Below the pieces are notes generated by a model. It ran no database searches and was not told the DNA's origin. It worked only from the letters and a program-made list of their open reading frames with translations. From positions 1 to 46,306 of the forward strand of contig CALKDK010000013.1 of assembly GCA_938084055.1 (NCBI GenBank): DNA of 46,306 bases, read 5' to 3'. Below are positions 1 through 46,306 of this stretch, piece after piece; position 1 is the first letter of the stretch; the number at the start of each line of letters is the position of its first letter. Made by a program: the position numbers and the translations under genes. Origin of the DNA: an uncultured Luminiphilus sp. (GTDB lineage: Bacteria > Pseudomonadota > Gammaproteobacteria > Pseudomonadales > Halieaceae).

Positions 1-527
1 GTGGCGGCAGGACATTCTCCTACAATCCCTGGTGCATCAACCTCAAATCGCTCAGCTAACACCAGGCTTGGGCCTGCTTCGAGCGGCGTGATCTTGGTGA
101 ACCGTTCACCTTGAAGCGACTGACCATTTATATCTTCCAGAGCACCAACTACTTCCACAGCGAGCGGCGGCGCATTACGAGTGCCGAAAGAGCCAGCGAG
201 TAATACGGTACGCTGCTCCTGCATTTCGAGTGCTGGAGCAAGTGTTGCACAAATGGGCGTCACCAATTCTCCCGATGCCGTTTCCACCTGAAATGCGTCC
301 GCCATCACGCTATTCGAATCAATTTGCACGCTGAATACCACGGGCATTCCGTCTTCGCCCGCAACGGCAATGGGGCAAAGCACATTCGCCCCGGCAGGCA
401 GGGCATCGAGCCCGTGGTAGGCAGAGAGGATTTTGGATTGAGGTTCCTCTAACACGAGTTCGTTTTCGTCAGCGCATGCGAGAACGAGGCACACTGTGGA
501 AAGGAGCTGAGTGAATAACGTCATCAT
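1..527 (-). CDS. Unknown exported lipoprotein, 3' end outside window
   Basis: An open frame runs from ATG (527-525) off the left edge, giving about 175 residues with no stop. The N-terminus is a short hydrophobic signal ending in VCLVLAC, so a lipoprotein signal peptide with Cys18 as the lipidated residue is likely, although Leu at -2 is not the classic choice. The mature part is acidic and beta-rich looking, with scattered Cys residues (such as in VLCPIAV and TPICATL) and phrases resembling secreted Ig-like or surface proteins. I do not recognise a family. A second ATG directly follows the first (MMTL), so the start could be one codon later. The downstream neighbour is outside the window. 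The frame is certain; the function is unknown. Confidence 0.7.
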   Translation of the reverse strand, partial: MMTLFTQLLSTVCLVLACADENELVLEEPQSKILSAYHGLDALPAGANVLCPIAVAGEDGMPVVFSVQIDSNSVMADAFQVETASGELVTPICATLAPALEMQEQRTVLLAGSFGTRNAPPLAVEVVGALEDINGQSLQGERFTKITPLEAGPSLVLAERFEVDAPGIVGECPAA

Positions 528-652
528 ATTGTGATCCAATTGAAGAGCAAGGGGGCAGACTCTTTGATCCGAATTTGTTTGTACGGATCAAGCGCTCTGA
601 CCCGTCGATTCTCTTCTTAATCTGTCTCAGAGCAGGTCAAAATCTACCCCAT

Positions 653-997
653 CTACCCCATCTGCCTAGCGCATACTGTCACACCAGACATGTCCATCAG
701 TTGCTCCCAGACTTTTTTGAGATCTTTCGCAGTGCCAGTCTCACCAAGCGAAGCACCCGCATTCTGGAAATACCGTATCAATTTATATTGAGGGCCATTG
801 GACAAACTAATATCGCCGTTCTTCGTGCCTTCTGTACAGAGATTTAATACAGCTGCCGTCACCCACTCCGGCGCAAACTTTGCTTAAACGCCGGCGTCAA
901 TCTGCGGCATCAAGCCTTCAGTCATTCTGGTAAAGGCGACCGGCGCAATGGCATCACAAGAGGCATTTTTTTTCTGGCCTTCAATGGACTGCGCTGG
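653..997 (-). pseudogene. Decayed C-terminal fragment of an SDR (HSD17B4-type) dehydrogenase
   Basis: Reading the minus strand gives SIEGQKKNASCDAIAPVAF, then TRMTEGLMPQIDAGV, an in-frame TAA (884-886), and KFAPEWVTAAVLNLCTEG. This is the recognisable C-terminal third of the short-chain dehydrogenases related to the peroxisomal multifunctional enzyme, whose members carry a VNAIAP...TRMTE block followed by a PE(F/Y)V..AVLYLCSE block. The Rossmann half with the TGxxxGxG motif and the catalytic Tyr/Lys is not visible upstream, where an in-frame TGA sits at about 1000. The gene is therefore truncated at its 5' end and interrupted by a nonsense codon. The remnant ends in a normal-looking C-terminus at 653. 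The family call rests on the conserved block only. Confidence 0.6.
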
Positions 998-1282
998 TCA
1001 TTCGCAGGTGTTCCGATGAAATCGGGGTGTTCGTCGCCAACACCTCTTGAGGGGGTGAAGTCCTGAATGTTGCCCGCCGCCTGGATTGGCTGGTTGGCTG
1101 CGGTAGGGCTGTGGTGCAACTGGAAGTCACCGCACAGCAGACATACGCTGATTCAACTGGAGTTTACCTTCGTCTTGCCCTGCGGATGGCGCAGCTTGCT
1201 TTCTTCGCATTATTTTGGCAGTGTGTGTGTCAATAGGTAATTGAGCGTGTTGGATGGCCTGTTGCAATCTCCGGGAGGTAAA
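998..1282. other. Gene-free stretch before the sulfatase operon
   Basis: No convincing coding sequence is visible here. It may hold unrecognisable remains of the SDR pseudogene on the minus strand and must contain the promoter of the operon starting at 1283, but I see no clear -35/-10 pair. The sequence ATCTCCGGGAGGT just before 1283 supplies a ribosome binding site. Confidence 0.4.
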
Positions 1283-2134
1283 TTGAAAAAGTTAGTGATC
1301 GCTGCCGGGGTGCTGGTCACCCTCTTGGGCATTGTTCTGCTATTCCTGCCAAGCCTGTTGCACAGCGCGGGCCTGCATCCTGAATACGACGGCCCAACAG
1401 CGAAACTGCCTGGTAAGCGTGCGTTGATCATTACCACCAGCCATGGCGTGCTGGCCGCGCCCGGGGAGAGTGAGGGTCAGGCTACGGGCGTGTTCGGCTC
1501 CGAGATGACCCACCCGTATTACACTTTTCTGGATGGTGGCATGGAGGTCGACATCGCCAGCATCAAAGGGGGTGCGATACCCATTGACCCCAGCAGTTTT
1601 TATTTTGTGGTGAAGACCCCCCACGATGACCGCTATCTCAGCGATCCCATTGCCCAGGCCAAGGTCAACAACTCGATCCCCATTGCCGACGTCGATATCA
1701 GCCAATACGACATTGTCTTTATGTCCGGCGGCTGGGGTGCGGCCTACGATCTCGCCCAGTCCCCGGTGCTGGCCGCAAAGGTGAGCGAATCCTACTACGG
1801 CGACAGGCAGCCAGTGATCGGCGGGGTCTGCCACGGCGTTCTGGGGCTGGTGACTGCACGGGGTCGGGACGGTCAGTTACTCATCGCTGGGCGCAGGATG
1901 ACCGGTGTGACCGACAAGCAGATAAAGGAGCTGGGTATCGAAGTGACCCCGAAGCACCCTGAGACCGAGTTGCGTAAAGCCGGTGCCCGGTTTGAGAGTC
2001 AAAACGCGTTCAGGGATTTTTTTGCCACCCATGTAACGGTCGATGAGGAAAGCCGTTTCGTCACGGGCCAAAACCAGAACTCAGGGCTGGAAACAGCGCA
2101 TACTATGATGCAATTGCTATCCCAGCGGGAGTAA
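1283..2134 (+). CDS. Membrane-anchored DJ-1/PfpI-family (class I GATase-like) protein
   Basis: The frame is open from a TTG at 1241, but I prefer TTG at 1283: GGGAGGT lies just upstream and the protein then starts MKKLVIAAGVLV, a typical membrane anchor (283 residues). After the anchor comes a DJ-1/PfpI alpha/beta domain with the phrases RALIITTSHG, FGSEMTHPYYTF and DIVFMSGGWG. The nucleophile elbow is GGVCHG, with the Cys at residue 183 from this start. Family members include chaperones, glyoxalase III-like enzymes and hydrolases; the Glu/His environment needed to separate these cannot be judged by eye. It is the first gene of a tight operon (4 bp to the next). The domain faces the periplasm if the N-terminal segment is a signal anchor. 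Confidence 0.85.
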   Translation: MKKLVIAAGVLVTLLGIVLLFLPSLLHSAGLHPEYDGPTAKLPGKRALIITTSHGVLAAPGESEGQATGVFGSEMTHPYYTFLDGGMEVDIASIKGGAIPIDPSSFYFVVKTPHDDRYLSDPIAQAKVNNSIPIADVDISQYDIVFMSGGWGAAYDLAQSPVLAAKVSESYYGDRQPVIGGVCHGVLGLVTARGRDGQLLIAGRRMTGVTDKQIKELGIEVTPKHPETELRKAGARFESQNAFRDFFATHVTVDEESRFVTGQNQNSGLETAHTMMQLLSQRE

Positions 2135-2138
2135 GGAC

Positions 2139-2513
2139 ATGAATAAGGTACTGAGTCTTCTTGTGCTGTTGTGTGGTGTGCTGATGATGGTGACCGGCGT
2201 CCAGTGGCTGGTGGTCCCCGGTACCATCGCGCCCCAATTCGGTTTGGAATTGGCGGACGGCGTGGGGCTCAGTTCCCAGGTCGGGGACATGTCGGCTTTC
2301 TTCCTGACCCTGGGGGTTTGCACCTTGTTGGCACTGACGCTCAAGCAACGCCTCTGGTACTACCCGGCGATCCTGCTGGTGTCGTTGACGGCATTGGGTC
2401 GAATCCTGGCCTGGCTGCTGCACGATGCGGCCCTGGCGACCCACTTGATAGCGCCTGAGATTGTGATGGCCCTGCTGTTTTGGTTCGCTTCCCGACGTCT
2501 GGCTGGAGACTGA
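2139..2513 (+). CDS. DUF4345-like four-helix membrane protein
   Basis: This is a 124-residue hydrophobic protein with about four predicted membrane spans (residues 4-27, 48-66, 72-92 and 101-118). The phrases DGVGLSSQVGDMSAFF, YYPAILL and LGRILAWLLHDA match what I know of the DUF4345 family, whose function is unknown. It starts at ATG 2139, four bases after the previous stop, with the ribosome site (GGGAGTAAGGAC) inside the end of the upstream gene. The next gene starts seven bases after its stop. The packing indicates one transcript with the PfpI-like protein, the sulfatase and the GST. Confidence 0.75.
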   Translation: MNKVLSLLVLLCGVLMMVTGVQWLVVPGTIAPQFGLELADGVGLSSQVGDMSAFFLTLGVCTLLALTLKQRLWYYPAILLVSLTALGRILAWLLHDAALATHLIAPEIVMALLFWFASRRLAGD

Positions 2514-2520
2514 CTACCCC

Positions 2521-4350
2521 GTGTTGAAAGGGCTTCTGTACCTTGCCAGCGCCGTAGTGCTGTCCGGTGCCGTGGCCGGTACCGCGGCGCCGGCGCAAGA
2601 CAGCGGAGACGCTGCGGCTGCGATAGTTCCGCATCACCCCAGCGAGGCCCCGCGTCCCAATATCGTGCTGATCCTCGCCGATGATTTGGGTTTTACCGAT
2701 CTGGCGTCCTACGGCAGCGAGATCAACACGCCGACACTCGACGCCCTGGCGGACCAGGGCATCCGCTTCAGCAATTACCACTCGGCGGCCAACTGTGCCC
2801 CGGCGCGGGCCATGCTGCTGACCGGGGTCGACAGCCACCTGGCCGGGGTGCCGAATATCCCGGAACTCATCGCGCCGGAGCAGCGGGTCAACGCCCACTA
2901 CCAGGGTGTGCTGGGCAACAACGTGGTGACCGTGGCCACGCTGCTGGAGGATGCGGGCTACCGAACCTACATGGCGGGCAAATGGCATCTGGGTATGGCC
3001 CCGGAAAAACGACCGGTGGCCCGGGGCTTCCAGCGCACCGTGGCCATGATGGATTCCGGGGCCGACAACTGGGAACAGCGGCCGTACCTGCCCTTGTACG
3101 ACCGGGCGAATTGGTTTGCCGATGGCGAGCGGTTCATGTTGCCCGAGGATTTTTACTCTTCGGAATTCCTGGTCGACAAGCTGATGGAGTTCATCGGCAC
3201 GGACAGCAATCAGGCCGCCCCGTTTTTCGCCTACCTGCCTTTTATGGCGGTGCATATGCCCGTGCAGGCGCCCCAGGAGTACATAGACCACTACGCCGAC
3301 ACCTATATCGAGGGTTGGGACAAACTGCGCAAGCAGCGCCGGGAGCGGGCCGCCGCCCTGGGCATCATTCCCCCCGACGTACCCATGGTCAGAATGGCCA
3401 CCACCGGTGATTGGAGTGGATTGAGTGCAGAAGACAAGGCCTACCAGGCCAAGCGCATGGCGGTGTATGCGGGCATGGTCGAGGCCATGGACGCCCACCT
3501 GGGTCGCCTAATTGCCTTCCTTAAGTCCCGTGGCGAGTACCAGAAAACCCTGTTTATTTTCACGTCCGACAACGGCAGCGAGGCCAGCGGGCCGCCCGAT
3601 CCCCGCAGCTTTGCGGCGCGCCTGGGCACACGACGCATGGGCTACAGCGTCGATGGGGACACCCTGGGCCTGAAGGGCAGCTTCGGCACCATCAGCCCCG
3701 GCTTTGCCAGTGCCGCAGCCAGCCCCCTGGCCTACTACAAGTTTTACGCCGGGGAGGGCGGCATGCGGGTGCCCCTGATCATTGCTGGCGATCCCGTTCC
3801 GCTCAAACAGGCCATCAGTCCCGCCTTTGCCTGGGTCACCGACATTGTCCCCACCATACTGGACTATGCGGGCGTGCCGGCACCGGCAACTCGCTACGGG
3901 GGCCGTCGAGTGGAACCCATCACCGGCCGCAGTCTGCTGCCGGTGTTATCGGGTGAGGCGATGGCAGTGTACGGTGCCGAGGATACCGTGGGCTACGAAC
4001 TGACCGGCCACGGCGTGTTGTTCCAGGGGGATTACAAACTGGTGGTCAACCAGGGCCCACTGGGGGATGGCCGGTGGCGCTTGTTCAATACGGTCACCGA
4101 CCCCGGCGAGATGATGGATCTGGCCGCCAGTGAGCCGGCGCGCTTCCAGGCCATGCTGAATGCCTACCAGGCGTACCGGGTTGAAAACAAGGTGATGCCG
4201 TTGCCCGAGGGCTACACCCAGATGGGCCAGTTGCTGCGCAACATCCTGCGTAAGGAGTTGGCCTCTACGGTCATTGTCGGGCTGCTCACCCTGTTATTGC
4301 TACTGCCCTTTGGCGTGGCTTACCGGATGCGCAGGAGGAACCCGGCGTGA
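2521..4350 (+). CDS. Sulfatase (arylsulfatase family), exported, C-terminal membrane anchor
   Basis: This 609-residue type I sulfatase should hydrolyse a sulfate ester outside the cytoplasm. A signal peptide (about residues 1-25) precedes the first metal site, NIVLILADDLG with Asp54/Asp55. The formylglycine motif is CAPAR with Cys92, followed by LLTG; Ala replaces the more usual Ser at position 4 but fits CxPxR. Further family blocks are AGKWHLG, FIFTSDNGSE and GGMRVPLI. A last hydrophobic segment followed by RMRRR (about residues 578-605) looks like a C-terminal membrane anchor. It starts at GTG 2521. A formylglycine-generating enzyme must be encoded elsewhere. The stop overlaps the start of the GST gene by 4 bp. 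The substrate is unknown. Confidence 0.93.
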   Translation: MLKGLLYLASAVVLSGAVAGTAAPAQDSGDAAAAIVPHHPSEAPRPNIVLILADDLGFTDLASYGSEINTPTLDALADQGIRFSNYHSAANCAPARAMLLTGVDSHLAGVPNIPELIAPEQRVNAHYQGVLGNNVVTVATLLEDAGYRTYMAGKWHLGMAPEKRPVARGFQRTVAMMDSGADNWEQRPYLPLYDRANWFADGERFMLPEDFYSSEFLVDKLMEFIGTDSNQAAPFFAYLPFMAVHMPVQAPQEYIDHYADTYIEGWDKLRKQRRERAAALGIIPPDVPMVRMATTGDWSGLSAEDKAYQAKRMAVYAGMVEAMDAHLGRLIAFLKSRGEYQKTLFIFTSDNGSEASGPPDPRSFAARLGTRRMGYSVDGDTLGLKGSFGTISPGFASAAASPLAYYKFYAGEGGMRVPLIIAGDPVPLKQAISPAFAWVTDIVPTILDYAGVPAPATRYGGRRVEPITGRSLLPVLSGEAMAVYGAEDTVGYELTGHGVLFQGDYKLVVNQGPLGDGRWRLFNTVTDPGEMMDLAASEPARFQAMLNAYQAYRVENKVMPLPEGYTQMGQLLRNILRKELASTVIVGLLTLLLLLPFGVAYRMRRRNPA

Positions 4351-5483
4351 CGGGGGACTATACACTTTACGCGCTGCCCCATTCCCTGTACTCCGGGCGG
4401 GCCCGGTCGTACCTGATCAAGCGGGGCATCACATTCCGGGAGCTGTCCACTGGGCATGAAAGTTTCAAGAATGAGGTTCTGCCCAAGGCACAACTACCGA
4501 CCATTCCCACCCTGGTGACGCCCCACGGGGAGGTCATTCGGGATGGCGCTGCGATCATTGCCCATTTTGAGGAACCCAGGGGCTGGCCTAGCTTGCCGAC
4601 CACCCCGCGCCAGCGGACCGTGAGTCTGTTGTTCGATGTCATCGGCACCGATGGCCTGTTGCGCCCGGCCATGCACTACCGCTGGAACTTCCCCGACGAC
4701 AACCTGGCCTTCGTACGCCGTCACTTCCTGCACGCCCAGCGGGATACCCCTGAACGTGAGGCGAAAACCGACCACATGATGGATCGCATGCGCCATGCGG
4801 CGCGCATTTTCGGGGTCACCGAGGCCTCCCAGTCCGTGGTAGAGGCCCTGTATCTCGATGTGCTGACAGCCCTGAACGACCACTTCGCGCAGTTTCCCTA
4901 CCTGTTCGGCGATCGCCCCAGCCTGGGGGACTTTGGCCTCCTGGGCCCCCTGTATGCCCACCTCGGCCGGGATCCCTATCCGCTGGGGCTGATGCAGCGC
5001 GAGGCCCCGAGCCTGTACCGCTGGGTGGAGCGTATGAACCGTGCCGACCGGGATGCCCCCGAGTTCTTCGGTGCCGGGGAGGATTTTTTGCCCGGGGATG
5101 CCATACCCCCAACCCTGGTCAGGGTGCTACAGGTTTTGGCCGAGGATTTCGTGCCCGAAACAGCCGCCGCCGCGGCCACGCTAAAGCCGTGGCTGGCTGC
5201 AGAAGCGCCAGCGGCGGGGGAACCCGCGGTGGGCCGCCTGGCGACCTCACCGGGTACGGCGCAATTTGACCTGCGGGGTGTTCCGGTTGAGGCCATTGCC
5301 CAGCCCCATCGCTTTTACCTGCTGCAGCGGGTGCAGTCCTGTTATGACGCCCTGGCCCCGGATGCCCGGCAGGCGGTGTTTGCATGTCTGGTGGAGGTGG
5401 GCATGGAAAAGGTACTGGCCCTGCGTTTGCCGCGGGAAATCTGCCGCAACAAGAACCTCGAAGTCTGGGGGGAGCTAACTTGA
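4347..5483 (+). CDS. Three-domain GST-like protein with C-terminal extension
   Basis: This 378-residue protein starts at GTG 4347 inside the sulfatase stop (GTGA overlap), so translation is probably coupled. Residues 1-80 are a thioredoxin-like GST N-domain (YTLYALPHSLYSGRARSYL, then PTIPTLVTPHGEVIRDGAAI). Residues 90-235 are the helical domain and contain MHYRW (109-113) and PYLFGDRPSLGDFGLLG. The last 140 residues are an extension beyond a normal GST (about 200-220 residues), with a terminal block around QRVQSCYDALAPDARQAV. The same layout recurs in the proteins at 23574 and 25601. A role in glutathione conjugation or isomerisation is inferred from the fold; catalysis is not proven. The last gene of the operon starting at 1283. 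Confidence 0.85.
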   Translation: MTGDYTLYALPHSLYSGRARSYLIKRGITFRELSTGHESFKNEVLPKAQLPTIPTLVTPHGEVIRDGAAIIAHFEEPRGWPSLPTTPRQRTVSLLFDVIGTDGLLRPAMHYRWNFPDDNLAFVRRHFLHAQRDTPEREAKTDHMMDRMRHAARIFGVTEASQSVVEALYLDVLTALNDHFAQFPYLFGDRPSLGDFGLLGPLYAHLGRDPYPLGLMQREAPSLYRWVERMNRADRDAPEFFGAGEDFLPGDAIPPTLVRVLQVLAEDFVPETAAAAATLKPWLAAEAPAAGEPAVGRLATSPGTAQFDLRGVPVEAIAQPHRFYLLQRVQSCYDALAPDARQAVFACLVEVGMEKVLALRLPREICRNKNLEVWGELT

Positions 5484-5600
5484 GAGGATAAGCTATATGA
5501 ATAAAATCCCGACCTGAGCAAGAGAGGCAAAATATTTCTATTTGATATAGATTACCCCTGCGTCATACAAACAATAAATTAAGTAAAGAGGATTGATGCC
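5484..5600 (+). promoter_or_regulatory. Leader region of the TonB receptor gene
   Basis: This 117-bp AT-richer gap separates the sulfatase-GST operon from the receptor. It contains AAGTAAAGAGG about ten bases before the ATG, a good ribosome binding site. Possible promoter elements exist (TTTGATATAGATTA), but none is convincing. Confidence 0.35.
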
Positions 5601-8192
5601 ATGCACAAAGCTTTTTTGAAGCCCGCCCTCGCTGTCGCCGTCGCGACAACATCCGCCACTTCCCTGAGCGCCGAGCTCGAGGAGGTCCTCGTTACAGCCC
5701 AGAAACGAACCCAGAGCTTGCAGGACGTACCCATATCGGTGACGGCCATCAGCGGTGAGTTTATTGAGGACGCTTCAATACGAAGCTTTGGTGACCTCAG
5801 TGGCTACGTGCCGAACTTTTCGGTGACGGAAAACGCCGTAAACACCATCATCACCATGCGGGGTATCTCCGTCGGTGCGCAACAGTCCTTTGAGCAGTCG
5901 GTGGGCGTCTTTGTCGATGGTGTCCACTACGGCAAAAGCCGACAGGCGCGCCTCGGGCTTTTCGATCTGGAGCAGATTGAAGTCCTGCGCGGCCCCCAGG
6001 GCATCCTGTTTGGAAAGAACACCCTGGCCGGTGCGGTGAACGTTCGTACCGCAGCACCCAAAGTGGGTGAAGGCCTGACGGGCCGGGTGGCCGCCAGTTT
6101 CGAAAGTGACAATGGCCGCTATTTCGAGGGTCATATTGGCACCAGCCTCAACGACACCACGGCTATTCGTCTCTCTGCGGTCAATCGGCAGATCGACGGC
6201 TATCTCGACAATTTGGCCCCCTCTGCGCCATCTTCCGATGCGCCCTCTACCGACGAAACTATCGCCAGGCTCGGTTTGCAGTGGGAGCCCTCCGAAAATA
6301 CGACCGTTGCCCTACGTTACACCTACAGCGACTACGTGCGTGAGGGTGGCACGGCCACCGTAACGACGTTCAGTCCGTTACCGAATGTTGCTGCTTCCAA
6401 CCAGGCGATGTACGCCGTCATGGGGATTGCCTACCCCGGCTTTGGAGCCAGTCAGACCGATATTAATCGCGACGCCCTGTCCATCGGCGGTGCCGCGTTC
6501 AGCGGCAGTGACGGATCCGAGCGACTGGAGGGTACCGACACCCAGAACCACGAATTCTCGCTGAACTTTGAGCACACCTTTGACAACGGCATGACCCTGG
6601 CGGGTATTACCGGCATCTCCAATTACGAGTATGTGGATGGCATCGACGCGGACTTCCTGCCGGTGCAATTCATCGGCCGTAGCGACGATTCCGAGTTCAA
6701 CCAGATCAGCCAGGAATTCAGGCTGTCGTCCAACCAGGAAGGTCGGTTCACCTGGGTCATTGGGGGCAACTACGTGGAGTCCGAGCAGGAGATTGACCGA
6801 CTGGTTTCGGTGGACGGGACTCTGGGACAGCCCGATATCATGCGGTTCATCACCGGTGGTGGTAATCCTGCAGTGGGGACGCCCACGTTTCTGGCCTACA
6901 CGCCAGGGCAGTTGGCCTTCTTTGAGGCCATTTTGGGTCTCCCAGGTGGTTCTTTGCCTTATGGCCTGGAAGGCCTCACCATGTATTCTCAGGTGGGGCG
7001 TCTGTCCCGTTGGACCCAGGATACGGAATCCTGGGCCGCCTTTGCCCAGGGTACCTTTAACCTCACAGATAACCTGAGCATCACCGCCGGCCTGCGTTAC
7101 ACCGAGGAAACGAAAACGGCCTACGCCCGCACTGACATCACCCAATTTGCTACCGGGATAACCAATCCGGTGGCCCCGGAGGTGAACCCGCTGCTGCACA
7201 CCTTGATGGGTGCTTCCTTTGACAGCTATGCCCATGAGTTCAATGAGGAGCGGGACACCGACCAGCTGATCCCGGCGGTGTCCATCGACTGGCGCCCCGG
7301 TGACAACCATCTGCTCTATGTCAGTTATTCCGAAGGGTTCAAGAGCGGTGGTTTTAACTCGGTGGATGACCAGAACCCGGTCTTCCTGCCCGACGGCACC
7401 ATCCTCCGGGATCAGCCGGGAATTGGTTTCCAGTACGATGATGAGACTGCCTGGTCGGTGGAAATCGGCGGTAAGCACACCTTCCTGGACGGCTCCCTGC
7501 GCTTCAACTGGAATTACTTCAACAGTGAGTATGACGACCAGCAGGTCTCGACCTTCGTAGGCCTGGGCTTTGTGGTAGCCAACGCTGCAAGTGCTGAGAT
7601 TTCCGGCTTGGAGATTGATGCTGCCTGGCAGATTACCGATAAGTTCCGAATCAACGCGGCTGTGGGTTTTGTCGATGGCGAATACGGTTCTTTCCCGGGC
7701 GCGGGCTGTACAGCACCCCAGCAGGATGCCCTGCGAGGTCTGGGTACGTTGACACCCAACTCGCCGGTGACCTCGGTGACTGTGGACGGCCGGGACTGTC
7801 AGCAGTTGTTCCTGGGTAATGGCGTGGCCTCAGGTGCGGTCCAGGACCTCACCGGCGCCCAGATCGGTGCCGAGTATTCGGGTTCTGTGGGTCTGGAGTT
7901 CGTCCAGCCCATCGGTGCCATGGCCTGGTTTACGCAGGTGGATTTCAACTTCACGGATGATTTCGAAACCATGGGTTCCCGGAACCCCGTTGGCCGGGAG
8001 CCCGGATTTGAGAAGATCAACCTGCGCACCGGCCTTCGGGGTGACAACTGGATGCTGATGCTCTACGGCCGCAACATCACCGACGAGCTCACCGCCACGG
8101 GTTACTTCGATATCCCGCTGGCGGGGGGATCCTACGGGTCCTATCGGTCTCGGGGTGAAGTCTGGGGTATTCAGGCCGCCTGGGAGTTCTAG
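5601..8192 (+). CDS. TonB-dependent outer-membrane receptor
   Basis: This 863-residue receptor would import a large or scarce ligand through the outer membrane with energy from TonB-ExbBD. Residues 1-24 are a signal peptide (cleavage near SLSA), followed by a TonB-box-like ELEEVLVTAQKR. The plug domain (about 40-155) has DVPISVTAISG, MRGISVG, VDGVHYGKSRQ and LRGPQGILFGKNTLAGAV. The rest is a beta-barrel with many aromatic-ended strands such as RLNWNYF-like and LRYTYSD segments, closing with QAAWEF, the usual aromatic C-terminus. Its position after a sulfatase operon suggests uptake of a sulfated or related compound, but that is inference. A strong terminator follows directly. Confidence 0.95.
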   Translation: MHKAFLKPALAVAVATTSATSLSAELEEVLVTAQKRTQSLQDVPISVTAISGEFIEDASIRSFGDLSGYVPNFSVTENAVNTIITMRGISVGAQQSFEQSVGVFVDGVHYGKSRQARLGLFDLEQIEVLRGPQGILFGKNTLAGAVNVRTAAPKVGEGLTGRVAASFESDNGRYFEGHIGTSLNDTTAIRLSAVNRQIDGYLDNLAPSAPSSDAPSTDETIARLGLQWEPSENTTVALRYTYSDYVREGGTATVTTFSPLPNVAASNQAMYAVMGIAYPGFGASQTDINRDALSIGGAAFSGSDGSERLEGTDTQNHEFSLNFEHTFDNGMTLAGITGISNYEYVDGIDADFLPVQFIGRSDDSEFNQISQEFRLSSNQEGRFTWVIGGNYVESEQEIDRLVSVDGTLGQPDIMRFITGGGNPAVGTPTFLAYTPGQLAFFEAILGLPGGSLPYGLEGLTMYSQVGRLSRWTQDTESWAAFAQGTFNLTDNLSITAGLRYTEETKTAYARTDITQFATGITNPVAPEVNPLLHTLMGASFDSYAHEFNEERDTDQLIPAVSIDWRPGDNHLLYVSYSEGFKSGGFNSVDDQNPVFLPDGTILRDQPGIGFQYDDETAWSVEIGGKHTFLDGSLRFNWNYFNSEYDDQQVSTFVGLGFVVANAASAEISGLEIDAAWQITDKFRINAAVGFVDGEYGSFPGAGCTAPQQDALRGLGTLTPNSPVTSVTVDGRDCQQLFLGNGVASGAVQDLTGAQIGAEYSGSVGLEFVQPIGAMAWFTQVDFNFTDDFETMGSRNPVGREPGFEKINLRTGLRGDNWMLMLYGRNITDELTATGYFDIPLAGGSYGSYRSRGEVWGIQAAWEF

Positions 8193-8212
8193 GCGCCGGG
8201 GCTGCTCAGGAG

Positions 8213-8239
8213 AGGCGACCTGATGGTCGCCTTTTTTTT
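8213..8239 (+). terminator. Rho-independent terminator of the TonB receptor gene
   Basis: A perfect 8-bp stem, AGGCGACC (8213-8220) with GGTCGCCT (8225-8232), closes a TGAT loop and runs into eight T residues. It lies 20 bp after the receptor stop. Confidence 0.93.
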
Positions 8240-8342
8240 GCCGGACTGGCTACTTCGACGGCGCTGCGGTCCACTTCACAGGCCCCACGTTGCCAATACA
8301 GCGGCCGCCAGGCCCGTTTTTGCTGAGGTTTGCGGAATCCTC

Positions 8343-8373
8343 TATATAATGACATTATATATGCCATTATATA
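8343..8373. promoter_or_regulatory. 31-bp palindromic operator upstream of the 8564-12815 genes
   Basis: Two 13-bp arms, TATATAATGACAT (8343-8355) and ATGCCATTATATA (8361-8373), match as inverted repeats at 12 of 13 positions around a 5-bp centre, TATAT. The core TGACAT-N5-ATGCCA is nearly the same as the core of the palindrome at 23496-23524, which also has a 5-bp centre. A TATAAT (8345-8350) or TATATA (8343-8348) lies inside it, and TTGCTG at 8320-8325 is 17 bp from the latter, so the palindrome probably overlaps a plus-strand promoter. A dimeric repressor such as the TetR protein at 30591 is the natural candidate. The first gene starts about 190 bp downstream; I see nothing else in 8374-8563. 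Confidence 0.65.
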
Positions 8374-8563
8374 AAACGTCGGGATAAACAGGGGCAGTTG
8401 CCGAGTTTGCAGCGCCTGATACTTCAAGCCGTCCAGCGGGGAGGATTCTTTTAATAGCAGCGTCTGCCCGCGACGTCCGGTTGCCCATGCATATCGAGGC
8501 GGAGATGCCCTGTGTCACCCCTTGTGGCAGCGCAGTAGGTAGGTTTCTGGGAGTAAGGATCCA

Positions 8564-9247
8564 ATGATCGATTACAAGAAAACGGGGGGACTCCACGTCG
8601 TCACATTGTCCCCCAAGGCGAGTATGATTTGCCCGGACTGGCAGAGTTTGATGCTGGATCTTCTGGACAAGATTGAAAAAGATTGCGGTCAGGGCACTGC
8701 ACTGGTGCTGACCGGGGAGGGCAAGTCTTTCTGTACCGGACTCAACCTGGAGATCGTGGGCACCCTTGATGCTGCGGCAATGGGTTTGTTTGCCCAAAAC
8801 ATGGGTGACATTCACCGGCGACTACTGCAATTACCCTGCCCATCGATTGCAGCGATCAACGGTCATGCCTTCGCCGCAGGCGCTTTTCTTGCCCTGTCCT
8901 GCGATTATCGGATTATGCGTCAGGAGCGTGGGTGGTTCTGTATTTCTGAAGTGGATGTCGGTGTCCCCATACCGGCGTCGATGATGGGTATTCTCCAGGG
9001 TAAGTTGCCACCCAACACGGTTCGGGACGCGGTTTTGATGGGCAGGCGGTATACCGCCGATGAGGCCATCGCGGCGGGGATCGCCGACGGTAAGGCAGCA
9101 GAACCGGACCTGCTTTCCAGTGCGGAGCTGCTGGCCAGCCAACTGGCCGGCAAGGAACCGGGTATCTTCAAAACGCTAAAGCAAACCTGGGTAGCACCTA
9201 TCACCTCCGGCTTTAAAGCGGACAACGACTCGAGGGCATCATTGTGA
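8564..9247 (+). CDS. Enoyl-CoA hydratase/isomerase family protein, isomerase-like active site
   Basis: This 227-residue crotonase-fold protein starts at ATG 8564 after TAAGGA. It has the CoA-binding block GKSFCTGLNLE and the oxyanion-hole region INGHAFAAGAFLALSCDYR. In hydratases the GGGxE glutamate lies in this region; here Phe108 takes that place. The second glutamate is present as Glu129 in FCISEVDVG. One remaining acid is the pattern of delta3,delta2-enoyl-CoA isomerases, so double-bond shifting is more likely than hydration. The C-terminus is shorter than usual. Its stop overlaps the next start (GTGA). It is the first gene behind the 8343 operator. The fold is sure; the reaction is inferred. 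Confidence 0.85.
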   Translation: MIDYKKTGGLHVVTLSPKASMICPDWQSLMLDLLDKIEKDCGQGTALVLTGEGKSFCTGLNLEIVGTLDAAAMGLFAQNMGDIHRRLLQLPCPSIAAINGHAFAAGAFLALSCDYRIMRQERGWFCISEVDVGVPIPASMMGILQGKLPPNTVRDAVLMGRRYTADEAIAAGIADGKAAEPDLLSSAELLASQLAGKEPGIFKTLKQTWVAPITSGFKADNDSRASL

Positions 9248-9930
9248 AACGGTTGCTGAAGTGGAGTGCAGGTGCAGTCCTACTACTGTTGGTCTCTGTT
9301 TTTTGGCTGGGCTTTCTCTCAGCCCGTCCGCCGTTGACGATCGACCCCACGACCCTGGCGGGGGATGGCAGTGTTCCGGACTATTGCCAATTACCCGTGT
9401 TGGATAACTCAGGAAAGCGCGCCGCGGATATCCCCAAAGGTAATACACCAGGCTGCGGCTACAAACATTTTCCGCTGCCAGTGCTCAGGGAATGTACTGA
9501 ACCGTTGGTAGCCGGTGCGGATGATATCCGGGGTCTTTGGCGTGGTGTTGAAGGCGGTCGTGTTGGTCATTTGGAGCGCGTTGAACAATGCGGAAGCCGT
9601 GTCGTCATTACCGCGGCCGGGATCATTCACGACTATGGACCCAATGCCACCGCAGGGTTAAATACTGACGATACCGAAGGGGCCGTACTGTTCACGGCGG
9701 GTGGCCGTGAATTCTGTATGCGGACCTCCTCGAATATGATCTGGGAGAAGGGTATTCTCAACTTTTATGTGTTTGGTTGGGGCCCCCGAGTAGTGCAGCG
9801 CTACCGGGAGGCAGACCAACTGATCTGGGAGTACGCTGACGGATCGGTCACGCGCATGGAGCGGCTGTGCCGGCTTCCCGACGAACACAAAACACCCCGG
9901 GCGCGAGGTCCTAGATTCAAGCTCTGGTGA
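9244..9930 (+). CDS. Unknown membrane-anchored protein, beta-rich
   Basis: This 228-residue protein starts at GTG 9244, overlapping the previous stop by 4 bp. Residues 1-28 are a basic start plus hydrophobic segment, a signal anchor or signal peptide. Several Cys residues follow (YCQLP, PGCGYKHF, LRECTEP, EQCGS, EFCMR, RLCRLP), consistent with disulfides outside the cytoplasm. The central part (IRGLWRGVEGGRVGHLERVEQCGSR...) has the look of a small lipocalin- or DUF2147-like beta-barrel, where GxW often begins the barrel. I do not recognise a named family. Its place between the isomerase-like gene and the DUF2855 gene suggests the same operon. Confidence 0.7.
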   Translation: MKRLLKWSAGAVLLLLVSVFWLGFLSARPPLTIDPTTLAGDGSVPDYCQLPVLDNSGKRAADIPKGNTPGCGYKHFPLPVLRECTEPLVAGADDIRGLWRGVEGGRVGHLERVEQCGSRVVITAAGIIHDYGPNATAGLNTDDTEGAVLFTAGGREFCMRTSSNMIWEKGILNFYVFGWGPRVVQRYREADQLIWEYADGSVTRMERLCRLPDEHKTPRARGPRFKLW

Positions 9931-10015
9931 TGACGGTGAGAGCCGTGGCTGCACCCGAAAAAAAGTCTAGCCCAGAGCCGAATGTAAAAACGCGTAATGT
10001 AGTGGAGCAGGCACA

Positions 10016-11131
10016 ATGAGTATGATTGAACTCTGGGTCGATAGAACTGACTTTCGCAACACTCGGACGGTTCGCGCCGACTGTCCGGAGCCTGCTGAGG
10101 GAGACATCCTGGTCGCCATTGATAAATTTGCCCTCACTGCAAATAACGTCAGTTATGCGGCCTCGGGCGACATGATCGGTTATTGGAAATTTTTTCCCAC
10201 CGATGACGACCCCTGGGGCAAGGTGCCTGTTTGGGGCATGGCGAATGTTGTAGCAAGCCGTTGCCCGGGTATTGCCGTGGGGGAGCGGCTCTACGGATTT
10301 TTCCCCATGAGTACGCACCTGCTGATGAGCCCGGGCAACATTCGGGCTGAGGGATTCAGCGACGCGCGGTCCCACCGACAGGCGCTGCCAGCACTCTATA
10401 ACCAGTATGCCCGGACGCAGGCTGAGCCCGCTGCTTTGCAAGCGGTGGAAAATGAACGCTGTGTTTATTTTCCTCTATTTATGACCGGGTATGTGATTAC
10501 CGATTTGCTGGCAGATCATGAGTGGTTCAGTGCCGACCAGATCGTCATTGGCTCTGTTTCTTCAAAGACGGGCTTCGGGCTGGCCAGTTTCATAAAGGCA
10601 GCCCGGTATCCTGGGCAGATCGTCGGCGTTACATCGGCGGGTAATAAAGCCTTTGTCGAATCGCTGGCTATCTGTGATTCGATCGTGACATACCAGGACG
10701 TGGCAACCCTCGAGCAGCGACCCTCGGTCTTCGTTGACATGGCCGGCGACAAATCCACAAGAATCCAATTGCACCAACGATTGGGTGACAACATGAAGGC
10801 CAGTCTGATGGTGGGCGCCACCCACTGGGACGCCTGGCGACCCGACGACATGGCAGCTCCCATGCCGGGAAGTCCCCCCGAGTTCTTCTTTGCGCCGGCG
10901 CAAATCGATAAGCGCAATAGTGAATGGGGGACGGGTATCCTGATGGAAAAGGCCTATGCAGCGAGTACCGAATTGGCGGTCTCCCTGAAGGGTAAACTGG
11001 ATCTGCGGTTTCGGAAGGGGGCAGAGGTCTGTGCAGAGAATTGGCTTCAGCTACTGGATAACAAGGTATCGGGTCAGCAAGGCATTCTCGTATCCCTGCG
11101 TATGGAGGCTGATACGGACAACGCGGTCTAG
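10016..11131 (+). CDS. DUF2855 family protein (MDR/zinc-less alcohol dehydrogenase-like)
   Basis: This 371-residue protein starts at ATG 10016 with GGAGCAGG upstream; ATG 10022 is an alternative. The sequence follows the DUF2855 pattern: EGDILVAIDKFALTANNVSYA, YWKFFP, PVWGMANVVAS, GERLYGFFPMSTHLL, FPLFMTGYVITDLL, and a Rossmann-like part IVIGSVSSKTGFGLASF and IVGVTSAGNKAFVE. The family is distantly related to quinone oxidoreductases of the MDR superfamily and is often found next to acyl-CoA and GST genes; its substrate is unknown. I see no structural or catalytic zinc ligand cluster. The 85-bp gap from the previous gene still allows co-transcription. Confidence 0.85.
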   Translation: MSMIELWVDRTDFRNTRTVRADCPEPAEGDILVAIDKFALTANNVSYAASGDMIGYWKFFPTDDDPWGKVPVWGMANVVASRCPGIAVGERLYGFFPMSTHLLMSPGNIRAEGFSDARSHRQALPALYNQYARTQAEPAALQAVENERCVYFPLFMTGYVITDLLADHEWFSADQIVIGSVSSKTGFGLASFIKAARYPGQIVGVTSAGNKAFVESLAICDSIVTYQDVATLEQRPSVFVDMAGDKSTRIQLHQRLGDNMKASLMVGATHWDAWRPDDMAAPMPGSPPEFFFAPAQIDKRNSEWGTGILMEKAYAASTELAVSLKGKLDLRFRKGAEVCAENWLQLLDNKVSGQQGILVSLRMEADTDNAV

Positions 11132-11302
11132 CGCCGAGTTCTGATGCCCCGTGAACGGTGGGCTGCCGGACCGCTGGCTCCCTGAAAGCAGCATGACGTG
11201 GGCCGCAATCCAAATGCTGTCCGTGTGCCGGCACCCTGCAGGCTTTGCTTCAGAGGCCGGCCGTCGTGTCGTTCAACAAATACCGGTAAAGAGGAAGTCG
11301 TC

Positions 11303-11743
11303 ATGGAAGTTGCCAACAAACTCAATCCAACCGAAGCCCAGATCGAGGGGTTTCTGGACCCCAGCGCGAAGGGGCCTATTTGTATGGTCAATTTGCTCAA
11401 GTTCAGGGAGTATGCCGAGTATGAGGATGGTCGAGAAACATCGCTGTCCGGATTTGAGGCCTATACCCTTTATACAGAGGGCGTGGTCGAGTGTTTGAAG
11501 CAAGTGGGCGGCTACCTGGGTTTTGGCGGGCGGGTAGAGCGTCTTATGCTCGGTGAAGTGGAAGAGTTGTGGGATATGGTGGCGCTGGCCGTCTATCCGT
11601 CGCGTCAGGCGATGCTGGAAATGATCCAACTCCCGGCCTATCAGGAGATTCATGTCCATCGGGATGCGGGCTTACTAGGGCAGCTCAATATTGAAACGGT
11701 TGATTTTGAGGGCAGTTGGCTGCCGCGGATGACAAGAAAATAG
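11303..11743 (+). CDS. DUF1330-like dimeric alpha/beta-barrel protein
   Basis: The frame is open from 11198, but ATG 11303 has a clear ribosome site (AAAGAGGA) and gives a 146-residue protein that begins with a normal N-terminus. The phrases GPICMVNLLKFRE, YTLYTEGVVECLKQVGGY and VYPSRQAMLEMIQLPAYQEIHVHRDAGL fit the DUF1330/ABM-like dimeric alpha-beta barrel fold. These small proteins often act as isomerases, monooxygenases or accessory proteins, but no catalytic residues can be assigned. It resembles the membrane-anchored protein at 22743: MVN near the start, and Y.SR.A..E.I..P near the end. That gene lies behind the other copy of the operator. Confidence 0.8.
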   Translation: MEVANKLNPTEAQIEGFLDPSAKGPICMVNLLKFREYAEYEDGRETSLSGFEAYTLYTEGVVECLKQVGGYLGFGGRVERLMLGEVEELWDMVALAVYPSRQAMLEMIQLPAYQEIHVHRDAGLLGQLNIETVDFEGSWLPRMTRK

Positions 11744-11762
11744 GTGCGGGAGATATAGGGAG

Positions 11763-12815
11763 ATGAGATCTGGGCTTGTTATTCTGTTACTCGCGTCGCT
11801 GGTGTCGACGGTGCATGCCGAGCCGGGCCTGTTCGAAGAGGATCCGCCTCTAAGTGCCGTACTTACGGCGCCCTTCAAGACGCTTTACAAGAATCGAAAA
11901 CAAGATGTGCGCCAGTACGCCGACGGGCGGTTTTCTTTTGCGGCAGGAGACGGAGAAAAAATCGCGATACCCGTGCAGGTGAAAATACGGGGTAACTTTC
12001 GGCGGCTTAATTGCAGTAATCCACCCTTGAGGCTGAATTTTAAAAAGCGCGGTAACGACGGTACGCTGATGGAGGGGCAGGATAAACTCAAGCTGGTGGC
12101 GCCGTGCAAGCGCAATGACCGGTATGAAGAGCTCATCGCGTTGGAATACCTGGCCTACCAAATCTTTTCGCGAGTCAGTCCCTATTACTTCAAAACACGC
12201 CTACTTGATATAGGGTATGTGGAGACGGCAAAGCAGGGTAAACCCTGGGTGACCACGGCTTTTTTTATCGAAGACATTAACGACGCTGTTGCTCGCAGTG
12301 ACATGGAAACAAAAACCGTGGAGAAAGCCAGCCGCCGAAAGCTCGATCACACGCAAACGGCCATTGTAGAACTGTTCCAGTTTTTCATCGGCAATACCGA
12401 TTATTCGACGCTTGCAGCCCGGGAGGGCGATGATTGCTGCCACAACATGCGCCTGCTCGGGAGAGAGGGCGATGATGTATTGTTCCCGATTCCCTACGAC
12501 TTTGATTTCTCTGGCTTTGTGGATGCCCCTTACGCCTACCCTGCCGAGCAGTATCCGATAAAAAAAACCACCCAGCGCTACTTTTCAGGATGGTGCAAGG
12601 AAAGCCGTTTTTTCTATAACGCCATAGCGGTCTTCTCGTCAGAGAAAAATGTTATTTACAGCGACGTGGAGGCCTCGGGTTTGCTCAGCGAAAAGACCCT
12701 GAAAAAGACCCTGGCTTTCATGGATAAATTCTACGAAGTGATCAATGATGAGGAGCGGGTTCAGTCTGAAATCATCGACCGATGTCGGGGTAACGTCATA
12801 CCTGCGCCGGCCTGA
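11763..12815 (+). CDS. Exported protein resembling CotH-type atypical kinases
   Basis: This 350-residue protein has a signal peptide (1-19, ending VHA). Several features follow CotH spore-coat kinases in order: VKIRGNFRR (residues 73-81), a basic FKK/DKLKLVAP segment, a helical block YEELIALEYLAYQIF, FFIGNTDYS (Asn211, Asp213), CCHNMRLL (Asn228), and FPIPYDFDFSG (Asp246, Asp248). In CotH proteins the last two correspond to the catalytic/metal-binding block with its PWDxDxTFG-like end. The similarity is by motif order only, so the kinase call is inference. It is 19 bp after the DUF1330 gene and may be the end of that operon. Convergent with the phosphatase gene. Confidence 0.6.
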   Translation: MRSGLVILLLASLVSTVHAEPGLFEEDPPLSAVLTAPFKTLYKNRKQDVRQYADGRFSFAAGDGEKIAIPVQVKIRGNFRRLNCSNPPLRLNFKKRGNDGTLMEGQDKLKLVAPCKRNDRYEELIALEYLAYQIFSRVSPYYFKTRLLDIGYVETAKQGKPWVTTAFFIEDINDAVARSDMETKTVEKASRRKLDHTQTAIVELFQFFIGNTDYSTLAAREGDDCCHNMRLLGREGDDVLFPIPYDFDFSGFVDAPYAYPAEQYPIKKTTQRYFSGWCKESRFFYNAIAVFSSEKNVIYSDVEASGLLSEKTLKKTLAFMDKFYEVINDEERVQSEIIDRCRGNVIPAPA

Positions 12816-12838
12816 AGAGGTTCTGTGGGGTGTCGTTA

Positions 12839-12856
12839 CCCGGCGTCACCGCCGGG
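12839..12856. terminator. Hairpin between convergent genes
   Basis: CCCGGCG (12839-12845), loop TCAC, CGCCGGG (12850-12856): a perfect 7-bp GC stem between the stops of the convergent genes at 12815 and 12861. No T-tract follows on either strand, so it is at best a weak bidirectional terminator. Confidence 0.4.
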
Positions 12857-12860
12857 GTAG

Positions 12861-14009
12861 TCAGTTGGGTTCTGTTGCTTCCTTTTGCGCTTCCAGCGCA
12901 GCCTCTTCCAGTGCAACAACGTAGCGGTCAATACGCTCGGGGTTTGCAGCCGTATCCCGTACCTGCATAAGGTAGTCTGTGATCGTCAGGGCATTGGCTT
13001 CCGAGGGTAGTTCAAACCAGTCGCCACCCACCATGGCAGTCAGTTGATCACCCTCGATTTTCAGGGCGGAAAAACCATGTCCGTAATGCCCCGACAGGCC
13101 AACATCCACCATCAGCAATTTGCCGCCGAAGCGGGGCAACACCACCGGTAGCGCCGGGGTATGTGCGACCACCATCCGCTCGACACCAAGGGCCTGCAAA
13201 ACGTCACTCAATGCTGCGTCTCTGGCCATGGTTTCTGCACCCTGGCTCCAGCCGCGAAACCACAAGGGTCCCTCGGCGTCATAGAGGATACTCTCATCGG
13301 CGTTGGCATAACCGCCGGCCATGGCCTCGTGTACCGCTGCATTCATGTCTGCTACCGACATGGACGCATAGGCGGGTGATATTCCACCATGAACAAACAG
13401 CGAGTTGCCGATGACCGCGACGGTCGGCCGTTCCATCACCCATTGACCGTAGGTGCCTGTTGCAGCCCAGGCCATCCGGTGCTCGACATACCCCAGCGGG
13501 TGCTTTGCCTCCCACTCCCTGCGCCAGGTCTTGTCAAAAGCGGGACGTTCTTCCTCGGGGAGGTTCTCGGTCAGGTACGTCACAACCTGTTTGTAATAGT
13601 TGGAGCGAAGGGTTTTTGAGCTTCGGGTTTTGAAAGCCTTGTATTCACCTGGGTGCACGTATCGTAAATCATCCATGACGTTCATCATGTCGTGGTTACC
13701 GATCAGGACAGTGACGGTGCCGCCGTCCTTGGCTGCTGATTCCTGCAGCTTAATCAGCAGGTCCATGGTCTTCCGGGTATCGGGCCCGCGATCAGGGAGG
13801 TCACCCAGTTGCACCAGGTGTGTGTCGCCCCCTATCCATCGCTGTCGGGAGTCAACCAGGCCAGTGGCTTCCAGGATCTTGACGAACTGACCGTGATCCC
13901 CATGGACGTCACCCACAGCGATGATCCGCTGTGGGTTGGCTTGAGCTGCTGAGCAGAGACCGATCGCGAGTCCCGTAGCTAGAACGAGGGTGAGGAGATA
14001 CCGAATCAC
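12861..14009 (-). CDS. Exported metallophosphoesterase (Shewanella-like phosphatase type)
   Basis: This 382-residue protein starts at GTG 14009, overlapping the upstream stop by 4 bp. Residues 1-24 are a signal peptide, so it acts in the periplasm. The calcineurin-like metal motifs are clear: GDVHGD (Asp34, His36), GDLPDRG (Asp70) and GNHD (Asn105-His106-Asp107), with later His blocks in FVHGGISP and VAHTP. The arrangement fits bacterial Ser/Thr/Tyr protein phosphatases of the Shewanella-like group. The substrate is unknown. Coupling to the DUF4956 membrane protein suggests joint work on a phosphorylated or polyphosphate target, which is inference. Confidence 0.9.
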   Translation of the reverse strand: MIRYLLTLVLATGLAIGLCSAAQANPQRIIAVGDVHGDHGQFVKILEATGLVDSRQRWIGGDTHLVQLGDLPDRGPDTRKTMDLLIKLQESAAKDGGTVTVLIGNHDMMNVMDDLRYVHPGEYKAFKTRSSKTLRSNYYKQVVTYLTENLPEEERPAFDKTWRREWEAKHPLGYVEHRMAWAATGTYGQWVMERPTVAVIGNSLFVHGGISPAYASMSVADMNAAVHEAMAGGYANADESILYDAEGPLWFRGWSQGAETMARDAALSDVLQALGVERMVVAHTPALPVVLPRFGGKLLMVDVGLSGHYGHGFSALKIEGDQLTAMVGGDWFELPSEANALTITDYLMQVRDTAANPERIDRYVVALEEAALEAQKEATEPN

Positions 14010-14743
14010 GATGGCGTACCGTTATCTCGGTTGGCCTTTGCCAGTGATTTGGCCTGTTTCCGATCTGCCAGATGCTGCGACTCAAGACCATCACCGAAGA
14101 TGCAGACCAGCAGGCTCGATAGCGTGAAGAACACGGTGATAACAGCGGCGATGTCGAGGGCCTTGATACCGGCGGCGATACCGACGGCAATGCTCACGAA
14201 AATAAACAAGGTGTCGAAAGTATCGCTCAGCGCACGTCGGAATTGAACGCCCGCGACGATGCCGGCCAGGCTGAAGGCGAGGGCGAGGCTGTGTTGGACA
14301 ACGATGACAATTCCCGCGACAACACCGGGCAGGATCAAAGTCGTCTCGTCAAGGGAATGGTCATGTTCCCCCCGCCTGTGGATCGCCCGGTATACCCACG
14401 AAACCGGAAACATCAGGAGCATTGCACCCGACATGGAGAAAAACAGGTTTCGGGCATCGTCAAATAGCAGGGGAGGCACCTCCTCGGGCTCCTCATACCC
14501 GTCTTCGATTTCTTCATCAAAGTCGCCGCTGAGCATCGCATCTTCGAGCTGCATGATCTCAAGCTCCGCCCCGGAGGACAGCTGATCAACGCCACCCACT
14601 GGGAGCACCGTAATGAGATTGGGAAAGCTCGCCAGCATTGCAAAAACAAGGGAAAAGAGTGCAGCGTAATAGAACGAGACCTTGACAAGGACGGCGACTA
14701 GAATGCGCCGGTCCTGGCTGCTCGCTAGCCCGTCACCGCTCAT
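14006..14743 (-). CDS. DUF4956-like integral membrane protein
   Basis: This 245-residue protein has an N-terminal membrane span (about 17-45), an acidic stretch (DFDEEIEDGYEEPEEV) likely outside the membrane, and about four further spans. The block LPGVVAGIVIVVQHSLALAFSLAGIVA, then VQFRRALSDTFDTLFIF, fits DUF4956, a family that often lies beside VTC/polyphosphate and CotH genes. It starts at ATG 14743, first gene of a two-gene operon with the phosphatase. A CotH-like gene is present just across the convergent junction (11763), so part of that usual neighbourhood is here, although no VTC domain is visible. Confidence 0.75.
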   Translation of the reverse strand: MSGDGLASSQDRRILVAVLVKVSFYYAALFSLVFAMLASFPNLITVLPVGGVDQLSSGAELEIMQLEDAMLSGDFDEEIEDGYEEPEEVPPLLFDDARNLFFSMSGAMLLMFPVSWVYRAIHRRGEHDHSLDETTLILPGVVAGIVIVVQHSLALAFSLAGIVAGVQFRRALSDTFDTLFIFVSIAVGIAAGIKALDIAAVITVFFTLSSLLVCIFGDGLESQHLADRKQAKSLAKANRDNGTPS

Positions 14744-15154
14744 AGGTTACTCCGTTGGCAGGTTTATCGCTGTTCGCCAGTGTACGCTGCCAGCGTGTTT
14801 TCTGTCACGCGGCCCCCTCCAGGATCAGCCCAATAAAACGAGTTCCCTGCGATGGTGTCGGATCGATCTATCCGGCACGGGCTTCGTCTCGCCAAACCGC
14901 CGCTCACATTAAGGGACGGCTAGTTGGGCGGAGGGTCTCCGATGCCGCTGAGTGCGGTTGTGAAAACCGGCCCAATGGGCCGGTTCAGGAGGCTTCGATG
15001 CGGGCCGCTGTTACTCCTCGGCTTCCTGCTCCGCATTAGCATCGATGATGGTCAACGCCTCTATACCAGCGGGTGTCTCGTGCGAGATCGCGCCAAAATA
15101 TTGCTGTCCCGGTAAAAAATCACTCCAATTCAAGGGTTATCAGCGGCGACAGGC
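14744..15154. other. Gene-free 411-bp stretch with one hairpin
   Basis: No coding sequence is convincing here. It must hold the promoter of the DUF4956-phosphatase operon (minus strand) and the end of the gene at 15155. The only structure I see is the hairpin at 14965-14985, listed separately. Confidence 0.5.
14965..14985 (-). terminator. Possible terminator of the BPL_N-type gene
   Basis: A perfect 9-bp stem AACCGGCCC / GGGCCGGTT with a 3-base loop. On the minus strand it is followed by only TTTT, so termination of the gene ending at 15155 is possible but weakly supported. Confidence 0.45.
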
Positions 15155-16882
15155 CTAGTTAAATACTACCTCGTCAATTGTGCAGGTTTCACCATTGCCC
15201 CCTGAGCGACAGCGGAAGGTCAGTGTATGGCCGCCCTGTACCGGGACCGAATCGCTAACGCATGTCTCCCCCGGGCCCGTTTCATAGGATTTCATCACCT
15301 GCCCGTTCACCATCACGTGGAAATCATCACCACGATCCAGCGCTGAAGGGTAACTGTAACGATAAGTGGCGGAGCTCGCGCCCTCGGGTACCACCACGCT
15401 CATTGTGCTGTCCGAGTCGACGCCTCTCGAGTGTCCTGCGCGGGCGCCGTAGCTGCCGACGCAGGCAGCTGCCGAATCCGCGGTCCAGGGCCGCTGGGCA
15501 TCACCCGAAAGCTGGAAGTCACCCAGGGTGCCGTCCTCAAAATCTGTGCCGCTGCTGGGGTCGCCCGGATCATCGCCACCACCACCCCCCCCGCCGCCAT
15601 CGGGGTCGATTCGTGGCGCTGTGGCATGGGCCAGACCGCCGGGAAACAGCAGGGCGGTCTGCTTCACCTCGCCCAGCCTGTCCATGGAACAGGCGGTGTC
15701 ATAGTCTGGCACTGAACCATTGCCCAGGCCGGTGGCGGCGCTCATTTTGCGGACCATAAAGGTATAGTTGTTGTATTGCTGGCATTCGGTCATGCCGCCG
15801 TCATTAAAGGGCGCCGCCGAGTGAAACAGCGACGCTTCAATATGGGCACTGGAGACCATGATGCTGCCCCCGGCGGCTGTCTCGATGCTTTTCAGAGCCC
15901 AAAGGCTGCGGTCCTCAGGGAAAAACAGGTCCTGGTTGCCCATGGGGTCCTGCTCGAAGTGCGCGTGCTCAACGGCCTGCCCACCCCAGGTGCTGGTCGG
16001 GGTGTGTATGTAGTTCTCCGTGGCGCCGCCCCAGTAAATGACCCGCAGGGAGGGCATCAGACCGTCGTTGGTGTAGACCCGGTGGGAGTCATAGGGGTGG
16101 TTGGGGTTGCTGTCCGCTCGCCAGGGGCCGGCAATTTCTTCAATGGGGCCTTCTACATAGACATCGGAGAGGGGGCCGTAACCCAACAGGTCGCTGTGGT
16201 ATGACGTGCCATTCCACTCATGGCGGGTAAAGTCCCGCGTGGCTGTGTCGTAGGAGAAAGTTCCGGTTATGCCGTAGCGGCAGAACTGGTCCTTACAATT
16301 ATCAACGGGAGCACCATCGTCTCCCTTCCAGTAGTATCCGGCTGCGGCGTAGTAGCCACCGGCGCACATGCCGACATAGTGTCCTCCCTGGTCGAGGAAG
16401 CTGGTCAAGGCAGCTTTGCCACTCGAGCCCAGGCTATCCTGAATTTCGTAGGCACTGCCGCCGGGCATGAAAAACAGGGCAGCCTTCGCCAGATCGTCGG
16501 CAGTGCAGGCATTGAATTCCGACAGGTTAAGCGTCGCGTATTGGATATCGGCTTGGCCGGCCCAGGTTGTGCCGCCTGCGTTCAGCGCAGTGGCGCTGCC
16601 CGGCGCACGGGCGCCCGTCTTCCAGAAATCAATGAGGGCTTCCGCCCAAAGTCGGCTGCTGGCGCCGGTGCCGGTGCCAATGTAAATCGCCACGTCAGTG
16701 CCGTCGACAATCTTGCAGCTGCTGCCGCCACCTCCACCTCCCTTGCCGGGTTTTCCACCCCGGGCTGCAAACGAGGGTGCTGCTACCAACAGTGCGCATG
16801 CGAGTACCGCAACGAGCACAATTCTTGGCAGACAAAGGCCGCCAAACTTTGGATTGGTGGGGAAAGGTCGGGATACCTGCAT
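15155..16882 (-). CDS. Exported BPL_N-type (class I GATase-like) protein with C-terminal jelly-roll-like domain
   Basis: The frame opens at 16906, but ATG 16882 has a good ribosome site (GCGAGG, 7 bases upstream), giving 575 residues. Residues 1-40 are a long signal peptide ending in SFAA, then a Gly-rich linker. Residues 62-430 resemble the biotin-protein-ligase N-terminal/GATase1-like fold: VAIYIGTGTG, ALFFMPGGSAYEIQD, and the nucleophile elbow GGHYVGMCAGGYYAA with Cys173. A second Gly run leads to a roughly 110-residue C-terminal domain (FEDGTLGDFQLSG ... CTIDEVVFN) like the MAM/jelly-roll modules of secreted proteins. There is no biotin ligase part; the extracellular function is unknown, possibly amidase or peptidase-like. 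Confidence 0.8.
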   Translation of the reverse strand: MQVSRPFPTNPKFGGLCLPRIVLVAVLACALLVAAPSFAARGGKPGKGGGGGGSSCKIVDGTDVAIYIGTGTGASSRLWAEALIDFWKTGARAPGSATALNAGGTTWAGQADIQYATLNLSEFNACTADDLAKAALFFMPGGSAYEIQDSLGSSGKAALTSFLDQGGHYVGMCAGGYYAAAGYYWKGDDGAPVDNCKDQFCRYGITGTFSYDTATRDFTRHEWNGTSYHSDLLGYGPLSDVYVEGPIEEIAGPWRADSNPNHPYDSHRVYTNDGLMPSLRVIYWGGATENYIHTPTSTWGGQAVEHAHFEQDPMGNQDLFFPEDRSLWALKSIETAAGGSIMVSSAHIEASLFHSAAPFNDGGMTECQQYNNYTFMVRKMSAATGLGNGSVPDYDTACSMDRLGEVKQTALLFPGGLAHATAPRIDPDGGGGGGGGDDPGDPSSGTDFEDGTLGDFQLSGDAQRPWTADSAAACVGSYGARAGHSRGVDSDSTMSVVVPEGASSATYRYSYPSALDRGDDFHVMVNGQVMKSYETGPGETCVSDSVPVQGGHTLTFRCRSGGNGETCTIDEVVFN

Positions 16883-17357
16883 GGTGCAACCTCGCTTCAG
16901 GTCCATGTCGGCGCGCTGTCTACACTGGGTCAGCGGCCAGCAGCCATAAGTAGGGAGTTATCAGTCCCAACACCGAGGGGGTCGGGCTTTCTTGCTACGC
17001 CTCATTCTAAATGTTGCTCTTCCTTGAGCGGTGACCACCGCGGCAACGCTTTATCAAGCGCCGCATGGATTTGGCCCTGCGCTTTTCGTAATGTAGAGCA
17101 TATTAAATTTTGTGCAACGGTTATTTAAATTTTGTATTGGGGCGCGATGTGCCGGCGGCCGTATTGGGCGGCTCCGAAAGCCTTTTGTCGTATTTGGCCC
17201 GAAGCGCGTCTGTGGGGTCTTTGTTTCCAGGGCGGGGTGATTTGCGCATTGGGTCGGGCCAAAAGCATCTCGCAGCCGGCCTGAGGTGCCATGCTGGGCT
17301 TGGTCCTGGGACGTGCGGCACGCGTAACTGAGCTATTACCCACCCTGGAAGTAGGTC
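16883..17357. other. Gene-free stretch upstream of the BPL_N-type gene
   Basis: No coding sequence is convincing. An AT-rich part (17098-17137) carries a direct repeat, TAAATTTTGT, twice 26 bp apart, and a minus-strand TTGCAC followed after 16 bp by TACATT. This could be the promoter of the gene starting at 16882, about 200 bp away; support is weak. Confidence 0.35.
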
Positions 17358-17386
17358 AAAAAAAAGCCGCGAATGATATCGCGGCT
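17358..17386 (-). terminator. Rho-independent terminator of the second TonB receptor
   Basis: On the minus strand AGCCGCGA (17386-17379), loop TATCAT, TCGCGGCT (17372-17365), then eight T residues. It begins about 20 bp after the receptor stop at 17405. Confidence 0.93.
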
Positions 17387-17404
17387 CTGGCTGGTATGGC
17401 GTCC

Positions 17405-20122
17405 TTAAAGCGCGAACTTAATCCGTCCATACCAGATCTGGCCACGTGGATCATGGTGCTTGGGATCGTAGGAGAAGTTCGCCGCATCAAAAACCTGTGG
17501 CGCGTCTTCGTCAGTGATATTCTTGCCACCCAGGGTGATGGTGCCTTGGCTGTTACCAATGCTGAACGTGTACGAGTACTGCAAATCCAGGGTCATCCAG
17601 CTGTCGATGTCCTGGGAGTAGCCATTGGCCAGCAGGGCATCGGGTACGGTACGCGTGGTTTCGTATTCCGAGGTGTAAAAACCAAGCAGTGCGATTTTGT
17701 GATCGCCTATGCGCCAGTCTGCCGTCACATTGACCTTGGTTTCCGGTATGGAGCGGGCGAAGTTGTCGTAGTTGAAATAACCGGCCACATCCTGAACCCC
17801 GGCAGCGCCCTCACAGCCGCGCGCATTGGCGGCTGTGCAGGGGATTTCGTAGCTCAGAAAGTGGGTGGCCGACATGCGCAGTCCGAGTTCACCCACGCTG
17901 GATGGAACCGTCCAGTCTGCCGTCACATCGATCCCATCGGTCGTCACTTCCTGTGCATTCAGATAGGCAACGTTGACACCTGACAGGGTGCCTGCGGAGT
18001 CCCGGACGATATCGGGACCATTGGGGTTGTTATTGAGCTTGCCCTGGGCATTCTCCACGGTGATCACGTCTTCATACTCAAAGCGCCAGTAGTCCAGTCT
18101 GAACGTCAGGCTGTCCGTGGGTGTAAAAACCGCTCCCAGATTGAAGTTGTTCGACGTCTCGGGTTTCAGGTCCGTGCTGCCCTGGGAGTTCACGCGAACA
18201 AAGAGTGCACTGCTGGATCCGCTGGCCGGATCCACCAGGCCCTGCAATGAGGTCTCCTGATTGTAGACCTGTACCAGGGACGGCTCGCGGAAAGCCGAGG
18301 ATGCTGAAGCGCGCAGCACCAGCCAATCTGTCGCCTGCCAGCGCAGGGCCAGCTTGGGATCGAGGCTGCTGTCTGAGCTCAGGTCCTCGTACCGAACGGC
18401 GACGTTGGCTTCCAGTGAGGATGTTAGTGGGAAGTTGGCTTCAGCAAACAAAGCATAGGAATCCCTCGATTCATCTACCGGTAATCCACCACCCAGAAAG
18501 ATCAGGTCAACCGGAATCGTGGCACCGGTATTGGGGTCAATGGTTTGGGTGTACAGCTCGTTGCGATTTGCCGAGTAGCTCTCTTCACGCCACTGAGCTC
18601 CAGCAGCAAAGCCAACTGGCCCCGCATTCATTTCAAACAGGTCGCCGCTGAAAACCAAGTCAGCCACCGTCAGATCAGCCTGTTTGTTGGTGTAGGTCTG
18701 ATAGCTCAGCCAGTCAATCAGTTCCGGTGAATTCGCATTGGGGTCGAAGGGACTGAAGGATTCAGTACCGCTGGCGCCTCCGTTTCCTACCAGGGCTGCA
18801 CTGAGTCGCGATGCAATGGTGTCGGGTTGATAGACATCGCGATCGCTTTCTGAATAGGTTATGGCTCCCATCCAGCTCCAGCCGCTGTCCAGATCGCCCT
18901 CCAACTGCAGGGAGGCACGCAGGGTATCGCTCTCACGGGGAGCCAGGGGCGAGGGTGCTTCTGCGCCGAGGGGCCGTCCGTACCAGCGCACTGGCACGTT
19001 GAAGGGGCTACCCGCCGTCCCCGGCAGTATGGTGGGAAATGTCAGTGCCGGATAGGAGGGTGACTGCGGATTATCTTTTACTTCGTGGCGTGTCCAGCCC
19101 AGTTCAGCCGTCAGCAGCAGCGCATTGGAAAAGTCATGGGTGAGGTTGCCATAAAGCTGCTGCTTTTCTTCCTTGTTGACAATGTTAAACCGAGGACCGT
19201 AAACAAAGCCGCACTTGCTACCCCCGCCAGTTCCCGGACCGAATGCATCCGCGGGCACAAAAGGTCCGCTCAGGGCACCGCCGTTCGCGCTGCAGGCGGG
19301 GTCGGGCACTGTTTCCACAAAGTTGTAGGTTCCGGCGTAGTCGCCGATCCCTGTGGCTCCGGGCCCCAGCGCCAGAAAACTTCTACCCAGTGAACTGATG
19401 GCGTTTTCAGTTGTATAGGGCCGCTCTGCGGAGCTCAATGGATCCTGGCTGATGTAGGTGCCTGCCAGAGTCAGGTGTGTTTGTTCATTACCAAAGCCGG
19501 CGAGAATGTTTACATCGTGCTTGCCAGCACCGCCATCGCTGATCTCCTCATAGCCGGTGGAGAACTCAACGCCCTCGAAATCATCGCGGAGAATAAAATT
19601 GACAACCCCAGCGACGGCGTCTGAGCCATAGGTTGCGGTAGCGCCCTCTTTTAAGATTTCAACGCGTTCCAGCGCCGCCATTGGGATTGTGCTGGTATCG
19701 ACAAAAACACTGCCATCGTTGGCAGTCGCCGCGGTAATGGTCTGTCGCTTGCCGTTTACAAGGACAAGCGTAGAGGTCAGGCCCAGGCCACGCAGGTTAA
19801 CGTTGCTGGTGCCTTGAGTCTCGCCGGAAGTAAAGGAATCTGGATTGTTTTCGGCACCGGAACTGACCGATAGTTTTTTGGTAAGCTCACCGATATCCAC
19901 GGCACCGGAATTGGCAATATAGTCGTTCGATAAAACCTCTACCGGCGATGCTTCGTCCTCACTGCTCGACGCGATGTAAGTGCCGGTTACGAAGACCTCT
20001 TCAACAACCATGTCGCTGTTCTGTGCCAACACTTCATAACTCACAGCGAGATACAAGGGCGCAAACGCAAAGCTCGCTATCTGCCGTGTAACTTGTAAAT
20101 TCCAACACGCTTTGCCGCGCAT
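17405..20122 (-). CDS. TonB-dependent outer-membrane receptor
   Basis: This 905-residue receptor starts at ATG 20122 with GGAGAAGG upstream. A signal peptide ends near EVLA (residue 33), followed by a TonB-box-like VVEEVFVTG. The plug domain shows the family blocks SNVNLRGLGLTSTLVLVNGKR, IPMAALERVEILKEGATATYGSDAVAGVVNFILR. The rest is a beta-barrel with GKNITDEDAPQVFD near the end. It ends in GRIKFAL, so the terminal residue is Leu rather than the usual Phe. It differs from the 5601 receptor in plug type (this one is of the NGKR / KEGATATYGSDA class). The ligand is unknown. It stands alone with its own terminator. Confidence 0.95.
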   Translation of the reverse strand: MRGKACWNLQVTRQIASFAFAPLYLAVSYEVLAQNSDMVVEEVFVTGTYIASSSEDEASPVEVLSNDYIANSGAVDIGELTKKLSVSSGAENNPDSFTSGETQGTSNVNLRGLGLTSTLVLVNGKRQTITAATANDGSVFVDTSTIPMAALERVEILKEGATATYGSDAVAGVVNFILRDDFEGVEFSTGYEEISDGGAGKHDVNILAGFGNEQTHLTLAGTYISQDPLSSAERPYTTENAISSLGRSFLALGPGATGIGDYAGTYNFVETVPDPACSANGGALSGPFVPADAFGPGTGGGSKCGFVYGPRFNIVNKEEKQQLYGNLTHDFSNALLLTAELGWTRHEVKDNPQSPSYPALTFPTILPGTAGSPFNVPVRWYGRPLGAEAPSPLAPRESDTLRASLQLEGDLDSGWSWMGAITYSESDRDVYQPDTIASRLSAALVGNGGASGTESFSPFDPNANSPELIDWLSYQTYTNKQADLTVADLVFSGDLFEMNAGPVGFAAGAQWREESYSANRNELYTQTIDPNTGATIPVDLIFLGGGLPVDESRDSYALFAEANFPLTSSLEANVAVRYEDLSSDSSLDPKLALRWQATDWLVLRASASSAFREPSLVQVYNQETSLQGLVDPASGSSSALFVRVNSQGSTDLKPETSNNFNLGAVFTPTDSLTFRLDYWRFEYEDVITVENAQGKLNNNPNGPDIVRDSAGTLSGVNVAYLNAQEVTTDGIDVTADWTVPSSVGELGLRMSATHFLSYEIPCTAANARGCEGAAGVQDVAGYFNYDNFARSIPETKVNVTADWRIGDHKIALLGFYTSEYETTRTVPDALLANGYSQDIDSWMTLDLQYSYTFSIGNSQGTITLGGKNITDEDAPQVFDAANFSYDPKHHDPRGQIWYGRIKFAL

Positions 20123-20326
20123 ATGACCTTCTCCACATCAAATCCAATTTTTATCGGTCAGCTCATCCGTGCCGATTGGCGCAGTATTTTACCCGGCTTC
20201 GAGAGTGATCGGATGCGCATTAGTACCCTTGCGCGATGCCCCAGGGTGGACCGGCCAGGGCAGTAGAGCCATGGCGAGTGGCGCCGGTTCGGCCGTCGTT
20301 TTATAACATCTGGCAGGGAACAACGG

Positions 20327-21118
20327 TCACGGAGCACCTGTCAGGCTGCAGTGGAGCCGGTTCATGCCTCGGATCCAGCGATCGTAGTCAGCGGTTTTGC
20401 GCTGCATGTATTGCGTCACCTCGGGATGGGGAAGGATTAAGAACGATTCTTTTTCCAGACCTTGAACGACGCTATCTGCAACCTCTTCGGGTTCGAGCAT
20501 GCCGTCAACCGCAGCGGCCTGAAGTCCGCCGTTGTCCATTTGGTCATTTTCGAGGGTCGTCATTGCGGTGCGAACCGCCTGGGGGCAAAGCATGGAAACC
20601 TTGATGCCCTGATGTCCGTAGGTCAGTGCAAGCCATTCGCCAAAACCTACGGCGGCATGTTTGGTTACGCCATAGGCAGCGCCACCGACTTGGTTGAGCA
20701 ATCCTGCCGCCGATGCCGTGTTGAGGAAATAGCCGCTTCCTCGAGCAACCATGCGCGGCACTAAATGCCGTGCTGCATAGACATGCGACATTACATTGAC
20801 CTCCCAGCTGGTCTGCCACTCGGAATCGGGAGACTGCTCGCTGGGTGCCAGGCCCAGCCCGGCATTACTGCAAAAGAGATCGACGGGGCCGAATTCCGAT
20901 TCGGTATTTTCGATGACCCGCTGTATGTCGGCCTCCAAAGCCACGTTTGCCGTCATCGCCTGGCAGCCATTATCGCTGGCTGTCCGGGCAACATTTTCCC
21001 CATTTATATCGACGGCGACGACCTGCCGGGCTTGTTCCCTGACAAACCTCTCTACCAGCGCCCGGCCGATGCCACTGCCCGCCCCAGTTACCACCACCAC
21101 TTTATCTTTAATCTTCAA
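20327..21118 (-). CDS. Short-chain dehydrogenase/reductase
   Basis: This 263-residue classical SDR has the NAD(P)-binding TGAGSGIG (residues 11-18), Asp37-type acidic VAVDIN (favouring NAD), NAG (85-87), and a catalytic set Asn108, Ser136, Tyr149 and Lys153 (YGVTK). The PQAVRTAM block near residue 185 resembles the cofactor-contact loop. It should oxidise or reduce an alcohol/ketone; in this context a hydroxyacyl-CoA or ring hydroxyl is plausible, which is inference. It is the last gene of the minus-strand operon that starts at 23378, 79 bp after the enoyl-CoA hydratase. Confidence 0.9.
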   Translation of the reverse strand: MKIKDKVVVVTGAGSGIGRALVERFVREQARQVVAVDINGENVARTASDNGCQAMTANVALEADIQRVIENTESEFGPVDLFCSNAGLGLAPSEQSPDSEWQTSWEVNVMSHVYAARHLVPRMVARGSGYFLNTASAAGLLNQVGGAAYGVTKHAAVGFGEWLALTYGHQGIKVSMLCPQAVRTAMTTLENDQMDNGGLQAAAVDGMLEPEEVADSVVQGLEKESFLILPHPEVTQYMQRKTADYDRWIRGMNRLHCSLTGAP

Positions 21119-21197
21119 ATCGAATGTCTCCGGTGTTCTGAAAGTCGCGTCAGTGCGCTACCCAGGTTCCATTGAGCGCTTTGTGTTGTCGGTCAAG

Positions 21198-21986
21198 CTA
21201 CGTCGACTGATTGAAAACAGGGCTGCGCTTCTCCAAAAACGCCAGCATCCCCTCACGAGAATCGGGCGTGTCCATATTATCTCTCACGGCTTGGGATTCA
21301 GCAGCCAGCAATTCTGCGAAAGTGCGCTCTTCACTGCCTACGATAACATTTAACATGCTGCGCACGGCCCCTGCGGGTTGCAGCGCCAGTTCCTGGGCAA
21401 GTGCTATGGCACGGCCTTTTAATTCCGACAAGGCCCAGACCTCATGCACCAGCCCTATACGGTAAGCCTCTGGACCCGAAATTTTCTTGGCTCGTAAAAT
21501 CAAATCGAGAGCGTGGTCCCGACCTACGCATCGGGTGAGTCGGGCACTACCTCCCCAAGCCGGCACAGAGCCCAGGTCCATCTCGGGCAGACCGATCTGC
21601 GCACCACTCTCGGCAGCAAGCCTGAAGTGACAGCCCAGCGGTATTTCCAGTCCACCGCCCAGGCAGTAGCCAAAAAGCGTTACGACCGATGGCTTACCCA
21701 TTTGTTCAATCGCCTCGATGAGTCGATGGCGCTGGGCAAAAAGTGCATCTGCGCCGCCTTTTCTCGCCAGCCCCTCCGGCAGTTGCTTGAGATTCATGCC
21801 GACTGAGAAATTATCGTCACCTGCAGCAGTCAGAACCCAACTCCTGATGTCAGGGTTGTTAGCAATGTCATTTACAATGTCTTCCAACTCGTCGATGAAC
21901 GCGAGTGACATACGGTTGTACGGCGGATCGTTGATGGTCACGATGGCGACAGCACCATCATGCAATACAGAGAGCTGTGAGGACAT
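21198..21986 (-). CDS. Enoyl-CoA hydratase (crotonase family), both catalytic glutamates present
   Basis: The frame opens at a GTG (22073) overlapping the previous stop, but the first conserved residues follow ATG 21986, which has AAGGT upstream; I prefer it (262 residues). CoA-binding and oxyanion blocks are DDNFSVGMNLKQL and LFGYCLGGGLEIPLGCHFRLA. Glu114 (GGGLE) and Glu135 (GLPEMDLG) correspond to the two catalytic glutamates of rat mitochondrial hydratase, so real hydratase activity is likely, in contrast to the isomerase-like protein at 8564. It would hydrate the product of the acyl-CoA dehydrogenases of the divergent operon. Confidence 0.9.
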   Translation of the reverse strand: MSSQLSVLHDGAVAIVTINDPPYNRMSLAFIDELEDIVNDIANNPDIRSWVLTAAGDDNFSVGMNLKQLPEGLARKGGADALFAQRHRLIEAIEQMGKPSVVTLFGYCLGGGLEIPLGCHFRLAAESGAQIGLPEMDLGSVPAWGGSARLTRCVGRDHALDLILRAKKISGPEAYRIGLVHEVWALSELKGRAIALAQELALQPAGAVRSMLNVIVGSEERTFAELLAAESQAVRDNMDTPDSREGMLAFLEKRSPVFNQST

Positions 21987-22069
21987 GGCGTACCTTTTTG
22001 ATGTGGCGGGAGAATTCGGTTTGGGTAGAAGGCGCCCAGATTTCAAGTTGTTCCGTATCGCTAACTGAA

Positions 22070-22711
22070 TCACGGCATACCGAGGGCTTTTGCCTCCTTT
22101 ACCAGCACCGCTGCCACCGCAGGATGAGCCCTTACCTCGGCGATCAGCGCCGCGAGGCCAGGCCAGCGGCTGCTATCAACCTCGTAGCCCGCATAGGACG
22201 CATTGATGAAGGGTGAGGCGACACTGAGGTCGGCCATGGTGAAGTCACCGAAGAGCCAGCCCCCACCGGAGCTGTGCCCCTCCAAATGGTCCAGCATCGG
22301 TGGCAGGCGGTCGTTGATTATCTTGGCAATCAATTCCTCGTCGGGCTCCTGCTTGAACGCTCTGGGTCGCATAAAGCGCTGGAAAAATATTCCCGCAGCC
22401 ATTTCTGCGACCGCGCCACCGCAAAGCTCTTCAAGCCAGTCGGCCCGAGCCCGGGCAGCAGGATCCCCGGGGTAGAGCGCAGGTTCGGGGTAGGCGCTTT
22501 CCAGGTAACGACAGATGACCTTTGAGTCAGACAGGGTCAAGCCGTCGTTTATGAGGGCGGGTATCTTGCCCAGGGGATTGATCGCCAAGTAGTCCTTATC
22601 ACCTGAAAAAGGCATTTGCGGCACCACCTCGTAGGGGATTCCCTTGATATCGAGGGCGATGAAAACTTTTCGGACAAAGGGCGATCCATGCACGCCATAA
22701 ACTGAAATCAT
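22070..22711 (-). CDS. Glutathione S-transferase, standard two-domain
   Basis: This 213-residue protein has normal GST length. The N-domain has VYGVHGSPFVRKV with a Ser near the glutathione site (SPF, residues 10-12), NPLGKIPAL with the cis-Pro block, and SDSKVICRYLE for gamma-Glu binding. The C-domain has GDFTMADLSVASP, the usual N-capping/hydrophobic staple. The pattern is close to theta/beta-like bacterial GSTs. It should use glutathione in the cytoplasm, for conjugation, dehalogenation, ether cleavage or isomerisation. The second gene of the minus operon, 31 bp after the DUF1330-like gene. Confidence 0.92.
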   Translation of the reverse strand: MISVYGVHGSPFVRKVFIALDIKGIPYEVVPQMPFSGDKDYLAINPLGKIPALINDGLTLSDSKVICRYLESAYPEPALYPGDPAARARADWLEELCGGAVAEMAAGIFFQRFMRPRAFKQEPDEELIAKIINDRLPPMLDHLEGHSSGGGWLFGDFTMADLSVASPFINASYAGYEVDSSRWPGLAALIAEVRAHPAVAAVLVKEAKALGMP

Positions 22712-22742
22712 TGTAGCTTCCTCTGCTGCTCGGCCCCGGGTT

Positions 22743-23378
22743 TTAAGAGCCCCTCAACTTGAGATGACCCAACTTATCAATCAGTAGTGCCAGTGAGAAG
22801 AGCATTAAGCCAAGCAGCAGCCTCGGGTCTCCCAGATTTATACCTGGCTCTATCGGATACGCGATGGTCTTCTCCAGGGCTGCGAGTTTGAACTCGTGCG
22901 GACCGAGAATATCGGGGTTGCTTATGATTTCCATAAATGCGCGACGGCTGCGGTACCGCATAAGTGCCCCGTCGGTCCAGCGCTCTGCCTGTTCAATGCC
23001 ATGAATATCAATGACGGTATAAACCGCCGGGCCAGCGATAACGGGATGACAGGCGCGTTTCAGCAGCTCCGGCCACATATGCTGCATGTAGAGTCCCAGG
23101 AGGGTGTCGGCGTCTGCGGATGGTGGAGCACCCGCCGCTGGAGGGGGGCTTTGGTTTTTGTCGAGGGCGTTGACCATTATGAACTCGCGACCCGTATCCT
23201 CGCGCAGAAATTTTGCGTAGTAGTCCACGCGCTCTTGAGGCAGCCCATTGGCCGTCATGGTGGCAATGAATCGATTCACCTCAGTCTCACTCAAGGGCCC
23301 TCGCAGGTCGGTGTACCAGACAAAAAACAGGACGTAAGCAAGTGAGGTTGCCAGCCAGGCTTTTGAGGAAAAGCGCAT
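22743..23378 (-). CDS. Membrane-anchored DUF1330-like protein
   Basis: The frame opens far upstream, but ATG 23378 with GGGGGT six bases before it gives MRFSSKAWLATSLAYVLFF, a proper N-terminal membrane segment (211 residues). The middle (REFIMVNALDK ... YTVIDIHGIEQAERW ... YRSRRAFMEIISNPDILGPHEFKLAALEK) resembles the free DUF1330-like protein at 11303. A last hydrophobic segment (LLLGLMLFSLALLIDKLG) suggests a second span, so the barrel domain probably lies on one face of the membrane between two anchors. It is the first gene of the minus operon, about 110 bp downstream of a strong promoter and operator. Enzymatic role unknown. Confidence 0.75.
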   Translation of the reverse strand: MRFSSKAWLATSLAYVLFFVWYTDLRGPLSETEVNRFIATMTANGLPQERVDYYAKFLREDTGREFIMVNALDKNQSPPPAAGAPPSADADTLLGLYMQHMWPELLKRACHPVIAGPAVYTVIDIHGIEQAERWTDGALMRYRSRRAFMEIISNPDILGPHEFKLAALEKTIAYPIEPGINLGDPRLLLGLMLFSLALLIDKLGHLKLRGS

Positions 23379-23490
23379 ATTGCACCCCCGTCGATTAGGA
23401 TTGGGCCGGTCGCGAACTGACCACGGGTATCGTCTGTCCCGTTGGGAATTCCATAGCTCTGCTGCTACTATCGCATACCCCAACTACTCC

Positions 23491-23519
23491 TGTATAGTTA
23501 TTGACATTAAATATGTCAA
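23491..23519 (-). promoter_or_regulatory. Sigma-70 type promoter of the minus operon
   Basis: On the minus strand TTGACA (23519-23514), a 17-bp spacer, then TATACA (23496-23491). The -35 is perfect and the -10 is one base from consensus. It points to the operon starting at 23378. The 29-bp operator covers the -35 and the whole spacer. Confidence 0.75.
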
Positions 23520-23524
23520 TAACT
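23496..23524. promoter_or_regulatory. 29-bp perfect palindromic operator between the divergent operons
   Basis: AGTTATTGACAT (23496-23507), centre TAAAT, ATGTCAATAACT (23513-23524): 12-bp arms with no mismatch. It sits between genes at 23378 (minus) and 23574 (plus) and overlaps the minus promoter. A similar element with the same 5-bp centre is found at 8343-8373. The likely binder is a dimeric repressor, with the TetR protein encoded in the right-hand operon as first candidate; this is inference. Confidence 0.75.
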
Positions 23525-23573
23525 GGGTTACAGCCTCGTTTAAGACGATAACTACGGAGCCTGGAGGGCGGTT

Positions 23574-24617
23574 GTGTCGAATGAAGAGCGATTAATGCTG
23601 GTGGGTGGTACCGCGTCGCCGTATACCCAAAAAATGATTGCCCTGCTGCGCTATCGGCATATTCCCTATGCCATGACCTGGGGACAGCCAGAAGAGGTTT
23701 GCGCGTCGCTGGGGATCGCCCCTGTAAAGCCTAGCTTCATGCCCACGGTATTTTTCCCAGAGGGGGACAGTCTTAGGGCAGAATGCGATTCAACACCCAT
23801 CATTCGCCGGCTCGAGACCATGTACCCCGGTCGGTCCGTGCTCCCAAACGATCCCGCGCTGGCTTTTCTTGACTATCTCATCGAAGATTTTGCTGATGAA
23901 TGGTGTACCAAGTATATGTTCCATTATCGCTGGCACCCCGCTGCTGACGCCGATAATGCAGGCACGTTGCTGCCCTATGGATTTGACGTCAGTCTTGACG
24001 CTGCGGTTCACGAGCAATTTAAGGATTACATAACCAAACGTCAGGTTGAGCGGCTTTATGTGGTCGGGTCAAACGATACGACAGCACCCATTATTGATGC
24101 CAGCTATCGCCGTTTTTTGGCGGCTATGGAAAGTCACTTGGCCAATCAGAACTTTATGTTGGGGTCGCGGCCCGGTGCCGGTGACTTTGCTCTGTATGGG
24201 CAGCTGACCCAGCTGGTAGGGTTTGATCCTACTCCCAGAGCCATTGCCCACGAGATTTCGTCGAGGACTGTGGCCTGGGTTGACCGGATGGCTGATCAGA
24301 GTGGCCTTGATCCGGTTGTTAATGACTGGGTCTCACTGGAGGACCAGCCAGTAAGTCTCGGCGCGATTTTGGCAGAGCTGGGCCGAGTGTATGCGCCTGC
24401 CCAACTGGCCAATTCGGCAGCTGTACAGGCCGGAGAGAAAAGCTGGACCTGCGATATCGATGGTGTCCAGTGGGCACAGAAAACCTTTCCCTATCAGGCG
24501 AAATGCCTCGCCTGGACCCGGCAGGCGTATTTGGCTCTCTCTGACACCGATCGGGAGCGTGTGGACGGGGCGCTGGCGGGAACTGGAATTGAAGCCATGC
24601 TCGTGACAGACAGTTAA
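23574..24617 (+). CDS. Three-domain GST-like protein with C-terminal extension
   Basis: This 347-residue protein starts at GTG 23574 with GGAGGG five bases upstream. The N-domain begins LMLVGGTASPYTQKMIALLRYRHIPY, with SDTPIIRRLE-like STPIIRRLETMYPGR for the glutathione gamma-Glu contact. The helical domain has FADEWCTKYMFHYRW (FHYRW at 116-120) and NFMLGSRPGAGDFALYG. The last 80 residues (GEKSWTCDIDGVQWAQKTFPYQAKCL...) form an extension not found in normal GSTs but present in the proteins at 4347 and 25601. It is the first gene of a nine-gene operon. Glutathione chemistry is likely by fold but unproven; a CoA- or lipid-linked substrate is suggested by the neighbours. Confidence 0.85.
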   Translation: MSNEERLMLVGGTASPYTQKMIALLRYRHIPYAMTWGQPEEVCASLGIAPVKPSFMPTVFFPEGDSLRAECDSTPIIRRLETMYPGRSVLPNDPALAFLDYLIEDFADEWCTKYMFHYRWHPAADADNAGTLLPYGFDVSLDAAVHEQFKDYITKRQVERLYVVGSNDTTAPIIDASYRRFLAAMESHLANQNFMLGSRPGAGDFALYGQLTQLVGFDPTPRAIAHEISSRTVAWVDRMADQSGLDPVVNDWVSLEDQPVSLGAILAELGRVYAPAQLANSAAVQAGEKSWTCDIDGVQWAQKTFPYQAKCLAWTRQAYLALSDTDRERVDGALAGTGIEAMLVTDS

Positions 24618-24642
24618 TCATTGACCGTTTAAGGAAGCAGCC

Positions 24643-25590
24643 ATGACAGCGCGTCCCATGGAAAATCGTGTCACCCAAATACTGGGCACGGATTACCCCA
24701 TCATTCAGGCACCCATGGGCTGGATTGCGCGGTCACAGCTGGCCTCGGCCGTCAGCAATGCCGGGGGTATGGGAATCATAGAAACCGCATCCGGCGAGTT
24801 TGACATCATCAAAGAAGAGGTCGCCAAAATGCGCGACCTTACCGATAAACCCTTCGGCATGAATGTGGCGCTTTCCTACGTGAAGGGCTCGAATATTATT
24901 GACTTCGTTATCCAGCAGGGCATCAAGTTCGTTACCACCTCCTCGGGCAGTCCGGCGGTCTGTACCGCGGCATTCCAGGAGGCTGGTATTAAGGTCTTTC
25001 ATGTGGTGCCTACCTTGGACCTTGCTTTAAAGGCCATCGATTGTGGCGTGGACGGACTTGTGGTGGAAGGCGGGGAGGGCGGGGGATTTAAAAATCCCAG
25101 CCCCGTTTCCAGCATGGTCCTGTTACCACTGGTTCGGTCTCGGACGGAGCTTCCCATTATTGCCGCCGGTGGCATGTGCGACGGGCTGTCCATGGCCGGC
25201 GCATTCGCCATGGGTGCCGAGGGGTTGCAAATGGGTACGCGCATGTTGAGTTGCGCCGAATCACCTGTGCACAGCAACTGGAAACAGGCGGTTGTAGACG
25301 CCCGTGAGACGGACACCGTGTTTCTCAATCAGCAGTCTCGTCCTGCCCTGCGGGCCCTGCGTACCCAGCGTACCGCTGAATTGCTGCCACAGGGTGCATT
25401 TAATGCCATGGAACATTTCGCCGGTGTCAAGGAGCTCTATTTCGGGGGCGACATGGAAGCCGCGATCCCACTCTCGGGGCAGGTGGTGGGTCGCATTGAC
25501 GAGGTCAAGTCAGCCCGGGATATTCTTGAGGAAACGGTCTCTGGATTTTACCGGGAGCTGGGGCGGTTACAGGAGCAGTACGGTCACTGA
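24643..25590 (+). CDS. Nitronate-monooxygenase-like FMN oxidoreductase lacking the usual catalytic His
   Basis: This 315-residue TIM-barrel flavoprotein is of the 2-nitropropane dioxygenase/nitronate monooxygenase superfamily: YPIIQAPMGWIARSQLASAVSNAGGMGII at the start, KFVTTSSGSP, VVPTLDLALKAIDCGVDGLVVEGGEGGG, PIIAAGGMCDG and GAEGLQMGTRML (FMN phosphate site). In nitronate monooxygenases and FabK the segment reads E-x-E-A-G-G-H with a catalytic His; here it is EGGEGGGF, with Phe149 in its place. A nitronate oxygenase is therefore unlikely. An enoyl- or ring-reductase acting on a CoA ester, as reported for NMO-like proteins in steroid catabolism (IpdC), is a better guess but inference. Second gene of the operon, 25 bp after the first. 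Confidence 0.85.
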   Translation: MTARPMENRVTQILGTDYPIIQAPMGWIARSQLASAVSNAGGMGIIETASGEFDIIKEEVAKMRDLTDKPFGMNVALSYVKGSNIIDFVIQQGIKFVTTSSGSPAVCTAAFQEAGIKVFHVVPTLDLALKAIDCGVDGLVVEGGEGGGFKNPSPVSSMVLLPLVRSRTELPIIAAGGMCDGLSMAGAFAMGAEGLQMGTRMLSCAESPVHSNWKQAVVDARETDTVFLNQQSRPALRALRTQRTAELLPQGAFNAMEHFAGVKELYFGGDMEAAIPLSGQVVGRIDEVKSARDILEETVSGFYRELGRLQEQYGH

Positions 25591-25600
25591 GCTCGAAGAC

Positions 25601-26704
25601 ATGCCAATCTTCAGGAGATCACCCCTTATCCTGTACGGGTCCAGTATTTCCTACTTTACCGGTAAGCTCGAAAATTACTTTCGCCTGCGGGGCATACCCT
25701 ACCAATTCCAGTCCATGCAGTTCCCCGCTATGAAACACACGCTGGAAGACGCGGTTGGGCTGATGCAGATGCCCGCCGTGCAACTGGCCGATGGTCGGTG
25801 GATGACGGATACCACCAAAATCATTGACTGGTTTGAGGCGCAGCTCGGTGGGAATCCGCTGGTTCCCGATGACCCCGCACTGGCCTTTGTCTGTCATTTG
25901 CTGGAGGACTGGGCCGACGAATGGTGGTGGCGTCCTGCAATGCACTACCGTTGGCACTATCCTGAGGGCGCTCGCTTCGCGTCGAGACATCTGGCCTCAG
26001 AGCTGACCGGCGCTATCAGGCTGCCATTGTGGTTGAAGTGTCGGTACTTCATGCACCGGCAGCGGCGCGGCTACACCACGGGTGACGGCCTGAACCCGGA
26101 GAATATTCCAGCAGTCGAAGCCCAGGTGCACCGACTGTTCGAACAGTTGCAGAATACTTTCAGTTCGCGGCCTTTTTTGATGGGCGCCAAGCCGTCTCTT
26201 GCCGACATCGGTTTTTCCGGACCTTTCTTTCGCCATTTTGCCCTGGACCCTGTGCCCCTGACTATTCTGCGCGAAAAAGCTCCTGCGGTGCTGGCGTGGG
26301 TTAAACGCCTTTGGGAAGCGCGCCTCGACAGGACTGAGGGTGGATGGTGCACCCACCTGCCGGCAGATCTCGAACCCATGCTGGAAGATATGGGAAGGAA
26401 TTACCTACCCTACCTGTGTGCCAATGCCGAGGCGGTCCGCTCAGGTCGACGGCGCTTTGACGTCGAGGTTGATGGTGTTTTTTATCGGCGTGCTCGCTAT
26501 TCTCATTATCGCGTCTGGTGTTTGAGCGAATTGCGCTCAAGATTTGCGCGGCTCGGCGAAGCCGATCAGCAGGCTGTGATATCCCTGCTGGAGGCCAGGG
26601 GATGCTGGCAACCCCTATGGCGAACCCGGGATCTCCCGCTTTTGCCCAGCCAGGAAGCAGAGCTGCCCTTCCGGGGCGGCACCAAGATGATAGGCGTCAA
26701 CTAA
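25601..26704 (+). CDS. Three-domain GST-like protein with C-terminal extension
   Basis: The frame opens inside the previous gene, but ATG 25601, ten bases after its stop, gives a normal 367-residue start (MPIFRRSPLILYGSSISYFTG). The N-domain ends with DTTKIIDWFE; the helical domain has the block LLEDWADEWWWRPAMHYRW (MHYRW at 114-118) and FLMGAKPSLADIGFSG. An extension of about 110 residues follows (RRRFDVEVDGVFYRRARYSHYRVWC..., then SELRSRFARLGEADQQAV). The layout is that of the proteins at 4347 and 23574. Having two of these in one operon suggests either two successive steps or a heterodimer. The exact start is somewhat uncertain because the ribosome site is weak. Confidence 0.85.
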   Translation: MPIFRRSPLILYGSSISYFTGKLENYFRLRGIPYQFQSMQFPAMKHTLEDAVGLMQMPAVQLADGRWMTDTTKIIDWFEAQLGGNPLVPDDPALAFVCHLLEDWADEWWWRPAMHYRWHYPEGARFASRHLASELTGAIRLPLWLKCRYFMHRQRRGYTTGDGLNPENIPAVEAQVHRLFEQLQNTFSSRPFLMGAKPSLADIGFSGPFFRHFALDPVPLTILREKAPAVLAWVKRLWEARLDRTEGGWCTHLPADLEPMLEDMGRNYLPYLCANAEAVRSGRRRFDVEVDGVFYRRARYSHYRVWCLSELRSRFARLGEADQQAVISLLEARGCWQPLWRTRDLPLLPSQEAELPFRGGTKMIGVN

Positions 26705-26742
26705 GGTTCGATGAACGGTACAAGACAGGAAGGGATGAGCAC

Positions 26743-27957
26743 ATGGGATTCGCAGTAAGTGACAGTGTTATCGCGCTCAATGAACAACTAAAGACTTTTA
26801 TGGACGCGCATATTTATCCCAGGGAGCAGGACTGGCATGACTGGTGTCTCGATCCGGAGAATCTTTGGCAGGTGCCGCCCTGGTATGACCAATTGCGCGA
26901 TCAGGCGCGGGAAGAAGGGTTATGGAACCTGTTTCTGCCCCACGAATATGAACCCTGGAGTCCGGGTCTGAGCAATGTCGAGATAGCCCCCCTTTTCGAA
27001 ACCATGTCCAAGGTAATGTGGGCGCAGGGTGTCTTCAATTGCAACGCGCCTGATCGTGGGAACATGGAAGTTCTGGCTAAATACGGTACCGAAGCGCAGC
27101 AGAAGGAGTGGTTGGAACCTTTGTTGGCGGGGCAGATCCGCAGCGCCTACGCCATGACCGAGCCACAGGTTGCGTCCTCAGACGCGACCAACATGGAACT
27201 GGAAATCCGCAGGGACGGCAATGACTACGTTTTGAATGGGCGCAAGTGGTGGACGACCGGCGCTGTCGGTCCTCGCTGCAAGATCATGCTGGTGATGGGG
27301 AAGTCCAATCCTGAAAACGAGCGTCACCGACAGCATTCCACAATACTGGTGCCCCGTGATACGCCCGGAGTAACGTTGGTGCGAACGCTTCGGGCCTTTG
27401 ACAGCCTGCACTCTCCGGGAGGGGAAGCGGAATTACTGTTCGAAAATGTGCGGGTTCCGGTCAGCAATATGATCAAGGGGGAGGGCTGTGGCTTTGAAAT
27501 AGCCCAGGGACGACTGGGCCCCGGGCGTTTTCAATATGCCATGGGCTTTGTGGGTATGGCCCAACGCTGCCTGGAACTGATGTGCAGCCGTGCCCAGGAA
27601 CGGGTGGCATTCGGCGAGGCCCTGATTAAAAAAACCTCAGTTCAGCATGAAATAGCCCGCAGTCGATGTGATATCGAACAGTGTCGACTGTTAACCCTGC
27701 AAGCCGCTGAGGTCATGGATCGGGAAGGTCTTGATGGCGCACGGCCCTACATTTCAATGATAAAAATCGTCGCGCCGAAGATGGCACAGGAAGTCGCCGA
27801 TCGGGCCATGCAGATTTTTGGTGGTATGGGGGTGTGTCAAGACACCCTCATCCCGCAAGTTTTTACCGTGGGTCGGTTCTGTCGCATCGCCGACGGTCCT
27901 GACGAAGTGCATATGTCCCAGTTGGGGAAGATGACGGCCCGCGAGCTCAACAAGTAA
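26743..27957 (+). CDS. Acyl-CoA dehydrogenase (ACAD11/long-chain-like)
   Basis: The frame opens upstream at 26518, but ATG 26743, preceded by AGGAAGGGATG, gives 404 residues with a normal ACAD N-terminal helical domain. Recognisable blocks are AMTEPQVASSDATNMEL (FAD contact), LNGRKWWTTGA, FENVRVPVSNMIKGEGCGFEIAQGRLGPGR, and IFGGMGVCQDTLIPQVFTVGRFCRIADGPDEVHMSQLGK. These match the ACAD10/11-like long-chain group. It would introduce a double bond into an acyl-CoA, passing electrons to ETF. It sits between the GST and the acyl-CoA synthetase genes, as expected for one catabolic route. A second ACAD lies at 32581. Confidence 0.93.
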   Translation: MGFAVSDSVIALNEQLKTFMDAHIYPREQDWHDWCLDPENLWQVPPWYDQLRDQAREEGLWNLFLPHEYEPWSPGLSNVEIAPLFETMSKVMWAQGVFNCNAPDRGNMEVLAKYGTEAQQKEWLEPLLAGQIRSAYAMTEPQVASSDATNMELEIRRDGNDYVLNGRKWWTTGAVGPRCKIMLVMGKSNPENERHRQHSTILVPRDTPGVTLVRTLRAFDSLHSPGGEAELLFENVRVPVSNMIKGEGCGFEIAQGRLGPGRFQYAMGFVGMAQRCLELMCSRAQERVAFGEALIKKTSVQHEIARSRCDIEQCRLLTLQAAEVMDREGLDGARPYISMIKIVAPKMAQEVADRAMQIFGGMGVCQDTLIPQVFTVGRFCRIADGPDEVHMSQLGKMTARELNK

Positions 27958-27972
27958 CCAGGGAGCATGATA

Positions 27973-28344
27973 ATGATTCGAACAGTTTTACTGCTGATGA
28001 CACTGATGACCTCTGCGCCCCTCCTTGCGGAAAATCTTGATGGATTTTGGCAACACGAGAAGCAGCCGTTGTGGATAGAAGTTTCCACGGCTGGTGGCGG
28101 GGCTAAGGTGGTGCGCAACGACAATAAGCCCGATGCAGTTGGATTTGAAATGCTCCGTAACCTGGAGAGGCAAGGAGGCGAGGGTGACGGTTGGACTGGG
28201 GAAGTCTACGCAGCACAGCTCGGGGAATTTAAATCTGCCAAAATTTCTTTGCTGGGGGCAGATCTGATGCAGTTCAAAGTCAAGGTGGGTTTTATGAGTC
28301 GTACCGTTGAGTGGCAGCGTGTAAAGTCAGTACCGGAGTCTTAG
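27973..28344 (+). CDS. Small exported DUF2147-like protein
   Basis: The frame starts at ATG 27967, but the GGGA site is too close; ATG 27973 gives MIRTVLLLMTLMTSAPLLA, a clean signal peptide (123 residues). The mature protein starts ENLDGFWQHEKQPLWIEV and resembles DUF2147: a small beta-rich protein starting with GxW, often placed beside fatty-acid degradation genes. It may bind a hydrophobic ligand in the periplasm, which is inference. It lies 15 bp after the acyl-CoA dehydrogenase in the operon. Confidence 0.7.
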   Translation: MIRTVLLLMTLMTSAPLLAENLDGFWQHEKQPLWIEVSTAGGGAKVVRNDNKPDAVGFEMLRNLERQGGEGDGWTGEVYAAQLGEFKSAKISLLGADLMQFKVKVGFMSRTVEWQRVKSVPES

Positions 28345-28382
28345 CTGCCAAAAAACATAACGGAAAAGGATTTGGAATTGAA

Positions 28383-30203
28383 ATGGCGGGTTTGTTTCAG
28401 AACATAAAGGAAGTTGTCCGAGTGTTTGGCGAGGCGCGGCACATTTTGCCCGCGCTCAAATTCAAGATGCCAAAACACGAGGAGCCTGTATCGTTGGTCA
28501 GCGTGTTTGAGGACACTGTGGCCGCTTACCCTGATAGAACAATGCTGATTTTTGAGGGTCGTGAATGGACTTACAGTGAATTTAACGCTGCAGTCAATCG
28601 TTTCGCCCGCGTGTTGCAAGGGCAGGGTGTCACGCGAGGTGATAGCGTTGCATTGTTCATGGAGAATCGTGCCGAGTTCATTCTCAGCCTGTTTGCTGTC
28701 ATGAAAATTGGCGCAGGCTGCGCGCTCATCAATAATAGCTTGACGGGAGCGGGCCTGGTTCACTGTGTTGAGGCGACGGGAGCCAGCCATTTTATACTCG
28801 GAGAAGAGCGTACCGCGGTGGTAGAGGCCTGCCGAGAGGCGTTGGGATTAAGCCAGCAGGGGGCATATCTCTGGTTTGCTGATGCGGGTGAGGGCGACTG
28901 TCCTGAGTGGTGTGTCGATGCAAATGCCACTATGGCTGGGTGTGATTCCGACAACATGCCGAGCACCCGCGAGATCACTGCGGGTGAGGTGGCGTTCTAT
29001 ATTTTCACATCGGGTACCACTGGACTGCCCAAGGCGGCCATTATGCTGCACAGGAAAGCACTTGCCGCAAGTACCGTACTTGGGCGTTTGGGCTTTCGGG
29101 TCAAACCCACGGATCGCCTCTACCTCTGTTTGCCCATTTACCACCTCACGGGCCTGGGCCCCGGACTGCTAGCCTTTGTCCTGTCGGGTGCTTCGGTCTA
29201 TGTTCGGCGTCAGTTTTCGGCCTCAAAGTTTTGGTCCGAAGTACAGCAGTTCAGAACCAACAGTTTCATATATGTCGGTGAGCTTTGCCGGTACCTGAAT
29301 CAGCAACCCGAGCGTCCTGAGGAAAGAGACAACCCTCTGGAAAAAATGCTGGGTAATGGCCTGCGTCCCGATGTATGGGACGCCTTCAGGCAGCGTTTCG
29401 GCGTGGCGAGGATCTGTGAGATTTACGGCAGCAGTGAGGGCAACGTTTCTTTTGCCAACCTCTTCAACAAGGATAAAACCATAGGAGCGACCTTCGCCAA
29501 GGTAGCGCTGGTCAAATACGATCAGGAAAATGACGAGATCCTTCGTGATGCGAAGGGGTGTTGTATGGAGGTCAGCAAGGGGGAGCCGGGTTTGCTGTTG
29601 GGAGAGATCACCTCTGACTATGCATTTGATGGTTACACGAATAAAGAGGCGACGTACAAAAAGGTTGTCGGTGACGTCTTGAAGGGGGGAGATCGGTGGT
29701 TCAATACGGGTGATCTGGTGCGGGAAATTGACGTTGGGTTTGCATTGGGACTGAGGCACTTCCAATTTGTTGATCGTACGGGCGATACGTTTCGCTGGCG
29801 TGCAGAGAACGTTTCAACCAATGAGGTGGCGGAAGTCCTCAATCAGCACCCCCAGGTAGCGGTAGCCAATGTCTACGGTGTCGAGGTGCCTGGTGTTGAA
29901 GGCCGCGCCGGTATGGCCGCACTCGCGGTGGAGTCGCCAGATATGTTTGACCTTGAGGCATTTACAGCATTGGTCGACAGGGAGCTTCCCGTCTATGCGC
30001 GACCAGTGTTCATAAGGTTGCAGGAGTCTCTTCAAACAACCGGCACGTTCAAGCTGGTCAAGACCGAATTGCGGGAAGAAGCTTTTCATCTGGAGCGTAC
30101 CGGGGGTGACTTCGTGTACGTGAGACCGCCCTCCGGAGGGGGTTATCAACGCCTTGAGCAAAATTTCTACCTGAGTTTATGCCAGGGTACAGCGGGTTAT
30201 TAA
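28383..30203 (+). CDS. FATP-type long-chain acyl-CoA synthetase
   Basis: The frame opens upstream, but ATG 28383 gives a normal 606-residue protein. It belongs to the AMP-forming synthetases of the FATP/SLC27 type. The ATP loop is FYIFTSGTTGLPKAAI (about 206-220); later blocks are YLCLPIYHLTGLGPGLL, ICEIYGSSEGN, WFNTGDLVREIDVGF, and FVDRTGDTFRWRAENVSTNEVAEVL, the last strongly typical of FATPs. It should activate a long-chain or bulky carboxylic acid to its CoA ester at the membrane, the entry step of the pathway encoded here. The catalytic C-terminal Lys is plausible in TFKLVKTELRE. Neighbours are 38 and 31 bp away. Confidence 0.92.
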   Translation: MAGLFQNIKEVVRVFGEARHILPALKFKMPKHEEPVSLVSVFEDTVAAYPDRTMLIFEGREWTYSEFNAAVNRFARVLQGQGVTRGDSVALFMENRAEFILSLFAVMKIGAGCALINNSLTGAGLVHCVEATGASHFILGEERTAVVEACREALGLSQQGAYLWFADAGEGDCPEWCVDANATMAGCDSDNMPSTREITAGEVAFYIFTSGTTGLPKAAIMLHRKALAASTVLGRLGFRVKPTDRLYLCLPIYHLTGLGPGLLAFVLSGASVYVRRQFSASKFWSEVQQFRTNSFIYVGELCRYLNQQPERPEERDNPLEKMLGNGLRPDVWDAFRQRFGVARICEIYGSSEGNVSFANLFNKDKTIGATFAKVALVKYDQENDEILRDAKGCCMEVSKGEPGLLLGEITSDYAFDGYTNKEATYKKVVGDVLKGGDRWFNTGDLVREIDVGFALGLRHFQFVDRTGDTFRWRAENVSTNEVAEVLNQHPQVAVANVYGVEVPGVEGRAGMAALAVESPDMFDLEAFTALVDRELPVYARPVFIRLQESLQTTGTFKLVKTELREEAFHLERTGGDFVYVRPPSGGGYQRLEQNFYLSLCQGTAGY

Positions 30204-30234
30204 CGCCCTTGGATGGGTTAGCGGGGAGTACAGG

Positions 30235-30528
30235 ATGACGATTGGTGTAATTGCAACGATAACCGTACAGCCGGGCAAAAATCAGGAGTTTGAAACGGCA
30301 TTTCTTGCGCTGGCCCAGCAGGTCCGTGAGTTGGAGCCCGGTAATTTATTTTATGCCCTGCATCGAAGCACCACGGACCCACAGGTTTATAAAGTCATGG
30401 AGCAGTATGTGGATGGGGCAGCGCTGAAGGCCCACGGTGAAACCGCACACTTTGCCGCCGCCCTGCAGCAGGTTGGAACATTGCTCGCGGGCCCTCCAGA
30501 GGTAGAGCAGCTTGATGTCGTGGGTTAG
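30235..30528 (+). CDS. ABM-domain (antibiotic biosynthesis monooxygenase-fold) protein
   Basis: This 97-residue protein begins IGVIATITVQPGKNQEFETAFLALAQQVRELEPGNLFYALHRS, and continues DPQVYKVMEQYVDGAALKAHGETAHF, a standard ABM dimeric alpha/beta-barrel sequence. Members range from cofactor-free monooxygenases to heme-degrading enzymes; short versions of this type often have no shown activity. With the DUF1330-like proteins at 11303 and 22743 it makes three ferredoxin-like barrel proteins behind the two related operators. Operon gene, 31 bp after the synthetase. Confidence 0.88.
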   Translation: MTIGVIATITVQPGKNQEFETAFLALAQQVRELEPGNLFYALHRSTTDPQVYKVMEQYVDGAALKAHGETAHFAAALQQVGTLLAGPPEVEQLDVVG

Positions 30529-30545
30529 TCGAAATCAAAGAGCAT

Positions 30546-30576
30546 GGTGACCGCCGATATGAACACAGTGGTCACC
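30546..30576. repeat. Inverted repeat before the TetR gene
   Basis: GGTGACC (30546-30552) and GGTCACC (30570-30576) are perfect 7-bp arms 17 bp apart, ending 14 bp before the TetR start. It could be an mRNA hairpin over the ribosome site region or a secondary operator. It does not share the TGACAT core of the two main palindromes. Confidence 0.4.
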
Positions 30577-30590
30577 CCGGGAGCTGATTA

Positions 30591-31172
30591 ATGGTGTCCA
30601 CTGAAGATAGCGCCACGGACGGCAGGCGCCAGAGGAGCGAGCGGAGTCGATTGGCGATTATCGAGGCTACTCTGGCGCTCATGTATGAAGGCGTGCTCAT
30701 TCCAACTGCACAGCAGATCGCGGACAGAGCTGGTGTGGGCATTCGTTCCTTCTTTCGCCACTTTGGTGATATGGACTCGCTTTTTACTGAGGTTGATGAA
30801 CACGAGAGGGCCACCTATGAATCGCTTTTCGCTGCAGTAGATCTGTCGGGAGCGCTCGATGAGCGCATTCCCCGAATGATTGAGGTCTTCTCGGAGGGCT
30901 TTGAGTCAGTGACAAATATGGTGCTTTCGACCCTGGCGATGCGCTGGCGATCCGAAGTACTTCGTAAAAATTACGCCCGGAACCAGCGACAACTGGCCAA
31001 AAAGATAGAGCAATGGTTGCCCGAGGTTAAACAGTTGGGACGAGAGGATCGTCATGCTATTGAAGCCATTATGTCCTTTGACTTTTGGTATCGCCTCCGG
31101 GAGCACCAGGGGCTTGGCAAGAAGGCATGTCGGAAGCTGCTCCACCGTCAGGTAGCAAAGTTTTTCTCGTAA
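30591..31172 (+). CDS. TetR-family transcriptional regulator
   Basis: This 193-residue protein has an N-terminal TetR DNA-binding domain: RSRLAIIEATLALMYEGVLIPTAQQIADRAGVGIRSFFRHFGDMDSLFTEV, with the helix-turn-helix at about residues 38-60. The C-terminal part should bind a small ligand; it is helical with many charged residues (RKNYARNQRQLAKKIEQW). TetR regulators in such operons usually repress until a CoA ester or the substrate appears. It is encoded inside the operon at 23574-32567, so autoregulation through the 23496 operator is likely, and control of 8343 is plausible. ATG 30591 follows GGGAGCTG. Confidence 0.92.
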   Translation: MVSTEDSATDGRRQRSERSRLAIIEATLALMYEGVLIPTAQQIADRAGVGIRSFFRHFGDMDSLFTEVDEHERATYESLFAAVDLSGALDERIPRMIEVFSEGFESVTNMVLSTLAMRWRSEVLRKNYARNQRQLAKKIEQWLPEVKQLGREDRHAIEAIMSFDFWYRLREHQGLGKKACRKLLHRQVAKFFS

Positions 31173-31196
31173 GATTAGGAATGTCAGAGTTCTGCA

Positions 31197-32567
31197 ATGA
31201 CTACACAATTTGAGGATCAGGGGGGTGCTGCCGCATCGGACCCCAGTCGTGTGGTGCGGTGGCTCACATCCAGACTCATGACGCGCTTTTCACGGCCCGA
31301 GCGCAGTATAAAACAACGCGCGTCGGCTGAGCGTCAGCGACGTAAGGCGGGTTTGCCGCATCGCGTGGAATACTTTCACCAGGTTGACGATGGTTACAGT
31401 CATCTTGCGGGGCAAGTCCTGGAAAGATTCCGGGAGCGATATGATGTGGAGTTGGTATGTCATCTGGTTAACGCTCCCAGTGGCCGTAACGCCGCCGAGC
31501 CCGAAATGCTGTCGCGTTTGTCTCGCTACGACGCCCGTCAGATCGCGCCCGGCTATGGACTGGACTTTCCTGAGCACACGGGGCCGCCCATTGAAGAACT
31601 GCTCTGCAAGGCACGGGGTATTCTGGCAGCGCACCCTCCAGCAGATCGCGTGGCACTGGTTGAGCCCACGAGTCGTGCTTTGTGGCGAGGCGATCACGAG
31701 GCAATGGATGCGCTGGTGGCTGATCATGGGCTCGCAACTGATGCAGCTACAGCGAGCGCTTTCGCCGCTGGTGATACCCGCAGGGCGTCGTTACACCACT
31801 ATTCCGGGGCCATGTTTTACTACGGTGGCGAATGGTATTGGGGTGTCGACCGACTTTACCATCTTGAGCAGCGACTAGCCGAACTGGCCTTGGACAGGCA
31901 GGCGGGTCAGGCGTTGTTGGCACCCAGGCAGGAGCCTGATTGGGGTGCTGTAAAAGACGACGGCTCCCTCACATTGGAGTTCTTTGCTTCACTGCGGAGT
32001 CCCTACACCGCTGTCATTTTTGATCGGGCGGTCGCTTTGGCCAGGGACTCCGGTGTTACGCTCAAGCTTCGGCCGGTACTACCTATGGTCATGCGTGGGG
32101 TACCGGCAACCCGTACAAAAGGGATGTATATCTTCATGGATGCCGCCCGGGAGGCGAGGGCGTCTGGCGTCCGCTACGGAAATTTTTATGACCCAATCGG
32201 AGATCCGGCGCGACGCTGCTACTCGCTGTATCCCTGGGCCGCCGCGCGGGGTAGAGGCACAGAGTTGCTGTCCAGTTTTCTCACCCATGCTTTTGCCCTC
32301 GGCGTAAATACCCTGACGGAGCCGGGTCTGAAAAAAGTGGTGGAGGCGGCAGGTCTCGAATGGTCCGAGGCCAAGACCTATTTAGGCAGTAAGGGTTGGG
32401 AGGGTATGCTGGAAGAAAACCGTGTCGCTATGTATGAGTCAGGTCTCTGGGGTGTTCCCAGCTTTAGGTTGCTGGACGGGGGCGGTGCACCGGTAGTGGC
32501 TCTGTGGGGCCAGGATCGACTTTGGGTGATCGCTCGGGAAATAAAACGGCTGCTGGCAGCTGAATAG
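31197..32567 (+). CDS. Tandem DsbA/HCCA-isomerase-like (kappa GST-fold) protein
   Basis: This 456-residue protein carries two copies of a thioredoxin-like fold. The first copy (about 55-240) begins HRVEYFHQVDDGYSHLAGQVLERF. The second (about 255-456) begins LTLEFFASLRSPYTAVIFDRAV, followed by LKLRPVLPMVMRGVP, YGNFYDPIGDPARRC, FLTHAFALGVNTLTEPGLKKVVEAAGL and GLWGVPSFRL. The second has the SPY motif with the Ser typical of 2-hydroxychromene-2-carboxylate isomerases and kappa GSTs; the first is more divergent. Glutathione-dependent cis/trans isomerisation or ring opening is the natural guess. About 50 basic N-terminal residues (RFSRPERSIKQRASAERQRRK) precede the first domain. Last gene of the plus operon, 24 bp after tetR. 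Confidence 0.8.
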   Translation: MTTQFEDQGGAAASDPSRVVRWLTSRLMTRFSRPERSIKQRASAERQRRKAGLPHRVEYFHQVDDGYSHLAGQVLERFRERYDVELVCHLVNAPSGRNAAEPEMLSRLSRYDARQIAPGYGLDFPEHTGPPIEELLCKARGILAAHPPADRVALVEPTSRALWRGDHEAMDALVADHGLATDAATASAFAAGDTRRASLHHYSGAMFYYGGEWYWGVDRLYHLEQRLAELALDRQAGQALLAPRQEPDWGAVKDDGSLTLEFFASLRSPYTAVIFDRAVALARDSGVTLKLRPVLPMVMRGVPATRTKGMYIFMDAAREARASGVRYGNFYDPIGDPARRCYSLYPWAAARGRGTELLSSFLTHAFALGVNTLTEPGLKKVVEAAGLEWSEAKTYLGSKGWEGMLEENRVAMYESGLWGVPSFRLLDGGGAPVVALWGQDRLWVIAREIKRLLAAE

Positions 32568-32580
32568 GTGCCAAGCCGCC

Positions 32581-33795
32581 CTACCAGGGCGCATTCCCCA
32601 CCGGATCCTGCACTAGTTTGCGCGCCACGGACATTCTATGAACCTCATCGGGCCCGTCATAAATTCGTGCGTAACGGGCTTCACGGTACATGAACTCCAG
32701 AGGGGTATCTTCGGTAACCCCGAGGGCACCGTGAACCTGGATAGCCCGGTCAATCACGTTATGTAACATGCGCGCTCCCCAGAATTTTATGAGCCCAATT
32801 TGAATGCGGGCCTCATCACCGGCGTCCATTACACGGGCAGCATCGAGTGTCATCAGCCGAGCGGCCTGGATCTCAGCCGCCGATTCGGCAATGTAACGCT
32901 GAATCTCCCCCTTCTCTGACAACAGGGAGCCATGGGCATAACGCTGGCCCGCGTAGTTGCACATCAGCTCGAAGGCTCGCTGAGCCTGCCCGAGCCAGCG
33001 CATGCAATGAAATATGCGTCCCGGCCCGAGCCGTTTCTGGGCTATTGCAAAACCCCTGCCGCGCTCTCCCAACAGGTTTGCGGCGGGGACGCGCACATTA
33101 TCGAGCCGGATCTCACAATGGCCGCCTACGGTATCGCCCATGGTGCGAACGACGCGTTCAATGCGGTATCCCGGGGTATTGGTGGGGACGATGATGGCTG
33201 AAAACTTGCGATGCCGCTGCGCTTCAGGCTCGGTGTCGCAAAACACGGTAGTGAAGGCGGCTGCATTGGCGCCCGAGGTAAACCACTTTTGGCCATTAAT
33301 CACCCATTCATCGCCGTCCAACACGGCCTTGGTCTGCATGAGTGTTGGATCCGAGCCGGCAACGTCCGGCTCGGTGAGTCCAACCGAGGGATAAATCTCT
33401 CCGGCTACGAGGGGCTCCAGCCAGGCACGCTTGTGTGCCTCGCTGCCAAATTGATGCAGCATGATGGAGTCCTGCATGGACAATGATCCCACCGCCATCT
33501 GGCCAAAATAAGACCGACCAATGATTTCATTGAGCTGGGCAAACATTAGGAAGGGCAGGCCGCCACCGCCCAGTTCAGACGGATGCCCCAAAGCCCACAG
33601 CCCCTCTTTCTTGGCCCGTGCCTTGAGCCCCACCAGAGCTTGATGGCCGCCCTCGCCCAGCAGCACCGATTCCAGGGGGATCACCGTGTCATCGATAAAG
33701 GCCTTCATGCGGGCTTTGAGTTCCGCCAGTTGCAGGTTCTCGTCGCCACTGGTCTGGGGAGCATTTTTTCCCATAGTTCGTCTCTCGTCAGTCAT
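32581..33795 (-). CDS. Acyl-CoA dehydrogenase
   Basis: This 404-residue protein starts at ATG 33795 (or ATG 33774, MGKNAP). The FAD and substrate blocks are SVGLTEPDVAGSDPTLMQT, VINGQKWFTSGA, IRLDNVRVPAANLLGERGRGFAIAQKRLGPGR, and IQVHGALGVTEDTPLEFMYREARYARIYDGPDEVHRMSVARKL. It is of the same broad group as the protein at 26743 but clearly distinct. It ends only 13 bp from the convergent end of the plus operon, without a clear terminator between them, so antisense read-through is possible. It may form a transcript with the permease upstream (47-bp gap). Confidence 0.93.
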   Translation of the reverse strand: MTDERRTMGKNAPQTSGDENLQLAELKARMKAFIDDTVIPLESVLLGEGGHQALVGLKARAKKEGLWALGHPSELGGGGLPFLMFAQLNEIIGRSYFGQMAVGSLSMQDSIMLHQFGSEAHKRAWLEPLVAGEIYPSVGLTEPDVAGSDPTLMQTKAVLDGDEWVINGQKWFTSGANAAAFTTVFCDTEPEAQRHRKFSAIIVPTNTPGYRIERVVRTMGDTVGGHCEIRLDNVRVPAANLLGERGRGFAIAQKRLGPGRIFHCMRWLGQAQRAFELMCNYAGQRYAHGSLLSEKGEIQRYIAESAAEIQAARLMTLDAARVMDAGDEARIQIGLIKFWGARMLHNVIDRAIQVHGALGVTEDTPLEFMYREARYARIYDGPDEVHRMSVARKLVQDPVGNAPW

Positions 33796-33842
33796 CGCGT
33801 TGGCAGTTTATCCGAGTCGCCGGGGACGGGTTACCCCAGGCA

Positions 33843-35129
33843 TCAGGAGCGGGCCCATCGATACAGGGGCCATCCCAAGCACAGTGCGACCAGGAAAACG
33901 CCAAGCTGGGTTGGAAAGGAGAAGGCCGAGTAAATTAATGTCCAGCCGGTGATGGCGAGAAAAATAATGGCCGGAAGTGGAAATAGTGGCATATGGAAAA
34001 GATCTTCCGAAGCGGCCCTGGGTTGGCGCTGCCGACTGATAAACAAAGCCACCACGGTGACAAAGGTATTTGCGGCCATAAGCAGGCCGGCAAAAATCAG
34101 AATCTGCTCAAAGGTTGATGACCATAGGAACAGAAGGGCCACCCCTCCCATAAACAGCACTGCGTTTCTTGGGAGTCCATCTTCAGCGACCGTTCCCAGC
34201 CATTGGAATTTTGGGTAGTCACCGCCGAGGCGCAGCAAGGCTCTGGGGCCGGCGAGAATCATGGCGCTGACCGTTGAGATGAGGATTCCGGCCAGAACGA
34301 GCGCCACGATAACGGCACCGGCATCGCCCAGCAAGTAACCTGCCACGACGTAGCCTATTTCCACTTGGCCTCGCAGAGCATCCAGGGGTGCCGATATCAA
34401 AAATACGAGATTCAGTGCCAGGTAAAGCGCTGTTACAAACCCACATCCAGCGACTAACACCAGGGGCAAATACCGCCTGGGGTTGTCCATCTCTCCGATG
34501 ATGTAGGTGGCTGCATTCCACCCTGAATAGGCATAGGTCACATAGATAAGCGCTACTGCGGTATTGCTGCTGAAAAACGCGGTCATGTCCGCCGTCGGGG
34601 TGGGCGCTAGCTGGCTGGTAAAGGCCGGGTTGTTGCCTACCGCAAATGCTATAAAACACATGATGAGCAACAGCTTCAGCAGGGTCAGATAGACCTGTCC
34701 GGCACCACTCTCTCGTCGGTTGCGGGTGTGTACCACGATCAAACCCGCGATCAGCAGAGTGGCTGACCATTTGGGAGCTACCGGAACCAGTGCTGCTTCC
34801 AGGTAGTTACCGAAGGTCAGTGCAGCGAGCGCAATCGGGGCTGCAAAACCAACGGTGGCCGAGACGCAGCCTGATACAAAGCCAGCGTAGGGATGCACCA
34901 GCTCGCTTAGAAAATGATATTCACCGCCAGATTTGGGATGCCGAACGCCCAGTTCGGCATAACAAAGTGCGCCACAGAGCGCGCACAGCCCTCCGAGTGC
35001 CCAAAGCAGCAAAATGACTCGAGTGTCTGAGATCGACAGCAGTTGGAAGCCGAGACTTGTGAAGACACCAGTCCCGATCATATTCGCTACCACAATAGCA
35101 AACGCTACCCTCGGGGCGTAATACTTCAA
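33843..35129 (-). CDS. APC-superfamily amino acid/polyamine-type permease
   Basis: This 428-residue integral membrane protein has about 12 hydrophobic segments. It begins RVAFAIVVANMIGTGVFTSLGFQL, the TM1 substrate-binding G-T-G motif of APC transporters, and has CYAELGVRHPKSGGEYHFL (TM2 to TM3) and FVTYAYSGWNAATYIIGEM-like TM6 sequence. It should import an amino acid, amine or organic acid by cation or substrate exchange. Its place upstream of an acyl-CoA dehydrogenase suggests transport of a pathway substrate, which is weak inference. Start ATG 35129. Confidence 0.9.
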   Translation of the reverse strand: MKYYAPRVAFAIVVANMIGTGVFTSLGFQLLSISDTRVILLLWALGGLCALCGALCYAELGVRHPKSGGEYHFLSELVHPYAGFVSGCVSATVGFAAPIALAALTFGNYLEAALVPVAPKWSATLLIAGLIVVHTRNRRESGAGQVYLTLLKLLLIMCFIAFAVGNNPAFTSQLAPTPTADMTAFFSSNTAVALIYVTYAYSGWNAATYIIGEMDNPRRYLPLVLVAGCGFVTALYLALNLVFLISAPLDALRGQVEIGYVVAGYLLGDAGAVIVALVLAGILISTVSAMILAGPRALLRLGGDYPKFQWLGTVAEDGLPRNAVLFMGGVALLFLWSSTFEQILIFAGLLMAANTFVTVVALFISRQRQPRAASEDLFHMPLFPLPAIIFLAITGWTLIYSAFSFPTQLGVFLVALCLGWPLYRWARS

Positions 35130-35334
35130 GGCGAACCCATCCAGCCAGCTGCCGTGTAGTGCTTGGTAAGGATCATCAAGTGGCGTCCCGTCCTGTGAAC
35201 AATCCGGTTCCCGTCAGCAGCGATAGTGTCATGCGTGGGGATGGGCTGCCAGATCAGAACGATCCCTGCGCAGGTTACTGAGGCCCAGGTCGCACGCTGG
35301 CACTATAAAATCAGTGTTGCTATCGTCCGGTGCC
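35130..35334. other. Divergent intergenic region
   Basis: A 205-bp gap between the divergent permease gene and the formyltransferase pseudogene. It should hold the permease promoter. I see no convincing motif. Confidence 0.4.
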
Positions 35335-36164
35335 ATGCGCATTGCCATTCTCTACAACCGAGACATCTACAGTAACGAAGCGCTCAACCGCTTGCTACCG
35401 AGCCTGGCTGGCCATGAAGTGGGACTTTTTTTTTCCACCGGGGTAGGTTGAGGTGGCGGGCGGGAACCCCGACTTGTGCGACTGGGTTTTGTGGAGCAGA
35501 CCCTGTTCAATGATCTGCTGTTTCCCCTCGTCGAGCGCTGCAATATTAGAGGAGCCCGGCTGACGTTCAGGCAGCTGGCCGATCGGTACGCTATGGGTGA
35601 CCCACCCCTGCTGGATGTTAACTCCCCGGATGGAATTGCCGCCTTGTCGAGGTTCCAGCCCAACCTAATGGTCTGCATTCGTTATGGGCAAATACTGCGT
35701 GGCAACGTGCTGAACCTGCCTGATCTCGGTATTCTCAATTTGCACAGCGGGTTGCTCCCCCAATACCGAGGTGCTGTGGCCAGCTTCTGGTCTCTGCTCC
35801 ATCACGCAGATGATTTGGGAATGACCCTGCACTGGATAGACAGCGAGGCCATCGATGCCGGCCCCATCATCGCGACTACAAGGCAACCCCTGGACAGCGG
35901 GCAATCCTATTTTAGACAAACCCTGTCGCTGTATCGGGAGGGTGTGGCAGCGTTGATCAACACCATAGCAACCATAGCCAGCGGTGACACCCCGGCGGTA
36001 GTGCCTGCGGGGGGGAGGGTGCCTATTTTTCAGTCCCCGACGCGGCTGCGCTTGACCGCTTTGAAAGCGCAGCGGGCGTACTGTTCGCAGAGGCCGATAT
36101 ACGGGGCCTGATTGAGGACCTTATGTTGCGTCACTGGAGGGCCGGTTCTGGGGCCCTTTCCTGA
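35335..36164 (+). pseudogene. Methionyl-tRNA formyltransferase-like gene, broken by a stop and a frameshift
   Basis: From ATG 35335 the frame reads MRIAILYNRDIYSNEALNRL and then meets TGA at 35449-35451 (codon 39). The same frame continues RLGFVEQTLFNDLLFPLVER and carries the formyltransferase core LGILNLHSGLLPQYRG (Asn and His) and DSEAIDAGPIIA (the Asp). At a run of seven G (about 36008-36014) it must change frame: the normal C-terminus GEGAYFSVPDAAALDRFES continues in another frame to TGA 36162-36164. One nonsense change (CGA to TGA is a simple route) plus one indel are needed to restore it. It belongs to the stand-alone formyltransferases that act on sugar or other amines rather than initiator tRNA, by size. 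Sequencing error could explain the G-run indel. Confidence 0.85.
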
Positions 36165-36410
36165 GCCACGACCGCCGTGGCGGTAATTCCTCTCGATATA
36201 GGGCTCGCCTTTGAACTGCTGCTGACACGAACTTTTGTACTTTAAATCCTGTGAAGGTGACGCCCTCGAGGTCAGACGTTGTGTGCTTGGGCAGGTCGAT
36301 AAGCATCAGTAATGCTGTTTGCTCGGTTCAGGGGCTGGTTCGTTAATTTGTACTTTGCATAGCGATGGCAGTTGATCGAGAATGGGGTTCATATTTTCCA
36401 TGGGCAAGTG
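36165..36410. other. Gap before the PilZ gene
   Basis: 246 bp with no recognised gene or promoter. The in-frame TTG at 36372 would extend the PilZ protein by 13 residues, but they resemble no domain. Confidence 0.4.
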
Positions 36411-37169
36411 ATGGGCTGGTTCAAAAAGTCGGCGTCAACGGAACGCAACGGGCGATTTCCCGACGATCCGCCAGAAGTGCGCGGTGCGGGAGACAGCAGT
36501 GAGCACCGCCGGGTAGTCGATATGCTTATCCTCATGTGTGAGGGCAACTACCAAGCCATGGTGAGTAATACAGAGCTGGGCGCATCCTGGGTGGGACGGT
36601 TCGCCCGAACGGAAAATGAAACTGTTTTCCTTGAAGTGCAGTTAAACGAGGTTGAGGCGCTGCTTGATCCAGGGGCGTTTTGCACCGTTTCCTTTACCTA
36701 TGAGAATCATGCCCAGGTATTCCTGACGACGGTAAAACAGTCGTCACTTATGGAGGACAAGGGCCTGGCTATAGAGCTCTTTGTACCAGACGCGATCCAC
36801 GCAGCGGGTCGTCGAGAGCTCTACCGCGTCCCAGTGTTAATAGATACCGAGATGGAGGCCCGGGTTACCGCTTCATCGGGTGCGGTTTTTTCCGCCCGGG
36901 TGCAGGATATTAATACGAGTGGTGTCCGTATCCGACCGAATCAGGAAGCCATGTCCTTTGTTGGTATCGGGGAGCAAATCGAGCTGTTGCTGACTTTGGG
37001 GGAGTTAACAGCCCACCGGGCTGCGGACGTCAGGCACAAAGACCTGCGTAACAGTGCCTTCGGTTTGCACTTTCTGGAAACAACCGACACCGTAAAACAG
37101 CAGCAGATACGGCTGATAGTCAGGGAGGCCGAGCGGCGCTACCTGCTCAGGATCAACAGGCTGGACTGA
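36411..37169 (+). CDS. PilZ-domain (YcgR-like) cyclic di-GMP-binding protein
   Basis: From ATG 36411 this is a 252-residue protein (TTG 36372 is an alternative start). The first part (about 35-125) resembles the YcgR N-domain, with LMCEGNYQAMVSNTELGA and FCTVSFTYENHAQVFLT. The C-terminal PilZ domain has the arginine motif RELYR (135-139) and DINTSG (166-171), where the canonical DxSxxG has Asn at the Ser position. Cyclic di-GMP binding is probable but could be weakened by this change. It has no flagellar neighbours. Its 3' end overlaps the convergent amidohydrolase gene by 17 bp. Confidence 0.82.
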   Translation: MGWFKKSASTERNGRFPDDPPEVRGAGDSSEHRRVVDMLILMCEGNYQAMVSNTELGASWVGRFARTENETVFLEVQLNEVEALLDPGAFCTVSFTYENHAQVFLTTVKQSSLMEDKGLAIELFVPDAIHAAGRRELYRVPVLIDTEMEARVTASSGAVFSARVQDINTSGVRIRPNQEAMSFVGIGEQIELLLTLGELTAHRAADVRHKDLRNSAFGLHFLETTDTVKQQQIRLIVREAERRYLLRINRLD

Positions 37170-38907
37170 CTTCCGGTTGTCCCTGTGGCGCGACCTGATC
37201 CTGCCGTTGGAGCGCGTTGCCTCGAAACACCACGTCCCCACCGACAATGACACACGCTACTCTGGTGTTCAGCAGGTCCCCCTCGGGCACGGTGAGAATG
37301 TCCTGCGAGAGTACCGTCAGGTCCGCGTATTTACCGACCGCTATGGAGCCTTTTTCGGCCTCTTCAAAGGCTGCGATCGCGCCCGCCATGGTCATGGCAT
37401 ACAGTGCCTCCTCCCGACCCATTTTTTGCCCCGTCTCGTACCCTCCCGGGGGTTGCCCGGATAGCTGCTTACGTGTCACGGCGGCATAAAAGTTGGCTAC
37501 TGGGTTTGCCGGCTCAACGGGGGCATCTGTACCCGAAGCGACGGTAACGCCAAGATCCAGAAATTTTCGCCACATGTATGCACCCTCCTCAATCCGAACC
37601 TGCCCCAAACGATGGATCGCCCAGGGCCTGTCCGAACTCAGGTGGATGGGCTGCATGGAGGCGATGATGCCATGTTCGGCAAAGACCGAGGGATCTGTCG
37701 ATGTTAAATGTTGTGCATGTTCAATGCGGAAGCGGGAGTCGCGGTCGCCTTCCAGGGCGTCTGCGAATACCTTCAGCACCTCGGAGTTAGCGCGATCACC
37801 AATAGCGTGAACATTGATCTGCCAGCTACCTGCGCGGGTACGCTTGATAAGGGCGGCCAAGTCGTCCATGGCATAGGTAGAAACGCCGCTCGTTTCTGAA
37901 GCATCGCTGTACGGCTGATGCAACCAGGCGGTTCGTGACCCAAGGGCGCCGTCGGCCTGTATTTTAATGGAGCGCACGGTAAGCCGCTGCTGCTCGCTGG
38001 CCAGCAGGTGGCCACGCGGCAACCACGCCTGAAGGGCCCCAGCGTCCGTTCCGTCAACCATTGAATATAAGCGCAGCGTGAGATCACCCCGTTCGGCCAG
38101 AATGCGCTGGGCCTCAAGGTCGACCTGGGTGACGCCTGCATCATGGGCCGAGGTAACCCCAGAGCTGAGAATATGGTGCTGGGCAAGTTCCAGGTAGTCC
38201 AGAGCAGTGTCCAGCTTGTAGCGGGTGAGGGGAGCTACCAGTTGAATTGCGGTCTCGTGCAGTATACCCGTGGGGTGACCAGCCTTATCCTTGACGATGA
38301 CGCCGCCCTCGGGTGACCGCGAGTTCTTGTTGATACCAAGTACCGTCATGGCTTTCTCGTTGATCAGAACTGAGTGACCATTGGCGTGCTCCAGAAGAGC
38401 CGGATGGTCAGGTACAGCTGCAGACAATTTGCGATGATCGGGGAAACCCTGCACAAGCGTATCGGGCTCAACCTCCCACTTGCTCTGGTGCCAGCCGCGC
38501 CCCAACACAAGTTCGCCGCGAGGGCTGGTGGCGGCGCGAGACCTCATCTTTGCCACAATATCGTCGTAACTCATTGCCCGGGTGAGATCGACCCTTTTTA
38601 GGGCGCTGCCTATAGCGGCCACGTGGAGGTGGGCATCGATGAAGCCGGGGTAGCCTACATGTTGGCCCAGATCAATGATTTGGGTATCGGGACCTGCCGT
38701 CGCCAATATGCTGTCGCGGTCACCCACCGCACTGAACAGGCCTCTCTGTACGGCAGCGGCCTCTGCTATTGGCACCTCGGCGTCGAGGGTGTAAATCCTG
38801 CCAACAAGGATTTGCTCTGGTGCTGCCGTGGCGGCAGCCGCCATAAACGCCCCAAGGAAAGCTGCGGGCTTTTTCGCAATTCGCCGTAGGTCGAATGCCA
38901 GCGTCAT
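37153..38907 (-). CDS. Exported YtcJ-type amidohydrolase
   Basis: The frame opens at 39120, but ATG 38907 has AAGGAGC four bases upstream and starts a signal peptide (residues 1-29, ending ATAA), giving 584 residues. It belongs to the amidohydrolase-3/YtcJ family (N-substituted formamide deformylase-like). Metal ligands are HLH (His93, His95) in PGFIDAHLHVAAIG, a later His in INVHAIGDRANSEV, another in RIEHAQHL, and Asp in VASGTDAPVEPANPVANF. It should hydrolyse an amide or formamide in the periplasm. It follows the degraded TonB receptor (38972-39795) in the same direction, with a terminator between them. Confidence 0.9.
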   Translation of the reverse strand: MTLAFDLRRIAKKPAAFLGAFMAAAATAAPEQILVGRIYTLDAEVPIAEAAAVQRGLFSAVGDRDSILATAGPDTQIIDLGQHVGYPGFIDAHLHVAAIGSALKRVDLTRAMSYDDIVAKMRSRAATSPRGELVLGRGWHQSKWEVEPDTLVQGFPDHRKLSAAVPDHPALLEHANGHSVLINEKAMTVLGINKNSRSPEGGVIVKDKAGHPTGILHETAIQLVAPLTRYKLDTALDYLELAQHHILSSGVTSAHDAGVTQVDLEAQRILAERGDLTLRLYSMVDGTDAGALQAWLPRGHLLASEQQRLTVRSIKIQADGALGSRTAWLHQPYSDASETSGVSTYAMDDLAALIKRTRAGSWQINVHAIGDRANSEVLKVFADALEGDRDSRFRIEHAQHLTSTDPSVFAEHGIIASMQPIHLSSDRPWAIHRLGQVRIEEGAYMWRKFLDLGVTVASGTDAPVEPANPVANFYAAVTRKQLSGQPPGGYETGQKMGREEALYAMTMAGAIAAFEEAEKGSIAVGKYADLTVLSQDILTVPEGDLLNTRVACVIVGGDVVFRGNALQRQDQVAPQGQPEVSPAC

Positions 38908-38928
38908 TTTTGCTCCTTGTTTTTTGCG

Positions 38929-38954
38929 AAAAAAAAGGGGGCAAATGCCCCCTT
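38929..38954 (-). terminator. Terminator after the TonB receptor pseudogene
   Basis: On the minus strand AAGGGGGC (38954-38947), loop ATTT, GCCCCCTT (38942-38935), followed by a T-run. It lies 18 bp after the receptor remnant's stop and 28 bp before the amidohydrolase start, so the amidohydrolase probably needs its own promoter or read-through. Confidence 0.88.
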
Positions 38955-38971
38955 GAACCTTACACAAGCCG

Positions 38972-39795
38972 TTAGAAGTTGTAACGGTAGCGGGCGTACC
39001 AGAATGCACCACGGATGCTAAAGGGTGAGTACTGGCTGTAGGTATTACCCAACACGGTGGCTGAGTTGAAACCCAGGTTAGTGATATCAGTGGCCTTCTC
39101 GCCGCTGTTGTCAAATACACTGTTGCCGCCGATCAGGATGCTGGAGTGATCCCCGATAAGATATTCAAACTCCAGGTCCTGCAGGTACTCGCTATCTAAG
39201 ATGGCTTCAGTGCCGAACACGTCATTCTCGAAGCTGTCATACCAGTCGTCGTAAAAGCTGACGCTGGCAAGGAAGCGCATGTTATTCACGGTATGGTTAG
39301 CCGAAAGGTTCCAGCGCGTCTCCGGGGTGGTCAGTTCGATCTGTCCTATGCGGCCAGAGCCGATGCTCCGTCTAGCAGAACCTCAATGCGTTTCATGGCC
39401 AGCGCAGGGATTGCAGCAATATCGGGCCCCTGGGAACCGTTGGAGATGCCGTTACCCAACCAGGTGATGACAGAGGCGCGGTGGCGGCGCTTACCGTTGA
39501 CCAGCACCAGCGTATGGTCAGGCGCCAGGCCGCGCAGGTTAGCTGGGCGGGCCAGGGTGGCGGCGTCACTGATGGGCTGATCATTGACGTTATAGGAGGG
39601 AATCACGTTCCTGAGCAGGTTGCTCATATCCGTATCGCCCTGATTGTTCATGGCATCGCCACCAATGACATCCACAGGTGCCGGGGAAGACATGGCGGAT
39701 CGTCCTTCGGTACGGGTATCCGTAACGACGACTTCTTCGGTGATTTGGTCCTGTGCCAGAGCAGTGTTGGTTGTGGCTACAGCGGCAGTAGCCAC
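38972..39795 (-). pseudogene. TonB-dependent receptor with most of the barrel deleted
   Basis: From GTG 39795 the frame gives the end of a signal peptide, a TonB-box-like ITEEVVVTDTR, and a plug domain (VDVIGGDAMNN, LRGLAPDHTLVLVNGKRRHR, MKRIEVLLDGASAL) that stops at TAG about 39346. In another frame the sequence continues at once with RIGQIELTTPETRWNLSANHTVNNMRF and runs to the barrel end RGAFWYARYRYNF at 38972. In an intact receptor these parts are separated by roughly 600 residues. The junction at about 39350 is therefore an internal deletion of most of the barrel with a frame change. The 5' end may also be frame-damaged. The product cannot work. Confidence 0.9.
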
Positions 39796-40092
39796 GCCCT
39801 TGCTGCTTCAAAAGTAGAAATGCAGGGAACTATTTCCGCTTTTTCCCCGTGAAGATTAATCCTGGCTGAGTTGACCGGTCGCTCATAGTGTAAGGGCACC
39901 GTATGGTAAGCCCGGGCGGTTGGGGAAGCGGGCAGTCAGCGCCTCAGGTTTGCTGCCCTTCCTCGACACGGTACGGGTGAGTTGGACTGATACCTACCCT
40001 CCGGTTCCGCGGGCGGCAAAGGATATTGACGTGGTCGGCAACAGCTGCGGAGAGGGTTTACACTGAGCGGGTTTGGTTCTTGGTATCACAAT
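39796..40092. other. Divergent intergenic region
   Basis: About 297 bp between the receptor pseudogene and the beta-propeller gene. No coding sequence or clear regulatory motif is visible. Confidence 0.4.
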
Positions 40093-42090
40093 ATGTCGAG
40101 ACAGGATTCCGCCTTCGGTTTGGTTGGTTGGTCCGCTGCCCTTTTAATCATGGCGCTGGCGGGTTGTGGCGGTAGTGGGGGGGGGGAGCCGGCCGCATTG
40201 ATCCCGGTCACAACGGTGCCGCCCGACCCGACGGGTTTGTGGGTGCAGGGGGGTGATGGCCTGGGGCTGTCGGCCTACCGTGAACAGATGACGACCATCA
40301 GTCCATCGGTGGCGGCCCCCGTTGCATTGGCCGACACGGCGCCGGCCTTTGATGCCGAGGCGGGTGGGGGTGTCACCACGACCTATACCCTGGAGGCTGA
40401 TGTTGATGAGCATGACATCGTAAAATATGACGGCCGTGTGCTCGCTGTTGCGCCCTCGCGCAGCGGCTGCTGTTATGTACTTGAGGATGCATCAGCCGCC
40501 ATAGCGCCCCAAGCCAGCGAAAACGCCGATGGCATTTGGCTGTACAGCACCGACCCTGTTGCCGGTTCGACCCAGCGACTCGCCGAGATCAGGTTGGCCC
40601 CCGAGGAAACGGTAGAAGGACTGTATCTGACCGGGGAAACGTTGCAGGTTTTAATCTCCACAGCCTGGTGGGGCAGCTTTGGCGACGCCCTAACCTACCC
40701 CGGGTACTGGCAAGCCCAGGAGGTGACCCTGCTGCAGTACGACCTGTCGGATCCTGCTAACCCGGTGGCTACGGCAGCCCTGTTTGTCGAGGGTGGCTTG
40801 GTCACCTCCCGGCGGGTGGGCAGCAACATTCATCTGGTAACCCGTCACACCCCCGAGATTGAGGGGCTGATTGCCTACCCCCAGAATGAGGCTGATGTCG
40901 CCACTAATGAGGAACTGCTGGCGTCGGTGACCGAGCAGGACGTGCTCCCGGAAATCCGATTTGGGGACGATATTATCTCGCCGCTGTCCCTCGATGACTG
41001 CTATCGGATGGATGCCCAGCACCCGCTCGCAGCCCCACTGCCTTCAGACCCGGCGGTGACCACGTTCCTCACACTATCGGCCGAGACTGGAGAAGTTGTG
41101 CAGGCCGCCTGCACCCTAGAGCCCGTGTCCGGGGTCTACGCCAGTAGCAGTCACCTTAACCTGACCTATGTGAGCCACGGCGACACCGACGCTACCTTCG
41201 TCCACCAACTGGAGCTGGCTGATTACGCCTACCGGGGCTCGGGAGTGGTGCGTGGACAGCTTTACGGCGGCGGCAACAATGACTTCAGGATCAGTGAGTA
41301 CCAGGATGTGTTACGACTGGTCACGACCCTTTTCACGGATGACGAAGAGGATCGCTTTGACCACGTGCTGTCGACGCTGTCCGCCTCTAGCGAGGCCCCC
41401 GAGCTGGATCTCCTGGCCAGTCTTCCAGAGCCTGGCGGAGAAGAGCTGGGTAAGGCCAACGAGGATCTCTATGGCGTTCGCTTTATTGGCGAGCGGGCGT
41501 ATCTGGTCACCTTCGAGCGAGTCGACCCCCTGTATGTGATTGACCTGTCGGACCCCGCGGCGCCCGTGATTGCCGGTACCCTCGAGGTGCCCGGCTTTTC
41601 TGACCTGCTGCATCCGGTGTCTGAGGATTTGCTGCTGGGTATTGGCCAGGTGATGGTCGAGGACCGCCGCTACGCGAAAGTGGAGTTATTCGATATCTCG
41701 GATCTTGCCCACCCGGGCAGCAGGGATGCCATCCTGCTCGGGGTCGCGCTGGATTACAGTTTCAGTCCGGCGCAATACAACCGTTACGCCTTCACCTACC
41801 GCCCAGGTTCGTCCACTGACCGATTTACCGTGCCCTACAGCACCGGTGGCCAAACCTTCGCGGGCTACCACTACGAGGGTCGTATCGCGCTGATGGAGGT
41901 TCGGCACACCGATAATCCAGCCCAGGCAGCGCTGGTGAACACGGGTGAAATCCTGTTGGGGCCCCACTCGGATGTGTCGGGTGAAACTCGTGTGGTTCTC
42001 GACGACGAGGCGGTCTTTGTCATTAACCACGGTAGCGTCTACAGCGGCCTGTGGAGCAATCCCGCAGCGGTGGTGAAAAGCAAACCCTGA
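40093..42090 (+). CDS. Beta-propeller lipoprotein (C-terminal beta-propeller family)
   Basis: This 665-residue protein has a lipoprotein signal peptide with lipobox LAGC (Cys25), so it sits on the periplasmic or outer face of a membrane. The body resembles the beta-propeller family of PF09826: VDEHDIVKYDGRVLAVA at the first blade, then repeated W/Y-rich and D-rich blades such as LLQYDLSDPANPVATA, LYVIDLSDPAAPVIAGTLEVPGFS, and VELFDISDLAHPG. These DLSDPA..P repeats mark propeller strands. No enzymatic residues are known for the family; adhesion or surface scaffolding is usually proposed. Start ATG 40093 lacks a strong ribosome site. Confidence 0.85.
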   Translation: MSRQDSAFGLVGWSAALLIMALAGCGGSGGGEPAALIPVTTVPPDPTGLWVQGGDGLGLSAYREQMTTISPSVAAPVALADTAPAFDAEAGGGVTTTYTLEADVDEHDIVKYDGRVLAVAPSRSGCCYVLEDASAAIAPQASENADGIWLYSTDPVAGSTQRLAEIRLAPEETVEGLYLTGETLQVLISTAWWGSFGDALTYPGYWQAQEVTLLQYDLSDPANPVATAALFVEGGLVTSRRVGSNIHLVTRHTPEIEGLIAYPQNEADVATNEELLASVTEQDVLPEIRFGDDIISPLSLDDCYRMDAQHPLAAPLPSDPAVTTFLTLSAETGEVVQAACTLEPVSGVYASSSHLNLTYVSHGDTDATFVHQLELADYAYRGSGVVRGQLYGGGNNDFRISEYQDVLRLVTTLFTDDEEDRFDHVLSTLSASSEAPELDLLASLPEPGGEELGKANEDLYGVRFIGERAYLVTFERVDPLYVIDLSDPAAPVIAGTLEVPGFSDLLHPVSEDLLLGIGQVMVEDRRYAKVELFDISDLAHPGSRDAILLGVALDYSFSPAQYNRYAFTYRPGSSTDRFTVPYSTGGQTFAGYHYEGRIALMEVRHTDNPAQAALVNTGEILLGPHSDVSGETRVVLDDEAVFVINHGSVYSGLWSNPAAVVKSKP

Positions 42091-42261
42091 GCCAGTGACT
42101 GCTGCTGGTTCATCGGGTCGGAGCTGCATGGGCATGGGTTGATCCCCGCCACTGTGGGTGCGGGGTAGACATCGGCGGTGGAGTGGACCAAAGACCGGGC
42201 CAGGCAGCAATCAAGCTTGTGCAGCGCTAACCGAGACCGCAGGGTCAGATTGCTGATGAGA
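42091..42261. other. Convergent intergenic region
   Basis: 171 bp between convergent genes. I see no convincing terminator hairpin. Confidence 0.4.
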
Positions 42262-43518
42262 TCAGAGGCTGAAGGCCTGCCGGGCGACCCGGGCAATGAT
42301 CTGCAATCCTTCGGTCACAGCTTCATCCGGTGCCGCGTAGTTGACGCGGATGCACTCCTGCTGGTGACGCCAGCCCTCAATTTTTGTAGGGTAAAAGTGG
42401 TGTCCGGGTAACACGAATACGCCGTGGCCCATCAGCTCCTGGTACAGCTGGTGGGCGGTGATGGGCAGTCCCTCAAACCACAGCCAGAGAAAGAGCGCCC
42501 CTTCGGGCTTGTGCACCCGCAGTGGCAGGTCGGCCATGGCGTGTTCAATCACTGCCAGCGCGTGATCACGCTTGCGCTGATAGAACGGCCGCACTAACCC
42601 TTCGCAAACCGCTTGCAGTTGTTTGCCCTGCAGCAGGGGGGTTAGAAGGGTGGGGCCGAAGCGGCTGGGGGCCAGGCTGTTGATGGCGTTGTGGTTGCGG
42701 ATCAGCGTAATGACCTCGGGGTGGGCTACCACGATGCCCGTGCGGATACCGGGCAGGCCCAGTTTCGAGAGGCTCAGCAGCAGGATGGTGTTGTCATCCC
42801 AGAACGGGGTCGCCTCGGTAAAAATCATGCCCGGGAAGGGCAGGCCGTAGGCGCCGTCCACGATCAGCGGTATGTCAGCCTTGCTGCAGGCCTCGCGCAG
42901 CTGGGCCATTTCGCCGTCGGTGATGACGTTGCCGGTGGGGTTGGTGGGCCGTGATACGCACACCGCACCGTAGCGGTCGCCGAGTTCCAAGCCCTCGAAA
43001 TCGACCCGGTATTTGAATTGGCGGTCGGGCAGCAGGTCGATCTCCGGCCGGCGGCCATCAAAAATAGGCTGCTCGGCCAGTCCGACATCAAAATATCCAA
43101 CGTATTCCGGAGTCAGTGGCAGCAGGATTTGCCGGTGGCGGCCATCGGCGAAAGGCCCTGCGAAGCTATTGAACAGCAGGCCGAAGCTGCTCTGGCTGCC
43201 GTTGGTAACGGCGATATTTTCGTGGCTGACGGCCCAGCCCAGAGAGTCGCGCAGCAGACCTGCCAGCGCTTCTCGAAAAGCGAGGTTGCCCCCGGGGCTG
43301 TCATACTCCCCCACCATCCGGCCAAAGGCCTGGGCATCGCCAGCGAGGTCGGCCATAGCATCGCGCAGCATGGCCTCCACCTCGGGGATGTGGGCGGGGT
43401 TGCCGCCCCCCAATTGGTAGATGGGACCCTCGGCGGCCGTGGCTTTACCGAGGTCCTCCATCAGCTGGACGGTGCCCGCGTTCTGTTGATAGCGGTTGGC
43501 AAAGGTGGAAAAACGCAT
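42262..43518 (-). CDS. avtA: Valine-pyruvate transaminase
   Basis: From ATG 43518 this is a 418-residue class I/II PLP aminotransferase, nearly the length of E. coli AvtA (417). The match is close over the whole sequence: MLGGGNPAHIPEVE-like LGGGNPAHIPEVEAM, YDSPGGNLAFREALAGLL, NGSQSSFGLLFNSFAG, PLTPEYVGYFDVGL, VSRPTNPTGNVITDGE, and PLP lysine Lys252 in LLSLSKLGLPGIRTG. It interconverts valine and pyruvate with 2-oxoisovalerate and alanine. The frame opens upstream inside the neighbouring gene, but this ATG matches the AvtA N-terminus. It starts only five bases after the stop of the TIR gene, so co-transcription is likely. Confidence 0.96.
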   Translation of the reverse strand: MRFSTFANRYQQNAGTVQLMEDLGKATAAEGPIYQLGGGNPAHIPEVEAMLRDAMADLAGDAQAFGRMVGEYDSPGGNLAFREALAGLLRDSLGWAVSHENIAVTNGSQSSFGLLFNSFAGPFADGRHRQILLPLTPEYVGYFDVGLAEQPIFDGRRPEIDLLPDRQFKYRVDFEGLELGDRYGAVCVSRPTNPTGNVITDGEMAQLREACSKADIPLIVDGAYGLPFPGMIFTEATPFWDDNTILLLSLSKLGLPGIRTGIVVAHPEVITLIRNHNAINSLAPSRFGPTLLTPLLQGKQLQAVCEGLVRPFYQRKRDHALAVIEHAMADLPLRVHKPEGALFLWLWFEGLPITAHQLYQELMGHGVFVLPGHHFYPTKIEGWRHQQECIRVNYAAPDEAVTEGLQIIARVARQAFSL

Positions 43519-43523
43519 GGGGT

Positions 43524-45587
43524 TTACGGCGTGGTGACGCCCTCGGGCGGGTAGGTGGTGCCGGCCAGTTTGGCATAAAACGCCATGCGTGGGCGGCGGT
43601 AGCCTTTGTCCCATAGGGATTTGGCGATGGCATCAGCCGCCTGTGTGTTGCCGTTGGCGAGGTGCCAGTTCCAAGTCACTTCTTGGCCCCGGCAGGTTTG
43701 ATCGACGTCCGAGAGTCCTGCTTGTTCGAGGTTTTGCGGTATTGGATCGCCCGCTTCAGGCTCAAGTTCTTTGGATAACCAGTAGGCAGACCACTGGTTA
43801 TGTATTTTGGCTAGACCCTGCTCAAGGTTTGGCAAGAAGCTTTTGAATTCCCGTAGCGCTGAGGCGGCCTCTTCCACTTGCCCGCTGGCCAGGGCTTTTT
43901 CAGCCCTGCTTTTGTACCAGGCGGCTGCCAGGCCGGGGGGCAAGTCGTGGTCAATTACGTCAGTGCCTACAAGGCTATCGAGAATCTGCGCTTCAAGGGT
44001 TGTGGGGGGCGTATCCCTGGGCGCCAAGAAATCCAGCCGAAATAAATCCAGGCCGTTAGCAAATACCATTTCAGCCATGTACTGGTTGGTTGGGTCCTCA
44101 ATGGCGATGTTGCTGCGCAGGGCGTAGGCGGTCAGGAAGTCTCGTCTGGCATCTGCCGGGCGGCCGACAGCTGTATAAACGTGCCCAACTTCGCTCTCCA
44201 GCGACGCGAGGTCCTTGCGGGTCTCAATGCCTGCCCGACCCATTTGCTGCTCGATGGCAACCCGCTGTCGTGAGCTGGAAAGAGCCGCTTCAGCCAGCGG
44301 CAGAGCTTTTTTGACGTCGCAGGTTTCATTGTGGATGCGTTTCGCGAAAATAAGCGCGCCCATATGGGCTTCAAGGATGTCAAGTGCGTCAGGAAATCGA
44401 CCGATAGCATGCTTTGCAGCAGCCACGGTCTCTGCCAGTAAATTTTCCGAATTCAGTTCGGGCAGTAGGTGGGGTGCACTGCGTTTGAGCTCCAGCCGCA
44501 TCGTTTGCCGATAAACATTTTCAGCTGTATAACTAATATTCTCTGGATCGATCGCATTAACAGTCGCCATCAGTTTGTTGTATGCCTTGATAGGCGCCAA
44601 AGCACTCTCATAGTCACCATCGTAGAGTCGATTCGCTCCAACCCAGTAGTGGGCCAGGCCCAGTTCGTACAGCAGGTGAGTGTTATCGGGGCTTTCGTCG
44701 CTGAGCTGCTGATAAATGTCTAAAGATTGTTTTAGCACCGATAAAGATTTATCCGAGCCATCCTCCTGGTCCATATAGGCGATGCCTTGCTGTCGCAGCA
44801 ACTTAGCGAAACAATCAAGTCCCCCGGTGTCCAAACTCCTGGTAAGCCGTTGCTGCAGATAGCCCAGTGGCTCCTCGGCGAGGTCAATCATCAGGTGCAG
44901 GGGCAGGCCCTTAACACTCCTCAATTCATCCCATTTATTGGAAACAAAGCACACCACAGCCAGGCCTTCCCGTGCTTCCTGTCGTTGCTGCAGCCAGTTC
45001 CAGTAGGCACCGACTGACACGGCAGTGAACATTACTCCCAGCGACAAATAAACGGCGCGTAGTTGCCGTTGGCGCTGCAGGTCCCGGCGGGCGAGCTGGT
45101 CGAGGCGCAGGTCCAAAAGACCGGCGATGAGCTTCAGCCGGGCCAGGCGCTTGCCATCAGCATGATCCCGGGGGTCCGCGGCCAGGGGCTCCAGGGCGTT
45201 GCCCTCGGTATCGGTCAGCAAGGGCTCTGGGAAAGCCTCCGCGCCCCCGTCGACCAGCAGGCAGAAGATACGGTGGGCTTTGCCCAGTGACTTGAAGTGC
45301 TCTATCTCGGCACCGACCCACTGGGACTGTATGGCGTTGGGAGAGCAAATCACGATCAGGGCATCGCTGCGTCCCAGGGCGTCCAGCAGGTGCTCGCCGA
45401 GATTGGATCCTGCCGTCAGTTCCTCACGGTCCCGGAATACGCTGCCAATCCGGCGAGCAAGGTTGGCCTCCCGGGCCACCTGGGCAGGCAGCCGGTACCG
45501 CTCAAGAGCCCGCTGCAGCCAGGCCGCCCACTTTGCATCGCGGTGGGAGTAGCTGATAAAGGCAGCGAATCTCGTGTCCTCTCGCAT
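43524..45587 (-). CDS. TIR-domain membrane protein with TPR-like C-terminus
   Basis: This 687-residue protein starts at ATG 45587 after AAGG. Residues 1-140 are a bacterial TIR domain: FAAFISYSHRDAKWAAWLQRAL, IGSVFRDREEL, SDALIVICSPNAIQSQWVGAEI. Glu94 corresponds by position (W-x-x-x-E) to the catalytic glutamate of NAD-cleaving TIRs such as SARM1. A membrane span (about 177-198, AVYLSLGVMFTAVSVGAYW) follows, then about 450 helical residues resembling degenerate TPR repeats (for example LYELGLAHYWVGANRLYDGDYESAL, HVYTAVGRPADARRDFLTAYAL). NADase activity or adaptor signalling in stress or phage defence is possible; neither is shown. The gene is tightly followed by avtA. Confidence 0.88.
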   Translation of the reverse strand: MREDTRFAAFISYSHRDAKWAAWLQRALERYRLPAQVAREANLARRIGSVFRDREELTAGSNLGEHLLDALGRSDALIVICSPNAIQSQWVGAEIEHFKSLGKAHRIFCLLVDGGAEAFPEPLLTDTEGNALEPLAADPRDHADGKRLARLKLIAGLLDLRLDQLARRDLQRQRQLRAVYLSLGVMFTAVSVGAYWNWLQQRQEAREGLAVVCFVSNKWDELRSVKGLPLHLMIDLAEEPLGYLQQRLTRSLDTGGLDCFAKLLRQQGIAYMDQEDGSDKSLSVLKQSLDIYQQLSDESPDNTHLLYELGLAHYWVGANRLYDGDYESALAPIKAYNKLMATVNAIDPENISYTAENVYRQTMRLELKRSAPHLLPELNSENLLAETVAAAKHAIGRFPDALDILEAHMGALIFAKRIHNETCDVKKALPLAEAALSSSRQRVAIEQQMGRAGIETRKDLASLESEVGHVYTAVGRPADARRDFLTAYALRSNIAIEDPTNQYMAEMVFANGLDLFRLDFLAPRDTPPTTLEAQILDSLVGTDVIDHDLPPGLAAAWYKSRAEKALASGQVEEAASALREFKSFLPNLEQGLAKIHNQWSAYWLSKELEPEAGDPIPQNLEQAGLSDVDQTCRGQEVTWNWHLANGNTQAADAIAKSLWDKGYRRPRMAFYAKLAGTTYPPEGVTTP

Positions 45588-46069
45588 GGGCAGGCCTTGC
45601 GCCCTGTCACAAGAACATTGCGCTTCCGATTATTTTTCCAAAGACAGGCTACCGCAATTTGGTGTAGTGGTACTCCTTTTTCGGGCAGATTTTTTGGGCC
45701 GCACCAATTAAAGAGCTACACCAATTTAAAAAACAATAGAAAAGTTAATATATCTCCCGCCTAGGAAAGTCCGGGCAGCAATAGTTGTCATTGAAATTTA
45801 AAAAGCGATACCTGGGTCATTTCGTCCTGAGCATCCTTTCCCTTTTTTACGATATGGCAAAGGGTCAGGACCTTTAGTTTTTTACATGACTAGGACGCAG
45901 TTGGACAGGACAGTCGGAAGCCTTTTTGAGATTCGAATGACATCGGAATGGCTGCGTTTTAAGGTGAGGGCCATATTTCCCTGAGGAGGTTAAATTTTTG
46001 ATATTGTAGTAGGGGATTGGAATAGCCAGCTTTGCTTGGGGCATGCGCCCCAGCGATGGAGGATGTCCT
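45588..46069. other. AT-richer gene-free stretch
   Basis: 482 bp without a supported gene, visibly AT-richer than the rest of the window. It should hold the promoter of the TIR-avtA genes and of the gene at 46070. It contains a 9-bp inverted repeat, TTGGTGTAG (45659-45667) and CTACACCAA (45716-45724), and a bulged hairpin AAAGGGTC-AG-GACCTTT (about 45851-45867) followed by AGTTTTTT, which looks like a plus-strand terminator with no visible gene before it. Confidence 0.45.
46037..46052 (+). repeat. Hairpin directly before the tail-collar gene
   Basis: TGGGGC, loop ATGC, GCCCCA: a perfect 6-bp GC stem ending six bases before the ribosome site (GGAGGA) of the gene at 46070. It could affect translation; there is no T-run. 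Confidence 0.45.
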
Positions 46070-46306
46070 ATGTGCGGAAGCGCCAATGGCCGCCAGTCAG
46101 ATGGATGGTTGGCAGTGATCGTGGCTGGAGCCTTGATGCTTGTTACGGGTAGTGCCCGAGCCGAGCCGCTGGTGGGTGAGGTGGTGCTGTACGCCGGTGC
46201 CAACTGTCCCGCAGGATGGTTGCAGGCTGATGGCACGGTACTCAAGCAGGTCAACTACCCGGAGCTCTATGCGGCGATTGGAACAACACACTGTGCCTCG
46301 GTGGGT
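46070..46306 (+). CDS. Exported tail-collar-domain protein, 5' part only
   Basis: ATG 46070 follows GGAGGA at good spacing. The frame is open to the window's edge (79 residues). A signal peptide (about 1-31, ending ARA) precedes GEVVLYAGANCPAGWLQADG, then YPELYAAIGTTHCAS, the start of a phage Tail Collar domain (CPxGWLxCDG and YPxLFxxIGTTYG pattern). Such domains are found in phage tail fibres, but a cleaved signal peptide points to a secreted or surface protein. No phage genes are visible around it. The C-terminal part, which would decide the role, is outside the window. Confidence 0.82.
   Translation, partial: MCGSANGRQSDGWLAVIVAGALMLVTGSARAEPLVGEVVLYAGANCPAGWLQADGTVLKQVNYPELYAAIGTTHCASVG

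Follow-up and report, generated by a model that had tools for sequence, protein, structure and literature searches.

Gene content of the locus

The window, the whole 46,306-nucleotide stretch of DNA analysed here, stems from a Luminiphilus genome (Halieaceae), a coastal marine bacterium. Profile searches confirmed the predicted divergent pair of operons with four and nine genes of the expected enzyme types at positions 20327-33795. The core and its right flank comprise the following features:

17405..20122, minus strand: TonB-dependent receptor beside the SDR (PF00593/PF07715)
20327..21118, minus strand: short-chain dehydrogenase (SDR; PF00106)
21198..21986, minus strand: enoyl-CoA hydratase (PF00378; ORF extends to 22073)
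22070..22711, minus strand: GST1, 213 aa (PF13417)
22743..23378, minus strand: TMabm, two hydrophobic stretches and a ferredoxin-like domain (no Pfam match; alignment, model of middling confidence with pLDDT 73, fold search)
23501..23519, no strand: operator TTGACATTAAATATGTCAA at the divergent junction (palindrome pattern match)
23574..24617, plus strand: GST2, large serine-type GST (PF13410/PF13417; alignment)
24643..25590, plus strand: NMO/FabK-like FMN protein (PF03060; PDB 7l00, 7.8e-59; below FabK cut-off)
25601..26704, plus strand: GST3, large serine-type GST (profile search)
26743..27957, plus strand: ACAD1, ACAD10/11-family dehydrogenase in which FQYAMG replaces IHHCMR (PDB ACAD11, 1.4e-118; tree; linkage)
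27967..28344, plus strand: DUF2147 protein (PF09917, 27.6 bits, cut-off 27)
28383..30203, plus strand: FATP-type long-chain acyl-CoA synthetase (NCBIfam PRK08279, 711.4 bits, cut-off 625)
30235..30528, plus strand: ABM-family protein (PF03992)
30591..31172, plus strand: TetR-family regulator, candidate for the operator (PF00440)
31197..32567, plus strand: DsbA2, tandem kappa-GST/HCCA-isomerase-like protein (PF01323; alignment; structure; separate halves)
32581..33795, minus strand: ACAD2, ACAD10/11-family dehydrogenase in which HCMR and the catalytic Asp are retained (alignment; tree)
33843..35129, minus strand: amino-acid-permease-type transporter, syntenic with ACAD2 (PF13520)

Assignment of the NMO-like protein as a FabK enoyl-ACP reductase II was rejected, as it scored 238.7 bits against the curated TIGR03151 cut-off of 453.1. 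A plasmid origin was likewise discarded, since a tblastn search with GST2 over 72,556 plasmid records returned a single partial match of 27% identity.

The core is part of a larger gene set. In other loci, cluster genes adjoin homologues of the sulfatase, GST and TonB-receptor genes that occupy the first 11.7 kb of the window:

1215..1233, no strand: operator-like palindrome TTGGCA-N7-TGTCAA (exact match), within no ORF of at least 100 aa and directly 5' of the DJ-1/DUF4345/sulfatase/GST4 genes
1241..2134, plus strand: DJ-1/PfpI-family protein (PF01965), homologues near GST2/ACAD1 in other loci
2139..2513, plus strand: DUF4345-like small membrane protein (PF14248, 18.8 bits, below the cut-off of 26.5)
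2521..4350, plus strand: type-I sulfatase, PAS-like, Cys motif CAPAR (PF00884, 7.5e-62; PDB 1hdh, E 5.5e-119)
4347..5483, plus strand: GST4, large serine-type GST (PF13417/PF13410; family alignment)
5601..8192, plus strand: TBDRb, TonB-dependent receptor (PF00593/PF07715)
8349..8367, no strand: degenerate operator-like site ATGACA-N7-TGCCAT, with two mismatches to the strict pattern and fitting the relaxed one
8564..9247, plus strand: crotonase-family protein (PF00378, 1.8e-31)
9244..9930, plus strand: c4, set-linked protein whose N terminus is hydrophobic (no Pfam match; homologues in other loci)
10016..11131, plus strand: DUF2855 protein (PF11017, 7.8e-94)
11198..11743, plus strand: small protein (no Pfam match; homologues adjoin sulfatase k3)

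Type-I (formylglycine) sulfatases are characterized by the motif C/S-x-P-x-R. The window sulfatase belongs to this type by its CAPAR motif, read from the sequence, and its PF00884 domain, and it has a hydrophobic N terminus (possible signal) and a C-terminal hydrophobic stretch. Sulfatases also act on polysaccharides, and this one could serve another substrate.

A shared palindromic operator

A palindrome of the pattern NTGRCA-N7-TGYCAN is located at positions 1215, 8349 and 23501 of the window. Across 49 loci and with GST2 left out, it was found 5' of 56 of 147 operon-leading genes and 9 of 178 internal genes (p 3e-14), a contrast in which the divergent neighbours of GST2 (TMabm, GSTk78 and some TetR genes) still share the GST2 site. 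Control patterns with spacers of N4, N5, N6, N8, N9 and N10 and the reversed pattern preceded 0-2 of the 147 leading and 0-3 of the 178 internal genes. We rely on this rule-based contrast because the gene groups of an earlier one (64/88 versus 4/131) had been picked after the per-gene site counts were seen.

The operator precedes 23 of the 28 GST2 matches scored, 12 of 15 MBL genes, 8 of 17 sulfatase k3 genes, 3 of 8 GST3 genes, 8 of the 29 TetR genes scored and six of the seven TBDRb genes scored, the window TBDRb being outside those six. The sulfatase-operon site at 1215 is not conserved: among five loci scored for DJ-1, the only one with the site is the window itself, and the same holds for the crotonase site (1/3 loci). 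Operators were found before FATP in 1 of 10 and before DsbA2 in none of 28 loci, which is expected for genes inside operons, yet is no proof of co-regulation.

The Luminiphilus genome contains seven strict sites, compared to two for the backward control pattern. Two of the seven lie in the window before genes of the set. Of the five outside it, one precedes an amidohydrolase-TonB pair and four fall within ORFs, the latter being treated as background. Four of seven added outgroup genomes contain the strict pattern as well (0-3 sites each across the seven), which is therefore not specific to cluster-bearing genomes. When as many as two mismatches are allowed, 10 matches are found in the window versus 6.3 expected, a number reached by 10 of 100 shuffles, so that weak matches carry no meaning by number alone. 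The TetR-family protein (30591..31172), assigned by proximity only, is a candidate for the putative regulator acting at the operator.

Recurrence across genomes

The expectation of a cluster order conserved across relatives held in part: the long order was found in one relative, and blocks such as TMabm|GST2-(NMO)-ACAD1 recur, accompanied by sulfatases, TonB receptors and DUF2855. GST2 is present in 24 of the 58 genomes searched. Among cultured relatives, HTCC2080, Kineobactrum sediminis and Spongiibacter thalassae each have some of the genes of the set. In 15 of 17 genomes with ACAD1 (at least 72% identity, own genome included), GST2 is on the same contig at a distance of 86-2135 bp. In HTCC2080-type loci (L021-L023), the order is GST3-FATP-DsbA2-ACAD2, and neither of two reference sulfatases lies within the fetched stretch; one of them is present on another contig of the L023 genome (L126), which carries GST2 and ACAD1. 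L023 also encodes a TonB receptor 85% identical to that beside the SDR, and receptor and SDR lie together there within a 20-kb stretch.

Outside the window, 19 of 21 loci with the FQYAM motif contain a GST of the set (all except L142 and L172) and one contains an APH-kinase gene, compared to none and eight, respectively, of 16 other ACAD10/11-family loci (12 HHCMR, 2 VHHAMR and 2 LRHGMH), although the genomes are related and the loci therefore not independent of each other. This count excludes L050 (same contig as L025) and treats the ACAD2 lineage separately; L128 (G032) has no readable ACAD because stop codons interrupt its GST2 and ACAD1 frames. The ACAD2 lineage adjoins GSTs of the set in all five distinct loci outside the window while keeping HCMR, and GST company alone is thus not tied to motif loss. 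That large families such as SDR, ECH, ACAD and GST (31 ACAD2-like matches in the Luminiphilus genome) cluster here by chance was already disfavoured and is extremely improbable given the recurrent divergent TMabm|GST2 junction, the clade-specific ACAD1 linkage and the operator statistics. Gene content, recurrence across genomes and the shared operator lend good support to the originally predicted glutathione-linked acyl-CoA catabolic cluster.

A divergent branch of the ACAD10/11-LvaC family

Alignment and phylogeny place ACAD1 in the ACAD10/11-LvaC family of 4-hydroxyacyl-CoA catabolism. ACAD10/11 were recently shown to act on 4-hydroxyacyl-CoAs and to open 4-hydroxy acids to beta-oxidation (excerpts of PMC11342911, 2024, and PMC12440821, 2025). 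The family's phosphate-binding motif consists of an upstream Arg and H-C-M-R, with H634 and R637 (mouse ACAD11 numbering) as phosphate ligands (PMC12440821, in excerpt). ACAD1 lacks this full motif. It keeps the equivalent of R626 and the catalytic aspartate in place of glutamate (RIADGPDEVH aligned to ACAD11). All 24 genes of its clade in the tree, however, have QYAM[G/T/M] instead of HHCMR, with Y in place of H634 and G/T/M in place of R637. The FQYAM clade (24 genes) is monophyletic (support 100/100) and nested among HHCMR enzymes; it falls in a 47-row group (98/92) including human ACAD11, which is among several long-branch rows whose placement the program flagged as unsure. ACAD2 retains the upstream Arg, HCMR and the catalytic Asp, with RLGPGRIFHCMR and YDGPDEVH in six of six clade rows of the tree.

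By its position in the tree, ACAD1 descends from the ACAD10/11-LvaC enzymes, which cleave the phosphate off 4-phosphoacyl-CoA. As it lacks two phosphate ligands, its reaction is probably either plain dehydrogenation or one that involves another 4-substituent. We regard it as very doubtful, though conceivable, that ACAD1 represents a new ACAD10/11 branch whose 4-leaving group would be a substrate- or GST-supplied sulfate or glutathione instead of a kinase-added phosphate, so that sulfated or glutathionylated acyl-CoAs would enter beta-oxidation via an undescribed redox-neutral, flavin-assisted elimination.

Glutathione transferases and DsbA2

A conserved serine in the active-site loop is the motif of HCCA isomerases and kappa GSTs. 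In DsbA2, S268 is invariant in 33 alignment rows, and structure comparison of the C half identified a kappa-like thioredoxin fold, while the best sequence match to HCCA isomerase had an E-value of 0.12. Based on these features, DsbA2 is predicted to be kappa-GST/HCCA-isomerase-like, with a putative function as isomerase or GST. GST1, GST2 and GST3 were compared with IsoI and lignin beta-etherase models. An isoprene- or styrene-type GST pathway was rejected, as they scored 29.6, 19.2 and 29.1 bits, respectively, against the IsoI cut-off of 300. No match to a lignin-ether route was identified either, in line with the original prediction: the beta-etherase model, with a cut-off of 440, gave 29.5 bits for GST1 and no match for GST2 or GST3.

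Proposed pathway and alternative explanations

We tentatively propose, with a little less than even confidence, that the region represents a catabolic regulon of the TetR type. Its candidate substrate class would be a lipophilic sulfate ester of probable phytoplankton origin, with a carboxyl group (present or formed) and either an epoxide or an activated double bond. The proposal builds on the genes observed, their modular synteny, the operator sequence that they share and the tie between the ACAD1 motif change and GST context. In the order of steps that we infer, the substrate would be imported by TonB-dependent uptake and its sulfate removed by the window sulfatase, which is presumably active and exported, followed by CoA activation through the FATP-type synthetase. 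With glutathione, the serine-type GSTs and the kappa-like DsbA2 could then carry out an addition, isomerisation or removal at the unsaturated part of the molecule, the FabK/NMO-like protein may catalyze a reduction, and ACAD1/ACAD2, hydratase and SDR would finally lead into beta-oxidation.

Alternatively, although unlikely, the set could serve the catabolism of oxylipins or lipid peroxides that need not be sulfated. GSTs would take 4-hydroxy-alkenals, enones or epoxy acids, reductases would saturate them, FATP would activate them, ACAD2 and a trans-acting kinase would remove the 4-oxygen as phosphate, and the sulfatases would act on parallel substrates under the same regulator. This is consistent with the motif and GST neighbours of ACAD2, with the use of 4-hydroxyacyl-CoAs by ACAD10/11 (PMC12440821, PMC11342911, in excerpt), with PTGR-like reductase genes preceded by the operator in three of four loci, and with an APH-kinase gene approximately 1.3 kb from an ACAD10/11-family gene on contig C6 of the Luminiphilus genome (C6:73385/75337). 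However, a search of the window for an LvaA-type 4-hydroxyacyl-CoA kinase gave no APH match with an E-value below 0.025, ACAD1 has lost two phosphate ligands, and the operator is common to sulfatase genes.

It is quite unlikely that the set degrades the side chains or rings of steroids, sterol sulfates or terpenoids. Steroid-degrading Halieaceae have been reported (PMC5790920, in excerpt), a sulfatase is present, some loci encode a DUF1295 reductase (weak Steroid_dh similarity) and an FMO-like flavoprotein, and KshA-like genes are found on contig C10 of the Luminiphilus genome. However, KshA occurs in 9 of 17 ACAD1 genomes versus 16 of 41 others (Fisher p 0.39) and is absent in the remaining eight; as its occurrence does not track ACAD1, a 9,10-seco-steroid pathway was rejected. 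Three ACAD1-bearing genomes of 93-100% completeness have no KshA match (G016, 100%; G004, 97%; G017, 93%), which agrees with the predicted lack of correspondence to a steroid route. Detoxification or envelope-lipid remodelling, in which GSTs, DsbA2 and membrane proteins guard against a lipophilic toxin and beta-oxidation genes are carried along, would account for the many GSTs and small barrel and membrane-type proteins. It is nevertheless very improbable in view of two TonB receptors, a CoA synthetase, two ACADs, a hydratase and an SDR in one neighbourhood and of operators before TonB receptor and sulfatase k3 genes.

Relation to known systems

No account of the gene set was found in the open-licence literature searched, in keeping with its prediction as undescribed. 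Searches of this literature returned nothing on an arylsulfatase, GST, ACAD, TonB and TetR set, on Halieaceae arylsulfatases acting on lipids, or on DUF2855 with sulfatases. For a gene cluster of HCCA isomerase, GST and ACAD they yielded only mouse work, for Luminiphilus GSTs and for sulfatase, GST and TonB genes in Halieaceae one and the same paper, whose GST passage concerns methylotrophs, and for chlorosulfolipid degradation no bacterial pathway as judged by titles. The set suggests that OM60/NOR5-clade bacteria of coastal waters may have a regulated route for consuming a class of sulfated lipids, and no description of the fate of this class was found in the literature searched. Furthermore, a bacterial ACAD10/11 branch without the reported phosphate-holding residues adjoins sulfatases and a large-GST family, not a kinase, and represents a natural, sequence-defined experiment on the role of the phosphate motif.

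Like ACAD10, ACAD11 and LvaA-LvaC, the locus encodes members of this dehydrogenase family with the catalytic Asp kept (ACAD1, ACAD2), and LvaD is the counterpart of the cluster SDR. The CoA ligase has its counterpart in LvaE (PMC11342911, in excerpt). Contrastingly, the window contains GSTs, a sulfatase and TonB receptors in addition, and ACAD1 differs in its replaced phosphate ligands. The glutathione, CoA activation and beta-oxidation logic is similar to that of the Iso/styrene GST pathways (isoGHIJ), in which glutathione addition, oxidation and CoA activation are followed by GST-mediated glutathione removal and beta-oxidation, the last two steps being predictions (PMC10057887, in excerpt). 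However, a FATP ligase takes the place of the CoA transferase, and neither the isoABCDEF diiron monooxygenase nor the IsoG CoA transferase was found among the window ORFs scanned with Pfam. DsbA2 differs from HCCA isomerase and kappa-class GST as a tandem of two such domains (456 aa). The window sulfatase resembles the Pseudomonas-type arylsulfatase PAS in its CAPAR motif and its match to 1hdh over 515 residues, but has the C-terminal hydrophobic stretch and a gene that overlaps GST4.

Gene content and extent of the cluster

The genome that contains the window (G000) comprises 2.92 Mb on 79 contigs and is 83% complete, with the window as contig C13. A Luminiphilus MAG, at 74%, is the nearest named match, which places the bacterium in the Halieaceae (OM60/NOR5). 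Comparison with Pfam and NCBIfam bore out the gene set of the original prediction, a glutathione-linked acyl-CoA catabolic cluster at 20327..33795, and the cluster extends further than this interval:

1.2-11.7 kb: DJ-1, DUF4345, PAS-like sulfatase (CAPAR motif), GST4 (4347..5483, +), second TonB receptor (5601..8192, +), crotonase, c4 (protein of unknown family), DUF2855
far side of SDR: TonB receptor
minus operon, from the far end: SDR, enoyl-CoA hydratase, GST1 (22070..22711), TMabm (22743..23378; hydrophobic stretches and ferredoxin-like domain)
plus operon, in order: GST2 (23574..24617), NMO/FabK-like protein, GST3 (25601..26704), ACAD1 (26743..27957), DUF2147, FATP, ABM, TetR, DsbA2 (31197..32567)
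after the plus operon, minus strand: ACAD2 (32581..33795), APC permease

FATP exceeds the curated cut-off of NCBIfam PRK08279, and the NMO protein is FabK-like yet scores far under the NCBIfam FabK cut-off. Homologues of the genes at 1.2-11.7 kb adjoin TMabm, GST2, DsbA2 or ACAD1 in Luminiphilus, Kineobactrum, Spongiibacter and other loci, where further neighbours include a second sulfatase (k3), a metallo-beta-lactamase-fold protein (MBL), DUF1295, a PTGR-like reductase, alpha/beta hydrolases and an FMO-like flavoprotein. The genes of the set recombine as blocks: a GST3-FATP-ABM-DsbA2-ACAD2 block (C18) and a TMabm/GST2/NMO/ACAD1 block (C6) lie on separate contigs in genome G015, whereas they are interleaved in the window. 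Among the loci compared, only L041 shows long collinearity with the window. Encoded at 11763-14743, between the halves of the set, are a calcineurin-like phosphoesterase, a DUF4956 protein and one protein that has no Pfam hit; no homologues of the three turned up in the loci compared. In G032:C35 (L128, L213, L244), several stop codons interrupt the GST2 and ACAD1 frames, reflecting either decay or assembly error. The window also encodes a 687-aa TIR-domain protein (43524-45587) that weakly resembles the TIR domain of Thoeris ThsB and may be a defence gene product.

A shared palindromic operator

The TMabm-GST2 junction contains the palindrome ATTGACAT-TAAAT-ATGTCAAT (about 23500), which recurs in the corresponding junctions of relatives (23 of 28 GST2 matches scored). 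It is also found at 1215, ahead of the sulfatase operon, and a degenerate copy at 8349 precedes the crotonase-c4-DUF2855 genes; in the few loci scored, neither of these two sites was conserved (DJ-1 1/5, crotonase 1/3, the window each time). DJ-1 in other loci is often downstream of other set genes.

Across 49 loci, with GST2 excluded and leading and internal genes assigned by a fixed rule, the palindrome was located upstream of 56/147 leading versus 9/178 internal genes (p 3e-14). Control spacers of 4, 5, 6, 8, 9 and 10 and the reversed pattern gave 0-2/147 leading and 0-3/178 internal genes, and 3% of random 330-bp windows from the same loci scored. By gene class, sites preceded TBDRb (TonB receptor) in 6/7, MBL in 12/15, PTGR in 3/4, SULFk3 in 8/17, GST3 in 3/8, TetR in 8/29, DsbA2 in 0/28 and ACAD1 in 0/22 cases. 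Because a TetR gene is divergent to GST2 in L067 and L073 (match starts 223-236 bp apart), with a site upstream of both, we infer that TetR is the likely regulator acting through the palindrome.

G000 contains seven strict sites versus two for the backward control pattern, and seven outgroup genomes contain 0-3. Two of the seven are in the window, and four of the other five are within ORFs. The remaining one (C30, about 5913; L269) lies shortly ahead of an amidohydrolase gene, with a TonB receptor next to it downstream, and may mark a further member of the regulon.

ACAD1 and ACAD2

ACAD1 is an altered ACAD10/11 enzyme, with ACAD11 as its best solved relative (1.4e-118). A study of mouse ACAD11 models R626, H634 and R637 as the residues that bind the 4-phosphate, with D753 as the base, and reports that substitutions at these residues abolish ACAD activity (PMC12440821). 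Sequence comparison revealed that the first Arg and the Asp are retained in ACAD1, with FQYAMG in place of IHHCMR; the ACAD2 motif is IFHCMR. A tree of 69 rows places the FQYAM sequences (25 rows but 24 genes, the window gene being entered twice) in a single group (100/100) within HHCMR-bearing lineages. Its nearest outgroups (L180 and L177-179) retain IHHCMR and have an APH-kinase-like gene within the fetched stretch (27-31% identity to references), and IHHCMR is likewise retained in two proteins of 60% identity from outside the order. In L188 and L189, ACAD10/11-family proteins with RLGYGRLRHGMH, in which the phosphate motif has undergone another natural change, are encoded within a few kb of an APH-kinase-like gene.

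The linkage counts come from related loci and so lack independence. A GST of the set is present at 19 of the 21 distinct FQYAM loci outside the window and an APH kinase at one, compared with none and eight, respectively, of 16 other ACAD10/11-family loci (12 HHCMR, two VHHAMR, two LRHGMH). The FQYAM exceptions without a nearby set GST are L142 (G039; NMO and SDR close) and L172 (G297; DsbA2, TetR and MBL close). The ACAD2 lineage keeps HCMR, yet GST3 or GST2 is present in 5/5 distinct loci outside the window, so ACAD10/11-family enzymes became associated with the GST set at least twice, the motif being kept once and lost once.

ACAD1 was identified at ≥72% identity in 17 of 58 genomes searched, and in 15 of these GST2 lies at a distance of 86-2135 bp on the same contig; in G039 GST2 is on a different contig, and in G021 ACAD1 is near a contig edge and GST2 had no match. 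Few genomes outside the genus carry this branch. An order-level search yielded matches at E 1e-150 in 12/293 genomes, three with an HHCMR-type protein only, and a phylum-level search (398 genomes, 1e-160) returned only the window's own genome and two HHCMR-type proteins.

The window yielded no kinase, the best hit having E 0.025. On C6 of G000 (73385-76398; L147), an ACAD10/11-family gene with RLGGGRVHHAMR has an APH-kinase gene about 1.3 kb away, possibly an LvaA/LvaC-like pair; given this neighbourhood, ACAD2 could be served by a kinase in trans.

DsbA2 and the large GSTs

DsbA2, a kappa-GST/HCCA-isomerase-like protein, is a tandem whose halves align by profile (E 8.8e-6). Structure prediction gave a good model (pLDDT 91.4) whose C half can be superposed on kappa GST and HCCA isomerase, and S-P-Y is invariant across 33 homologues. 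GST2, GST3 and GST4 constitute one large-GST family: in an alignment of 57 rows with GST1 as outgroup, a serine, a proline and an aspartate in the N domain are kept in 55/56 large-GST rows, and the R-W of an H-Y-R-W block in 56/56. In Hyphomonas and other Alphaproteobacteria (L095, L096, L098, L103), DsbA2 relatives are located near TetR and FGE-type sulfatase-modifying-factor proteins, in some of these loci also close to a sulfatase.

Proposed route and comparison with known pathways

That the cluster is bound to the 9,10-seco steroid pathway was rejected because of the occurrence of KshA, found in 9/17 ACAD1 genomes versus 16/41 others (p 0.39; 58 genomes) and without a match in three ACAD1 genomes of 93-100% completeness. 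G000 itself has three KshA_C matches above cut-off on C10 (82802-97823; L143, L144), which suggests a separate 9,10-seco pathway.

The most economical reading of the gene content, which we put forward tentatively and at somewhat less than even odds, is that the genes form a regulon directed at a lipophilic sulfate ester. The substrate would be taken up via the TonB receptors, desulfated and activated with CoA; putative glutathione chemistry would then act on a centre that is unsaturated or epoxidised, before beta-oxidation using the rebuilt ACAD. Candidate substrates such as sterol sulfates, oxylipins or chlorosulfolipids are named here as guesses.

Membership in the isoprene or 4-hydroxy acid pathway fails on the features tested. 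In isoprene degradation, a glutathione adduct is followed by a predicted CoA thioester and predicted GST-catalysed glutathione removal (PMC10057887). The likeness to this pathway lies in the logic of the proposed route, and that to 4-hydroxy acid catabolism (PMC12440821, PMC11342911) in one enzyme lineage of the cluster.
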